IMG/VR virus record: IMGVR_UViG_3300025769_000312
Location: 1-38,589 of that record
Length of the DNA stretch: 38,589 nt
Reading direction: 5' to 3' (one strand)
Source of the DNA: a virus
Part shown: positions 1 to 38,589 of the stretch, one piece after another
Layout: every line of letters begins with the position of its first letter
How positions within the stretch are numbered: the first letter of the stretch is position 1
Made by a program: the position numbers and the translations under genes
Notes under the pieces: generated by a model
Databases searched by the model: none
Seen by the model: only the letters and a program-made list of their open reading frames with translations
Told to the model about the DNA's origin: nothing

Positions 1-62
1 TTCCGGCCATGCTTTTGGTTGGCCTTAATGACGTGCTGGTTTACGTGTATGCGAGTTAGCAT
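1..62 (-). CDS. 5' fragment of conserved small phage protein (complete copy at 38291-38509)
   Basis: This is the first 20 codons (MLTRIHVNQH...) of the 72-residue protein that is complete at the right end of the window. The window edge cuts it; it is not a broken gene. Its start codon overlaps the stop of the gene at 56-292. This copy carries Gln at residue 16 where the right-hand copy has Arg. Confidence 0.85.
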   Translation of the reverse strand, partial: MLTRIHVNQHVIKANQKHGR

Positions 63-142
63 TCCGTTTTGGCCGCTCTTTCGGCTGCTAACTTTGCATC
101 TCGCAGTGTCTTGGCCCATACCGGCACTTTCTTGCCAGGGCG
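1..142. repeat. Left copy of 142-bp terminal redundancy
   Basis: Bases 1-142 recur at 38448-38589 with a single difference: base 16 is T here and C at 38463. The repeat lies inside two overlapping leftward genes and not in an intergenic region, so it looks more like overlap of a circular or circularly permuted genome than a classical direct terminal repeat. The T variant changes residue 16 of the small protein reading leftward from base 62 from Arg (CGA) to Gln (CAA). Confidence 0.9.
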
Positions 143-292
143 GTAGAACTCCCAACCTGTGCCCTGCGAGCGCGACCAACCCTTATTAATCTCACACCGA
201 TTACCAGCAATAATTGCAACATAGGAGTAGAGTGTTTCTGTCTCGCCGTTGGCAAACGTGGTTGTTTCTAGTACGCGGGTCCACTTGGTCAT
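56..292 (-). CDS. Hypothetical protein, 78 aa
   Basis: A small soluble protein of unknown function. It begins MTKWTRVLET and ends in an Arg/Ala/Lys-rich helix (LRDAKLAAERAAKTEC). I chose the ATG at 292 over longer in-frame starts because a purine-rich GAGAG stretch lies just upstream and the start abuts the stop of the preceding gene (294-296). Its own stop overlaps the ATG of the conserved small protein that reads on through the window junction, so the two are probably translationally coupled. The central part has several Trp/Tyr residues (GWSRSQGTGWEFYRPG) and looks like a compact fold. It belongs to the leftward cluster of small genes. Confidence 0.75.
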   Translation of the reverse strand: MTKWTRVLETTTFANGETETLYSYVAIIAGNRCEINKGWSRSQGTGWEFYRPGKKVPVWAKTLRDAKLAAERAAKTEC

Positions 293-293
293 T

Positions 294-521
294 TCATGGT
301 CTCTCACTAGCTTTCTCATCCCAGGCGTCGTCCATAAGCTGAGACTCAAAGGACACAATCTTGCCAAAAGCATCCAGAAAGCCGTAATCGCTTAGACCTT
401 CCAGCTCTTTGCCCTTATGGCTCGCAGTCAGCTCATAGATTGTGTCACCTTCAAAAATGACAGCGATTTCACATTCCAAACCCAAAATATCTCGGGTAAA
501 GACTAGTTCTTTAAATGCCAT
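294..521 (-). CDS. Hypothetical protein, 75 aa
   Basis: An acidic small protein (MAFKELVFTRDILGLECE...) of unknown function. An AGGAG ribosome-binding site stands eight to nine bases before the ATG, which makes the start secure. It follows a 98-base gap after the DUF932 gene and may begin a sub-unit of the leftward operon. No membrane segment, signal peptide or metal-binding cysteine pattern is visible. Confidence 0.75.
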   Translation of the reverse strand: MAFKELVFTRDILGLECEIAVIFEGDTIYELTASHKGKELEGLSDYGFLDAFGKIVSFESQLMDDAWDEKASERP

Positions 522-619
522 TTGATACTCCTATAAAACTCTCAGAGCCCTTTTAGGGCGTTTTTCCTGTTTCTAGGTATAATCACCCCAGAAGGGCTCC
601 AAGTGCTCAGCAGGGCTGT
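522..619 (-). promoter_or_regulatory. 98-base gap upstream of 294-521, possible weak leftward promoter
   Basis: Read leftward, this gap holds the word TGATTATACC, which resembles an extended -10 box, with CTTGGA about 16 bases before the TATACC. The match to sigma70 consensus is poor. It is the only sizeable break between coupled genes in this part of the cluster, which is the main reason to suspect a promoter or processing site. Confidence 0.2.
545..565 (+). terminator. Possible intrinsic terminator, + strand sense
   Basis: An inverted repeat GCCCT (547-551) / AGGGC (555-559) is followed on the + strand by G and five T (561-565), the layout of a weak rho-independent terminator for rightward transcription. 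In the leftward sense the run is A-rich on the wrong side. No rightward gene is nearby, so it would stop antisense readthrough or is only a hairpin in the leftward transcript. Confidence 0.35.
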
Positions 620-1690
620 CTAAGCCGCTAGTTGCATCCATTCGGCCGGCTTGAGATCCAGCATCTTGCCGCCAAGACCTTCCAGCTCAGTCGCACGATC
701 GTAGTCGTCCACAATCTGACTACATGCTGTCACAGCATTGATCAGACCAAAGCCAGTGAGACGATCACCAGACTCGAACAGGCTGGTCAGCACACCGCTT
801 TGCTCTGATTCACTCAGGTTGAAAGTGTTTGCCAAACGCTGAACAACATCAGCCGGGTTCTGGCCGGCAAAGCTGATTTCTTTCGTCTCACGGAATCGGG
901 CAACCGTGTTTTCAAAGGCTGCCGTATCAATGCAATGACGAAGCGTGTCTTCGATTTTCATCATCAATGCCTTGTCGTCGGCCTTACGGGTTTCATCCCG
1001 AAATGCTACGCCGTTTTCATCAGCCGTGACATGACTGCCAACATGACGCCGAGTGATTCGATCGGCAGACTTCATGCCGTTTTTGCAAATCAGACGATAA
1101 AGCAAGGGAGAGATCTCAAAAGATCCATGCCCTGTTTCACTGTTTGCAATCACAACACCGGCCTGCACTGGGTCTCCGACTTCCAGTTCGCCTTCGATAC
1201 GCGGAAACAATACCTTGAAATACATCCGCCGTTCCGTTAGCTGCGCCGATGCAAACGTCAAATTGTTGTTTGCCGCCATCTCTTTGAAGATCGGAGCAAC
1301 AGTCGTGAAAACATCGTAGTTGTCGATCCTGTTGTATCGATCGGAGAGAAACGCTCGGGCCTGACCGTCGAGAACACGAATCATGGTTCGCTTGTTGGGA
1401 TCATCCGTAAGCCATTGGTTCACGTTACGTCCAAGCAATACCGGCTGTTCTTTTTCCATCCGCTCGTAGTATTTCTGCGGAATGCCAAGCCGTGTTGCAA
1501 GTTGTTTGCTGGCTTGTGTCGTCAGCTGATAGGACGGCCGATCGCCGCTATCGCTGAAGTGTACGGAGCCGTGTGTTCCCTCACAAGGATCAAAAATGAT
1601 TGCAGGCTGTTCGACAACAAAGTCTTCCTTTGTCTGCGCTTGCCGTTCGAGCTCTGCAACAAAATCGGGGTAACTACGTCCGTTCTTCAT
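620..1690 (-). CDS. DUF932 family phage/plasmid-like protein, 356 aa
   Basis: The protein fits the DUF932 (phage/plasmid-like, TIGR03299-type) family of about 300-400 residues. These occur on phages and plasmids, but their biochemical role is not established. Typical features are visible: an N-terminal segment with a GTHGSVHFSDSG stretch, an LATRLGIPQKYYERM segment, RVLDGQARAFLSDRYNRIDN, and RLICKNGMKS near the middle. The start at 1690 (MKNGRSYPDF) has GAAGGA just upstream. A longer in-frame start at 1792 would run through the preceding gene and has no ribosome-binding site. It overlaps the preceding gene by 17 bases. It is by far the largest protein of the leftward early-type cluster. Confidence 0.85.
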   Translation of the reverse strand: MKNGRSYPDFVAELERQAQTKEDFVVEQPAIIFDPCEGTHGSVHFSDSGDRPSYQLTTQASKQLATRLGIPQKYYERMEKEQPVLLGRNVNQWLTDDPNKRTMIRVLDGQARAFLSDRYNRIDNYDVFTTVAPIFKEMAANNNLTFASAQLTERRMYFKVLFPRIEGELEVGDPVQAGVVIANSETGHGSFEISPLLYRLICKNGMKSADRITRRHVGSHVTADENGVAFRDETRKADDKALMMKIEDTLRHCIDTAAFENTVARFRETKEISFAGQNPADVVQRLANTFNLSESEQSGVLTSLFESGDRLTGFGLINAVTACSQIVDDYDRATELEGLGGKMLDLKPAEWMQLAA

Positions 1691-1940
1691 CTTGGCTTCC
1701 TTCAATTGCAATAAGGGGGTTAGCTGCTTCAAGAACTTCTTTGGTGAGATCCATTGCGAGTTCTTTTGACGACTCAACAAGTTGATCAGCAACGACTGAC
1801 AAAATCTTAAAACTTGTTGCTTCGTTTAGCTGGATCTGAACTGTTCCAGTTTTCCCTTTAAACTGAATTTCTCCAGTCAATGGGGGAGCATCTTCGCCGT
1901 AATAGTAGCCACGGCTCATAGAGAGTCTTTCAAGAATCAT
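1674..1940 (-). CDS. Hypothetical protein, 88 aa
   Basis: Unknown function. The protein starts MILERLSMSRGYYYGED, has a short beta-like part (GEIQFKGKTGTVQIQLNEATSF) and a C-terminal amphipathic helix (VADQLVESSKELAMDL). An AAGGAAG ribosome-binding site precedes the ATG at 1940. A second ATG at 1919 is possible. The ATG overlaps the stop of the preceding gene as ATGA, and its 3' end overlaps the DUF932 gene by 17 bases, so it sits between two coupled partners. Confidence 0.7.
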   Translation of the reverse strand: MILERLSMSRGYYYGEDAPPLTGEIQFKGKTGTVQIQLNEATSFKILSVVADQLVESSKELAMDLTKEVLEAANPLIAIEGSQDEERT

Positions 1941-2239
1941 TTTTTCTTCCTTTGTTTGTAAACAAGTTGGTCTTTGCCTGGATCTGGAAGGAATTTGACC
2001 AGGCCTTCAATCACGCCAATAAGCTGAGGCGAGTCGTATGGATTGTCGTTCCAGTTCATTTTTGCCATTACGTCCGGATGGGCGTCTTTGTATCTCTCCC
2101 ATTCATTTTCATGTGAGAACCTGATTGGACTGATTGCAGTTTTTCCTTTCTCGTAAAGAAATCGATCGCCAAAAGATGTGTTGTGCTGAATTAGGTGAAC
2201 TTTGGGCTCAGATGTTTGAACCAAAAAGGTGATTTTCAT
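1937..2239 (-). CDS. Hypothetical protein, 100 aa
   Basis: A basic small protein (MKITFLVQTSEPKVHLIQHN...) ending in a Lys/Arg tail (YKQRKKK). No known domain recognised. A good start follows a GGGGGAAG-type ribosome-binding site, 8 bases after the previous stop. Its stop overlaps the next ATG. One copy of the TTACGTCCG word (2068-2076) lies inside it, where the coding strand reads through the codons for PDVMAK. Confidence 0.7.
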   Translation of the reverse strand: MKITFLVQTSEPKVHLIQHNTSFGDRFLYEKGKTAISPIRFSHENEWERYKDAHPDVMAKMNWNDNPYDSPQLIGVIEGLVKFLPDPGKDQLVYKQRKKK

Positions 2240-2247
2240 TCTTCCCC

Positions 2248-2460
2248 CTAACTATGAGTGTAGCCGTCAGGCTCTATGCCGAGCCACATGCCTTGCCACT
2301 GAACCATGATGCAGTCTGGCCCCGGCAGGACCGTTCGACGAAATGTTAGGTATGTTTGCAGACCATTTCCGTTGCTTCTGTATTTGGGAATTAGACTGCT
2401 CGGCATACCTCTTAGCCAAATTAGGTAAAGAGATTCTCGTTGCTCTCGTGTAATCTTCAT
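2248..2460 (-). CDS. Hypothetical protein, 70 aa
   Basis: A small protein beginning MKITREQRESLYLIWLRGMP, unknown function. The start at 2460 is chosen because GGAGAC lies before it and the ATG overlaps the preceding stop (2457-2459) as ATGA. A start at 2511 would add 17 residues but overlaps more. The N-terminal half is helical and basic, the C-terminal half hydrophobic and Trp-rich (MVQWQGMWLGIEPDGY). Confidence 0.65.
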   Translation of the reverse strand: MKITREQRESLYLIWLRGMPSSLIPKYRSNGNGLQTYLTFRRTVLPGPDCIMVQWQGMWLGIEPDGYTHS

Positions 2461-2705
2461 TTGCTTGTCTCCAAGAAAAAGAAGCTGTCTTTTATGCGGC
2501 CAAAGAAACAACCAGGGCCATTGCCTTCCATGTCTTTGCTTGGGTAAATCTTCATTCCGTTGCTTAAAACGATGACAAAAACTTTGTCGTAAATGTTTCC
2601 GTGGTCAGCCCACATTTCATCGTCTAGCTCTTGTTTGGTCATCTCTCGAATTTCGACAACCTTTTGCCCGATTAAAATATTTGCAGGCAGATTTTCACCT
2701 TTCAT
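2457..2705 (-). CDS. Hypothetical protein, 82 aa
   Basis: Unknown function, mixed alpha/beta in appearance (QKVVEIREM, YDKVFVIVLSNGMKIYPS). The start at 2705 (MKGENLP) overlaps the end of the preceding gene and follows a GAAAAAAAATGAAAGG-type purine run. A longer start at 2732 is possible. Its stop overlaps the next ATG, so it belongs to the coupled chain. Confidence 0.65.
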   Translation of the reverse strand: MKGENLPANILIGQKVVEIREMTKQELDDEMWADHGNIYDKVFVIVLSNGMKIYPSKDMEGNGPGCFFGRIKDSFFFLETSK

Positions 2706-2955
2706 TTTTTTTCTCCCAAAGAATGCAACCAAAGTTAGGGCGCGTACCTAGAGACGCTGAATATCCTGATGCGTCTTGAGCTATGGCAAAGATGTGTTCA
2801 GGAACAATCCAATCGAAGGGTTCTTTTTCCTGCCATTCTCCAACGGTTTCACGGTGAGGAATCTTGGAGCATTCACCAAAACCAGCGTTAGCCCAGTGCT
2901 TTTCTGGTGAACTCCAATGAATGCAATTTAAGCAAATGCATGCGCCTGGAATCAT
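2695..2955 (-). CDS. Cysteine-containing hypothetical protein, 86 aa
   Basis: The N-terminus carries CICLNCIHW, followed by GECSKIPH and a later FGCILWEKK. Four or five cysteines spaced this way suggest a small zinc-binding fold, but I recognise no named family. The ATG (2953-2955) overlaps the TGA of the preceding gene, a coupled ATGA junction. It sits next to another cysteine-patterned small protein, which hints at related functions. Confidence 0.7.
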   Translation of the reverse strand: MIPGACICLNCIHWSSPEKHWANAGFGECSKIPHRETVGEWQEKEPFDWIVPEHIFAIAQDASGYSASLGTRPNFGCILWEKKNER

Positions 2956-3200
2956 GGCTTACCGGCCAGTCCGCAGTAGCCATCGGTGTTACTTTGCAAC
3001 GTCCGCCGAAGGTCCGTCCCACGCATGTAGGCTTCGCGTTCGCTTTCTAACCTCTCGCCCCATCGCCAGGCCATACACTCGGAGCCGATGCATTGTGCAA
3101 AACTCGACGCACCGCCACCCATTCTGCGGTTGGCTGCGTAGTTGGTCCTAGCGACCAGCGCAAACGGGCACCACTTGGTCTTGGCTTCGTCCTCTGTCAT
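2952..3200 (-). CDS. Conserved small phage protein with CPFA...CxxxxCMAWRW...GYCGLAGKP pattern, 82 aa
   Basis: The pattern KWCPFA near residue 10, QCIGSECMAWRWG around residues 36-48 and a C-terminal GYCGLAGKP is one I recall in many small phage proteins of unknown function. The four conserved cysteines probably bind zinc. The ATG overlaps the stop of the membrane protein gene upstream (3197-3199). No enzymatic motif is visible. The function is unknown; the early-cluster position is compatible with a host-interaction role. Confidence 0.75.
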   Translation of the reverse strand: MTEDEAKTKWCPFALVARTNYAANRRMGGGASSFAQCIGSECMAWRWGERLESEREAYMRGTDLRRTLQSNTDGYCGLAGKP

Positions 3201-3415
3201 AGCCTCACCGCTAGTCTGAATAAAATTGAGAAGAACAAACCGCCAAAGATGGCAGTCATCATGCCGCTAAAAGTTCCCCAGAAGAGGAACATCAGTCCAA
3301 GTGTTACGGCGATGTCCATTGGCACTTCGATGTACTTGAAGCGCCTAAATCCGATCTTCCAAAGAACGATCAGGATGGCGATCGATGTCAGGATGCCTGC
3401 GAAGAGCCCTTCCAT
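3197..3415 (-). CDS. Small membrane protein, two predicted TM helices, 72 aa
   Basis: Almost the whole protein is hydrophobic: helix one around residues 3-20 (LFAGILTSIAILIVLWKIGF), a short basic loop (RRFKYIEV), then a longer hydrophobic part (residues 34-66) with Gly-rich stretches. It should be an inner-membrane protein. It is far from the lysis genes, so holin function is not favoured; superinfection exclusion or host takeover is possible but unsupported. GGGGGAC precedes the ATG. Confidence 0.7.
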   Translation of the reverse strand: MEGLFAGILTSIAILIVLWKIGFRRFKYIEVPMDIAVTLGLMFLFWGTFSGMMTAIFGGLFFSILFRLAVRL

Positions 3416-3660
3416 ACTTTGTCCCCCATTTGCTTGAAGATGATTTCAAGAAAGGAACCAAGGGAATCGTGCTGACATCCCATCTCGTAGAATCGAAGGA
3501 CAACAAGATCCGGATGCTTTTCGTAATAATCCTTGAGAGTTTTGATTCCCCAGGTAACGTCTCTCAGAGCCGAGTCGATGAAATACTCAGCGAGCTCATC
3601 TTCATTTAGGCTATCGAGACTTGTTCCCGGTTGTGTTGTTGAAGGTGGCTTCGTCACCAT
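3388..3660 (-). CDS. Hypothetical protein, 90 aa
   Basis: Unknown function. A Pro/Ser/Thr-rich N-terminus (MVTKPPSTTQPGTS) precedes an acidic helical body (LNEDELAEYFIDSALRD). The start overlaps the preceding gene by 50 bases and the end overlaps the following membrane protein gene by 28 bases. Such long overlaps on both sides are unusual even for this cluster, so the true start may be a little downstream. Confidence 0.6.
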   Translation of the reverse strand: MVTKPPSTTQPGTSLDSLNEDELAEYFIDSALRDVTWGIKTLKDYYEKHPDLVVLRFYEMGCQHDSLGSFLEIIFKQMGDKVWKGSSQAS

Positions 3661-3838
3661 GTTCCAGCATCTCCAAAAATTTGTGAACGTCTTGCGGTTG
3701 AGTGAAGTAAGGGCCGACTTTTTTGAGCTTGCTTTGCGCTACAGCAACGTACCAACGACCACGGCTATCGTGGGTGATGACAAATTTGAAGGGCTTGTAG
3801 CGATCAAGAGCTCTTTGTATCAGGAGCCAAAACTTCAT
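3611..3838 (-). CDS. Hypothetical protein, 75 aa
   Basis: A small basic protein of unknown function with Trp and Tyr in a beta-like middle (FKFVITHDSRGRWYVAVAQ). AAAGGAG seven bases before the ATG at 3838 supports this start, even though it overlaps the preceding gene by 35 bases. It is followed by overlap with the next gene. No domain recognised. Confidence 0.65.
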   Translation of the reverse strand: MKFWLLIQRALDRYKPFKFVITHDSRGRWYVAVAQSKLKKVGPYFTQPQDVHKFLEMLEHGDEATFNNTTGNKSR

Positions 3839-3989
3839 TGGGTTTCTCCTTTTTCTTTAGACGCGCTTGATCGATGCGATCAGCCATCTCGTCTATCTGG
3901 TCTTGCCGGGCTTTCTCGCTGGCTTGTTCGTACGGAATGCCGTTGTTGAGGTTACGTTCAAAATGTTTGAACCATTCTTCTTTACTCAT
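3804..3989 (-). CDS. Hypothetical protein, 61 aa
   Basis: A highly charged helical protein (MSKEEWFKHFERNL... EMADRIDQARLKKKEKP) of unknown function. It overlaps the preceding gene by 8 bases and the next by 35. Composition alone suggests an amphipathic helical pair that could bind a partner protein. Confidence 0.6.
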   Translation of the reverse strand: MSKEEWFKHFERNLNNGIPYEQASEKARQDQIDEMADRIDQARLKKKEKPNEVLAPDTKSS

Positions 3990-4302
3990 CGGTCTTTCCT
4001 TTCAGAATCCCACCTAAGCCTCGTCTTTCAAGACGGCTTTTGATGATGTTGACCCGAGCGTCAATGGTATTGAGCTGTTGTCCATGCTCATGAAGTATTC
4101 GGATTACATGCTTGATGTCTTTGTGAAGGCGATCGTTGTCGGCAAACAGTTCTGAAAGCATTTCATCTGCGAGCTTACGTCCGACTTTTTCATCGCCTGA
4201 TATCTTACGTGCGAGCTTTTCCCGGTAGTCTCGGACTTTTTTGACGTTCCAAAGCGTTCTAGCGGCCTCTATGAGCCCTACAGCGGCTATTGGTGACTTC
4301 AT
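3982..4302 (-). CDS. Hypothetical helical protein, 106 aa
   Basis: A basic, helix-rich protein with a heptad-like C-terminal half (LFADNDRLHKDIKHVIRIL...), predicted coiled coil around residues 45-85. Unknown function. It begins 20 bases after the 156-residue gene. It contains a TTACGTCCG copy (4175-4183) within the codons for VGRKLAD. Confidence 0.65.
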   Translation of the reverse strand: MKSPIAAVGLIEAARTLWNVKKVRDYREKLARKISGDEKVGRKLADEMLSELFADNDRLHKDIKHVIRILHEHGQQLNTIDARVNIIKSRLERRGLGGILKGKTDE

Positions 4303-4322
4303 TAGGGTCTCCGTGCGTTGTT

Positions 4323-4793
4323 CTAGATGTGAAGATCCATTCCAACAGCGACATTAGCTTGGTATTCTTCCAGAACTTTCCAAAATACCTCGCCCCACTC
4401 TTTGAGGTCTTTCTCGTCGCTGACCATTCCCCACCAGCCCATAGAGCCTCTTTCAATCCAATCGCCTTTAGGAGTTAAGACGGCAAAGGCAAACGCTTCC
4501 TGCTCTACTTTTTTGTCGTTGTGAGCAGCGATTACGTCCGAAACAAAGGCCATGTTTCTGTTTGTTTGACGGGCTTTCTCAGCAAAATTAAAGCCATCGT
4601 CACCGTGATCTCGGTACTGATTCAGAAGCACACCATCGTAACGTCCACCCGGTAAATACCAGTCCCATTTCCAGCTTTCTGTCCCTAATCCTTCTTCGAA
4701 GGGTGCTAGCTGAAAGTTGACACTTTCCTCAACGAGGTTTGGATCATCCATTGACTTGAGTGCTGTGATGACGATTGTGAAAAAGTGGCTCAT
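4323..4793 (-). CDS. Conserved phage protein with WDWY..GGRY motif, 156 aa
   Basis: The N-terminal half contains KWDWYLPGGRYDGVL, a signature I associate with small phage and bacterial proteins of unknown function that share a WDWW/Y-x-x-GGRW/Y core. The remainder includes GWWGMVSDEKD and a helical, acidic C-terminus. AAGGAAAG precedes the ATG. It is the first gene downstream of the intrinsic terminator at 4930-4968, so it needs readthrough or its own promoter in 4794-4930. No catalytic residues can be assigned. Confidence 0.75.
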   Translation of the reverse strand: MSHFFTIVITALKSMDDPNLVEESVNFQLAPFEEGLGTESWKWDWYLPGGRYDGVLLNQYRDHGDDGFNFAEKARQTNRNMAFVSDVIAAHNDKKVEQEAFAFAVLTPKGDWIERGSMGWWGMVSDEKDLKEWGEVFWKVLEEYQANVAVGMDLHI

Positions 4794-4820
4794 TTGCTTT
4801 CCTTTTTTGCATTTACGTCC

Positions 4821-5051
4821 GAAGGCTCCACCTTCTGGTTTGGTTTTTGGTTCTTTTCAGGGCAAAGCCCTGGTGTTGAGCGCTAGGGCTCGGGAGCCCT
4901 GGCTGTAGCTCGGCATTTCTTGGTGCCTAAAAGTCAAAAAAGAAGGGAGAAGGCCGAAGCCCTCTCCCTCAGATTCACCGAGCCCTTATCCTTAGTGGTG
5001 AGGTTTTAGCGCCTCACTCCCGGGTGGGCCTCGCCATTCGGTGTCCTGGCG
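4821..5051 (-). other. Hairpin-rich 3'UTR/leader between two leftward genes
   Basis: The 258-base gap 4794-5051 holds six perfect inverted repeats with 5-6 bp or longer arms: 5032-5036/5047-5051, 4998-5003/5012-5017, 4945-4954/4959-4968 (the terminator), 4885-4890/4895-4900, 4858-4863/4867-4872 and 4821-4825/4831-4835. On the leftward transcript two precede the terminator and three follow it in the leader of the 156-residue gene. No open reading frame with a ribosome-binding site is present. Confidence 0.55.
4930..4968 (-). terminator. Intrinsic terminator with UUCG tetraloop
   Basis: On the minus strand a 10-bp stem (arms 4959-4968 and 4945-4954, one G-U pair) closes on a C-UUCG-G tetraloop and is followed by TTCTTTTTTGACTTTT. 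This is a textbook rho-independent terminator. It lies about 85 bases past the stop of the 183-residue gene and would cap a short early transcript from the 6106-6609 region, leaving downstream genes dependent on readthrough or antitermination. Confidence 0.85.
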
Positions 5052-5603
5052 TTAACGGCTGCGCTTATTCTTCGCCAACCGCTTGTCCAGCTTGGCAGAT
5101 GCTTCGCTGAATTCCTTGTTCGCAAGGGTGTTGCCTTTGTCAAAGCTCGACGTTGAACCAAAGTGTGAGAACTCGCGGGCTGAGCCGTTTTCGTTTTCAC
5201 CGGAGAGTGAGTCGGCCCAGACGTTGTAGTTCTCGATCACGGCTTCGAGGATGCCGTCGAGCTCGTTTAGGTCATTGACCAGCGATCGAACGAACTCTGC
5301 TTGCCTCTGCAACTTCGAATCGGAGATCTCAGTGCCGTCATTCGCTCGTGCAAGGTACTTGCCGTAATCCGAAGCCTTGGCGGCTGCTTTCTCCTTACCG
5401 CGCAAGTGATACTGGATCTGACCGGGAAAACCTCGCAACACTGCATTTGCAAGGTAGGGACGGTCTTTCAGGACGTCGCCAACGTCGTTCATAAGACTCA
5501 CCAGGTACTCGGCGATGTCTTGTGCCGTCGCTGCGGCGTCTTCTTCCTCAATGACGTGCTCGAGAATTTCCATGTGCTCGGGAAGGGATTGAATTTTTGC
5601 CAT
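5052..5603 (-). CDS. Hypothetical acidic helical protein, 183 aa, strong RBS
   Basis: Unknown function. The N-terminal third is acidic and helical (HMEILEHVIEEEDAAATAQDIAEYL). The middle is also helical (QRQAEFVRSLVNDLNEL). The C-terminus is Lys/Arg-rich (KLDKRLAKNKRSR). A perfect AGGAGG ribosome-binding site stands nine bases before the ATG. The gene sits upstream of a strong terminator, so together with the two or three small genes before it, it probably forms an abundant short transcript made at once after infection. No DNA-binding motif is recognisable, though the basic tail could contact nucleic acid. Confidence 0.8.
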   Translation of the reverse strand: MAKIQSLPEHMEILEHVIEEEDAAATAQDIAEYLVSLMNDVGDVLKDRPYLANAVLRGFPGQIQYHLRGKEKAAAKASDYGKYLARANDGTEISDSKLQRQAEFVRSLVNDLNELDGILEAVIENYNVWADSLSGENENGSAREFSHFGSTSSFDKGNTLANKEFSEASAKLDKRLAKNKRSR

Positions 5604-5616
5604 GATGTTGATCCTC

Positions 5617-5781
5617 CTAAAGGATTGCTGTGATTGCCCCAGATAGGGCGATTGCTACGAGATACGCTAGAATTACTAACCAAACGCTAGGCTGTCCTTT
5701 CTTTCGCCTCTTCTTCGTAAGTGAGAACCCAGATGTCAGATGCAATTTCTTCAGCCGTTTCGGTGTCTGGGTCGAGTTCAT
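5617..5781 (-). CDS. Possible small single-TM protein overlapping another gene, 54 aa
   Basis: This frame encodes a basic stretch (SLTKKRRKKGQPS) followed by a clean hydrophobic helix (VWLVILAYLVAIALSGAI) and a stop just before the ribosome-binding site of the 183-residue gene. The hydrophobic helix lies mostly past the stop of the overlapping 55-residue gene, where DNA would otherwise be non-coding. The proposed ATG at 5781 has no good ribosome-binding site. Internal initiation, an unseen start, or a frameshift from the 55-residue frame are alternatives. The positive-inside pattern argues that it is real. Confidence 0.35.
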   Translation of the reverse strand: MNSTQTPKRLKKLHLTSGFSLTKKRRKKGQPSVWLVILAYLVAIALSGAITAIL

Positions 5782-5854
5782 CCAGGATCTCCATGAGTTC
5801 TTTGATGCGTTGCTCCTGACCAATTGGAGCTCTTAGGTCGAGAATGTTTCTCAT
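5687..5854 (-). CDS. Hypothetical acidic protein, 55 aa
   Basis: A short acidic helical protein (MRNILDLRAPIGQEQRIKEL...) ending VLTYEEEAKERTA. Its ATG overlaps the stop of the 84-residue gene as ATGA, the junction typical of this cluster, and GGAGATCAGCA precedes it. Unknown function. Its 3' half is overlapped in another frame by a possible membrane protein. Confidence 0.65.
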   Translation of the reverse strand: MRNILDLRAPIGQEQRIKELMEILDELDPDTETAEEIASDIWVLTYEEEAKERTA

Positions 5855-6105
5855 TGCTGATCTCCTTCGAGTTCTGCTTCAAGGAAAACGATGGTCTCTT
5901 CGATGCTTTCGATGAGTCTCAATGTCCTTTCTTTGTGTGTTGCATAGGATGCTGAGTTGAGCTTCTTTGCTGGTTCTAAGAGCCATTGAAGCGTTTCTAT
6001 CTCGTTTCTCGCTTCTCTCAAGTTTCTCTCTAGTTGGCCTCTGACGAAAGCCGGTGATTCTTCTTCCGGCTCTTCGCACTCCATCCAGTCAGCTTCTCTA
6101 TCCAT
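5851..6105 (-). CDS. Hypothetical acidic coiled-coil protein, 84 aa
   Basis: The first gene of the leftward cluster. It is very acidic (MDREADWMECEEPEEESP) with a long predicted coiled coil (residues 25-80: NLREARNEIETLQWLL ... IESIEETIVFLEAELEG). AGGAGA lies ten bases before the ATG. Acidic first-gene products of phages are sometimes DNA mimics or inhibitors of host nucleases, but there is no direct evidence here. It ends in an ATGA overlap with the next gene. Confidence 0.75.
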   Translation of the reverse strand: MDREADWMECEEPEEESPAFVRGQLERNLREARNEIETLQWLLEPAKKLNSASYATHKERTLRLIESIEETIVFLEAELEGDQQ

Positions 6106-6609
6106 GTCTCACTCTCCTAATCAGCGCTCGGAATGAACGCCTCAAGGCGCTAATTTTGCACTGTCAAGAGGGTCAGAAACCTTTGACTCAAACCAGAGCT
6201 GCACGGAGAAAGGAGCCCGCTAGGGCGACTGCCGGAGGAAGCGACTCCCGATACCAAGTAGATAGGAAAGAACACGCTCACGAGGCTGTATGGGCCCTCT
6301 TTACTGTGCGAAATATATCCCGCCGGGCGTTCATGATGATGATGATGTAGCTTTACTTGGCGAACGCAGAGGTTAGAGGCTGTGTAACGACTCAAACGCA
6401 CTAAGCTGGTCTTTGGTCCTACCTAAGTGAAGCAGTCTCTTACCGACGCGGCGGAGCTTAGGTAAAGCATGTTCCAGCTAAAGGATTCGGTACCACGCTA
6501 ACGGCCGGCAGGCCGTACTTTCTAAGGCCGTAAGGCCTCATGGTCGTCAGACCTGCATCCGTGCTAACATCCAGCGCAAAGATACCGCTAATCTAAAGTA
6601 AGGCTCAAG
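6106..6609. ncRNA. Non-coding divergent region with nested inverted repeats; candidate structured RNA
   Basis: This 504-base stretch separates the leftward cluster from terS. Both frames with open stretches lack ribosome-binding sites. The DNA is dense in perfect inverted repeats. AGCTGG (6404-6409) pairs with CCAGCT (6474-6479) and encloses TACCTAAG (6420-6427) / CTTAGGTA (6457-6464), which encloses CTC/GAG and CCG/CGG. Three neighbouring hairpins follow: 6501-6506/6511-6516, 6525-6529/6534-6538 (GTAA loop) and 6542-6545/6550-6553. GCCC/GGGC at 6215-6226 is another. It must contain the promoters of both flanking units, but I find no convincing sigma70 pair. It could be a structured RNA, an antitermination element or an origin. 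Confidence 0.5.
6333..6347 (+). repeat. (ATG)5 microrepeat
   Basis: Five uninterrupted ATG triplets inside the non-coding divergent region, ending in TAG. It is a slippage-prone simple repeat with no coding role that I can see. Confidence 0.9.
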
Positions 6610-7158
6610 ATGGCTCGACAACCAAGGTCTAAGCTCTCACAGCAGGAAGAAGCATTCTGCATCGCTTTTGTTACCAATAATGGTAAGCGTAAAGACGCTG
6701 CACTCGAGGCAGGATACGCAGAATCAGCCGCAGGCGTCTCAGCTTCAAGGCTCTTGCAAAGACAGCATGTCCTTGATCGAATCCAACAACTCAATCAAGC
6801 CCAGTTTAGAGCTCTAGGACCAGGACTACTCGCGGGTATGGTCAAACTCGCAGAGAAGGCTAAATCAGAGAAAGTCAGACATGACTCTCTCAAGGATCTA
6901 CTCGATAGAGCCGGATATAAGCCGATAGAACAAGTACTTAACCTCGAATCAACAACATCAGAAGATGTCTCTCTTCTAAGAGAGCGAGCGCAGAAACTGC
7001 TCTTGGCTATTGATAAGAAAGAACAACAGATTAACCAGGATCAGGTTAATAAGGATGGAGATACGAGTGAGGGAGTGTCCAACGACACTACACACACGTC
7101 AAAACCTAAGCCGGTGGGTGATGATATTGACGAAGGAACGCCTGGTTCTGTCCATTAG
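6610..7158 (+). CDS. terS: Terminase small subunit, 182 aa
   Basis: The N-terminal half matches the small terminase (Terminase_2-like) helix-turn-helix layout: LSQQEEAFCIAFVTNNGKRKD then AALEAGYAESAAGVSASRLL, followed by helices that would form the oligomerisation part (to about residue 120). The C-terminus is hydrophilic and low-complexity (residues 135-182). TerS recognises the packaging site on phage DNA and guides TerL. TAAGG precedes the ATG. The gene is separated from terL by a 537-base non-coding stretch, which is unusual because the two are normally adjacent; the packaging site may lie in that gap or in 6106-6609. Confidence 0.85.
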   Translation: MARQPRSKLSQQEEAFCIAFVTNNGKRKDAALEAGYAESAAGVSASRLLQRQHVLDRIQQLNQAQFRALGPGLLAGMVKLAEKAKSEKVRHDSLKDLLDRAGYKPIEQVLNLESTTSEDVSLLRERAQKLLLAIDKKEQQINQDQVNKDGDTSEGVSNDTTHTSKPKPVGDDIDEGTPGSVH

Positions 7159-7695
7159 GTCTCATGAGGGTGATTACTCTCCCTCAGGTGCACAATCTTC
7201 GCTTGTTCTTTGTTAGTTTTTTTTGTCTATCAGTGACCCCTATGTCCCCCAATTGATCTCCGATCTTGCGGGGAGATACTCCACTCTACATTGGCCCTAA
7301 AAAGTTGCGGGTGTTGCATGGATGTCACAGTTGATATTTGGTGTTTGGGTTAGCTCACCCGTGTTTGGTGTATAAATTGGTGTTTTGGGTGATTTTGTCT
7401 GACAGACCAAAGTGTTGTTATTAGGGGGTTTTTTGGACAGAAGCACTAACGAGTGCCAAATTTGGCACTGTTTAATTATGGAGTGCCAATTCTGTCACCA
7501 CCAAAGGGTTGTATTTTGGTGTTAGAGAGTTGGTTTTCTGAGATATTTTGGGGAGAGTATTTTGCCCGGCTCGAGGATCTTGAAGATCGCAGAGTGTTTT
7601 TGGTGACGGGGCGGAAAGACAGATATCATGGATTTGGATATTCGACTAGATGTGTCCCTGCGACATGTTGTCGCACCCTATGTTAGGAGTTGTTG
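7159..7695 (+). promoter_or_regulatory. G/T-rich non-coding region between terS and terL
   Basis: The 537 bases carry no credible gene. The + strand is strongly G/T-biased from about 7300 to 7620. Visible elements: an inverted repeat TGAGGG/CCCTCA at 7166-7187; an eight-T run near 7215; ATCTCC/GGAGAT around 7255-7277; a repeated word TTTGGTGT (7337, 7364, 7515, with ATTGGTGTT at 7377); TCACCC/GGGTGA enclosing 7357-7390; and an operator-like palindrome at 7452-7469. TATAAA at 7371-7376 is a possible -10 box. The stretch could hold the late promoter, an origin, or the packaging signal. Confidence 0.45.
7443..7487. promoter_or_regulatory. Operator-like palindrome cluster
   Basis: AGTGCCAAATTTGGCACT (7452-7469) is a perfect 18-bp palindrome. 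A GCACT half-site lies just before it (7443-7447, forming an inverted repeat with 7452-7456) and another AGTGCC half-site follows at 7482-7487. Four half-sites in 45 bases suggest cooperative binding of a dimeric repressor or activator. A near copy (15 of 18 bases) lies at 37042-37059. The binding protein is unknown; the Cro-like product of 36100 is a candidate. Confidence 0.55.
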
Positions 7696-9156
7696 ATGTC
7701 TGACACGGATCTCGAGAATGTCCCGCTAGACGATCAGTACGCTGAGCTGGCTCGGATTACGGATGAGCTCGAGCGGTACGAGCGGTTTAACAAGTTGCTG
7801 CTTTACTATCCGTATCCGAAGCAGATGCAGTTTCACGCGGCGACGGAGCGTGAGCGTATGCTGATGGCCGCCAACCAAGTAGGCAAAACATGGTGTGCTG
7901 GCGCTGAGGTCGCTTTTCACATGACGGGGCTATATCCGGATTGGTGGCCTGAGACAGCGAGGCGATACAGCACTGGGACTGAGTGGTGGGCTGGTGGTGT
8001 TACGGCCGAAACGACCCGCGATAACCCTCAGAGAGTGCTCTTAGGCCGGAAGAGAGAATACGGGACCGGCATGATCCCCTTGCAGGCCCTAGACGTTGTG
8101 CAGCTCGCCCGTGGGATACCAGACGCCGTGGACAACTTCACTGTCACACACGTTTCCGGCCAGACCAGCTATTGCTGGTTTAAGTCCTACGAGAAAGGGC
8201 GTGAGAAGTGGCAGGGAGAGACCCTTAGAGGCGGTATCTGGTTCGATGAGGAACCGCCCCTAGAGATCTACACAGAAGGCCTGACACGGCTTAACGTGTC
8301 CCAAGGGCCTACCCTACTGACGTTTACCCCTCTAATGGGAATGTCAGAGGTTGTCAGGCGCTTTATGCAGCCCGAAGAGAAAGCCAAAAAGTCTGCCCGG
8401 TTTTACGTCCAGATGGACCTGGAAGATGCTCAGCACTACAGCGACGAAGATCGCGCTTCAATCATCGACCAGTATCCAGATCACGAAAAAGACGCCCGTG
8501 CACGGGGTATCCCGATGCTCGGTTCTGGGCGTATCTACCCGATCCCCGAAGAACAGATCAAATTTAACCTATCGGACATGGCTGGTGGCTTCCCCTCGTA
8601 CTGGCGTGGATGGGGCGCAGTTGACTTTGGAGACTGGGACCATCCAACGGCCGCTGTATTCATGCGCTTTGATGCAGATACCGATACCATCTATCTCTAT
8701 GACGCCTACCGGCAGAGCCGAGAGAAACTTGCAGTCCACACCAAAGCGATTAAAGGACGCGGCAAATGGATCCCGATGGCATGGCCGCATGACGGTCATA
8801 AGCATGACGGCCGTTCAGGTGAACCGATCGCAGATTTATGGCGTAAAGACGGCGTAAAGATGCATAAAGAACACGCCACGCATGAAGCCGGCGGTTTTTC
8901 CGTCGAAGCCGGTATTACTGAATTGCTTGACAGGATGAGCACTGGTCGGTTTAAGGTGGCTTCACACTTAAACGATTGGTGGGACGAATTCCGTACCTAC
9001 CATCGTAAAGATGGCAAGATAGTCAAAGAACGAGACGATTTGATGGATGCAACCCGGTACGCGATTATGATGCAACGAATCGCGAGATTGCCGGGCGACT
9101 CAAATCTACGCCCTCAGTCTTTTGGCACCGTCGAAAATTACTCGGTTTTTGGTTAA
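7696..9156 (+). CDS. terL: Terminase large subunit, 486 aa
   Basis: The packaging motor. An N-terminal ATPase has Walker A AANQVGKT (about residues 58-65) and Walker B GIWFDEEPP (about residue 184). The C-terminal RNase H-like nuclease has AVDFGDWDHP (about residue 309) and late acidic residues in ERDDLMDATRYAI (about 444-455). The length is normal for podoviral TerL. The ATG at 7696 has AGGAG six bases upstream, better than the TTG two codons earlier. TerL assembles on the portal with TerS, pumps DNA into proheads and cuts the concatemer. The portal gene follows after three bases. Confidence 0.95.
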   Translation: MSDTDLENVPLDDQYAELARITDELERYERFNKLLLYYPYPKQMQFHAATERERMLMAANQVGKTWCAGAEVAFHMTGLYPDWWPETARRYSTGTEWWAGGVTAETTRDNPQRVLLGRKREYGTGMIPLQALDVVQLARGIPDAVDNFTVTHVSGQTSYCWFKSYEKGREKWQGETLRGGIWFDEEPPLEIYTEGLTRLNVSQGPTLLTFTPLMGMSEVVRRFMQPEEKAKKSARFYVQMDLEDAQHYSDEDRASIIDQYPDHEKDARARGIPMLGSGRIYPIPEEQIKFNLSDMAGGFPSYWRGWGAVDFGDWDHPTAAVFMRFDADTDTIYLYDAYRQSREKLAVHTKAIKGRGKWIPMAWPHDGHKHDGRSGEPIADLWRKDGVKMHKEHATHEAGGFSVEAGITELLDRMSTGRFKVASHLNDWWDEFRTYHRKDGKIVKERDDLMDATRYAIMMQRIARLPGDSNLRPQSFGTVENYSVFG

Positions 9157-9159
9157 TTC

Positions 9160-10782
9160 ATGGCTGAGCATAACCCCAAAGAACTCATTGCCCGCTGGGA
9201 AGACGGAAACCGGATCTTTCGTTATTGGGCTCCGCATCTTCAGGAAATTGCCGATCACCTAATCCCGCGTAAGGCCACTATCCAAAGCATGCGGGCGCGC
9301 GGTAAGAAAGTACATAAGGAACGCTTTTCCTCTGCGCCAATGCACTTTCATGAAGTGTTGGCAGCCAATCTTCAAGGAACGCTTACAAGCCGTTCATTCC
9401 GTTGGTTCGATCTCAGGATTGAAAACGACGAAGACCTTGACGCTAATCGTAATGTCCGAGAGTGGCTGCAAGATACCAGCATCCGGATGTGGAAAGCTTT
9501 AAACCAGTCAAATTTCCATAACCAAGCCCATGAATTCTACATGGACCTGACGGGCTTCGGGACAGCCAATCTGATGTGCGATCCCCGGTCTGGTCGCCGG
9601 CAATGGAACGGCCTGCAATTCATGACAACGCCGATCGAGTCGTACGTTTTTGAAGAGGATGAATGGGGCAGAGGAAACGCCGTTTTCTATATTCATACTT
9701 GGAGCGCACGGCAGGCAAAATCAAAGTTTCCCAAGGCCAACTTCTCAAAAGACTTTCAAAGGGCGCTCGCCGAAGAACCTGGAAAAAACTTCAAATTCCT
9801 ACGTTGTATCGTACCCCGCCACGAACGAGATCCCGAAAAACGTGACTCGCTCAACATGCCTTGGGCTGACTATTGGCTCGAGCTCGAAGCTGAAAACATG
9901 CTCGAAGAGGGTGGGCTGCACGAATTCAACTCCATGCCAACGCGCTGGTCCCGCAACAGCGGCGAGCGATATGGCAGAGGGCCCGGTAGTACGGCCCTCG
10001 CAGACATTAAGGTTTTGAACAAGGCAACTGAGCTGGACCTAAGCGCTTTTGCTAAAGCACTGGATCCGCCTTGGTTTGCCCTGGATGATGGCGTTATCGG
10101 CACAGTCGATCTACGTCCGAACAAGGGCACAATCGTTCGCGACAGAGACGCTCTGTGGTTTTATGAATCGCGTGTTCGTGCGGATATCTCTCAGATCAAG
10201 TTTGCTGAGCTGCGTGAGAGCATCCAGAAAACTTTCTTCGCTGATCAGCTAGAATTGCCTCAGTCAGATCGTATGACAGCTGAGGAAATCCGGACCCGAG
10301 TCGAGCTCATGCAGCGTGTTTTGGGCCCGACATTAGGGCGTCTTGAGACGGAATTCCTAAATCCGCTGATTGATCGTGTGTTTAACATCATGGTTCGTGC
10401 TGGTGCGCTTAAAGAGCCGCCAGATGAGCTGGTTGAGGCCTTTGGCAATGAGACGGACATTGAGATCAAGTACAGCGGGCCGCTTGCTCGAGCTGAACGC
10501 CTTGCAGAAGTCTTTGCTATCCAGCGTGTTTACGAAAGCCTTGCACAGCCGGCGCAAGTCGATCCGCAAGTCTTCGATATTGTCGATCATGATGAAGCCG
10601 CTCGGGTTATTGCTGAGAATCAAGATGTTCCGGAAAAGATCATCCGCTCGAAATCTCAAGTAGACGCAATTCGTAATGCTCGGGCTCAGCAACAGCAACA
10701 ACAGCAACAGATTCAACAGGGCCTAGCTCAAGCCCAAATCGCTGAGACACAAGCGAGTGCACAAGCCAAACTAAGGAACTAA
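9160..10782 (+). CDS. Portal (head-to-tail connector) protein, 540 aa
   Basis: Matches the podoviral Head-tail_con (bacteriophage head-to-tail connecting protein) family in length and motifs: an N-terminal NPKELIARWEDGNRIFRYWAPH, the HEVLAANLQGTLTSRSFRWFDL segment, DLTGFGTANLMCDP, and a middle ERYGRGPGSTALADIKVLN. It forms the dodecameric ring at the head vertex through which DNA passes. The C-terminus has a glutamine tract (about residues 508-520) followed by Ala/Gln-rich helix, as in related connectors. The stop overlaps the ATG of the next gene (TAATG). I am confident of the family. Confidence 0.93.
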   Translation: MAEHNPKELIARWEDGNRIFRYWAPHLQEIADHLIPRKATIQSMRARGKKVHKERFSSAPMHFHEVLAANLQGTLTSRSFRWFDLRIENDEDLDANRNVREWLQDTSIRMWKALNQSNFHNQAHEFYMDLTGFGTANLMCDPRSGRRQWNGLQFMTTPIESYVFEEDEWGRGNAVFYIHTWSARQAKSKFPKANFSKDFQRALAEEPGKNFKFLRCIVPRHERDPEKRDSLNMPWADYWLELEAENMLEEGGLHEFNSMPTRWSRNSGERYGRGPGSTALADIKVLNKATELDLSAFAKALDPPWFALDDGVIGTVDLRPNKGTIVRDRDALWFYESRVRADISQIKFAELRESIQKTFFADQLELPQSDRMTAEEIRTRVELMQRVLGPTLGRLETEFLNPLIDRVFNIMVRAGALKEPPDELVEAFGNETDIEIKYSGPLARAERLAEVFAIQRVYESLAQPAQVDPQVFDIVDHDEAARVIAENQDVPEKIIRSKSQVDAIRNARAQQQQQQQQIQQGLAQAQIAETQASAQAKLRN

Positions 10783-11021
10783 TGAGAAACGTCCTCAAGA
10801 AGCAATCAGAGATTTACAAACGTGTTCTTCTTAGCCCAGATGGTCAGGAACTCCTTAAAGAGCTTTACAGAAACTACGGTAGACGGCCTTCTTTTGATCC
10901 AAAATCGGCTCGGCAGACCGATTACAATGAAGGCCAGCGTAGCGTCTATTTGAAAATGATCCGTATGGCTGGGATTGACCCTCGAAAACTGGAACAACAA
11001 ACGGAGAATGATAGTGAGTGA
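10782..11021 (+). CDS. Bbp19-like head protein, 79 aa
   Basis: A small basic protein between portal and scaffold. Its pattern (LLSPDGQELLKELYRNYGRRPSFDP ... DYNEGQRSVYLKMIRMAGI) resembles the Bbp19-like domain named from Bordetella phage BPP-1, found in the same gene position. The role is unproven; the position implies assembly of the portal or procapsid. The start overlaps the portal stop and its end overlaps the scaffold start. Confidence 0.75.
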   Translation: MRNVLKKQSEIYKRVLLSPDGQELLKELYRNYGRRPSFDPKSARQTDYNEGQRSVYLKMIRMAGIDPRKLEQQTENDSE

Positions 11022-11799
11022 CGACGAAAATGGCGGCGCAGATTTTGCTGCACTACTGCCAGAAGACCTTCGTGAAAACCCTTCACTGAAAGACTTCAAG
11101 GACGTTGGTGGTCTCGCAAAATCGTTTCTCGAAACCAAGAGCAAACTCGGCTCAATGACGACAATTCCCGGCGAAAATGCTGGCGCTGAGGATTGGGGTA
11201 AGTTTTGGAACCGTATCGGCCGGCCGGAAAGTCCGGATAAATACGAGCTGGCGTTGCCAAAAATGGAAGGCCAGAACTTCAGCGAAGAAGCGCTGGCATC
11301 TTTCCGGCAACACGCCCATGAAGTCGGCATGACGCCTAAGCAAGCGCAGGAGAACATGAACTGGTACATGAAGGTGTTCCAGGGTCAGGTTGAGCAACAG
11401 GCGGCTGCGCTTTCTGAGGCTGCCTCTGCATCGGCAAAGGAGCTTCGCACCGAGTGGGGTGCCGACTATGATAAGAAGATGAGCGCAGTCGATCGTGCAC
11501 TTGGCCAATTCTTTGGCGAAGAAGAGGCAAAAACGCTTCGCGCTTTGTCGGCGGCGAATCCAAAACTGATGAAAAGTCTCTCTGAGATCGGCGGGACTAT
11601 CTCTGAATCGGCCAGTAAAGGCGGCGAAATGAGTGAACAATCCGGCGATCTAACGCCAGAAGACGCAAAAGCAAAGATTAAAGAGATCCGCGACAATCCG
11701 GAACATCCGTACCACAGCAAGCATAAGCCTGGTCACGCTGATGCTTACAAAGAGATGTCTGAGCTCTACGTTATCGCCTACGACAATAACCCTGGATAG
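11014..11799 (+). CDS. Putative scaffolding protein, 261 aa
   Basis: An acidic, helix-rich protein directly before the capsid genes, the normal place for scaffold. The N-terminus (DFAALLPEDLRENPSLKDFKD), a central helical region rich in Ala/Glu/Gln and the C-terminal AKIKEIRDNPEHPYHSKHKPGH ... MSELY motif match scaffold proteins of related podoviruses. It would direct capsid shell assembly and then leave. I choose the GTG at 11014 because CGGAG lies seven bases before it; the in-frame ATG at 11008 is too close to that site. It overlaps the preceding gene by 8 bases. Confidence 0.8.
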   Translation: MSDDENGGADFAALLPEDLRENPSLKDFKDVGGLAKSFLETKSKLGSMTTIPGENAGAEDWGKFWNRIGRPESPDKYELALPKMEGQNFSEEALASFRQHAHEVGMTPKQAQENMNWYMKVFQGQVEQQAAALSEAASASAKELRTEWGADYDKKMSAVDRALGQFFGEEEAKTLRALSAANPKLMKSLSEIGGTISESASKGGEMSEQSGDLTPEDAKAKIKEIRDNPEHPYHSKHKPGHADAYKEMSELYVIAYDNNPG

Positions 11800-11809
11800 G
11801 AGTGCTGTA

Positions 11810-11995
11810 ATGCCAAACCACTACTCAAAAGACAAACCCTCTGATTCAATTAAACGAGCTAATGCTGCAATTGCTCGAGCAAAAAAAATCATTAATTCGC
11901 CTAAAGGAATGGCCGTTGCTAATCAGAGCAAGGGAATGCCGTTTACGTCAAAAAGTAATCGTGCCTATCAAGCGTCAACTCTTAATAAAAAATAG
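11810..11995 (+). CDS. Hypothetical basic protein, 61 aa
   Basis: A small basic protein rich in Lys, Ser and Asn (MPNHYSKDKPSDSIKRANAA ... RAKKIINSPKGM). AGGAG lies upstream of the ATG at 11810. Unknown function. It sits between scaffold and capsid, so it may be a minor head component or bind DNA. Two codon-level positions show AT-rich composition compared with its neighbours. Confidence 0.7.
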   Translation: MPNHYSKDKPSDSIKRANAAIARAKKIINSPKGMAVANQSKGMPFTSKSNRAYQASTLNKK

Positions 11996-11998
11996 CTT

Positions 11999-12184
11999 AT
12001 GCAGAGTGAACCGCTTACGCGGCGCGATGTCTTGCGCCTTGAGGCATTGCGTCTGGCAATTACAAACAGAACGCCAAATTCTGTGACCAAATTCCAAGAA
12101 CTTGCAGAGATGTATTTTACTTGGCTGACTGCTGACGAAGCGCCGAAAAAAAAATTAGGCAGGCCGCCTAAGAATGCTGTATAG
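11999..12184 (+). CDS. Hypothetical protein with AT-hook-like tail, 61 aa
   Basis: A helical N-terminal half (RRDVLRLEALRLAI, KFQELAEMYFTWL) and a C-terminal PKKKLGRPPKNAV. The GRPPK core resembles an AT-hook, a minor-groove DNA-binding motif. The context between scaffold and capsid suggests a head-morphogenesis or DNA-associated role. I do not recognise the family firmly. It begins three bases after the previous stop. Confidence 0.7.
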   Translation: MQSEPLTRRDVLRLEALRLAITNRTPNSVTKFQELAEMYFTWLTADEAPKKKLGRPPKNAV

Positions 12185-12201
12185 AGGAAATAGGATTACT
12201 T

Positions 12202-12323
12202 AGCGGCTTGTCCGCTTTGCCCTAACCGTCGAAAGACCGCTAGGGGCGCGTTAGCCCAAGGATGGGCCTGACATTAGTCAGACTACTCAGCCGACAGAAT
12301 CGATCATCTGTTCTCTGGGAGAA
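12202..12323 (+). ncRNA. Hairpin-tiled leader of the capsid gene
   Basis: Within the 144-base gap before the capsid gene six short stems follow one another: AGCGG/CCGCT (12202-12216); CCCTA/TAGGG (12220-12245) enclosing GTC-GAAA-GAC with a GNRA loop; GCCCA/TGGGC (12254-12267); CTGAC/GTCAG (12268-12281); ACAGA/TCTGT (12294-12311); and TTCTC/GAGAA (12311-12323). The third and fourth abut and could stack. The last contains the GGGAGA ribosome-binding site of the capsid gene, six bases before its ATG, so it could control translation. Alternatively this is an RNA-processing or stability element for the most abundant phage mRNA. Confidence 0.6.
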
Positions 12324-12328
12324 AACTA

Positions 12329-13234
12329 ATGTCTACAGAAGTACCTGTTTCATTTAAACAACAGTATCGAGACAACTTTATTATGTTGTCTCAGCAAAAA
12401 GGTTCGAAGCTTCGCGGCGCAGTTCGCGATGATCCGGATATGCTTGAAGGCAAAGCCGGTTACTTCGACCGCATCGGCGCAACTGCAATGCAGCGGCGCA
12501 CTTCCCGCCACCAGGACACGCCTCTTGTTTCGACTCCGCACAGCCGGCGTCGGCTCACGCTTGAGGATTTTGTCTGGGCCGATCTCATCGACAAAGCCGA
12601 TCGGGCCAAAATGGCGGCAGATCCTGATAGCTCCTACATGACCAACGCGGTCTGGGCTGCTGGTCGTGAATACGACACGGCAATCTACGGAGCGATGGGT
12701 GGTAGCGCATACTCGATGGACGAAGACGACGCGGCGACAGCCGTTGCTTTGCCTTCCGCCCAAAAAGTTGCGGTCAACAACCACACCTACGACGCGGGTT
12801 CCGGCGATGTCGGATTGACCGTGGGCAAGCTTATCGCAGCTCGCGATATCTTGCTTGCAGCGGATGCAGTGGATCCTGACGATACGCTGTTTTGCGTTGC
12901 AAACTCGAAGCAGCTTTCCAATCTGCTCGCTGAAACGGAAGTGACGAGCCGAGATTACAACGATGTCTATGCGTTGAAGACCGGCCAGATCGACACTTTC
13001 ATGGGCTTCAAGTTCATTATGTACAACAACCTCAGCGTAGATACCTCGAGCGATCAGCTCGTCTATTGCTGGCATCCTTCGGCGATCGGACTCGGGATCG
13101 GCATGGATATCGGTGTTGAGATGGATGTGCGGCCTGACAAAAACTACTCGACACAGGTGTTCGTCGACATGTCGATCGGGGCTACCCGCATCGAAGAAGA
13201 GAAAGTTGTCGAAATCGCCTGCGACCCGACCTAA
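12329..13234 (+). CDS. Major capsid protein, 301 aa
   Basis: The sequence fits the podoviral capsid family seen in BPP-1/epsilon15-like phages: N-terminal helix (SFKQQYRDNFIMLSQQKGSKL), RRRLTLEDFVWADLIDKADRA, an Ala/Asp-rich centre, KLIAARDILLAADAVDPDDTLFC and FMGFKFIMYNNL, and a C-terminal GIGMDIGVEMDVRPDKNYSTQVFVDMSIGATRIEEEKVVEI. An HK97-like fold is expected. The GC-rich, regular codon choice is consistent with high expression and leaves the opposite strand open for over 300 codons, which is an artefact. The gene follows a structured leader. Confidence 0.9.
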   Translation: MSTEVPVSFKQQYRDNFIMLSQQKGSKLRGAVRDDPDMLEGKAGYFDRIGATAMQRRTSRHQDTPLVSTPHSRRRLTLEDFVWADLIDKADRAKMAADPDSSYMTNAVWAAGREYDTAIYGAMGGSAYSMDEDDAATAVALPSAQKVAVNNHTYDAGSGDVGLTVGKLIAARDILLAADAVDPDDTLFCVANSKQLSNLLAETEVTSRDYNDVYALKTGQIDTFMGFKFIMYNNLSVDTSSDQLVYCWHPSAIGLGIGMDIGVEMDVRPDKNYSTQVFVDMSIGATRIEEEKVVEIACDPT

Positions 13235-13251
13235 GCGAAAGGTAGACTGAA

Positions 13252-13740
13252 ATGGCTGTAACAACCGAATACTCAGACCAATACACCGAGTCGTACGTCA
13301 CGGTTCCTGCAAAGGTTCCCGAAACGCACGAGTGGGGGGGTCGCGTTCGAATGGCGTTCTTTGAGTTTACTCAAGGTTCGTCCGCTGGTGACGCTGGCTC
13401 TCTTGCTTACTTGGTGAAACTTCCGGCCGGCAAAGTTCGTGTCCTTCTTCCCCTGTCCCGCATTGCCAACTCGGCACTCGGCGCATCTCGGACGATGGAC
13501 CTTGGCTGGGCCGCCTACACCAACGATGACGGCACTGCTGTTGCTGCTGACCCGAATGGGTTGGATGACGGCATTGACGTTTCTTCGGCTGCGGCGACAA
13601 ACCCTAGCGGCACGATTGGCGGTGCTGAGACGAAACTTTTCGAATCTCAGGCTGGTGTTGTGCTTACGGCGCAGATCAATGACGGGACTATCCCGGCTGC
13701 GGCTACGCTGAAAGGCTATTTCCTTTACGTTCAAGACTAA
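13252..13740 (+). CDS. Putative capsid decoration protein, 162 aa
   Basis: A beta-rich, Ala/Gly/Thr-rich protein immediately after the capsid gene, with a GGRVRMAFFEFTQG start and LVKLPAGKVRVLLPLSRIANSAL centre. Position, size and composition fit a head decoration or cement protein of BPP-1/epsilon15-like phages. No enzymatic motif. GGTAGA lies a short way before the ATG at 13252. Confidence 0.65.
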   Translation: MAVTTEYSDQYTESYVTVPAKVPETHEWGGRVRMAFFEFTQGSSAGDAGSLAYLVKLPAGKVRVLLPLSRIANSALGASRTMDLGWAAYTNDDGTAVAADPNGLDDGIDVSSAAATNPSGTIGGAETKLFESQAGVVLTAQINDGTIPAAATLKGYFLYVQD

Positions 13741-13744
13741 GGAA

Positions 13745-14299
13745 ATGCCAAAAGATCCTGCCGAGTTGGTAGGTCAGTACCGGGGCCGGCTCTTAATTAT
13801 GGGGTCGGCCCCTTCTTTTTGGGATGACCTAGAGCGTTACGAAAAGAGCTTTCCAGAACATGACAAAATGGCGATCAACCATGTCGGCGTCCTTTATTTT
13901 GGCAGCTTCCAGCACTGGGCCAGCTGTCACATGGATTCGCCAATCTTTCACCCTCAAAACACTCGGGCCGCTGTTATGAACGAGCAACATGAGGAAATTC
14001 TTTTGCATGGTAAGCGCAACGCGAAAAGCGAGGCTTACGGCTGGAACATCAAAGACTGTGGCACCAGCGCAATGTTTGCCACTGAAGTAGGGCTTCGTCT
14101 TGGGTATGACAAAATCACACTTGCCGGCGTTCCCCTGGATAACTCTGGTTATTTTTATGGCCCGCCTTCGCACTGGAATGACTTTGCCAACAACAAAAAT
14201 CGCGGGCTCTGGGCAATGGCTGCGAAAAGTTGGGAATGGAAAGAACGAGTTACGTCGATGTCTGCGTATACCCGAGAGATTTTAGGAGAGCCACAATGA
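13745..14299 (+). CDS. Putative DUF115/MptE-like or glycosyltransferase-like enzyme, 184 aa
   Basis: The N-terminal LLIMGSAPSFWDDLERYEKSFPEHDKMAIN resembles the nucleotide-binding start (GxGPSxxDD ... vN) of DUF115 / MAF flagellin-glycosylation and sialyltransferase-like proteins. A later TSAMFATEVGLRLGYDKITLAG looks like a second Rossmann-type element found in the same group. It is not a virion gene by sequence yet lies inside the head-tail operon. It might modify a virion protein or host surface glycan. The assignment is by motif only; a purely structural role is not excluded. Its stop overlaps the next ATG. Confidence 0.5.
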   Translation: MPKDPAELVGQYRGRLLIMGSAPSFWDDLERYEKSFPEHDKMAINHVGVLYFGSFQHWASCHMDSPIFHPQNTRAAVMNEQHEEILLHGKRNAKSEAYGWNIKDCGTSAMFATEVGLRLGYDKITLAGVPLDNSGYFYGPPSHWNDFANNKNRGLWAMAAKSWEWKERVTSMSAYTREILGEPQ

Positions 14300-14817
14300 C
14301 GCCACTTTATAGATTTCTTGATACAGACGGTGACGGCGGCGGAACGAAGAATGTGAACGGAGATTATTCAACCCCAGATGATTTTCGCATCACGACGCCA
14401 GCTGGAAAGTATTACGTCATTCATCGAATGATTATTCACATTCAGGACGAGGCGTCTGGCTTTGCTGCTGATGTTTACGGAAGTCTCGCTTCCGCTCTTA
14501 CGAATGGAATTGAAGTTAAGACCTACAATGCCGATGAAGTTGAAGAGACCGACTTAACGGACGGACTTCCAATTAAAGTAAACGCAGATTGGGGCCGGGT
14601 TTGTTTTGATGTCCAATTTGACGACTGGGGCTCTGGAGAAGATTTTCTTCAGGTCAGATGGACCTTTTCAAAGTCAGGAAACCCTCTCTGGCTTCCACCT
14701 GGGCACTCTTTAAGGGCTGAGCTGAGTGATAACCTAACTGGAATTACAAACCATCATTTTATGGCTCAAGGATGGGAAACGACAAACGAAGCTAAGGGAA
14801 GGAAAGCTTTCTTCTAA
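14296..14817 (+). CDS. Putative virion structural protein, 173 aa
   Basis: A beta-rich protein beginning MTPLYRFLDTDGDGGGTKNVN. It carries a DxDGDGxG loop, FRITTPAGKYYVIHRMIIHI, and RWTFSKSGNPLWLPPG. I recall similar proteins between capsid and tail tubular genes in other podoviruses. Its function is unknown; a head completion or adaptor role fits. The ATG (14296) overlaps the upstream TGA; a longer start at 14230 would run deep into the previous gene. It ends in a TAATG overlap with the methyltransferase. Confidence 0.6.
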   Translation: MTPLYRFLDTDGDGGGTKNVNGDYSTPDDFRITTPAGKYYVIHRMIIHIQDEASGFAADVYGSLASALTNGIEVKTYNADEVEETDLTDGLPIKVNADWGRVCFDVQFDDWGSGEDFLQVRWTFSKSGNPLWLPPGHSLRAELSDNLTGITNHHFMAQGWETTNEAKGRKAFF

Positions 14818-15398
14818 TGCTGAATGTCAATACAGATCTTGACCAAGAGATGTCGAAATACACGCGGATGTGGAAGCTTGGTAAATACCGCGATCACTCA
14901 CCCGCTGAGCATCTTCTGCAAAAGTACCCGCATCTCTTTGTCGATGAGTCTGTTGCGGTTGTGAACGACTATGGCTGTGGGACTGGCAGGGCTTTGCCCG
15001 AGCTTCGCCGGCTATTTCCAAATGCCGAAATCAATCAGATCGACATCACGGAAAATTCCAGGGATGAAGGTTTTGAAGCAGACAATTTTTACCAGGCTTG
15101 CCTTTGGCAGCTGGATGATCTTCCACATTGTGACTTTGGTGTGTGTGTTGACGTTATCGAGCATATTCCAACTCATCGCGTTGACGATGTGCTCTTTAAT
15201 CTTGCTGGTGGTTGCGATCGTCTGTTTCTTCAGGGCAGCATGGTTAAGGACAACTGCGGAACGCTTATTGGAGAGACACTTCACTTGACTGTAGAGAATT
15301 GGGATTGGTGGGACCGTAAGATTAGCCAGTATTTTAATCCAATAGTTGAGCCTTCCGTAAATGACTCGACCTTTAAGGGGCTTTGGGTGCCGAAATGA
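14817..15398 (+). CDS. Class I SAM-dependent methyltransferase, 193 aa
   Basis: Motif I is clear at residues 51-59 (DYGCGTGRA), preceded by a beta strand, followed by EINQIDITENS (motif II acidic residue binding the SAM ribose) and CDFGVCVDVIEHIP (motif IV region). The C-terminus (TLIGETLHLTVENWDWW) looks like the substrate part. The CDVIEHIP-type signature fits small-molecule or sugar methyltransferases better than DNA methylases, and no NPPY/DPPY motif is seen. The substrate is unknown. It is embedded between head and tail genes with overlapping ends on both sides, next to a sugar-enzyme-like gene. Confidence 0.8.
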   Translation: MLNVNTDLDQEMSKYTRMWKLGKYRDHSPAEHLLQKYPHLFVDESVAVVNDYGCGTGRALPELRRLFPNAEINQIDITENSRDEGFEADNFYQACLWQLDDLPHCDFGVCVDVIEHIPTHRVDDVLFNLAGGCDRLFLQGSMVKDNCGTLIGETLHLTVENWDWWDRKISQYFNPIVEPSVNDSTFKGLWVPK

Positions 15399-15961
15399 GT
15401 ACAGAAGTAAACATTTGCAACATGGCTCTTGCGCTATTAGGCGATCAGCGCATCGGTGCCTTAACGGACAACACTGAGGCAGCTCGAGCCTGCAACGCTG
15501 CTTACACCATGTGTCGAGATTCTGTTTTACGTAAGCATCCGTGGAATTTTGCGATTGAACGAGCGACCTTGGCTGCCGAATCCACAGGGCCTGATTGGGG
15601 CCCAACCAAGTCATTTGTCCTGCCGGTCGATCCCTATTGCCTTCGTGTCTTAGAGGTTCGCGATCATTATGACTATGAGTGGTCGGTTGAAGGCCGGAAG
15701 TTGGTTGGAAACATGGAAGTCGCTTACATCAAGTACATCTCTCGGAAAGAAGATCCTGCTGAGTTTGACGCAGCCTTTTCTATTGCTCTTTCCAGCTATA
15801 TTGCTTCGAAGATTGCGGTTCGTCTCACGGGCAGCAATACGATTAAGCGTGATGCTGAAAGGGAGCATGAGAAAGACATGAAGGACGCGCGTTCTGCTGA
15901 TGGGCAAGAAGGCGCTGTTCCTGAAACAACCAGCAACACCTTTTTGGATGAGCGCAACTAG
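15395..15961 (+). CDS. Tail tubular protein A (T7 gp11-like adaptor), 188 aa
   Basis: Matches the TTA family: MSTEVNICNMALALLGDQRIGAL at the N-terminus, ACNAAYTMCRDSVLRKHPWNFAIERATL, and an FVLPVDPYCLRVLEV segment, then Ala/Glu-rich C-terminal helices. It forms the ring joining the portal to the tail nozzle. The ATG at 15395 overlaps the previous TGA; a start three codons earlier lacks support. It is directly followed by tail tubular protein B. Confidence 0.85.
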   Translation: MSTEVNICNMALALLGDQRIGALTDNTEAARACNAAYTMCRDSVLRKHPWNFAIERATLAAESTGPDWGPTKSFVLPVDPYCLRVLEVRDHYDYEWSVEGRKLVGNMEVAYIKYISRKEDPAEFDAAFSIALSSYIASKIAVRLTGSNTIKRDAEREHEKDMKDARSADGQEGAVPETTSNTFLDERN

Positions 15962-18162
15962 TGCCCGACCAGAACATAATTACTAATGCTTTTCTCGGAG
16001 GTGAGATTAGCGAAAAGCTGTATGGCCGGACTGATCTTCCGATTTACGACCAGTCTGTAAAACAGCTGCGAAACATGCGCGTTCGCCCTCAAGGTGGGGC
16101 CGATCGTCGTGGTGGAACCAAGTTTGTTGCTGAGACGAAAGACAGTTCGGTTAAGAGCCGCTTGATTGACTTTGATCAAAAAGATGACCAAGCGTATATC
16201 CTTGAGATGGGCAATCTCTATGCTCGCGTTTTTAAGGACACTGACCAAGTTCGTGAGGCTGCGACTACGATTACAGGCATCACGGCCGCAAACCCTGCTG
16301 TAGTCACTACCAGCGCCTCTCACGGCTATTCTAACGGCGACCATGTGTGGCTAACTGGCATTGTTGGCATGACGCAGCTGAATAAGCGCCGTGTCACTGT
16401 AGCAAATGTTACTGCAACTACGTTCGAGTGCTCTGGAATCGACTCAAGCGCTTACACGGCCTATTCGTCAGCTGGAACCGCCGAAAAAATCTATGAGTTT
16501 ACGACGACATACTTAACAGCGGATCTTTTCGAGCTTCAGACGGCTCAAGATCAAGAAGAGATGTTCATTGCCCATGAGGATTACCCTACGCGCAAAGTTA
16601 CGCGGACTGGAGATACAGCATGGACGATCGCCAATGTTGATTTTCAGGATGGGCCTTACCTTGCCCTAAACACCACGCCAATTACGCTAACGCCTGGGGC
16701 TACTTCTGGCAGCACAACCCTGACTGCATCTACAGCTTTGTTTGCCACAACTGACACTTCAGGAAGTGGTGGCACTGGTCAATATGATCGCTTAGTTCGC
16801 TGGAAAGACCCTGCTGGTGCTTGGCACTGGATGAAAATTACTGGCTTTACCAGCACAACCGTTGTCAGTGTTGACATTATAGGCACGACACTATCTGCAA
16901 CCACGGCGACAAAAAATTGGCGTCTTGGGGCATTCTCCGACACGACAGGGTACCCTCGTGCAATTTTTATTGCAGAGCAGCGTCTTGTTCTTGCTGCAAG
17001 CACAAAGCAGCACCAAACTTTTTGGTACTCAGCCGTAGGAAATTACGAAGAGATGTCGCCCGACGATGCGTCTACAGATGACGCAACGTCCTATACGATT
17101 GCCGCTAAGCGCGAAAACTCAGTTCAATGGATTTCTGGCATTGAGAGTGAGCTTTTGTGTGGCTCAACTCGAGCTGAGTGGCGTCGAACAGGGGCGATTA
17201 CGCCGGCTGATGCTGCCGTCCGACCTATGAGCTACGAAGGCTCTGCTTTAATCCAGCCTGTTGAAACCCCTGACACGCTTGTTTTCGTTCATCGAACTAA
17301 AGCCCTGATTATGGGTGTGTCTATCAATCGGCGGAACACAACAACACCAATTTTTGAGACAGAAGATCTTACCTTTGCTGCCGATGACATGGCTGATGAT
17401 GGTTATACGCAGCTGGCTTACTCCCATCACCCTTACAGATCCATTCTTGCTATCTGCAATGATGGGTGCTTGCTGCATTGCACCTATGACAAAAAGCGGG
17501 GCTCATTAGCTTGGTCTAAGTGGACAACTGACGGAAGCTTTGAATCTGTTGAGACGGTTCAGGTTCCCGACACAGGTATTAAAAAAACCGATCGTGCCTG
17601 GTTTATCGTAAAACGAACGATCGACGGCAACACAGTTCGATACGTTGAGTATGAAGATCCGGCGCTCAACACAGACTGCGCCATGTCTTACGATTCAACA
17701 TTGACGGTCAATCCTGGAGGTCTTTGGCACCTTGAGGCCGAGACGGTCACAGTCAAGGCGGATGGTGCTGTTGTGCCAAGCCTTGTTGTTGGGACTGGCG
17801 ACATCACACTTACCGCTGCGGCTGAAGAAATTGAAGCAGGGATGCCATTTACCCACACGCTCGAAACATTGCCGATTGATGCAAACTTCGGTCTTGGATC
17901 GACGATGGGATCAAAGAACAGGGCTCACAAGGTTATCCTGCTTCTTAGAGAGGCTCTAGGAAGCACGGTAAACGGTGATGATATCCAGTACAGGGACGCA
18001 AGTGACCCTATGGATGCTGCGCCACCGACAAAGACTGGTGTTGTAACTGTTATTCCCGATACGTCATGGAGTCGAGACGGAACGATTACCATTGAGGGAA
18101 GCCAGCCTTACAACTTCAGCATAAATGCTATTGTTATCCACGGTAATTACAGCGCGGTGTAG
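15961..18162 (+). CDS. Tail tubular protein B (nozzle), 733 aa
   Basis: The N-terminal NAFLGGEISEKLYGRTDLPIYDQSVKQLRNMRVRPQGGADRRGGTKFVAE is the hallmark of this family (T7 gp12-like nozzle proteins). Around residues 110-170 a segment resembles the E1 FCCH-like beta domain often found in these proteins (GYSNGDHVWLTGI ... MTQLNKRRV). The start is GTG, overlapping the preceding stop by one base. It forms the short tail tube below the adaptor ring. Length matches T7 gp12 (about 790) reasonably. Confidence 0.9.
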   Translation: MPDQNIITNAFLGGEISEKLYGRTDLPIYDQSVKQLRNMRVRPQGGADRRGGTKFVAETKDSSVKSRLIDFDQKDDQAYILEMGNLYARVFKDTDQVREAATTITGITAANPAVVTTSASHGYSNGDHVWLTGIVGMTQLNKRRVTVANVTATTFECSGIDSSAYTAYSSAGTAEKIYEFTTTYLTADLFELQTAQDQEEMFIAHEDYPTRKVTRTGDTAWTIANVDFQDGPYLALNTTPITLTPGATSGSTTLTASTALFATTDTSGSGGTGQYDRLVRWKDPAGAWHWMKITGFTSTTVVSVDIIGTTLSATTATKNWRLGAFSDTTGYPRAIFIAEQRLVLAASTKQHQTFWYSAVGNYEEMSPDDASTDDATSYTIAAKRENSVQWISGIESELLCGSTRAEWRRTGAITPADAAVRPMSYEGSALIQPVETPDTLVFVHRTKALIMGVSINRRNTTTPIFETEDLTFAADDMADDGYTQLAYSHHPYRSILAICNDGCLLHCTYDKKRGSLAWSKWTTDGSFESVETVQVPDTGIKKTDRAWFIVKRTIDGNTVRYVEYEDPALNTDCAMSYDSTLTVNPGGLWHLEAETVTVKADGAVVPSLVVGTGDITLTAAAEEIEAGMPFTHTLETLPIDANFGLGSTMGSKNRAHKVILLLREALGSTVNGDDIQYRDASDPMDAAPPTKTGVVTVIPDTSWSRDGTITIEGSQPYNFSINAIVIHGNYSAV

Positions 18163-18164
18163 AG

Positions 18165-19343
18165 ATGGGCTTTTTTAGCGGCATTAAGAAGGTCTTTAAG
18201 AAGGTTGCTAAGGTTGCCTTGCCGGCAATTGGCATCGCATCAGGTATTGGTGCTTTTGGTGCTATTGCTGGTATAGGGGCTGCTGGCGCTGCTGCGGGTA
18301 GTGCAGCTGCTGGCCTTACAGGTGCTTCAGCTGCTGCTGCGGCGCTTAGTGGAGGTGCGGCTGGCGTAACCTTTGGTAGTGCTGCGACAGGCATTGCAGG
18401 TGCTTTTAGCGGTATTACGTCTGCAATTAGAGGATTTGGAGGCTCGACCCTTGGTCAAGGCTTAAAAATTGGCGGCACTCTTCTGAATGCCTTTGGATCT
18501 TACCAACAAGCCAGTGCACAGGCTGATGTATTTGGCATTAATGCTGGTATTGCTGCGACTAACGCAGCTGAGCTTCAAGCCCTATTTGAGCTTCAGACAG
18601 AGGCTTTAGATACTCAGATTAAATCGACTAAAGAAGCCGCTGATATTCGAGAGAGAGAGATTGCGAATAAACGTGCACGGGCTATCCGTTCAGAAGGCTT
18701 TGGAAGACAGGCTATTGCTCGGGATCAGAGCATTCTAGGCTTATCCAAAACAGGCGTTACTCAGCGTCGTGACATCAACCAACAAATCATTGCTGCGACA
18801 ATCTCAAATATTGATGCTCAGTCGGCAGAGGAACAGCGTCAGCTAGATCTTCAACGATCGGAGCTTGTTGGTCAGGCTCGATCGACGGCTGCGGCTGCTG
18901 GGTTGCGTGTTGACTCTGATTCGGTAACGGAATCGGTGAACCTAATTAATCGTGAAACAAATTTTGCAAAAAGCCTTGCCAAGATCACGGCTGATGTAGA
19001 GCGCGGTAATGTGCAACGCCGTGGAGACATTGATATTTCAGAAGCGTCTCAACGGCTGGACGAAATTAACCTTCGCTTTGGTGAAATTGACCAACGCTCA
19101 GCTGAGCTTTCGGCGTCACTTGAAGACGCCTTGTTTGATGCGGCGTTAGAGCTGGAAATTAGCCAGCGCAATGAAAGCATTGCGATTGAACGGGCTGAGT
19201 TTGAGAAGAAAATTCTGAAGAAGCGTAAGGATACAAGCGTTGCTGTTTCTCAGGCTCAGCAGCAAGCCTTTAATCAGCAGCAGTCTGCAGCTAAGCAGGC
19301 TGCCTTTATTAATCCGATCACCATTGTATCAGGGCTTGCGTAA
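18165..19343 (+). CDS. Internal virion protein, gp14-like, 392 aa
   Basis: Begins with a basic amphipathic stretch (FFSGIKKVFKKVAKVALP) and an extremely Gly/Ala-rich hydrophobic segment (residues 20-95), then long helical, Gln/Glu-rich coiled coil (residues 120-380). That build and the position after tail tubular B fit the smallest ejected internal protein of T7-like phages (gp14), which inserts into the outer membrane to open a channel for DNA. The stop overlaps the next start as TAATG. Confidence 0.75.
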   Translation: MGFFSGIKKVFKKVAKVALPAIGIASGIGAFGAIAGIGAAGAAAGSAAAGLTGASAAAAALSGGAAGVTFGSAATGIAGAFSGITSAIRGFGGSTLGQGLKIGGTLLNAFGSYQQASAQADVFGINAGIAATNAAELQALFELQTEALDTQIKSTKEAADIREREIANKRARAIRSEGFGRQAIARDQSILGLSKTGVTQRRDINQQIIAATISNIDAQSAEEQRQLDLQRSELVGQARSTAAAAGLRVDSDSVTESVNLINRETNFAKSLAKITADVERGNVQRRGDIDISEASQRLDEINLRFGEIDQRSAELSASLEDALFDAALELEISQRNESIAIERAEFEKKILKKRKDTSVAVSQAQQQAFNQQQSAAKQAAFINPITIVSGLA

Positions 19344-21958
19344 TGAGAACTCCTAGCTTTAGGCGCACACTTAGCCCAACATCGGCTGGCCGGCAGGATG
19401 TTCCTAACTTCAATCCGACTCGGCCGTTTTTGCCTAGTCCGAATACACAGGGAACTCAGGCGCTTCAGAATTTAGGTAAGCAGATCGCGAATATCGGTCA
19501 AAACATGATCGATCGTGATAGCTCCGTTAAAGCCAACAACCTAAGCCTGGAATTCAACGAAGAAATCGCAAAGGTCCAAAACGAACTTAAGCCGGATGAC
19601 TATGCGACTTGGCATAAGACAATTAAGGAGCAGTCTGAGGCTCTTAGAGAGGCTTATGAGCGTCGTGCAGATGAAGTGGGCCTGACAGATAACGATAAGG
19701 CTAAACTACGCTCTAGACTCGCCGCTGACGCTTCTACGGCATCTCTGCGAGCTATGCAGGCTGCCCGTAAGCAAGAGGCCATCATTGTCCCGGCCCGCAT
19801 CGAGGCTTTGACCGAACAGGTTGCTGAGGCTTCGGCTGAGGGTGGTTTTGCAGATCCTGCCACTCGAGTGCGTTTACAAAACCTGACAGATACGATTGAA
19901 AACGCGGTTCCGATTGTTGGGCGGCAACGAGCCGACGAAATGCACCTTGAGGCCAAACAGGCCATTGAGAGAAAGTATTACACTCGACAGATCGAGCTAG
20001 ACCCAGAAAGCGTTGTTGCTGGTGGTATCGATCAGTTTCAGTTTCTATCAACTGAAGACGGCGGCGCTTTATACAATCGTGCTGAGACAGAAGCCCGAGC
20101 AGCTAAGGCGCTTCGGAAAGAGAAGTTTAATGCAGACTTTGCGTCTCTTGATACAGCGGTCAGTGCCGTAACGTCTCTTGCCGGTAATTTTGACCCTCAA
20201 CAGCCAGTTGATGCAAAAGCCCTCGAAGACAAGTTTAATGCAGTTTCGAATAACATCGATGCCCTAGAGAAACTGTATCCTGAGTTTTCAGCCGGCAAGT
20301 TAGCTGGTATGCGAGCTGAGCTGACCGTTGCTGGTAAAGCCGCATACGTTCGCCGTGAGCTTTCTGTTGCAGAACGTGCAGATGTTCCCAGGATCATTGA
20401 GTTTTTTCGCAAGGAGATGAACCGGGCATCTGACGAAGAGATCCCGTTTATCGATCGGTGGATGGAGTCACTTAGTGCAGCTGGTCAGGCTCGGTTGGAT
20501 TACATCGATGACAGGGAGATTTATTCCAGGGTCTTAAAGGGTAATGCGATTGTTAATGCCAACAATGACCCTGAAATAGCTCGGGTTGTCGATGAGCAAT
20601 TCTTTGAGCAGGCAGCACCTATTGCCTTGCAACAAAACATGGGTTTGGACCCCGACGAAAACATTCAGATGCGAGATCTGATTGTCGATAACTTCCTCGG
20701 CAATGATGATGCTGGATCTGTTGCCCTTGGTTCGGGCTTCTTGATTGGCCTGGAAGCTGTTGAGACGTTTGGCTATTTGCCGCCTTATGTGCTGAACGGC
20801 ATTCAGAGCCTTGCAACTGATTTGACCGAAGACCCCGAAGCCGATGTCAGGCGCTATTGGGCTATTGGCGCTTTGTCTAAGTATGTAGAGGCAGAGCCAA
20901 CGCTTAGGGATGATCTTTCTAAGCAAGTACAAACCCTCGTTGATACTTACAACGCCACGGATGGTGACTCTGCTTCACCACCGATGCTTGGTGGTCGAAT
21001 TGGTGAGATGATTCGCCTCAGCCGCAATGTTGATGAGTTTTCAAAAACAGCCCGGCTATCGCTTAATCAGAGCGCGTATCTCTTTGAAAAAGGAGAGCAG
21101 GGCGAAAACTCTATTGCAGAAGACAAGCTGACAGCTGAGCTCAACAAACGGATATTGTTGTTCTTTAAGGACATTCCTGACAGGCCTTCTGATATTGGGG
21201 CAACGCAAAAGCAGATCAATTTCCTTCTCGGCGTAACAGAGCAATACGTTTATCAAAACATTCGTGGCGGCATGGATCGTGAGGCTGCGCTAGATCTTGC
21301 GGTTAAGAATGTTGCTTCACGCTATCAGCGAGACTTTTCTGGTGGACAGGTAAGGCTTGATCGCCTTGGTCTGTATAACGAGAATTGGCGTCAATTTGGC
21401 TCTGGCATTACGCTAGAGGTACAGGCGGGTCGGACTCTTGTAGAATTTCTTAAAGAAAACCCTGATCTTTTAGGTACTACTGACGGCATTATTCGCAGGC
21501 TTAGCGATAGGGATATCCGAGTTCAATTCACTGGCATTTTCGGACTTCCCACAGATAAAACGCCTAAGAATTTAGGTTTCAAGACCTTTCGTGGCATTGA
21601 GGGTGTTGATTTTGACGAAGACGGCAAAGTGCCGATGCTTGGTCGGGATATCACCCTAGACTTTGTTGAGATGCGTAACGGAAAACCTGTTTGGGAGATT
21701 CTGTTTCAGGGTCGAACCATGTGGGGCACAAACCCTGAGAATGGTCAGCAAACCCGGCTGTTGTTTACGCCAGATACGGAGCCTGGACAGCTAGACGCTG
21801 AACGTAGGATTAGAGTCGGCAAGTTTAAGAGAAAGTACTTTGGCCCGATTTCCCAGACCTTTGACGGTCTTATTGAAAACATGGCGTCTAGTGCTGGCCT
21901 AAACCTTCCGCAGCTTCAGATCGACACAAATCAGATCACACCTGAGTTTCAGGAATAA
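19343..21958 (+). CDS. Internal virion protein, gp15-like, 871 aa
   Basis: A large, mostly helical protein. The N-terminus is Pro/Ser-rich and disordered (residues 1-35), followed by long coiled-coil regions (about 45-260). The size and order between the gp14-like and the larger gp16-like protein fit the second ejection protein, which forms the periplasmic tunnel during DNA entry. I see no enzymatic motif. The C-terminal quarter is beta-rich with FGPISQTFDGLIEN. The stop overlaps the next start (TAATG). Confidence 0.75.
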   Translation: MRTPSFRRTLSPTSAGRQDVPNFNPTRPFLPSPNTQGTQALQNLGKQIANIGQNMIDRDSSVKANNLSLEFNEEIAKVQNELKPDDYATWHKTIKEQSEALREAYERRADEVGLTDNDKAKLRSRLAADASTASLRAMQAARKQEAIIVPARIEALTEQVAEASAEGGFADPATRVRLQNLTDTIENAVPIVGRQRADEMHLEAKQAIERKYYTRQIELDPESVVAGGIDQFQFLSTEDGGALYNRAETEARAAKALRKEKFNADFASLDTAVSAVTSLAGNFDPQQPVDAKALEDKFNAVSNNIDALEKLYPEFSAGKLAGMRAELTVAGKAAYVRRELSVAERADVPRIIEFFRKEMNRASDEEIPFIDRWMESLSAAGQARLDYIDDREIYSRVLKGNAIVNANNDPEIARVVDEQFFEQAAPIALQQNMGLDPDENIQMRDLIVDNFLGNDDAGSVALGSGFLIGLEAVETFGYLPPYVLNGIQSLATDLTEDPEADVRRYWAIGALSKYVEAEPTLRDDLSKQVQTLVDTYNATDGDSASPPMLGGRIGEMIRLSRNVDEFSKTARLSLNQSAYLFEKGEQGENSIAEDKLTAELNKRILLFFKDIPDRPSDIGATQKQINFLLGVTEQYVYQNIRGGMDREAALDLAVKNVASRYQRDFSGGQVRLDRLGLYNENWRQFGSGITLEVQAGRTLVEFLKENPDLLGTTDGIIRRLSDRDIRVQFTGIFGLPTDKTPKNLGFKTFRGIEGVDFDEDGKVPMLGRDITLDFVEMRNGKPVWEILFQGRTMWGTNPENGQQTRLLFTPDTEPGQLDAERRIRVGKFKRKYFGPISQTFDGLIENMASSAGLNLPQLQIDTNQITPEFQE

Positions 21959-24900
21959 TGGGACAGGTTTTTGACACAGACGATTTTGTTGTCTCCCGAG
22001 AGAGGTTTTGGGAGAAGTTCGATCTCGACTGGAAGCCAACCTTACGAGAGACGGTTGGGGCTGCAATGCGTCTCGAGAATACGTTTGGCTCTATTCAAAG
22101 CAATCGGACTGACTATAGCTTTGGGCAGTACGTAGAGGGCTACGATCCTTTTGATGATCCGATTGTCCCTGTTGGTGCACTTGGTGACGTTACCTACAGC
22201 CGATCTCCTTCAGAGACAGCTGCGATTGTCAGGAACTTTAAGAATCGTGAGCGAGACCAGCTGATTCTTTCTCAGTCAAGCACGGGTACTCGTTTGTTTG
22301 GTGAGGCCATTGCCGGCGTGACGGACCCTGTGAATTTGCTTTTTGGCGGTCCATTGGTTGCTGAGCTTGGCGCAATGAAGACCTTTATCCGTGGCGTTCA
22401 GTCAGGAGCCAAGGTTGGGCTTCAAAGCAGCGTTTCGACAGAAGCAATCCTTCAGGCAACTCAGGGAAATAGAACCCTAAATCAGTCGATTGCAAACATC
22501 TTTGCTGGGACTGCCATTAGCGCAGCGACGTTTGGCGTGATGTCGTTTGGTAAGTATCGGACAAGCATTTCGGCTAGAGAGTTTGACGATATCTCGACGG
22601 CAGTGCACAGCGAGATGTCAGGGACGCCTAAGCTCTTTAGTGGGAATGAGAACATCATTCCGCAGATTGAGTTCCAGCCGCCTGGCTCTAGGCGTTTTTC
22701 ACCTGGTGTTGGTGGTGCAAGCCGCACCCGTGGTGCTGCGCCTGTCAGGGCTGAGACTGGTGATGTCCCGACTTGGAGCTATCTTGACTCAGCTCAGCAA
22801 TTTATGTTCCCGGGGCCGAGAACCCGCAATTCTCCTTTACGGTCTGCTGCGCGTGTTTCTGAGCAGCTAGTAGAAAACAACACCCTGAAGAAAGCCAATC
22901 TTGAGGGCCGGAAGTCTCCGCAAGCCGTTGAGTCTTTGGCAAAGCGTCACCAAGGCGCAATGGTTACAATTTTAGGAGAAATCAACGATTACTATCTAAA
23001 GTACCGAACCAGGGCTAAGAATGACACCAAGATCCTGTTTTCTTCTGCTATTCGAGACAGATTTGCGGATCTTACGAACAAGCGCCGGGACCATCTTTCG
23101 GTGGCTGAGTTTCGTCGTGAAGTTACGGCCTCGCTTAGGTCTGGCAAAGCCCACGTTCTGCCTGAAGTAAATGAGGCTACGTCCCTGGTGCGTCAGATGT
23201 TTGATGACTACGCCGACGATGCTATTGGGCTTGGCCTGCTGACCAGAGAACAGTTAGGCGTAAACTACGTTCCTCGGATGTGGAATACGGCTGAGGTCTT
23301 TAGGCGTCGATCGCAAGTGATTCAAGACATCATCGATGATCAGAATAGCCGTGGTCTAAAGCCTGACAAGGAGGAAATTACCGCCCAGGTTGATGCAATT
23401 ATCAATTCTGGCCGTGCGGTTGAGGGTCTGGATGAATCTGGCCCCAGAGGAATCTTCCAAAATAGAAAGCTGGATATCGATGAGTCCAAGTTTGAGGACT
23501 TCTTGATTAGTGACATTGATGACATTCTTCGCAGTTACGTCCGTGTTGCTGCGGTTGACCTTGAGCTGGCGCGTAAATTTGGCCGTGTTGACATGGCCGA
23601 TCAGATCCAGGCGATCAATGCTGAGCGAGACTCCCTTATAAAGAAGGCTCAGAGCCCAGAAGAGCGCGTTAAAATCGCTGATAGGGCTGCCAAGGACGTT
23701 GAGGCCATCGAGGCCATGCGAGACATTTTAAGGGGCATCTACGGGCTTCCTGAGAACCCTTATGGCATTGCCAGTCGGACAGCTCGCCTTGCAATGGATA
23801 TCAACAATCTTTTGATGCTTGGTGGGGCTACATTTGCTTCTTTGACCGATATGGGCCGAGTAATCATGGCTGGCGGTCTTAAAGACACTTTTAAGGCAAT
23901 GAACCTGGCAACGACCAATTTCCAGGTAGCTAAAGCGGCTGCTAACGAAGTTAAGCTGGCTGGCACAGCCTTAGATATGGTCCTTCAGACCACAGGAATG
24001 CGTCTGACAGGAATGCAGGATCTCCCGCCTCGGTTTACCAGGGCTGAGTCAGCGATGGGCTACCTGACCAATGGTTTTTTTGTGGCGAACCTTTTGTCTC
24101 CTTGGAACGCCTTTATTAAGCAAGCTAGTGGCGTTGTGATCTCCCACAAGATGCTCGGTGACATGCTTAGCTGGTCAAATGGCAAGCTTGGCAAAAAAGG
24201 GCAATCGAGGCTCCTTTCAGCCGGCATTGACAGTGGAGATGCTCGGAAAATCGCTCAGCTATTCAAAGAATACGGCGAGACTGTCCAAGATGTGCGAATG
24301 CCAAACACACAGCTTTGGGAAGATCTACCTGGCTGGCAGCCTGGTACTGCTAAACGAATGCAAACAATCTACCGGGCAGCCTTAGCTCGAGATGTTGATG
24401 CGACAGTTGTTACGCCAGGTGCAGGCGATCAGCCCTTATGGACCCATAGCACACTCGGGCGACTTGTCGCCCAGTACAAATCATTCGGTTTTGCTGCTGC
24501 GAATAAAGTTTTAGTGCCTGGCATCCAGTACAAAGACGCCGCTCAGTTGCATGGCGCAATGATGATGGTCTTTTTTGGTGGAATGGTATCAAAACTTCGC
24601 GATCGTCAGCACAATCAAGAAAGCAAGTTCGAACTCGACAAGTTTATCGTTGATGGAATCGATCAGTCAGGTTTGCTTGGTTGGTACTTTCAGGCAAACA
24701 ACATGATCGAGGCAATCACGGACAACCGAATTGGCGTTCGTCGGATTATCGGTCAGGGCGAAGATGCGAACTATTCGTCCCGGTATAAGCTAGGCCAGAT
24801 CTCTCCGACCTTTTCGACGTTAGGCAAGGCCGGCAATGTCGTTGCAGATGTGATAACAGGCAACATTGACTATCAAACCCGCAGAGATGCTATGGGTTTG

Positions 24901-25008
24901 ATTCCAGGACGAACCATCTTCTATCTTCATTTTGGAGATATGCTGAGAACAAGACAAAACTTTGATAGGCTGAATGAGGCCTCGGATCCTCTAAATAGAG
25001 CGCGATAG
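21958..25008 (+). CDS. Internal virion protein, gp16-like, 1016 aa
   Basis: The largest ejection-type protein, third in the internal-protein series. N-terminal motif MGQVFDTDDFVVSRERFWEKFDLDWKPTLRE, then hydrophobic Gly/Ala helices (about residues 110-200), a long charged helical middle and hydrophobic segments around 600-750. T7 gp16 carries an N-terminal transglycosylase; I find no catalytic Glu motif of that type here, so peptidoglycan cutting may depend on another virion protein. One TTACGTCCG copy lies inside (23535-23543). Confidence 0.75.
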   Translation: MGQVFDTDDFVVSRERFWEKFDLDWKPTLRETVGAAMRLENTFGSIQSNRTDYSFGQYVEGYDPFDDPIVPVGALGDVTYSRSPSETAAIVRNFKNRERDQLILSQSSTGTRLFGEAIAGVTDPVNLLFGGPLVAELGAMKTFIRGVQSGAKVGLQSSVSTEAILQATQGNRTLNQSIANIFAGTAISAATFGVMSFGKYRTSISAREFDDISTAVHSEMSGTPKLFSGNENIIPQIEFQPPGSRRFSPGVGGASRTRGAAPVRAETGDVPTWSYLDSAQQFMFPGPRTRNSPLRSAARVSEQLVENNTLKKANLEGRKSPQAVESLAKRHQGAMVTILGEINDYYLKYRTRAKNDTKILFSSAIRDRFADLTNKRRDHLSVAEFRREVTASLRSGKAHVLPEVNEATSLVRQMFDDYADDAIGLGLLTREQLGVNYVPRMWNTAEVFRRRSQVIQDIIDDQNSRGLKPDKEEITAQVDAIINSGRAVEGLDESGPRGIFQNRKLDIDESKFEDFLISDIDDILRSYVRVAAVDLELARKFGRVDMADQIQAINAERDSLIKKAQSPEERVKIADRAAKDVEAIEAMRDILRGIYGLPENPYGIASRTARLAMDINNLLMLGGATFASLTDMGRVIMAGGLKDTFKAMNLATTNFQVAKAAANEVKLAGTALDMVLQTTGMRLTGMQDLPPRFTRAESAMGYLTNGFFVANLLSPWNAFIKQASGVVISHKMLGDMLSWSNGKLGKKGQSRLLSAGIDSGDARKIAQLFKEYGETVQDVRMPNTQLWEDLPGWQPGTAKRMQTIYRAALARDVDATVVTPGAGDQPLWTHSTLGRLVAQYKSFGFAAANKVLVPGIQYKDAAQLHGAMMMVFFGGMVSKLRDRQHNQESKFELDKFIVDGIDQSGLLGWYFQANNMIEAITDNRIGVRRIIGQGEDANYSSRYKLGQISPTFSTLGKAGNVVADVITGNIDYQTRRDAMGLIPGRTIFYLHFGDMLRTRQNFDRLNEASDPLNRAR

Positions 25009-25017
25009 GACCAAAGG

Positions 25018-28000
25018 ATGACTGTAACAACTACAATTTCCCGCATGGAATACACCGGCAACGGTGTCACCACGACCTTTGCCTATAGCTTTAAAATCAA
25101 CACGGACTCCGAGCTTAAAGTCTGGCTGGTTACGACAGCAACGGGCGCTAAGACACTTCAGACCCTGACAACTCATTACACAGTAACGAATGCTGGCGAT
25201 GTTAGTGGCGGTAATGTCGAGATGATTACGGCACCCGCATCAACGGAAGAACTGGTTATTGAGCGATCGACTTCGACAACCCAGGCCGTCGATTACGTTG
25301 CAAACGATGCCTTTGCAGCTGAAACCCATGAAGGGGCTCTCGATAAGCTGACTTTGATTGCCCAGGATCTTCGTCGTGACGTTGATCGATCGATGCAGCT
25401 GGACAAAGAAACAGCTGATGCTGTTTCAACGATTATGCCGGTTCCCGAGGCAAATGCCTTTGTTGGTTGGAATGCTAGTGCCGATGCGCTTGTAAATTTC
25501 ACCACTACGCTTACAGGGACAGCCGTTACGCCTTTTATCGCAACATTGGTTGATGACACTAGCGCTGCTGCTGCTCGAGCGACCCTAGAGGCTCTTGCAG
25601 AAGATCTAGACCAGGATCGTCATGCTACTTCGTCTGGCACAAACACGATTACTCTAACGCTTGACCCGGCTCGTACAGCTTACACAGCTGGCGATATCGT
25701 GACGTTTAAAGCAGGCGGGACAAACACGGGTGCCGTTACTCTCAACGTGAATAGCCTTGGAGCAAAGACTGTTCAGTTCCGTGGAGCTGCGCTGGCTGCT
25801 GGGGACATTACTGCAAACAATTTTGTCGTTTGTGGGTATGACGGAACTCAGTTCCAAATGCTTTCACCTGTTGTTAAGCCCACAAGGGCAAGCCTTGGTT
25901 TAGACACAACAGACGACCCTACATTTAGTGATGTGACGGCGGACAGCCTTACGCTTGCTGCCGTCAATGCGATTACTTCGACCAACGCAAACTTTACAAA
26001 GCTGGCAAAGCAACGCTGGCTGGAAGACTTCTTCGAGGCTCGCTACTTTGACTTGCAAGCACATAACCCTAAGGTCATTAACGGCACTCTTTCTTGGTGG
26101 CCTAAGCATGGCAACCTCGATTGGATCGCCAGCCAGAACGCTGGCGACATTGACTTGCTTGCGGTTGATTGGCGCGACGGTACAACGCTTAAGACCTACA
26201 CTAGTTCGGATTTCTCGCAGCTAGGCGGCAAGACTTTGACCAGCATTGCGGCCGGGCATGCTGTCGTCGTGGTAGGCACTACGGCGGGGTATGTGTTTCT
26301 TGACTTCCGCAATGGTGCTCCAACGCAACGGCTGCGCGATACCGGAAGCGGTCTTGTCGATAATGATATCCACGCACTTGCGGTGGGCGTAGGCGGTCCT
26401 GACAACCCTGTTGTCGGCAACGGCCTTGTTCCAGTTATCGGCGGCCAATACGGCGCCGGCACTGATGTAGCCTTTATTGAGAACCATCGCGGCGTACACA
26501 ACCAAAACAACGGCGGCAACGGCGGCGCAATGTATGCCGTTGGTTTTACTGGTGGGTACTTTAATTATGTAACCAGCCCAACAACAAATCAGGTTGTTCA
26601 AACGTCAGATTTTGCTTCCGATATTTCCGCTGATGATTGGGGGAATGCGGGCCTTGCCGTCAACAACAGCTGGCCTCGCTTCTTTGGTGGCGAAACTTTC
26701 GCTGCAAGCAATGGTCGGGACACACTTCTTTTCGGTTCTGCTGAGGGCATTAGCTTGGTGCATAACCCGGCGCGTGACATTCCGAATAGCAGCGTTGGCT
26801 TCGACATGGACAGCAGCCGGTGCATTGCCCGCGCTGGTAACCATAAGAGCAGCTGGTTTGTCGATAGCATTACGGCGGATCGCGGCCCTGACGGCACGAC
26901 GCTGACACACACTGGTGGCGGACTAACAATCGCTTCGGCGAACGGCACCAGCACAAAGCAGATGGTGTCAGGCTTTGACGCCTCGAACTATGCGGAAGTC
27001 TCCAGCAACGTCTTCAACAACGCCTCGGACCCGTTCGGCTTTGCGGTTGATTTCCGGTCGGATGGAACCCTCAACGCATCGAACAACTACATTCTCAACT
27101 GGCACGATACAAGCGCCAACACCTCACGTGTCTACGCTCTTTGTGGGACGGGTGGAATGGCAGTCGGTGTCTATGATAGTGGCGGGTCAACAACGGGCAT
27201 CGAACTAACCTTCGGTCCTACTGTCGCGGAATTAAACGACGAGCCAGATCGCGTTCATACGCTGGCAGTCCTAGTTCGTCCGGGCAAAGGGGTTTTCTGC
27301 TGGCTTGACGGTGAGTTCATGGGCTTTGATGGGAATAGTCTTTTCGTCAATTCGATGGCTCCAAGCGGTACAAACACTTTCCGTGTTGGTGCTGCGGTTG
27401 TGAATGCGAGCTACGGTTCACCCAGCGAGCAACCCTTCGGCGGCTCCATCGGTGAGATTACGCACTTTGAGGATGCTATTGTCTCCAACCCCGACGCTCA
27501 CGCTTGGTGGGCCGCACACCGCATCCGTTCATACGACGAAGATGTTGTCTGCGTTCTCCCGGCAAACGAAACGCCTGACGCTGGCGACCTAGACAAGACG
27601 GCAGCCGGTCTTGCCCGTGGCATTGTCTGCGGCGCGACCAAGACCTTCTTGCTCGACGGGCTGGCGGTCACTGAGGTTGCTCCAACCGGGATCAACGCGC
27701 ATGTGGATCAGGTCTACCGGAGCCGGAACGAGTACGGGATGCTTGATAGTGTCGGTGCTCATTACCAGAACCGGGACGCTATCGACATCGAGGAGACGTC
27801 TCGCGCGATGGTGAGTGCTCCGCGTTGGCTAGAGCCGGCCGGCAAGGTTGGTATTGATGCCTACATGGCAGCAAGCAAATCCAATGTCACTGGAGATGCT
27901 ACGAACTACACAGTTCCGATCGATACGGTAAAGAAGCAAACCGGCTTAGTGCTGGATACAGCGACCGGGGTAATCCACGTTCTTGTTTCCGGCTATTACG

Positions 28001-28287
28001 ATGTTAAGGGTCACCTTGACATGGAAAACTGGGACGCATCTACCACACGGGCGGCGAGCTGGGTCTACCTCAACACATCGACCTTACTCTTCGCCGTTTG
28101 GGACATGACTTGGAATTTTGCTGGTTCAGAACGAATTAGCGCCGGCTCATCCGAGCGCCGTTGGCTCAACGCTGGCGACACCATTGAACTGAAAGCGTAT
28201 GCCGCTGGCGGAGCAAAGGTTGCCGACGTTACTTCCGGTGGTTCCTCCTCGTACCAAACTAGCCTACTCGCACACTTAGTTGGATAA
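25018..28287 (+). CDS. Tail fibre / receptor-binding protein, 1089 aa
   Basis: The N-terminal ~150 residues (ISRMEYTGNGVTTTFAYSFKINTDSELKVW ... YVANDAFAAETHEGALDKLTLIAQDLRRDVDR) match the T7-type tail fibre attachment domain. Residues about 185-290 are Thr/Ala-rich beta repeats; about 350-560 has propeller-like repeats (AGHAVVVVGTTAGYVFLDF); about 660-830 resembles a LamG/concanavalin-like domain; and the C-terminal ~155 residues look like a C1q/TNF-like trimer head. The distal part (from about 26,050) is richer in GGC/GCC codons than the start, which suggests exchange of the receptor-binding part. It binds the host surface. AGGA precedes the ATG. Confidence 0.85.
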   Translation: MTVTTTISRMEYTGNGVTTTFAYSFKINTDSELKVWLVTTATGAKTLQTLTTHYTVTNAGDVSGGNVEMITAPASTEELVIERSTSTTQAVDYVANDAFAAETHEGALDKLTLIAQDLRRDVDRSMQLDKETADAVSTIMPVPEANAFVGWNASADALVNFTTTLTGTAVTPFIATLVDDTSAAAARATLEALAEDLDQDRHATSSGTNTITLTLDPARTAYTAGDIVTFKAGGTNTGAVTLNVNSLGAKTVQFRGAALAAGDITANNFVVCGYDGTQFQMLSPVVKPTRASLGLDTTDDPTFSDVTADSLTLAAVNAITSTNANFTKLAKQRWLEDFFEARYFDLQAHNPKVINGTLSWWPKHGNLDWIASQNAGDIDLLAVDWRDGTTLKTYTSSDFSQLGGKTLTSIAAGHAVVVVGTTAGYVFLDFRNGAPTQRLRDTGSGLVDNDIHALAVGVGGPDNPVVGNGLVPVIGGQYGAGTDVAFIENHRGVHNQNNGGNGGAMYAVGFTGGYFNYVTSPTTNQVVQTSDFASDISADDWGNAGLAVNNSWPRFFGGETFAASNGRDTLLFGSAEGISLVHNPARDIPNSSVGFDMDSSRCIARAGNHKSSWFVDSITADRGPDGTTLTHTGGGLTIASANGTSTKQMVSGFDASNYAEVSSNVFNNASDPFGFAVDFRSDGTLNASNNYILNWHDTSANTSRVYALCGTGGMAVGVYDSGGSTTGIELTFGPTVAELNDEPDRVHTLAVLVRPGKGVFCWLDGEFMGFDGNSLFVNSMAPSGTNTFRVGAAVVNASYGSPSEQPFGGSIGEITHFEDAIVSNPDAHAWWAAHRIRSYDEDVVCVLPANETPDAGDLDKTAAGLARGIVCGATKTFLLDGLAVTEVAPTGINAHVDQVYRSRNEYGMLDSVGAHYQNRDAIDIEETSRAMVSAPRWLEPAGKVGIDAYMAASKSNVTGDATNYTVPIDTVKKQTGLVLDTATGVIHVLVSGYYDVKGHLDMENWDASTTRAASWVYLNTSTLLFAVWDMTWNFAGSERISAGSSERRWLNAGDTIELKAYAAGGAKVADVTSGGSSSYQTSLLAHLVG

Positions 28288-28292
28288 CGGAA

Positions 28293-28700
28293 ATGGATCA
28301 TAAAAAACAATACCCCGATATCTCCTTGGCCCCAGAGTGGCTCAAGACGATCAGCGTTGCTGATGGCGTTGTCGGGCTCACCGTTGAACAACTTGAACTC
28401 GCGGGGCGAAACAATCCCGCAGATAACGCCAGCGCGCTTGCTAGTGCCCAGCGTAAGTTTGATAACGGGGGCTTGGACGCCCTTCGGGAGTTTCTTTACC
28501 AGAAGTCCCTCACCCATCCCTCGATTGACACAGCGGTGAAGCTGGCAGCATCGGACCTTGATATGGCACGCATTGCTGAGGACTTACTGGTCTACCTAAA
28601 AGGGAAGTTTCCAGAAGACGACTTCACCGCCGTTATTGGGGTAAAGGGTATGGAAAAAGTAAACGCAAGACGCAAAGTTCGGGGGGATACTCCGCTATGA
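28293..28700 (+). CDS. Hypothetical protein, 135 aa
   Basis: A helical protein (DISLAPEWLKTISVADGVVGLTVEQLELAGRNN ...) of unknown function just after the fibre. Position allows a fibre chaperone or a small baseplate-type part, but no motif supports either. It ends as ATGA with the next gene. It shares the base composition of the distal fibre, so it may have moved with it. Confidence 0.7.
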   Translation: MDHKKQYPDISLAPEWLKTISVADGVVGLTVEQLELAGRNNPADNASALASAQRKFDNGGLDALREFLYQKSLTHPSIDTAVKLAASDLDMARIAEDLLVYLKGKFPEDDFTAVIGVKGMEKVNARRKVRGDTPL

Positions 28701-29305
28701 TGCGTCAGCGCATATCTTTTTCGGCAGCCATGCATATTTACCCCGTGCTAGGTTTACGTCCGATTCAGGGCTGGAAAAGACAACAGAAGAAACGCCATGT
28801 GTTTCCGACCATGCCTCTCATAAGAGGGGCCATTCTTGCGCTACTGATTCTCCCGCTTTTTGCGGGTGTGTCCCTTGCTGAAGTCTTTGCAAATTCTCAA
28901 GGGCAGTTATGCTCCCGTGAGGGACCATCCCAACTCATCGCAATGGTTGCTGACAGCGACTACAAGGAACGACACATTGCCACGTCGTTTAGTGCCAAGC
29001 ATCGTATGCTTTTTTACTGGACAGTAAATATCGAGACAGGAACATGGTCTGTCGTGCGCGAAGCATCTACTGGGATTTCCTGCATCACAGATGCGGGTGA
29101 ACAGTGGGTGCGGGACGGGAATGAGGTTTTGGCTATTCTGATGATCCGAAAGGATCAACCTGCTTTATTCAAAATAACCATCAACGGGGATGACTGGATT
29201 GTTTCCATTCAGATGGCCCCAGAACTCCCCATGATAATAGGGGTAGACGGCGGCTCTCAGTGGGAATGGCTGGGGCAGCCAAGCCCCGCTGGGTTCAAAA
29301 TCTAG
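28697..29305 (+). CDS. Putative secreted/periplasmic protein, up to 202 aa
   Basis: An internal stretch MPLIRGAILALLILPLFAG followed by VSLAEVFA is a good Sec signal peptide with cleavage after SLA or nearby. The mature part is beta-rich with two cysteines (QLCSREG, GISCITDAG). If translation begins at the coupled ATG (28697) the hydrophobic segment sits 38 residues in; if at 28811 it is a normal signal peptide of a 164-residue precursor. Neither has a strong ribosome-binding site, but the ATGA overlap favours 28697. An exported phage protein in a late operon could alter the cell envelope or block superinfection. No family recognised. Confidence 0.6.
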   Translation: MMRQRISFSAAMHIYPVLGLRPIQGWKRQQKKRHVFPTMPLIRGAILALLILPLFAGVSLAEVFANSQGQLCSREGPSQLIAMVADSDYKERHIATSFSAKHRMLFYWTVNIETGTWSVVREASTGISCITDAGEQWVRDGNEVLAILMIRKDQPALFKITINGDDWIVSIQMAPELPMIIGVDGGSQWEWLGQPSPAGFKI

Positions 29306-29317
29306 TGGAGCAAAGAC

Positions 29318-29626
29318 GTGGAACCTCAGCACCATATTGATACGGAAGCATTAACAAGAGCAATCAGGGCCGAGACTATGGCCTCTGAAGTTAAGGAGTC
29401 CTTCCTTACATTTAGGACTGAGGTCCACGAAGACTTGCAGAATGTCCGCTCCGACATGAAGTCGGGGCATGGAGAGATTCAAGGACAACTGAGAAGCATG
29501 GAGGCGGCTCTGACTGGCAGGGACGACCGCCTTACAGCACGTTGGTTTAAGGTCGCTGGCGCTGCTGTTGCGGGGCTTATTGCCATGGTGGGATGGTTGA
29601 TAGCCAACGGAAGGCCCTGGTCGTAA
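29318..29626 (+). CDS. Small coiled-coil protein with C-terminal TM helix, 102 aa
   Basis: GTG start with GGAG ten bases before. Residues 10-70 are helical with heptads (DLQNVRSDMKSGHGEIQGQLRSMEAAL); residues about 77-96 are a hydrophobic helix (VAGAAVAGLIAMVGWLIANG). This build resembles XhlA-type haemolysin/holin-accessory proteins. It lies several genes before the holin-like and peptidase genes, so a lysis role is possible but not certain. Confidence 0.65.
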   Translation: MEPQHHIDTEALTRAIRAETMASEVKESFLTFRTEVHEDLQNVRSDMKSGHGEIQGQLRSMEAALTGRDDRLTARWFKVAGAAVAGLIAMVGWLIANGRPWS

Positions 29627-29644
29627 ATAACTAGGAGCGTTCGA

Positions 29645-30595
29645 ATGCCAGTTGCGGCAATAGACGACGATACTTTTGTAAGGCTGTTTGAGGAACGCGG
29701 CGCAGAAGAGATTTCCAAGGTTTTGGACATTTCGATTCGTTCCGTTTATGCCCGCCGTCAGAGGATGGAAAAGAAGATAGGGCGGCAAATCAAAGCCCCC
29801 GGCCACCCCGGCAGAGTGACCCGAACCGGCATTCAGCACCCACCCAAGACCGACATAGAGGTTCCTGACGGCTATGTGATCATTTTCAGCGATGCCCACT
29901 ACTGGCCTGACTTGATATCGCCGGCACACCGTGCCTTGGTGAAGTTAGCCAAAAAGCTGAAGCCTAAGATTGTTATTGCAAATGGGGATGTCTTTGACGG
30001 GGCGTCCATCTCTCGGCATCCGCCTATTGGTTGGGAGTCGGCTCCTACTGTGGAAGAGGAGATTGGAACGTGTCAAAAGCGATTGCGGGAGATCCAAAAG
30101 GCGGCGGGTTCTCCAAAATTGATCTGGACCCTTGGGAACCACGATGGTCGATTTGAGACAAGGTTGGCAACAGTAGCGCCTCAGTACGCCAAAGTTCACG
30201 GGGTACACCTCCGAGATCACTTCCCCGACTGGGAGCCTTGCTGGGCCACTTGGATTAACGATGAGATAGTTGTTAAGCACCGCTTCAAGGGCGGTATACA
30301 CGCGACTCACAACAATACTCTTTGGTCTGGAAAAACGATGGTCACAGGGCATCTTCACAGCCTCAAGGTGACGCCGCTGACGGACTACAATGGTGTTAGG
30401 TATGGCGTTGATACGGGCACTCTAGCGGACGTTTATGGCCCTCAGTTCACGGATTATACAGAAGGGAACCCATCAAACTGGCGGTCTGGCTTTGCTGTTT
30501 TGAAGATCGTTGACGGCTGGCTGATGATGCCTCAGCTTTGTCAGGTAGTTGACGAGACTCATGTGGAGTTCCAGGGGGAGTTGATCGAGGTTTAG
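29645..30595 (+). CDS. Calcineurin-like metallophosphoesterase with N-terminal HTH, 316 aa
   Basis: All metallophosphoesterase motifs are present: SDAH (residues 82-85), GDVFD (114-118), GNHD (164-167) and GHLH (235-238). An N-terminal ~50-residue helix-turn-helix-like segment (AEEISKVLDISIRSVYARRQRM) may bind DNA. Such enzymes in phages are thought to act on nucleotides, cyclic nucleotides or nucleic-acid ends, but the substrate here is unknown. TAGGAG precedes the ATG. A counter-defence role (cleaving signalling nucleotides) would be an inference only. Confidence 0.88.
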   Translation: MPVAAIDDDTFVRLFEERGAEEISKVLDISIRSVYARRQRMEKKIGRQIKAPGHPGRVTRTGIQHPPKTDIEVPDGYVIIFSDAHYWPDLISPAHRALVKLAKKLKPKIVIANGDVFDGASISRHPPIGWESAPTVEEEIGTCQKRLREIQKAAGSPKLIWTLGNHDGRFETRLATVAPQYAKVHGVHLRDHFPDWEPCWATWINDEIVVKHRFKGGIHATHNNTLWSGKTMVTGHLHSLKVTPLTDYNGVRYGVDTGTLADVYGPQFTDYTEGNPSNWRSGFAVLKIVDGWLMMPQLCQVVDETHVEFQGELIEV

Positions 30596-30596
30596 C

Positions 30597-30788
30597 ATGG
30601 GCACTGTAGAGAAAATTGCAGGCAAAGCCTTTGATGTGACAGTTATGATGGTTGACGATCGTGAGGACGAGATTGCTTGCGTTGACCTGAAGATCAATGA
30701 GGACAACACCTTGCTGACCCTGACAACAGTGACTGGCAGGCATAGGACGTACTATCTACCTCAGATCCTTTGGTTTGAAACTGGATAG
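30597..30788 (+). CDS. Hypothetical protein, 63 aa
   Basis: A small beta-rich acidic protein (MGTVEKIAGKAFDVTVMMVDD...). No recognised family. It lies one base after the stop of the metallophosphoesterase gene and one base before the next gene, so it belongs to the same transcript. Confidence 0.65.
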   Translation: MGTVEKIAGKAFDVTVMMVDDREDEIACVDLKINEDNTLLTLTTVTGRHRTYYLPQILWFETG

Positions 30789-31004
30789 ATGATGTTCGAT
30801 AGTGCTGCCACTAGGGATGCTCTGAAACAGGTCTATGCTGATGGGTTTGAGGCGTACTTGAACAATGAGCCGATAGATAACCTTGATTACTGGCCCGATC
30901 ACAGAATGACCAGCAGGCTATATGATGAGTGGATTAGAGGCTGGAGAGACGCGAGAATCCAGGATCCTGCTCCATTTAGGCGATTAACTCCAAAGCATGG
31001 CTAG
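30789..31004 (+). CDS. Ribosome modulation factor-like protein, 71 aa
   Basis: The middle reads YADGFEAYLNNEPIDNLDY and the C-terminus YDEWIRGWRDARIQD. This follows the RMF layout: a GY/GF-x-A(G) helix, a Pro/Tyr linker and a W-x-x-GWR-[ED]A signature. RMF dimerises and silences 70S ribosomes into 100S particles. A phage-borne copy could adjust host translation or protect ribosomes late in infection. The family call rests on motif similarity; the linker differs from E. coli RMF and lacks its Cys. Two ATG codons in a row begin the gene. Confidence 0.6.
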   Translation: MMFDSAATRDALKQVYADGFEAYLNNEPIDNLDYWPDHRMTSRLYDEWIRGWRDARIQDPAPFRRLTPKHG

Positions 31005-31392
31005 CCTAAATATTGGTAAGAGTGAGCTGGCTTACGTCCGCTCTTTTTCTGGCTATTGGTATCTCGCATCTCCTTACACGCATTACCCTCGTGGTCGAGA
31101 GGCTGCCTTCAGGATAATCTCAGATGTTGCGTCTTGGTTGATGGTTAGGGATGTGGTGGTGTTTTGTCCGATAGCTCATAGCCACCCGATATGCGAGCAC
31201 GGTGAAATCGGTGATCTCGGCCTTGATTTTGACTTTTGGATGAAGATGGATGGCTCTTTGATGGATAGGGCAACAGGGTTAATCGTCACGATGCTAAACA
31301 GCTGGAACACGAGCAGAGGTGTGTTGGAAGAGATCAGACGATTTAGTAACGCTGGCAAACCAATCTTTTACGTGAGGAATGAGATTGACTGA
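30997..31392 (+). CDS. DUF1937 / nucleoside deoxyribosyltransferase-like protein, 131 aa
   Basis: The core YWYLASPYTHYPRGREAAFRIISDVASWLM, then VVFCPIAHSHPICEHGE, WMKMDGSLMDRATGLIV and SRGVLEEIRRFSNAGKPIFYV, matches DUF1937, a family related in fold to nucleoside 2-deoxyribosyltransferases (the SPYTH start and S/T-x-GVxxEI motif with a likely catalytic Glu). It may act on nucleotides or modified bases. It overlaps the neighbours at both ends. One TTACGTCCG copy (31032-31040) lies near its start. Confidence 0.75.
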   Translation: MASLNIGKSELAYVRSFSGYWYLASPYTHYPRGREAAFRIISDVASWLMVRDVVVFCPIAHSHPICEHGEIGDLGLDFDFWMKMDGSLMDRATGLIVTMLNSWNTSRGVLEEIRRFSNAGKPIFYVRNEID

Positions 31393-31633
31393 CACGAAAG
31401 ATTTGACAGTTGAGCGTGGCGCTGTTTACGGACACCCAAAAGTAGACTTTGCAAGGGTAACTGGGATGGCAAAGTTCCTTGATGATTGCCCTAACCCAGT
31501 AGCGAGACATGCCCTTTATATGGTGCTGGTAAAGGTTGCCAGACTGATTGAAAGCCCAGGTCATAAGGATTCTTGGGATGATATCCAAGGGTATGCTCGA
31601 TGCGGCAAAATGGTCATGGACCTTGAAGAATAG
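31379..31633 (+). CDS. DUF6378-like protein, 84 aa
   Basis: Contains VERGAVYGHPKVDFARVTGMA and a helix ending VARLIESPGHKDSWDDIQGYARCG, the pattern of a small phage family listed as DUF6378. No activity is established. It resembles MazG-like helical folds only in being small and helical, so I do not claim that. The ATG overlaps the previous gene. A TTG two codons on (31385) has better spacing from a GAGG site and could be the true start. Confidence 0.7.
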   Translation: MRLTDTKDLTVERGAVYGHPKVDFARVTGMAKFLDDCPNPVARHALYMVLVKVARLIESPGHKDSWDDIQGYARCGKMVMDLEE

Positions 31634-31661
31634 GTTGCTTGCGTAGTATTGGGGGTGCTTC

Positions 31662-31799
31662 ATGACTAAAGTAAAAAAGAATCAGAAAAAAGATCCGGTT
31701 CGTAAGAAGACGACGATTGGTAATTCAGTACGCTCTCGTCCACTAAACAAGTCCCATCGGCTATCGTTTAAAAAGCGTATAGGCCAGGGCAAACCCTGA
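31662..31799 (+). CDS. Very basic small protein, 45 aa
   Basis: MTKVKKNQKKDPVRKKTTIG is followed by more Arg/Lys/Ser and ends KRIGQGKP. Nearly 40% of residues are Lys or Arg with almost no acidic residue. GGGGGTG lies a few bases before the ATG. Such a composition suggests binding to nucleic acid. It might accompany the DNA or RNA, or be a lysis-related cationic peptide. It is easily missed because it is so short. Confidence 0.6.
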   Translation: MTKVKKNQKKDPVRKKTTIGNSVRSRPLNKSHRLSFKKRIGQGKP

Positions 31800-31808
31800 A
31801 GGAATGAC

Positions 31809-32006
31809 ATGAGTCTTACTACACTGCTTACTGGTGGCTTTCTCAAAGGACAGCGCACCTACGTATTGGGTCTTTTGCTGGCAATTCAGGCGATCGTTGC
31901 CTGGTTGGTTGGAGACTCGAGTTTAACTGAGCTCTTTGCGAAAGTTCCTGAGATCCTTGGTGGCCTTGGCATCATGGCTCTTCGTGCAGGCATGAGCGAC
32001 AAATAG
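31809..32006 (+). CDS. Holin-like small membrane protein, 65 aa
   Basis: One strong TM helix (YVLGLLLAIQAIVAWLVG, residues 18-35) and a second weaker C-terminal hydrophobic segment (VPEILGGLGIMALRAGM). The pattern RTY...GD.SL....GLGI.ALRAG is one I recall in small holin-like proteins of many phages. Its place before the spanin-like pair and peptidase supports a role in timing lysis by forming membrane lesions. Its stop overlaps the next start by one base. Confidence 0.65.
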   Translation: MSLTTLLTGGFLKGQRTYVLGLLLAIQAIVAWLVGDSSLTELFAKVPEILGGLGIMALRAGMSDK

Positions 32007-32242
32007 TGGCGATTCCCATCCTGACGCTGCTTCAAGCGGTGCCTGGAACATTGAAGTTAGTTCAGTCGATTGTCGATCGGGCTGAATCAGAAGGTTTGAT
32101 GGATGCCGGTGCTGCGAAAGAGTTTCGTGGTGCTGTCACCACCATAGACAGGAAGGTAGCAGATGCGATTGCTGCTAGTGCCGCTCTTAGCCACGATGCT
32201 GACAGCGTGCGGAACGACCCAAATAACAGGGACAACGGCTAA
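32006..32242 (+). CDS. Putative i-spanin-like or lysis-associated protein, 78 aa
   Basis: GTG start overlapping the holin-like stop. The N-terminus is mildly hydrophobic (AIPILTLLQAVPGTLKLVQ), then helical, ending HDADSVRNDPNNRDNG, a C-terminal pattern I have seen in small phage proteins encoded next to lysis genes. A lipoprotein gene starts inside it in another frame, the arrangement of Rz/Rz1. However, the TM segment is weaker than in typical Rz, so the call is tentative. Confidence 0.45.
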   Translation: MAIPILTLLQAVPGTLKLVQSIVDRAESEGLMDAGAAKEFRGAVTTIDRKVADAIAASAALSHDADSVRNDPNNRDNG

Positions 32243-32390
32243 TGGGTCTACAGAGACCGTAGATGCCGTTTTAACGCGTATTTGCTCTGTGTGGACCCCT
32301 GTATCCTTTTCAGCCGAAAAAGACTCTGAGGCGACTGTGAGAGCCTTGAGAAAGCTAAACAAGCGTAGGGATGTAATCTGTGGCGTATAG
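32163..32390 (+). CDS. Rz1-like outer-membrane lipoprotein, 75 aa
   Basis: The N-terminus MRLLLVPLLATMLTACG is a lipoprotein signal with lipobox LTAC (acylated Cys at residue 16). The mature part is short, with a Cys near its middle (RICSVW) and at the end (VICGV). It starts in the +1 frame inside the preceding gene, like Rz1 within Rz. It would anchor in the outer membrane and fuse membranes at the last step of lysis with its partner. The pair needs confirmation because the partner lacks a strong TM helix. Confidence 0.6.
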   Translation: MRLLLVPLLATMLTACGTTQITGTTANGSTETVDAVLTRICSVWTPVSFSAEKDSEATVRALRKLNKRRDVICGV

Positions 32391-32691
32391 ATCTGAGCTT
32401 AAGCCTGGTGTGGATGCTAAGGGTCTAAAGCCAGAGATCCTGCTGGCAATTATGATTGCTGAGACTGTTTGTCATGGCATGGGCCACAACTTCACGATCA
32501 CGAGTTTGCTGGATGGTACTCACAGCCCGAAGTCGTTTCACTACAAGGGCTTGGCTGTAGATATCCGGACTCGAGAGATGAATCAGACGGCTCGAAAGGA
32601 ATTCCGCCGTCTTCTAGCTAACGCGCTAGGCGATCAATACGATGTGGTCCTTGAGTCAACTCACATGCATGTAGAGTTTGATCCGGACTAA
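32380..32691 (+). CDS. Peptidase M15-like endolysin, 103 aa
   Basis: The sequence has the zinc site of the M15 (D-Ala-D-Ala carboxypeptidase/VanY-type) family: SFHYKGLAVDIR (His54, Asp61) and ESTHMHVEF (His97, with Glu92 as probable base). It cleaves peptidoglycan cross-links or stem peptides to lyse the cell. There is no signal peptide, so export would depend on the holin. GTG start overlapping the lipoprotein gene by 11 bases. Last gene of the late operon; its stop faces the leftward recombination module with only two bases between. Confidence 0.85.
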   Translation: MAYRSELKPGVDAKGLKPEILLAIMIAETVCHGMGHNFTITSLLDGTHSPKSFHYKGLAVDIRTREMNQTARKEFRRLLANALGDQYDVVLESTHMHVEFDPD

Positions 32692-32693
32692 TA

Positions 32694-32963
32694 CTATTTG
32701 TGGTTGTGGATGGCTTTGTGACATTTGGGCCGATCTAGTTCAGTTAAGTAGACATCCTCATCGACGTAGTTATCGTCTTCATCGGTAAGGGCGACAATCC
32801 GCTCTTGTTCAGGACAGTCCCAAGCAATGTCTTGTGAGGCTTCTTCCCGACAACGATCGATGTTCTTTGCGATTAATAGAGCCTCTTCGTCATTCTCGGC
32901 TTCAAAAGACCAGTCTCCGTAAACAGAGACATTCTGGGCATAGATCACGTTGTAGGTTTTCAC
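32694..32963 (-). CDS. Hypothetical protein, 89 aa
   Basis: Begins MKTYNVIYAQNVSVYGDWSFEAENDEEALLIAKN. This beta-strand plus helix pattern is common in small conserved phage proteins. Acidic, with a His/Lys C-terminus (KCHKAIHNHK). Last gene of the leftward recombination module, ATGA-coupled to the previous gene. Function unknown. Confidence 0.7.
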   Translation of the reverse strand: MKTYNVIYAQNVSVYGDWSFEAENDEEALLIAKNIDRCREEASQDIAWDCPEQERIVALTDEDDNYVDEDVYLTELDRPKCHKAIHNHK

Positions 32964-33169
32964 CAGATACCGTCCTTTTCTGCTTGATAGTTGTCCATTG
33001 CGATTCGCAGCTCATCGTCCCAGTCAAACCCATAGGCGTCGGCAAGATGGCGAAGGTCTGCAAGAAGATCTCTAAGGGCTGTGTCGTCTTCACTGCCAGA
33101 GATTCGGGCATAGGGACCGATAACCTTTTCAGCAAGCAAGACTGACCGATCAATTTTATCGCTAGCCAT
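32960..33169 (-). CDS. Hypothetical protein, 69 aa
   Basis: An acidic helical protein (SDKIDRSVLLAEKVIGPY ... RDLLADLRHLADAYGFDWDDELRIAMDNYQAEKDG). No recognised family. TAATG overlap with the zinc-finger gene upstream and ATGA overlap downstream. Confidence 0.65.
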   Translation of the reverse strand: MASDKIDRSVLLAEKVIGPYARISGSEDDTALRDLLADLRHLADAYGFDWDDELRIAMDNYQAEKDGIW

Positions 33170-33366
33170 TAGGCGTGTCCTTTACACTTTTTGCACATCC
33201 TGTTGTGGATGCCTTCAGACTGAAACGGCTTTGAGCATGTAAGGCAGATACGCTGACGAGCATCGTACTCTTTGTCTGCGTTTGGTTTCTTACGTTCCCT
33301 GATTTCTTTTAGCTTTCGATCTTTCCATCGTTGAGTAGTGCCAAGCTTGGCAGGATCAAAACTCAT
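33169..33366 (-). CDS. Small zinc-ribbon protein, 65 aa
   Basis: A basic N-terminal half (KLGTTQRWKDRKLKEIRERKK) and a C-terminal CLTCSKPF ... MCKKCKGHA, giving two CxxC pairs that should bind one zinc. Such small finger proteins in recombination/replication modules often contact nucleic acid or RNA polymerase, but the target is unknown here. ATGA overlap with the previous gene. Confidence 0.75.
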   Translation of the reverse strand: MSFDPAKLGTTQRWKDRKLKEIRERKKPNADKEYDARQRICLTCSKPFQSEGIHNRMCKKCKGHA

Positions 33367-33641
33367 GAGTGCAGCATCGACACTTCATCATTGTCGTCCT
33401 CTGTTTTGATTTTTGTGATGTCCAAGCCAATGACCTTAAGGGCTCTGGCTGTATGAGGGATTCGCTCAATCAGCTTACGTCGTTCCATTGCATCTAGCAT
33501 TTGGACGATTGCCCCTGGCGTAACCTTTCGGTACTCAGCCATCTCATCAATGCTTGGCGCGTAGCCATGCTTTTTGATGTATCTGGCAATGAAGTCTAGA
33601 AGCTTCTTCTGCTTTTTAGTCGGAGGAAACGCCATCTTCAT
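33363..33641 (-). CDS. LexA-like winged-helix DNA-binding protein, 92 aa
   Basis: FPPTKKQKKLLDFIARYIKKHGYAPSIDEMAEY ... GAIVQMLDAMERRKLIERIP matches the LexA N-terminal winged helix: helix one, the GYAPS-turn, the recognition helix and a wing. There is no C-terminal protease domain, so it cannot self-cleave. It could bind host SOS-like operators or phage control sites and is one candidate for sensing or competing in the host DNA-damage response. The start could also be two codons later. Confidence 0.75.
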   Translation of the reverse strand: MKMAFPPTKKQKKLLDFIARYIKKHGYAPSIDEMAEYRKVTPGAIVQMLDAMERRKLIERIPHTARALKVIGLDITKIKTEDDNDEVSMLHS

Positions 33642-33837
33642 TTTCTTTAAGTGTCAACCCTGCTAATCGAGCAACATTTTTCCACTTGCTTGTTGAGAGT
33701 TCTTTCATCAAACGCTTCATGCGAGCCTCATCGATCTTATTTGTTGGGCTCTGTTCTTTGATGCGTAAAAGTGATGATGCAGCCCAATAAACTCGGGCTT
33801 GCGACTCAAGGCTGCTTACTCTTGCTTTAAAGGCCAA
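33616..33837 (-). CDS. Hypothetical protein, 73 aa
   Basis: A basic helical protein that appears to start at a TTG codon (33835-33837), with GAGG nine bases before. It overlaps the YqaJ nuclease gene by 22 bases upstream and the winged-helix gene by 26 downstream. ARMKRLMKELSTSKWKNVARL is a likely amphipathic helix. Unknown function. Confidence 0.55.
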   Translation of the reverse strand: MAFKARVSSLESQARVYWAASSLLRIKEQSPTNKIDEARMKRLMKELSTSKWKNVARLAGLTLKENEDGVSSD

Positions 33838-34619
33838 ATCCTTCTTCCTCCACGTGCATCTCGTTTAATGAGGATACCGTGGCCTGAAGCCTCACCGGCA
33901 TCCAAAGGCATGAGTTCCTTCAATGCCTTGTCTGCTTCGGTGAAGATCTTAGACGCATCCTGATTTTCTAGGTAACGGCCGGCTTCAACTGCCCATTGAT
34001 TATTGCCGGTCATATCAACTTTTTTGACGAAGGCTTTTTTGACTTCGATCTTTTCAGGGGTTGGTGGCTCAATGTCCATCACGATGTACTTCCAAAAGGC
34101 TGCTTCACGTTCCATGAGGTCTGCGATGTATTCCTCGTCTTTCCAGATGCGCCGGTATTGATGCCGGCTGTTACCAAAAAAGACAGACAGAACACACCAA
34201 GGCAGATTCATGACAGCCATGTAGTGCTGAATCTGCGGATAGTAGCGTTCGCAGAGATCTTCCATTTTGGCTTGCTGGCTAGTGTGCTTAGCCTCGAAGA
34301 GACCTTCAGTATCGGCATTTGGATGTGTTGCTAGACCATCGATCTGCGCCACAGAGAAGCCGTTTGAATGCGTGTAGACCTGTTGGTTGGCTGCTGCCCT
34401 ATCAACCTTGTACTGAGACGTTTTTTCGAGCCACTGAGCGTTAAAAGGTTCTGTTGCTGTGCCCATGTGAACGGAAAGTTTGGTGGAAAGATCGTCTTTT
34501 TCTTCCCTGCCGGTCATTTGTCTCCATAGTTTAGGGAGATCCATGTCGTACAAGACGCCATTGGCAATAACCATTGCGGCAGAACCGCCGATTTTACCGT
34601 GGTCTACATACTCAGCCAT
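33816..34619 (-). CDS. YqaJ-family viral recombinase/exonuclease, 267 aa
   Basis: A PD-(D/E)xK nuclease of the YqaJ type (lambda exonuclease-like): GTATEPFN (Glu57), the QIDG aspartate (Asp94), and FEAKHT (Glu109, Lys111), in order and spacing of the family. It should chew 5' ends of double-stranded DNA to give single strands for the ERF annealing protein. The start at 34619 has AAGGAG nine bases upstream and forms a TAATG overlap. A TTACGTCCG copy (34619-34627) spans this very start junction. Confidence 0.85.
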   Translation of the reverse strand: MAEYVDHGKIGGSAAMVIANGVLYDMDLPKLWRQMTGREEKDDLSTKLSVHMGTATEPFNAQWLEKTSQYKVDRAAANQQVYTHSNGFSVAQIDGLATHPNADTEGLFEAKHTSQQAKMEDLCERYYPQIQHYMAVMNLPWCVLSVFFGNSRHQYRRIWKDEEYIADLMEREAAFWKYIVMDIEPPTPEKIEVKKAFVKKVDMTGNNQWAVEAGRYLENQDASKIFTEADKALKELMPLDAGEASGHGILIKRDARGGRRIWPLKQE

Positions 34620-34831
34620 TACGTCCGTTCTCCTTGCCATTCAGCGAGTAGAGCCAGTTCTTCTTCGTCGCTGGTTTGAATAGCTTCCCGGCCTTTTGGA
34701 CAAGCACAGCGAATACAAACAACGTGCGAAGGCTGTTGTTTGAATGTCGGATCGTTATCGACCTCTATCAGCCGTTCGATCTCAACATAGCCAGTGTCTT
34801 TGCAAGATTGGCATGAGACTTGATCGCCCAT
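34619..34831 (-). CDS. Zinc-ribbon protein, 70 aa
   Basis: CQSCKDTGYVEIERL (residues 7-21) and CIRCACPKGREA (about 38-50) give two CxxC motifs like a DnaJ/rubredoxin-type zinc ribbon. It sits between SSB and the YqaJ nuclease, so it may assist recombination. Family is common in phage modules but without assigned activity. Confidence 0.75.
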   Translation of the reverse strand: MGDQVSCQSCKDTGYVEIERLIEVDNDPTFKQQPSHVVCIRCACPKGREAIQTSDEEELALLAEWQGERT

Positions 34832-34968
34832 ACTGGTTCCTTTCTAAAAATGAATGCCGTGGTTGATGCAATTCAGGCTCAATCATGAACACATGTGCGG
34901 CCACCTGGTTCATCGCATCTTTTTAAGGCTGACGCCACGGCTCGCCTTCGGGAGGACGGCCGCTGAAG
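34832..34968 (-). other. 137-base gap between ssb and zinc-ribbon gene
   Basis: The gap holds a GC-rich segment just after the ssb stop followed by TTAAAAAG, but no clean terminator stem. An ATG at 34913 opens a 43-codon leftward frame without a ribbon of codon bias or a ribosome-binding site; I do not call it a gene. Confidence 0.4.
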
Positions 34969-35292
34969 CTAGTCGAGAGGCGGTGCCTCATCTTCCTTCT
35001 TCTCGCCAGCAAGCGTCAGGCGATCGACATTGATATCAACGCCAAACTTCGTTTCGCCGGATTGGTTAGTCCATTCGTTGGTATCGAGCTGACCGGAGAC
35101 AACGACAAGGGTTCCCTTTTTCAGGTAAGGAACCACGCCGGCTTGACCCCAGAGACTGCAACGGACCCAAATCGGATCCGCGTCTTTCTTAGGGCGATTG
35201 ACGGCAATGCTGAAGTTAGCGACCTGACGGTCTTTGACTTCACGGACTTCGGCATCTTGGCCCAGACGGCCAACAACACAGGCATTAAACAT
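34969..35292 (-). CDS. ssb: Single-stranded DNA-binding protein, 107 aa
   Basis: An OB-fold SSB: MFNACVVGRLGQDAEVREV, VANFSIAVNRPKK, PIWVRCSLWGQAGVV, YLKKGTLVVVSGQL and a short acidic tail (KKEDEAPPLD). The C-terminal tail lacks the classical DDIPF but is acidic and ends in Pro-Pro-Leu-Asp. It coats single strands during replication and recombination and sits between ERF and the nuclease module. About 107 residues is short but usual for phages. Confidence 0.9.
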   Translation of the reverse strand: MFNACVVGRLGQDAEVREVKDRQVANFSIAVNRPKKDADPIWVRCSLWGQAGVVPYLKKGTLVVVSGQLDTNEWTNQSGETKFGVDINVDRLTLAGEKKEDEAPPLD

Positions 35293-35320
35293 AGTTTTTC
35301 TTTCTCAATGAGTTTCAGGA

Positions 35321-36025
35321 TTAGCTGGATTGCTCAGCGATGTGCTTTTTACGTTCAGCAAGTGCAACCCGAACGATCTCAGCCAGCTTTGGATCTTCTT
35401 TCTGGCAGAGTTCGTAACTTGCTTTGATCGTCTCGATGTAGGTTTTGCGTCCTTTTTCCGTATCGATCATAGCGATTTCTTCGGTGGTCTTTTTGACCCA
35501 TTCATCCCAGCTTGGGAAGTTGAGCTTGTTGGTTGCAGCAACGGGCTTTTTTGGTTCGTCTTTGCCCGGCTTGTGTTCTGAGGTTTGATCCATGTCAGGA
35601 TCGTCACCAGTCTCGAGCCCAAGAGCTTTTAACAAGGCGTACTTCACGGCATAGCTGATTGCCTTGCCGGGCCCCTTGTCTTGATTGTCAATGCCGTAAC
35701 CCAGGCTAGGAACGACAAAGAAGTCTGTATCCGGATCGTCGATGTTGACAAACTTTACATCGAGCTGAACTTCGGTTCGGTTTCCATTTTGAGCAAAGAC
35801 GAGATTGCACGGATGATAGAGGACGCCGACTTCGACGAGTGCAGGACGAACCTTTGCGGTCACATCGTCATGTGACGTGATCGAATAGTTCATGCCCGAT
35901 TTTTTTTCCTTCCGGACGTAAGTAACTTTCTGCATCGCTTCGTGGAGTCGTTGGTAGACGTTCATTGGTATCCCTAATCTGTGTTCGGGTGATTGTGCGC
36001 CTTGAAGCAAATCTTTCTTGCTCAT
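35321..36025 (-). CDS. erf: ERF-family single-strand annealing protein, 234 aa
   Basis: The ERF (essential recombination function, P22-type) signature is clear: HEAMQKVTYVRKEKKSGMNYSITSHDD, VGVLYHPCNLVF, SLGYGIDNQDKGPGKAISYAVKYALLKALGLETGDDPDMD. The C-terminal third is Lys/Pro-rich linker and helix. It anneals complementary single strands made by the YqaJ exonuclease to recombine and circularise or concatenate the genome. I chose 36025 (MSKKDLLQG) with AAGGA eleven bases upstream; 35965 (MNVYQRL) is an alternative. First gene of its leftward unit. Confidence 0.9.
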   Translation of the reverse strand: MSKKDLLQGAQSPEHRLGIPMNVYQRLHEAMQKVTYVRKEKKSGMNYSITSHDDVTAKVRPALVEVGVLYHPCNLVFAQNGNRTEVQLDVKFVNIDDPDTDFFVVPSLGYGIDNQDKGPGKAISYAVKYALLKALGLETGDDPDMDQTSEHKPGKDEPKKPVAATNKLNFPSWDEWVKKTTEEIAMIDTEKGRKTYIETIKASYELCQKEDPKLAEIVRVALAERKKHIAEQSS

Positions 36026-36099
36026 TCGCGATTTTGTCCTTTGCAAAGTTGAACAGTTTGTTAAACTAGAGGTTCCCTCAAATTTCAAGGGTTTTTTAC
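36026..36099. promoter_or_regulatory. Divergent control region between erf and the Cro-like gene
   Basis: On the + strand TTTGCA (36040-36045) and TAAACT (36062-36067) form a weak sigma70-like pair with a 16-base spacer. The dyad AGTTT-gtt-AAACT (36055-36067) overlaps the -10 box and would be a natural operator for the adjacent Cro-like protein. The leftward erf unit must also start in this short region. Confidence 0.5.
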
Positions 36100-36303
36100 A
36101 TGCCGAAGCAATCTACGATCGATCGAGTCTTTTCGGCTTGGCCTAACACGGCTGAGCTCGCGAGAGATTTGGATCTCGATTATTTCACTGTCAGACAATG
36201 GAAGAGTAGAGAGTCCATCCCAGGTCGTCATTGGCCTCGAGTTGCAGCCGCTTACCAGACTCGAACAAAGGAGCCATTGATCTTAGATGGTCTTGGTCGA
36301 TGA
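36100..36303 (+). CDS. Cro/YdaS-like HTH regulator, 67 aa
   Basis: A compact helix-turn-helix: NTAELARDLDLDYFTVRQWKSRESIPGRHWPRVAAA. Size and layout match Cro- or YdaS-type regulators. It likely binds an operator in the divergent region immediately upstream (36055-36067) and controls the replication and recombination units. No larger CI-like repressor partner is seen. AGGG lies eleven bases before the ATG. It ends in an ATGA overlap with the RuvC-like gene. Confidence 0.8.
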   Translation: MPKQSTIDRVFSAWPNTAELARDLDLDYFTVRQWKSRESIPGRHWPRVAAAYQTRTKEPLILDGLGR

Positions 36304-36758
36304 GTGTATTGGCAATTGATCCAGGCACGACTGCTGGCTTTTACGTTGTCAATAAAGACAAGCATTCAGTCTTTACACTCAAGCTCAAACAGAAAGAGAT
36401 AGGTTCTCGTCTTAATACGTTTCTTGAGCATCTTGATGTCATCAATAACCGTCATTGGGTTAATCACATCGTCTTTGAGGATCCTTTTGTCAGTTCCTAT
36501 CGCTCTGCTCGTTTTCAATATGCAATGACGGGCTTAATTTACATTGCTGCCTACCGTCAAAAAGCAACGATCACATCTCTTCATCCAAGCAAGATCAAGA
36601 AACTTGCTACTGGCAAAGGCAATGCTAAGAAGGATGAAATGATCGCAGCAGCAAAAGCTGCGGTTCCTGACAATATTTACATCGATAATGAGCACGAAGC
36701 CGATGCCTATTGGGTCTATCGGACTTGGCTCCACAATCAGGAGACAGCTAATGCTTAA
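36300..36758 (+). CDS. RuvC-like Holliday junction resolvase, 152 aa
   Basis: RNase H-fold motifs in order: LAIDPGTTAGF (Asp7), IVFEDPF (Glu60/Asp61) and NEHEADAYWVY (Glu133, Asp135). The length is right for RuvC-like crossover nucleases. It would cut Holliday junctions or branched DNA so that concatemers can be packaged. The ATG at 36300 overlaps the TGA of the Cro-like gene. Longer in-frame starts would overlap that gene without a ribosome-binding site. Confidence 0.85.
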   Translation: MSVLAIDPGTTAGFYVVNKDKHSVFTLKLKQKEIGSRLNTFLEHLDVINNRHWVNHIVFEDPFVSSYRSARFQYAMTGLIYIAAYRQKATITSLHPSKIKKLATGKGNAKKDEMIAAAKAAVPDNIYIDNEHEADAYWVYRTWLHNQETANA

Positions 36759-37410
36759 TCAAACAAGCCTACCTCTTTCTGTCATTACAGATGGCCGGAT
36801 CACTGACGCAGCTTTTAGATTGGCTTGCTACATATCGTGGTGCTCTACGGACGGTGAATGGGCTGAGGATGTAGAGAAAGTCTCGTCTAACCTTGGCTTG
36901 TCCAAACGGAACTATTTTCGGCTCAAAGGATATCTGATCGATGTTGGTATTCTGATTATCACAGAGACCAAATACCGTTATTCGGTCACATTCAGTTTAA
37001 AAACTGAGACATTTCAGCCAGAAACAATTAAAGAAGTGAAAAATGCCAAAAATGGCACTAATGAATCTTTCTTTTTGGATCCTGTGCCACATGCTCCACA
37101 GGCTTCAAAAATGCCTCTTAAGAGCGTTTCTGACTTTGAGGGGTTCTATGACACCTATCCTCGCAAAGTAGGCCGTAGATCGGCTGAAAAAGCCTATGCG
37201 GCTGCTTTAAAGCGTGGCGCTACACCAGAACAGCTCAAAACGGCTGCTGAAGCCTACTTGGCTTTTACGTCCGAAAGGAATACTGAGGCCAAATTCATTC
37301 CACATCCGGCCACTTGGCTTAATGCCGATCGATGGGAAGACGACGACATTAAGCCTTTTGTCGGCCAGCTTCTTCCGTCTGAAGGTGAATTGGCAGTCCA
37401 GACCATCTAA
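36751..37410 (+). CDS. Replication initiator, O-like / DnaD-like, 219 aa
   Basis: N-terminal winged-helix part (ITDAAFRLACYISWCS ... KVSSNLGLSKRNYFRLKGYLID) followed by a linker and the C-terminal segment FEGFYDTYPRKVGRRSAEKAYAAALKRG ... FIPHPATWLNADRWEDD, which I recognise from many phage replication initiators and helicase loaders. It would bind the origin and bring in the helicase. AGGAGA is placed perfectly before the ATG at 36751. It overlaps the RuvC-like gene by 8 bases. An operator-like sequence lies inside (37042). Its stop overlaps the end of the helicase gene by four bases. Confidence 0.8.
   Translation: MLNQTSLPLSVITDGRITDAAFRLACYISWCSTDGEWAEDVEKVSSNLGLSKRNYFRLKGYLIDVGILIITETKYRYSVTFSLKTETFQPETIKEVKNAKNGTNESFFLDPVPHAPQASKMPLKSVSDFEGFYDTYPRKVGRRSAEKAYAAALKRGATPEQLKTAAEAYLAFTSERNTEAKFIPHPATWLNADRWEDDDIKPFVGQLLPSEGELAVQTI
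37042..37059. promoter_or_regulatory. Operator-like near-copy of the 7452 palindrome
   Basis: AATGCCAAAAATGGCACT matches the palindrome at 7452-7469 in 15 of 18 positions, keeping both GCC/GGC arms. It lies within the replication initiator gene, so origins located inside initiator genes (as in lambda O) are a possible parallel. Confidence 0.4.
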
Positions 37411-38198
37411 ACTTCAGAGAAGTAAGGTCCGGTCATTTCCATTCTCAGCCCAGGCTTTTGCTTTGAGCCAATATTGACATAAGCCGTGTACCGGCTTTCG
37501 GTCATCTCGAGCCAAGCGTCTCTTTGAGTCTTCTCGCGATGAAGGTTGAACACCATGTCAAAGGCCAACAGCATGCCTTCACCACCACGGGTGTTGTTTT
37601 CTTGGTTTAGCTGAGCTGCAACTAAAGCCCAGATATCGTGTTCCTTAGTCTTTGTTGCAATCGACTGAGCAACATATTCAAGATGCTCTGTCCGGTTAGC
37701 AGAAGCGCCCTTAACGAGCTGTAGATAGTCCAAAATGATGCCGTTAACGCCGTGTTCCTTTACGGCTTTATCGATCATTTCTTCAAGCACTGACAGTGTA
37801 ACGCCGCTCGCATTGGCGTAAATCATGTTGTCAGCAGCCATTGATAGATATTCGCTGATGTCGGCTGGCGAGATCTTGTCTTTCAGAAAGTCATTGCTGT
37901 CACGTCCGAGAGCTCTTGCGATGTGTCTTTCTTCTAGCTCCCTGTCTGTCATTTCCGCAGCAATCCAGAGATGTTTAACGCCGTTCATGTTAAGGTTGTA
38001 GCTGATCGTTCCAAGCAAGATTGATTTACCGATTTTCTTGCGAGCTTGAACGCCATAAGCTTTGCCGGCGTACAAACCACCAGCCATGACGCGATCGAGT
38101 TTAGCAAGTCCCGTTGAGTCGCAATTTCCTTTGTCCTCTAGTTTTTGAATTACTGCTGTGATTGCGTTTTTGCGACTACGAAACGAAATGGTTTTCAT
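37407..38198 (-). CDS. DnaB-like replicative helicase, RecA-fold domain only, 263 aa
   Basis: Walker A ARKKIGKS (residues 52-59) has the DnaB form ARxxxGKS/T. AAEMTDRELEERHIA (residues 80-94) is helicase motif 1a and GIILDYLQL (153-161) is Walker B in its DnaB form. VAAQLNQEN (about 193-201) is motif 3. Only the C-terminal ATPase domain is present; the DnaB N-terminal domain is missing (family full length about 450). It may work as a small ring helicase with the neighbouring initiator or as a RecA/KaiC-like ATPase. Last gene of the leftward chain. Confidence 0.85.
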   Translation of the reverse strand: MKTISFRSRKNAITAVIQKLEDKGNCDSTGLAKLDRVMAGGLYAGKAYGVQARKKIGKSILLGTISYNLNMNGVKHLWIAAEMTDRELEERHIARALGRDSNDFLKDKISPADISEYLSMAADNMIYANASGVTLSVLEEMIDKAVKEHGVNGIILDYLQLVKGASANRTEHLEYVAQSIATKTKEHDIWALVAAQLNQENNTRGGEGMLLAFDMVFNLHREKTQRDAWLEMTESRYTAYVNIGSKQKPGLRMEMTGPYFSEV

Positions 38199-38243
38199 TT
38201 AGCGCCCGTGCTTTGCGGTCATCGGTCATCGTGGTGATCTCTT

Positions 38244-38271
38244 AATTTAGTATTTTTAAACAGCTTGTCAC
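38244..38271 (-). promoter_or_regulatory. Possible leftward promoter for the helicase gene
   Basis: Read leftward, GTGACA (38266-38271) and TAAATT (38244-38249) are separated by 16 bases. This is a fair match to a sigma70 promoter and lies in the 92-base gap before the helicase gene. The gap also contains a 17-codon ATG frame overlapping the helicase start, too short to call. Confidence 0.35.
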
Positions 38272-38290
38272 TCCACTACAGCGATCATCG

Positions 38291-38509
38291 CTACGAGGTC
38301 GTGACCTTGGCGCGGGTCTCGATCCAAACATGCGCCCCGCACGATAGCGGCTTGTCGGGCTGGTACACCACGCGACTCGGGCCGTGGACTGTCACCTCGT
38401 AAGCTTTGCGGTTCTGCTTGTATTCTTTAACGGTCAACGGCGGATCGTTCCGGCCATGCTTTCGGTTGGCCTTAATGACGTGCTGGTTTACGTGTATGCG
38501 AGTTAGCAT
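38291..38509 (-). CDS. Conserved small phage protein (LTRIHVNQH family), 72 aa
   Basis: The sequence MLTRIHVNQHVIKANRKHG ... PPLTVKEYKQNRKAYEVTVHGPSRVVYQPDKPLSCGAHVWIETRAKV is one I recall as widely conserved in phages, always unassigned. Beta-rich with one Cys. The ATG (38507-38509) overlaps the stop of the gene upstream. The complete copy carries Arg at residue 16, agreeing with the family; the left-edge copy has Gln. Confidence 0.8.
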   Translation of the reverse strand: MLTRIHVNQHVIKANRKHGRNDPPLTVKEYKQNRKAYEVTVHGPSRVVYQPDKPLSCGAHVWIETRAKVTTS

Positions 38510-38589
38510 TCCGTTTTGGCCGCTCTTTCGGCTGCTAACTTTGCATCTCGCAGTGTCTTGGCCCATACCGGCACTTTCTTGCCAGGGCG
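38448..38589. repeat. Right copy of 142-bp terminal redundancy
   Basis: Identical to bases 1-142 except C at 38463 for T at 16. It contains the 5' part of the small conserved protein gene and the 3' part of the gene that is complete at 56-292. Confidence 0.9.
38503..38589 (-). CDS. 3' fragment of the 78-aa hypothetical protein (complete at 56-292)
   Basis: The last 28 codons of the protein at 56-292, cut by the window edge. It is part of the terminal redundancy and not a separate gene. Confidence 0.85.
   Translation of the reverse strand, partial: RPGKKVPVWAKTLRDAKLAAERAAKTEC

Follow-up and report, generated by a model that had tools for sequence, protein, structure and literature searches.

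A strand-biased 9-bp word in a podovirus-like phage genome resembles the nick words of tf-type phages

Localized nicks in phage DNA were discovered in T5 in the 1960s, and to our knowledge the purpose they serve is still unexplained; the nicked cases we know of are few and come mostly from phages of Pseudomonas and Escherichia. In Pseudomonas putida phage tf, 14 mapped nicks fall in a single strand at the 9-bp word TACT/RTGMC, and every site with a single substitution also lies on the nicked strand (PMC3517423). In phage Rembedalsseter, 13 breaks, all strand-specific, map to WACTRTGAC; this word is also present in 61 tf-like genomes, where it clusters on the right side of the terminase large subunit gene terL (PMC11780129). 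The consensus at the nicks of T5 also occurs in the strand that is not nicked (PMC3517423). Here we describe an oriented 9-mer, TTACGTCCG (reverse complement CGGACGTAA), in a stretch of viral DNA of 38,589 nucleotides (IMG/VR record IMGVR_UViG_3300025769_000312), hereafter the window, and compare its behavior with that of these systems.

The first and last 142 bp of the window form a direct repeat with a single mismatch, indicating that the record is a closed circle or a complete genome of about 38.4 kb. Its gene content is that of a podovirus-like phage, with terminase genes at 6610-9156, a terL product 37% identical to those of phages tf and LUZ24, and further genes for portal, scaffold, capsid and tail proteins, a YqaJ exonuclease, SSB, Erf, RuvC, a replication-initiation protein and DnaB; the portal, scaffold, capsid and tail names are based on comparisons to relatives and annotated phages. 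No DNA polymerase gene was found in the window. The ORF at 33363-33641 encodes a LexA-type DNA-binding domain on its own, with no protease domain attached, and is a possible phage regulator. The dnaB gene (37407-38198) lies on the strand opposite terL in the window and on the terL strand in the two closest full relatives, contigs G003 and G007, while RuvC, the initiator, Erf, SSB and YqaJ keep the same orientation in all three, pointing to a local rearrangement at dnaB.

Counting both strands of the window, we found ten exact copies of TTACGTCCG, nine on the plus strand and one on the minus strand (Table 1), making it the most frequent 9-mer ahead of a runner-up with six copies. The dinucleotide- and codon-preserving shuffles that a sequence-only reading of this DNA had proposed as a check never reached ten copies: dinucleotide shuffles gave an expectation of 0.12 (0 of 100 attained ten), and 1,000 codon shuffles, which kept every protein and the per-strand pool of synonymous codons, gave a mean of 1.46 and a maximum of five. 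That reading had reported ten exact copies far above expectation, nine of them on the plus strand whatever the direction of the gene and encoding different peptides, and each of these points holds, with nine of the ten copies falling within ORFs of either direction and spread over several reading phases. All nine one-mismatch copies are also on the plus strand and are possible weak sites, whereas two-mismatch copies are nearly even (46 plus, 37 minus), and the strand excess of exact and one-mismatch copies together was matched by none of the 1,000 codon shuffles. The core of the word, TTACGT, is the most strand-biased hexamer of the genome at 27:2 in the window and 26:2 on the circular genome, a direction in which the codon null alone pushes it to about 15:5. 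The copies near 2065 and 34616 have 13 bases in common, GCCATTACGTCCG, as had been noted; across all copies, the flanks beyond the 9 bases hold no significant common information (p = 0.08), and an extended motif was dropped on that account. Together, these data confirm that the over-representation and orientation of TTACGTCCG are real and non-random, and a phage DNA-level signal in packaging or replication, one of the functions first proposed for it, stands as a candidate.

Table 1. Copies of the oriented word and reference features in the window
Feature	Position	Strand	Context
TTACGTCCG	2068..2076	+	within minus-strand ORF 1937-2239
TTACGTCCG	4175..4183	+	within minus-strand ORF 3982-4302
TTACGTCCG	4532..4540	+	within minus-strand ORF 4323-4793
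TTACGTCCG	4813..4821	+	sole copy not in a listed ORF
TTACGTCCG	23535..23543	+	within plus-strand ORF 21958-25008
TTACGTCCG	28754..28762	+	within plus-strand ORF 28697-29305
TTACGTCCG	31032..31040	+	within plus-strand ORF 30997-31392
TTACGTCCG	34619..34627	+	within minus-strand YqaJ exonuclease ORF 33816-34640
TTACGTCCG	35913..35921	-	sole minus-strand copy; within Erf ORF 35321-36088
TTACGTCCG	37265..37273	+	within replication-initiation ORF 36688-37410
One-mismatch copies	starts 1425, 1674, 4205 (4205..4213), 8000, 8403, 10111, 18415, 28229, 37900	+	
terL (terminase large subunit)	7690..9156	+	reference point for orientation
Metallophosphoesterase, N-terminal helix-turn-helix (phrog_221)	29645..30595	+	
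End repeat	1..142 and 38448-38589	+	142-bp direct repeat

The copies had been described as enriched in early or regulatory arms of the genome. Because the record is circular or complete, the two arms join into one continuous region, and the enriched part is more accurately placed to the right of terL. With terL as the starting point, the nine plus-strand copies occupy 0.41-0.93 of the circle, a distribution mildly different from uniform (Kolmogorov-Smirnov (KS) p = 0.044) and indistinguishable from those of the words of tf, LUZ24 and Rembedalsseter (KS p 0.76-0.99). Counted in the same way, TACTGTGAC in tf gives 11 plus and 0 minus exact copies, 6 and 0 with one mismatch, and 31 and 30 with two, so that both genomes combine strongly one-sided exact and one-mismatch copies (9/1 and 9/0 in the window) with a near-even two-mismatch class. 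A blind 9-mer scan retrieved the published words of tf, LUZ24 and Rembedalsseter with scores of 47.5, 30.9 and 31.8 to 37.1, and ranked the window among them at 39.1. We ran a strict filter on 43 sequences, some of them fragments and including the window and its near-identical contig G002; it passed only the window and G002, the tf-type words, codon-repeat words in G607, G611 and MW202674, and one word each in G007 (TACTATCAT) and HTVC010P (AGATGCTAG). The k-mer scan did not detect the nick site of phiKMV, whose sites are few and longer, and it therefore misses some nicked phages.

The 9-mer itself is not clearly conserved among relatives. G003 and G007, at about 72% capsid identity and 34% G+C, contain zero and two copies, and apart from this pair in G007 it is limited to the window and two near-identical IMG/VR contigs. 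The shorter TTACGTC lies mainly on the terL strand in G003 (7:1) and G007 (6:1), a summed 13:2 with p = 0.007 for a motif chosen post hoc, and this bias is absent in four right-arm fragments (L318-L321) at about 57% identity. Tandem pairs of TTACGTCCG in IMG/VR were considered and set aside, since the 30 contigs with such pairs are by estimate close to chance plus tandem duplication. One apparently unrelated viral contig (L114:3268-3320; 40% GC) contains tandemly arrayed GAGTTACGTCC units in which TTACGTCCG occurs five times without mismatch, at 11-bp spacing. In a literature search for TTACGTCCG, none of the papers listed had a phage connection.

The pattern of TTACGTCCG matches that of the words at which single strands are cut in a few cultured phages, and the packaged DNA of this phage is therefore probably nicked too. 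We consider it moderately probable, by analogy, that a strand-specific nicking activity on phage DNA recognizes TTACGTCCG/CGGACGTAA and that packaged genomes bear about nine or ten one-strand interruptions, as in tf, phiKMV and T5. Such an activity would read TTACGTCCG/CGGACGTAA in the phage DNA, with the minus strand predicted by analogy with tf to be the one cut, within 5'-CGGACGTAA-3', and would act late, around packaging. We infer the nick itself, the strand cut, the late timing around packaging and the enzyme responsible; nicks have been mapped in tf and Rembedalsseter and predicted in LUZ24, whereas the window is known from assembled sequence, which cannot show nicks.

The main rivals to nicking are a Chi-like signal and another DNA signal that involves no cut. 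A Chi-like or other oriented recombination or replication word, lying in the direction of packaging and recognized by a helicase-nuclease of the host or the phage, would account for the single orientation relative to terL irrespective of genes and would suit a phage whose recombination genes include an exonuclease, Erf, SSB and RuvC. Host genomes are rich in the words that their own enzymes read, Chi among them, and we therefore searched 536 distinct bacterial genomes (Alphaproteobacteria, Gammaproteobacteria and others; sets of 23, 289 and 229 with five overlaps). None was enriched, the highest density being near 14 copies per Mb, compared with about 260 per Mb for the phage, in a set that may not include the host; a Chi-like role appears rather unlikely, and the earlier idea of host uptake words finds no support in these genomes. 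We hold it similarly doubtful that TTACGTCCG marks sites for some other DNA-acting phage protein in packaging, condensation or replication-fork signaling without nicking. The sequence facts are the same for such a signal as for nicking, and placement to the right of terL suits packaging, but we found no known example of a non-nicking signal with this signature; the nick words in tf and Rembedalsseter do show it.

The leading comparison first offered was with oriented stoperators like those of mycobacteriophage L5, phage repressor sites that stop transcription and also occur in D29; here the repressor would be the small LexA-like helix-turn-helix protein. The asymmetric, oriented, many-copy word is common to both cases, a LexA-type gene is present, and the D29 word reaches a comparable enrichment score. 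In our D29 control, however, 13 of 15 stoperators are outside genes and their strand flips with gene direction, minus in the rightward arm and plus in the leftward arm, and the D29 word, unlike TTACGTCCG, is often found on its minor strand (15/4, or 18/8 with one mismatch). Stoperators are thus intergenic and reverse with transcription, and TTACGTCCG is the opposite on both counts, mostly intragenic and not changing strand with gene direction, which speaks against this kind of transcriptional operator, contradicts the earlier proposal and makes this explanation quite unlikely. A by-product of chance or of codon and peptide usage is highly improbable: synonymous shuffling lifts the expectation from 0.12 to 1.5 with some strand bias, yet none of 1,000 shuffles exceeded five copies or attained the strand excess, and the copies fall in several phases and encode differing peptides.

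We also considered which enzyme could perform the predicted nicking. The metallophosphoesterase at 29645-30595 belongs to phrog_221, a family common to the window, G003, G007, tf, LUZ24 and Rembedalsseter and lacking in seven of the relatives compared. Its predicted fold combines a calcineurin-like domain with a helix-turn-helix, and matches in the Protein Data Bank to Vps29, Mre11, LpxH and PP5 do not tell nuclease from phosphatase. The nicked phages phiKMV and T5 lack the family, D29 and phiAB1 have it, and 19 contigs with a 52-64% identical phrog_221 homolog yielded no convincing word, observations that count against phrog_221 as the nickase and leave this protein a weak candidate. The D29 member, a phosphoesterase encoded at L332:36785-37549, is of the family shared by tf and the window; we know of no nicks in D29. 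No HNH gene was present among the ORFs scanned.

Oriented words also occur in other phages. In G007, ACTATCAT occurs nine times on one strand and never on the other (9/0), always terL-antisense, at 0.91-0.98 of the terL-oriented genome, with sites at 26886-26916 (L096:6886-6916) and seven more at 24177-26796, all in the roughly 2.7 kb that precede the terminase genes. A 23-bp tandem repeat holds two of these copies, each immediately next to CGGACGTAA. ACTATCAT resembles the LUZ24 nick word TACTATGAC and is on the same terL-antisense strand; its copies are possible nick words or promoter -10 elements, and at least some may be promoter-like. Likewise, TACTATCA is terL-antisense at 8:1 in Vibrio phage 275E43-1 (L334) and 5:0 in HTVC010P (L335), together 13:1 with a post hoc p = 0.002, and the copies are mostly to the right of terL. 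HTVC010P also has CTAGCATCT at 6/0, with one-mismatch copies at 17/0. These post hoc hints from G007, 275E43-1, HTVC010P and LUZ24 suggest a shared rule. As a tentative and somewhat less than even prospect, site-specific nicking of packaged DNA may be widespread in unrelated marine and estuarine podoviruses, with a 9-bp word that changes fast from lineage to lineage under a common rule, a place on the terL-antisense strand with concentration to the right of terL, and with words that can be found from sequence alone, such as CGGACGTAA here, ACTATCAT in G007 and TACTATCA in 275E43-1 and HTVC010P. If this signature finds the known cases and new lineages, the purpose of localized nicks would become testable across many phages; the new lineages indicated include the isolates 275E43-1 and HTVC010P, and genome comparison would help identify the nickase.

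Among described systems, the phiKMV-like sites (CGACxxxxxCCTA/CTCCGG) share with the window an orientation to one strand of a podovirus, and differ in their longer gapped consensus, their few copies and the lack of phrog_221 in phiKMV. T5 nicks (R/GCGCRGG, genes sciA and sciB) are likewise localized interruptions of one strand, unlike the window in their short degenerate consensus and in belonging to a large siphovirus with no phrog_221 match. The tf type is set apart by a different word, by a replication module that in the window consists of DnaB, an initiator, Erf and RuvC, and by the one exact copy in ten that lies on the other strand here. TACT[AG]TGAC has no copy on either strand of the window, and with TACTRTGMC absent the window is not in the tf word family and is similar in behavior only. 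The behavior in common is that of a 9-bp word with 9-14 copies in the tf-type phages of ~40-45 kb and ten here, placed mostly within genes irrespective of their direction and to the right of terL, in genomes with homologous terL genes and a phrog_221 metallophosphoesterase; in tf, the nicked strand is the one antisense to terL.

Follow-up and report, generated by a model that had tools for sequence, protein, structure and literature searches.

We find that the half-kilobase gap separating the divergent gene units of the window (the whole 38,589-base virus record analysed here) carries a long imperfect hairpin at positions 6117–6350, which may be a small counterpart, in the window, of a long-hairpin element kept by several marine podophage lineages at the boundary before terS, the small terminase gene; we put the probability of this reading a little below one half (roughly 0.45). 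The element family in the relatives is clearly real. In the window itself the hairpin is short, and weak standing alone, and its claim to membership follows from the match of its place and shape to that family.

The gap (6106–6609) is non-coding and lies between divergent units, as a first-pass annotation of this DNA had proposed, with a leftward gene on one side and terS on the other (Table 1); two open reading frames found inside it (6054–6350 on the plus strand, 6150–6401 on the minus strand) matched no Pfam family. The protein set of the window combines a P22-like large terminase with T7-like portal, capsid and internal virion proteins, and also includes a RecE-like exonuclease, an Erf-like annealing protein, a DnaB-like helicase and a replication initiator. 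At the protein level the nearest named relatives are Pelagibacter phages and one freshwater-spring phage, with Rhizobium and Microcystis phages also among the nearest for the large terminase, TerL. Near-identical contigs cross both ends of the record, so the window is circularly closed or permuted. The initiator is lambda-O-like, with internal repeats of its own, and runs convergently with the helicase on the minus strand (36688–38198), the two genes sharing four bases at their 3′ ends; this order is unusual, such genes usually forming one operon. Relatives were found by terL alignment, and the contigs retrieved in this way have the same layout as the window, with TerS proteins 35–45% identical to its own.

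The further statement that this phage otherwise overlaps its genes was too strong, other sizeable gaps being present at 7159–7689, 12185–12328 and 4794–5051. The first of these, which separates terS from terL and is also about half a kilobase long, contains at most a doubtful 77-residue ORF; it has a palindrome (GTGCCAAATTTGGCAC, 7453–7468) plus repeats, and its 7300–7600 stretch folds with a z of about −4 on both strands.

Table 1. Coordinates of the principal features in the window and of the capsid-upstream element in its relatives.
Feature	Sequence	Positions	Strand	Remark
First gene of leftward unit	window	5851–6105	−	84 aa, no family
Long imperfect hairpin	window	6117–6350	+	47 pairs; rod score 51.5
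Outer nested stem, AGCTGG / CCAGCT	window	6404–6409 / 6474–6479	+	present as written
Inner nested stem, TACCTAAG / CTTAGGTA	window	6420–6427 / 6457–6464	+	present as written
Three short tetraloop hairpins	window	6501–6516, 6525–6538, 6542–6553	+	
Small terminase subunit terS, first gene of rightward unit	window	6610–7158	+	PHROG phrog_51, E 3.5e-12
Large terminase subunit terL	window	7690–9156	+	
Capsid-upstream element	window	12189–12296		capsid gene at 12329
Capsid-upstream element	L073	4391–4499		
Capsid-upstream element	L071	4493–4601		
Capsid-upstream element	L075	7534–7635		
Capsid-upstream element	L047	4340–4449		
Capsid-upstream element	L069	14306–14405		
Capsid-upstream element	L016	6326–6433		

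Hairpins were scored with a strict scheme, an earlier one having been discarded as too permissive, and since the strict score is inflated on GC-rich contigs, we used z-scores and shuffles. Only 1 of 1000 dinucleotide shuffles matched or beat the score of the 6117–6350 hairpin, which is the second-best long hairpin of the genome (the best, at 26409–26665, lies inside a tail gene). Its arms include a 20-nt inverted repeat (6153–6172/6295–6314) and the pairing of TGAACGCC with GGCGTTCA, its head is branched and roughly 120 nt long, and its left foot is abutted by the ribosome-binding site of the leftward gene. The plus strand appears to pair better than the minus, both by rod score (51.5 versus 46.0) and by the fold of segment 6131–6336 (z −3.1 versus −0.7), but the strand-neutral ratio of G-U to A-C is only 5:3. 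The hairpin is invariant across the close contigs of the window, all of which are near-identical to it. A covariance model built on the core of the sister group recovered only that group and left the window unmatched. Folded as a whole, the gap gave a z of −1.23 on the plus strand and −0.04 on the minus strand.

Other searches of the region were negative. No tRNA or tmRNA was detected in the window, no sigma-70 promoter was recognised between 5600 and 7800, and a DNA search of annotated phages with the gap and the rods returned no sequence homologs. A search of the rest of the phage for antisense targets of the gap gave none above chance, and a 16-nt antisense match in one relative (L069) was rejected, a palindromic hairpin being involved. 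As a test for an origin, direct repeats were sought across 6106–6609 and none was convincing, with only one 14-nt family in two copies; CGCTAA was rejected as a repeated site, its frequency being at chance.

In three sister contigs (L067, L068 and L069) the interval between the leftward unit and terS is occupied by a nearly continuous 400-nt hairpin of 150–171 bp, with a fold z of −18 to −22 on the plus strand and, in the consensus, a three-way junction at its tip. A second group (L072, L075 and L123) has 300-nt rods (z −8 to −12) unrelated in sequence to those of the first, and shorter hairpins occupy the identical slot in L076, L232 and L230. The TerS proteins of L075 and L076 are 94% identical and the sequence between their shared flanks is unrelated, with a hairpin in both. 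No such hairpin was found in L074, where the stretch upstream of terS (2842–3202) holds an array of short tetraloop-type hairpins (14 versus 2.7 expected, with CCAGCAGAATGCTGG present twice). The same screen, applied to some 20 TerS loci at greater distance, gave values mostly within the shuffle range; two of these loci were later found to have hairpins, namely L020 and L240, that of L240 lying mostly beyond the screened stretch. An Rfam search of the window and eight relatives gave no match, the GOLLD/ROOL and phi29 packaging RNA models included, and the literature searched contains no description of a hairpin RNA at the position upstream of terS.

The L020 lineage shows the element at its largest. 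L020 itself, whose terL falls within a large marine group, has a 51-pair hairpin with its start adjoining the leftward gene, and in its lineage a rod precedes terS in most loci having enough upstream sequence, several with z below −10. Once the span limit was lifted, four of the longest proved to be 1.07–1.15 kb in length, with 394–451 pairs and z-scores of −30 to −39. Two observations argue against assembly fold-back artefacts: the pattern recurs across independent metagenomes, and the arms are not perfectly complementary. In three of the longest rods (L317 4161–5261, L349 1928–2993 and L362 676–1820) a leftward early gene some 130 residues long is overlapped by the 5′ arm; the 3′ arm repeats this gene in inverted, non-coding form and is richer in G and T. 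Between the rod and terS, most of the loci examined (L304–L380) have a near-invariant TTGACA promoter-like box and then a purine-rich G tract (GGGGGGAGAGAGGGAGAGGGGGG), 37–260 bases before terS (for example at L362 1830–1885); the tract could favour an R-loop, or could be a packaging or origin signal. A sigma-70-like promoter so placed would leave the rod absent from the terS message that it starts, and this position, together with the overlap of 5′ arm and leftward gene, argues that the rod of the L020 lineage is not simply a terS leader; if transcribed rightward, it would start from upstream and run antisense to the early gene. Among cultured pelagiphages, Hodr has a 68-pair hairpin within 202 nt (z −8), whose arms resemble a single leader present in two copies facing outward; in Baldr the divergent gap, 1.2 kb long, lacks a hairpin of this kind. 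It may be that the two names were exchanged on deposition: locus tags in OQ414635.1, the Hodr record, read EXVC032PBaldr, and those in OQ414636.1, the Baldr record, read EXVC031PHodr.

Between groups, sequence is not conserved and pairing is. Comparative alignment, put forward as a check in the first-pass annotation, found pairing kept by compensatory changes in the two groups of relatives tested. In the first group (L067, L068 and L069), two-sided change occurs at 31 of 174 pairs against 13.6 in shuffles, a signal that was lost when partners were shifted by one to three columns, and in the second (L072, L075 and L123) at 23 pairs against 8.2; pairwise comparisons gave 13 two-sided changes against 3.5, 7 against 1.4 and 44 against 24. 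Between L349 and L363, which are 95% identical, single changes that keep pairs and those that break them stand at 17:16, indicating weak selection on individual pairs.

The strand-neutral ratio of G-U to A-C is 22:5, 20:3 and 15:3 in the first group and 34:6, 61:21, 63:8 and 55:23 in the four giant rods; the bias is weaker in L072 (10:8), absent in Hodr and L336 (3:3 in each) and reversed in L310 (5:10), and in L309, L310 and L340 the opposite strand pairs slightly better. The excess of G-U over A-C in the best-paired rods favours folding of the rightward, terS-sense strand. Part of the signal could also arise from strand-biased mutation and gene conversion, but the scattering of the two-sided changes, along with the pairwise comparisons, argues that these processes are not the full explanation.

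The gap marks the boundary between a leftward early unit and a rightward packaging and structural unit, and the better pairing of the terS-sense strand in the best-paired rods suggests that the active form of the element is a folded single strand, most likely a rightward RNA running across the boundary and folding into a rod that is double-stranded for most of its length; least certain of all, such a rod might shield, or expose to RNase III, the stretch where early and late transcripts would run antisense to one another. For a role in shielding or cutting only the shape would matter, and the sequence could be swapped. We propose, with slightly more hesitation than for the window's hairpin, that abundant marine podophages may encode hairpin RNAs of rod shape and kilobase size next to terS, where early and late units meet, conserved in shape and not in sequence and in one lineage formed by copying an early gene in inverted orientation, which would make up a new class of phage RNA. 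The rods, if transcribed, would be unusually long, near-continuous RNA hairpins made by these phages, and a natural target for RNase III, for dsRNA-dependent host responses or for early/late control. They would offer a case of selection on shape rather than sequence, and since only the shape is kept, sequence-based RNA searches miss them. One relative infects cultured Pelagibacter, which opens the question to experiment.

We considered whether the gap of the window could instead be an ordinary control region, with divergent promoters and untranslated leaders, in which 6117–6350 is a chance or minor inverted repeat bearing no functional homology to the rods. This is unlikely, if credible: the gap as a whole folds at a z of only −1.2, its 300-nt windows are ordinary within the genome, the hairpin within the tail gene scores higher and the sister-group model does not match the window, but the rarity of the score among shuffles, the exact slot and an apparent strand preference like that of the relatives speak against coincidence. 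Rather improbable, too, is an element acting at the level of DNA, its plus strand folding as single-stranded DNA or as a cruciform to serve as a replication origin or packaging start beside terS. Packaging sites often adjoin terS, as this element does, G-T pairs can stabilise DNA hairpins too, and an R-loop origin would be in keeping with the promoter and purine-rich G tract found in the L020 lineage; the cumulative GC-skew minimum also falls at 6–7 kb, although skew here tracks gene direction as well. For a TerS-binding site, however, the lack of sequence conservation between groups would be unexpected when the TerS proteins are 35–45% identical, and a replication initiator gene with repeats of its own is located elsewhere (36688–37410). 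A further reading, which we hold to be quite doubtful, is recurrent inverted duplication with no function for the hairpin itself: one arm would arise as a copy of the other (of the leftward gene, in the L020 lineage), after which it would decay under strand-biased mutation or be renewed by gene conversion. This would account for the arms of L317, L349 and L362 and for the even 17:16 balance of recent changes, but the two-sided changes fall at scattered single positions and not in tracts, a G-U:A-C ratio of up to 63:8 exceeds the usual, weaker mutational asymmetry, and in neither L349/L363 nor L312/L315 has the 3′ arm diverged faster than its 5′ partner.

Very improbable is the version in which nested stems and three hairpins between 6404 and 6553 form an antitermination site or an early structured RNA, as the first-pass annotation had suggested. 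The stems do exist, every pairing sequence being where it was read, and GTAA-loop hairpins like those at 6501–6553 recur before terS in L067, L069 and L074. They do no better than shuffles, however: the segment around the nested stems (6395–6485) folds with a z of only −1.5, that around the three hairpins (6485–6580) gives −2.0, and short perfect hairpins in the gap are at chance level (2 versus 1.55 expected, P 0.47). Of two variants within the gap among near-identical contigs, one (6458 T>C, in L002 and L046) disrupts the inner stem, converting A6426-U6458 to A-C on the plus strand. Rfam returned nothing credible for the gap at gathering or lenient thresholds, and nothing in the analysis supports antitermination. 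Double GC hairpins were also rejected as a wider motif, a pattern search of viral contigs yielding two unrelated contigs, one with a terminator-like hairpin. The annotation was right that the divergent region holds a sizeable structured element, which is borne out through the hairpins of the relatives, and wrong as to its location within the gap, the stems that it named lying outside the supported structure.

A separate, four-hairpin RNA-like element precedes the major capsid gene (Table 1). A model built on five sequences from relatives then matched L069/L070, L016 and the window, in each case directly before the capsid gene; the match to the window is weak alone (18 bits, E 0.096) and exact in position. 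The element has a conserved CGUUA loop and two hairpins that share a common asymmetric internal loop in opposite polarity, and two-sided change is seen at 22 of 30 pairs against 12.2 in shuffles, in an alignment that is model-fitted and leans towards the model. Comparison with Rfam gave nothing credible, and the element appears to be a covarying, RNA-like structure unlisted there.

Turning to known systems, the rods upstream of terS resemble the phi29 packaging RNA in that the latter is a packaging-linked phage RNA, and the tip of the sister-group rod is also a three-way junction. The phi29 RNA is about 120–170 nt long, with a conserved fold and a partner from a different ATPase class, and it differs in that the window and its relatives have no Rfam match. 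RNase III sites and leaders at the operon boundaries of lambda and T7 are likewise double-stranded hairpins at the edges of transcription units, but these span tens of base pairs, whereas the rods here span hundreds. The PLE inter-inverted-repeat transcript and the ICP1 ORF-less transcript are abundant RNAs of ORF-less satellite and phage regions, the former bounded by inverted repeats (PMC7567579); the PLE RNA lies between its repeats, whereas here the arms themselves would make up a continuous long stem. GOLLD and ROOL are large structured non-coding phage RNAs of unknown function, with complex multi-branched folds that Rfam models recognise, and often lie near tRNA genes (PMC12286853). The terS-side rods depart from them in having no sequence conservation between groups and in leaving the Rfam covariance models unmatched at gathering score, and are akin to them as large, structured, non-coding elements of phages.

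Follow-up and report, generated by a model that had tools for sequence, protein, structure and literature searches.

The window, by which we mean the whole stretch of 38,589 nucleotides that was analysed, is a podovirus-like record from a marine phage, in which the genes stand in the order terminase, T7-type portal, protease/scaffold-like gene, a 61-aa ORF, a gap of 144 nt, and the major capsid protein gene (MCP). The earlier note had set this capsid leader against the very short ordinary leaders of the operon, and most of the gaps around it do indeed span no more than a few bases. All closely examined MCP relatives carry a comparably placed leader, which in some of them overlaps the 3' end of the upstream ORF. 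The conserved element of the leader begins at about 12191, which is 5' of the start of 12202 first proposed for it. The features of the locus are as follows.

11999-12184: 61-aa ORF, ending where the non-coding gap begins
12185-12328, + strand: MCP leader, the gap between ORFs 11999-12184 and 12329-13234, holding the whole RNA element
12191-12224, + strand: hairpin P1, first twin motif, UAGG-AUUA-C(UU)AGCGG-CUUGU-CCGCU(UU)G-C-CCUA
12228-12237, + strand: hairpin P2, GUC-GAAA-GAC with a GNRA loop, only 3 bp in the window
12244-12257, + strand: hairpin P3, GGGC-GCGUUA-GCCC with a conserved CGUUA loop, from covariation
12260-12292, + strand: hairpin P4, second twin motif in opposite orientation, GG-A-UGGG-C-CUGAC-AUUA-GUCAG-ACUA-CUCA-G-CC
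12294-12311, + strand: variable hairpin P5, ACAGA...UCUGU, before the Shine-Dalgarno region, from sequence and folding
12315-12321, + strand: Shine-Dalgarno region CUGGGAG of MCP, able to pair with CUCAG of the P4 3' strand
12329-13234, + strand: MCP, Phage_capsid_2 (PF19821; Pfam E 7.1e-82), PHROG 3437 major head protein
13782-13812, + strand: strong terminator-like hairpin with T-run, after the gene following MCP

The 61-aa ORF contains the stretch LAEMYFTW and ends in the basic sequence KKKLGRPPK; small ORFs akin to it lie 5' of the leader in some clades and are missing from others. The terminator-like hairpin falls inside the first codons of an ORF called at 13745, which leaves the true start of this gene uncertain.

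Scans with several MCP queries yielded 324 loci with 185 distinct leaders, which fell into 53 groups with little common sequence. When these leaders were set side by side, the recurring feature was a hairpin broken by four nucleotides opposite one (GG-NNNN-Y / R-N-CC), which occurs once towards the 5' end of the leader and a second time close to the capsid gene, as a rule in reversed orientation. The 4x1 internal loop comes as GUAG/U or AUAA/C, so that A·C takes the place of G·U. Since the wobble pairs G·U and A+·C are isosteric, we read the swap as preservation of a three-dimensional motif. A strict descriptor of the motif matched 45 of the 53 leader representatives, a count that is optimistic in its exact value because the descriptor was written after these sequences had been seen; dinucleotide shuffles gave a mean of 2.8 and a maximum of 6, and control windows gave 0-6, with 0-5 in same-length windows elsewhere at these loci and 6 on the opposite strand of the leader. 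An unconstrained loop survey, a loop-letter test and covariance models do not depend on the descriptor. With the loop-letter rule lifted, two combinations stood out: A..A facing C (A,A,C), with 32 occurrences where shuffles gave 1.05, and G..G facing U (G,G,U), with 26 where they gave 0.6. A relaxed twin descriptor was rejected as a genome-wide finder, being so unspecific that shuffles give equal numbers.

In the window, P4 is a strict match to this proposed family, with the strand ACUA (12282-12285) facing C 12267. P1 has the loop, with the strand AUUA (12195-12198) facing C 12220, and an imperfect inner stem, which is broken by UU/UU and is therefore missed by the strict descriptor. By position and motif it is the homologue of P1 in the relatives L004, L008, L010, L013 and L015; nevertheless, P1 is the least certain part of the element in the window. 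P2 recurs at the same place in relatives, often with a GAAAGA-type loop, and covaries in the A5 group. The stems at the place of P5 differ among relatives, and P5 is thus left outside the defined core.

This picture differs in part from the row of six short stems that had been drawn for 12202-12323. The local hairpins AGCGG-CUUGU-CCGCU (12202-12216), GUC-GAAA-GAC (12228-12237), CUGAC-AUUA-GUCAG (12268-12281) and ACAGA...UCUGU (12294-12311) are indeed present, but three of the drawn stems (CCCUA/UAGGG, GCCC/GGGC and the one that covers the ribosome-binding site) belong to a minimum-energy solution and are not what relatives keep. Covariation favours instead GGGC-GCGUUA-GCCC (12244-12257) and a long interrupted hairpin at 12260-12292, and the signature of the element is the twin internal loop rather than a series of independent short hairpins. 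Nearest-neighbour folding of the window also prefers a fold other than the conserved one (-45.8 vs -33.5 kcal/mol). The folding energy of the leader is moderately better than that of shuffles, with z -1.98 for 12202-12323 and z -3.10 for 12185-12350.

Compensatory base changes in relatives, whose absence the earlier note had named as grounds against its proposal, were found in large number. From 23 leaders of a pelagiphage-like group, RNAalifold recovered P1, P2 and P4 with no preset structure, 8 of the 11 pairs showing changes in both partners. In A4 it likewise recovered P3, where double-sided changes are seen at all 5 pair columns. For the full structure the A5 covariation score was 0.377, against 0.110±0.013 after shuffling and at most 0.148 for slid versions. 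In the window's own group (W, L004, L007, L008, L010, L012, L013, L093, L094, L096, L097), the single MAFFT alignment of P1-P4 (A8) misplaces P1, and scoring was thus limited to P3-P4: the covariation was 0.708 vs 0.245±0.035 shuffled and at most 0.217 slid, 96.5% of the cells were paired, and RNAalifold gave the same two hairpins unprompted.

Covariance models extended these results to leaders on which they had not been trained. Model R1, built from 17 leaders of one group, recovered about 20 untrained groups (E 4e-9 to 0.02), in each case at the MCP leader; when it was run on the complete HTVC010P genome, its single match was again the MCP leader. R1 found no match to the leader of the window. 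Model R2 was built from 7 leaders, excluding W and its nearest relatives L004-L008; on the whole window its sole match was 12239-12293 (E 0.016), which contains P4, and it also reached an alphaproteobacterial contig (E 1.1e-7). Weak R1 matches about 900 nt 5' of MCP in three loci (L019, L028, L033) were attributed to chance, as they lie inside the scaffold gene and have no motif.

The element is also held at a constant place. The distance from the P4 loop to the MCP ATG has a median of 44.5 nt with quartiles of 40-48 (n=42), and shuffled matches are widely spread; compact genomes could account for part of this fixed spacing. Moreover, 44 of 47 leaders have both copies of the loop in one class, G or A, vs 31.4 expected from permutation within GC thirds. 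This agreement is partly a matter of shared ancestry: there are about 8 shifts of class across the capsid tree; among independent pairs in which the second copy differs, 5 of 5 are concordant (p 0.06). The fixed spacing and the class agreement together suggest that one partner may read both copies beside the initiating ribosome. The small upstream YYxW protein was considered as an obligatory partner and rejected, since many clades have the RNA but not this protein.

The last of the drawn stems had been said to hide the capsid ribosome-binding site. For the window this is what is computed, with an accessibility of 0.19 vs 0.33, and pairing probabilities with P4 enforced or not indicate that pairing of the Shine-Dalgarno region with the P4 3' strand and formation of P4 are mutually exclusive. 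The same pairing was computed for L094, L015 and L030, whereas the family as a whole does not show it: mean Shine-Dalgarno accessibility is 0.39 in real leaders vs 0.40 in shuffles. Hiding of the ribosome-binding site as a conserved mechanism was therefore rejected, a simple occlusion switch is not conserved, and we treat the pairing in the window as a local elaboration.

Computationally, then, the stems and the loop covary, the element goes with the MCP gene and keeps a fixed spacing from its start codon, and its two copies are of the same class. We are nearly certain that the leader encodes a real structured RNA, and this RNA very probably acts in cis on capsid expression. Control at the level of translation is mildly favoured over other levels. 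The best explanation, which we hold with about even confidence, is a previously undescribed family of cis-acting RNAs on the MCP messenger that affects translation initiation and in which one partner reads both loops. In the proposed mechanism, a wobble pair, G·U or A+·C, most likely joins the first base of the loop to the single base opposite it, so that three bases bulge out. P4 sits just 5' of the site of the initiating 30S subunit, and the element most likely acts on translation initiation of MCP. A single partner would read the loops of both P1 and P4; it is most plausibly a protein and possibly a virion protein of the same operon, and such reading could tune capsid output to assembly. 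The translational level, the protein nature and identity of the partner, and the sign of the effect are what we infer here rather than observe. That the partner is a phage virion protein is a tentative guess. It is likewise conceivable rather than probable that capsid dosage is under autogenous control at the RNA level in phages of many bacterial groups, with a twin operator in the capsid messenger recognised by the capsid protein itself (HK97 fold, PF19821, in a tailed DNA phage) or by another product of the operon.

Capsid protein is needed in hundreds of copies, and the same operon also makes parts that form a single ring. In the literature searched, there was no account of how this large group of phages sets the ratio of capsid to single-ring parts. 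The earlier reading of the leader as a cis-acting RNA controlling capsid dosage, or as an undescribed RNA family, is supported in part by the covariation, the lack of an Rfam family and the recurrence across 53 groups of MCP leaders; dosage control stays a matter of interpretation, and several of the stems first drawn are not the conserved ones. The conservation of the RNA from HTVC010P-type SAR11 phages to Alteromonas phage ZP6 makes it a concrete and testable element, because phages and hosts are in culture, and the coupled G·U to A·C loop, used twice, is a compact RNA motif to solve.

An element for mRNA processing or stability, in which the hairpins would protect or cleave the 5' part of a capsid-rich messenger with a terminator at its 3' side, is an improbable alternative. 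A terminator-like hairpin follows within 1,200 nt of MCP in 10 of 40 groups, the window included (1.4 expected from shuffles, and 1 over an equal upstream length). Most of these hairpins lie some 465-550 nt beyond the stop codon, and some clades have a promoter just 5' of the RNA. A capsid-rich messenger with ends of its own is therefore likely. However, the long duplex typical of RNase III sites is lacking, and a stabiliser requires neither a twin loop with coupled bases nor a tight distance to the ATG.

The same promoters and terminators bear on a nascent-RNA antiterminator of the HK022 put kind, with RNA polymerase as its target, which we consider still less likely. The put RNA, an antiterminator at early operons of a lambdoid phage, acts on the zinc-binding domain of RNA polymerase and also consists of two stems with bulges (PMC9378689). 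Both put and the capsid-leader RNA are cis-acting phage elements with two bulged stem-loops that can adjoin a promoter: in ZP6 a TTGACA-17-TATAAT promoter lies directly 5' of two twin-type hairpins, good promoters were found in L104, L094, L013 and Skadi, and terminators lie downstream of the element. Nevertheless, a clear promoter is absent in most clades, including the window (9 of 53 at p<=0.05), the HTVC010P genome has the R1 element once and at MCP, and the HK022 genome has no R1 match at E<=2 and descriptor twins only at chance level. Unlike put, the capsid-leader element is tied to MCP, and the constant distance to its ATG is not expected of an antiterminator.

A riboswitch sensing a small molecule would also give a structured leader with a conserved loop, but it is very unlikely here, considering that the invariant bases are few, that one small loop is present in two copies, that neither a terminator nor a Shine-Dalgarno switch is conserved, and that Rfam has no match. 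That the hairpins are a functionless by-product of base composition can practically be dismissed, for although the folding z of 12202-12323 alone is modest (-1.98), this idea is contradicted by covariation, strand specificity, position and the matches of held-out models.

Returning to a cis-acting RNA family on the capsid messenger, we compared it with known systems. In RNA phages such as MS2, the coat-protein operator is a short bulged hairpin that precedes a gene and is read by the capsid protein; that of MS2 has a tetraloop and a single bulged A and lies before the replicase gene. The RNA of the window likewise places a bulged hairpin before a gene, and the letters GGAUUA happen to recur in it, but here the phage is a tailed DNA phage, the gene is that of the capsid, and the 4x1 internal loop is present in two copies, whereas MS2 has a single-copy hairpin with a purine bulge and a tetraloop. 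The letters GGAUUA/ACUA at 12191-12200 and 12275-12290 recall part of the MS2 coat-protein operator in a surrounding structure that differs, and the likeness is probably a coincidence. Rfam 15 had no family at its gathering cut-off in the window or in 15 relatives, and no match at E<=1 in the leaders L248, L334 and L051. The best weak match, freshwater-2 (RF02980), is also of the cis-regulatory type and its match ends at the MCP start; at 18.3 bits vs a cut-off of 49.9 (E 1.8) it was put down to chance. A DNA search of phages and a search of the literature, mostly outside subscription journals, found no earlier description. Judging from Rfam and this literature, the capsid-leader RNA is apparently undescribed.

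By motif or model, the element was found in the abundant SAR11 phage HTVC010P, in Skadi-3, Baldr, ct3Et533, ctVRi840 and Alteromonas phage ZP6, the MCP of which is 25% identical. Among MCP relatives in bacterial genome records the strict rule found it in 27 of 60, and inspection by eye, allowing for a C-G variant, added further ones; metagenome bins make up many of these records, and their organism names are unreliable as hosts. It was absent among the MCP relatives Vibrio 1.138.O, Escherichia phage APEC, TPWB-05, YeP5, SI2 and a rumen alphaproteobacterial clade. Eight alphaproteobacterial loci, several from rumen (L377, L378, L379, L381, L382, L383, L387, L397), are without the RNA and have a terminator-like hairpin with a T-run immediately 5' of the capsid gene.

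Capsid relatives also occur in the cultured Dongia mobilis CGMCC 1.7660 (L368), Ensifer adhaerens ST2 (L389) and Phyllobacterium onerii IY22 (L365), where they are probably prophages; the Dongia leader matches R1 (E 0.0026). In six other loci (L043, L047, L051, L073, L081, L218) the RNA element lies within the 3' half of a small YYxW-type ORF, and in this clade the same bases may serve both protein and RNA. In GenBank OQ414636 (L326) and OQ414635 (L333), the pelagiphages Baldr and Hodr bear each other's names in their locus tags.
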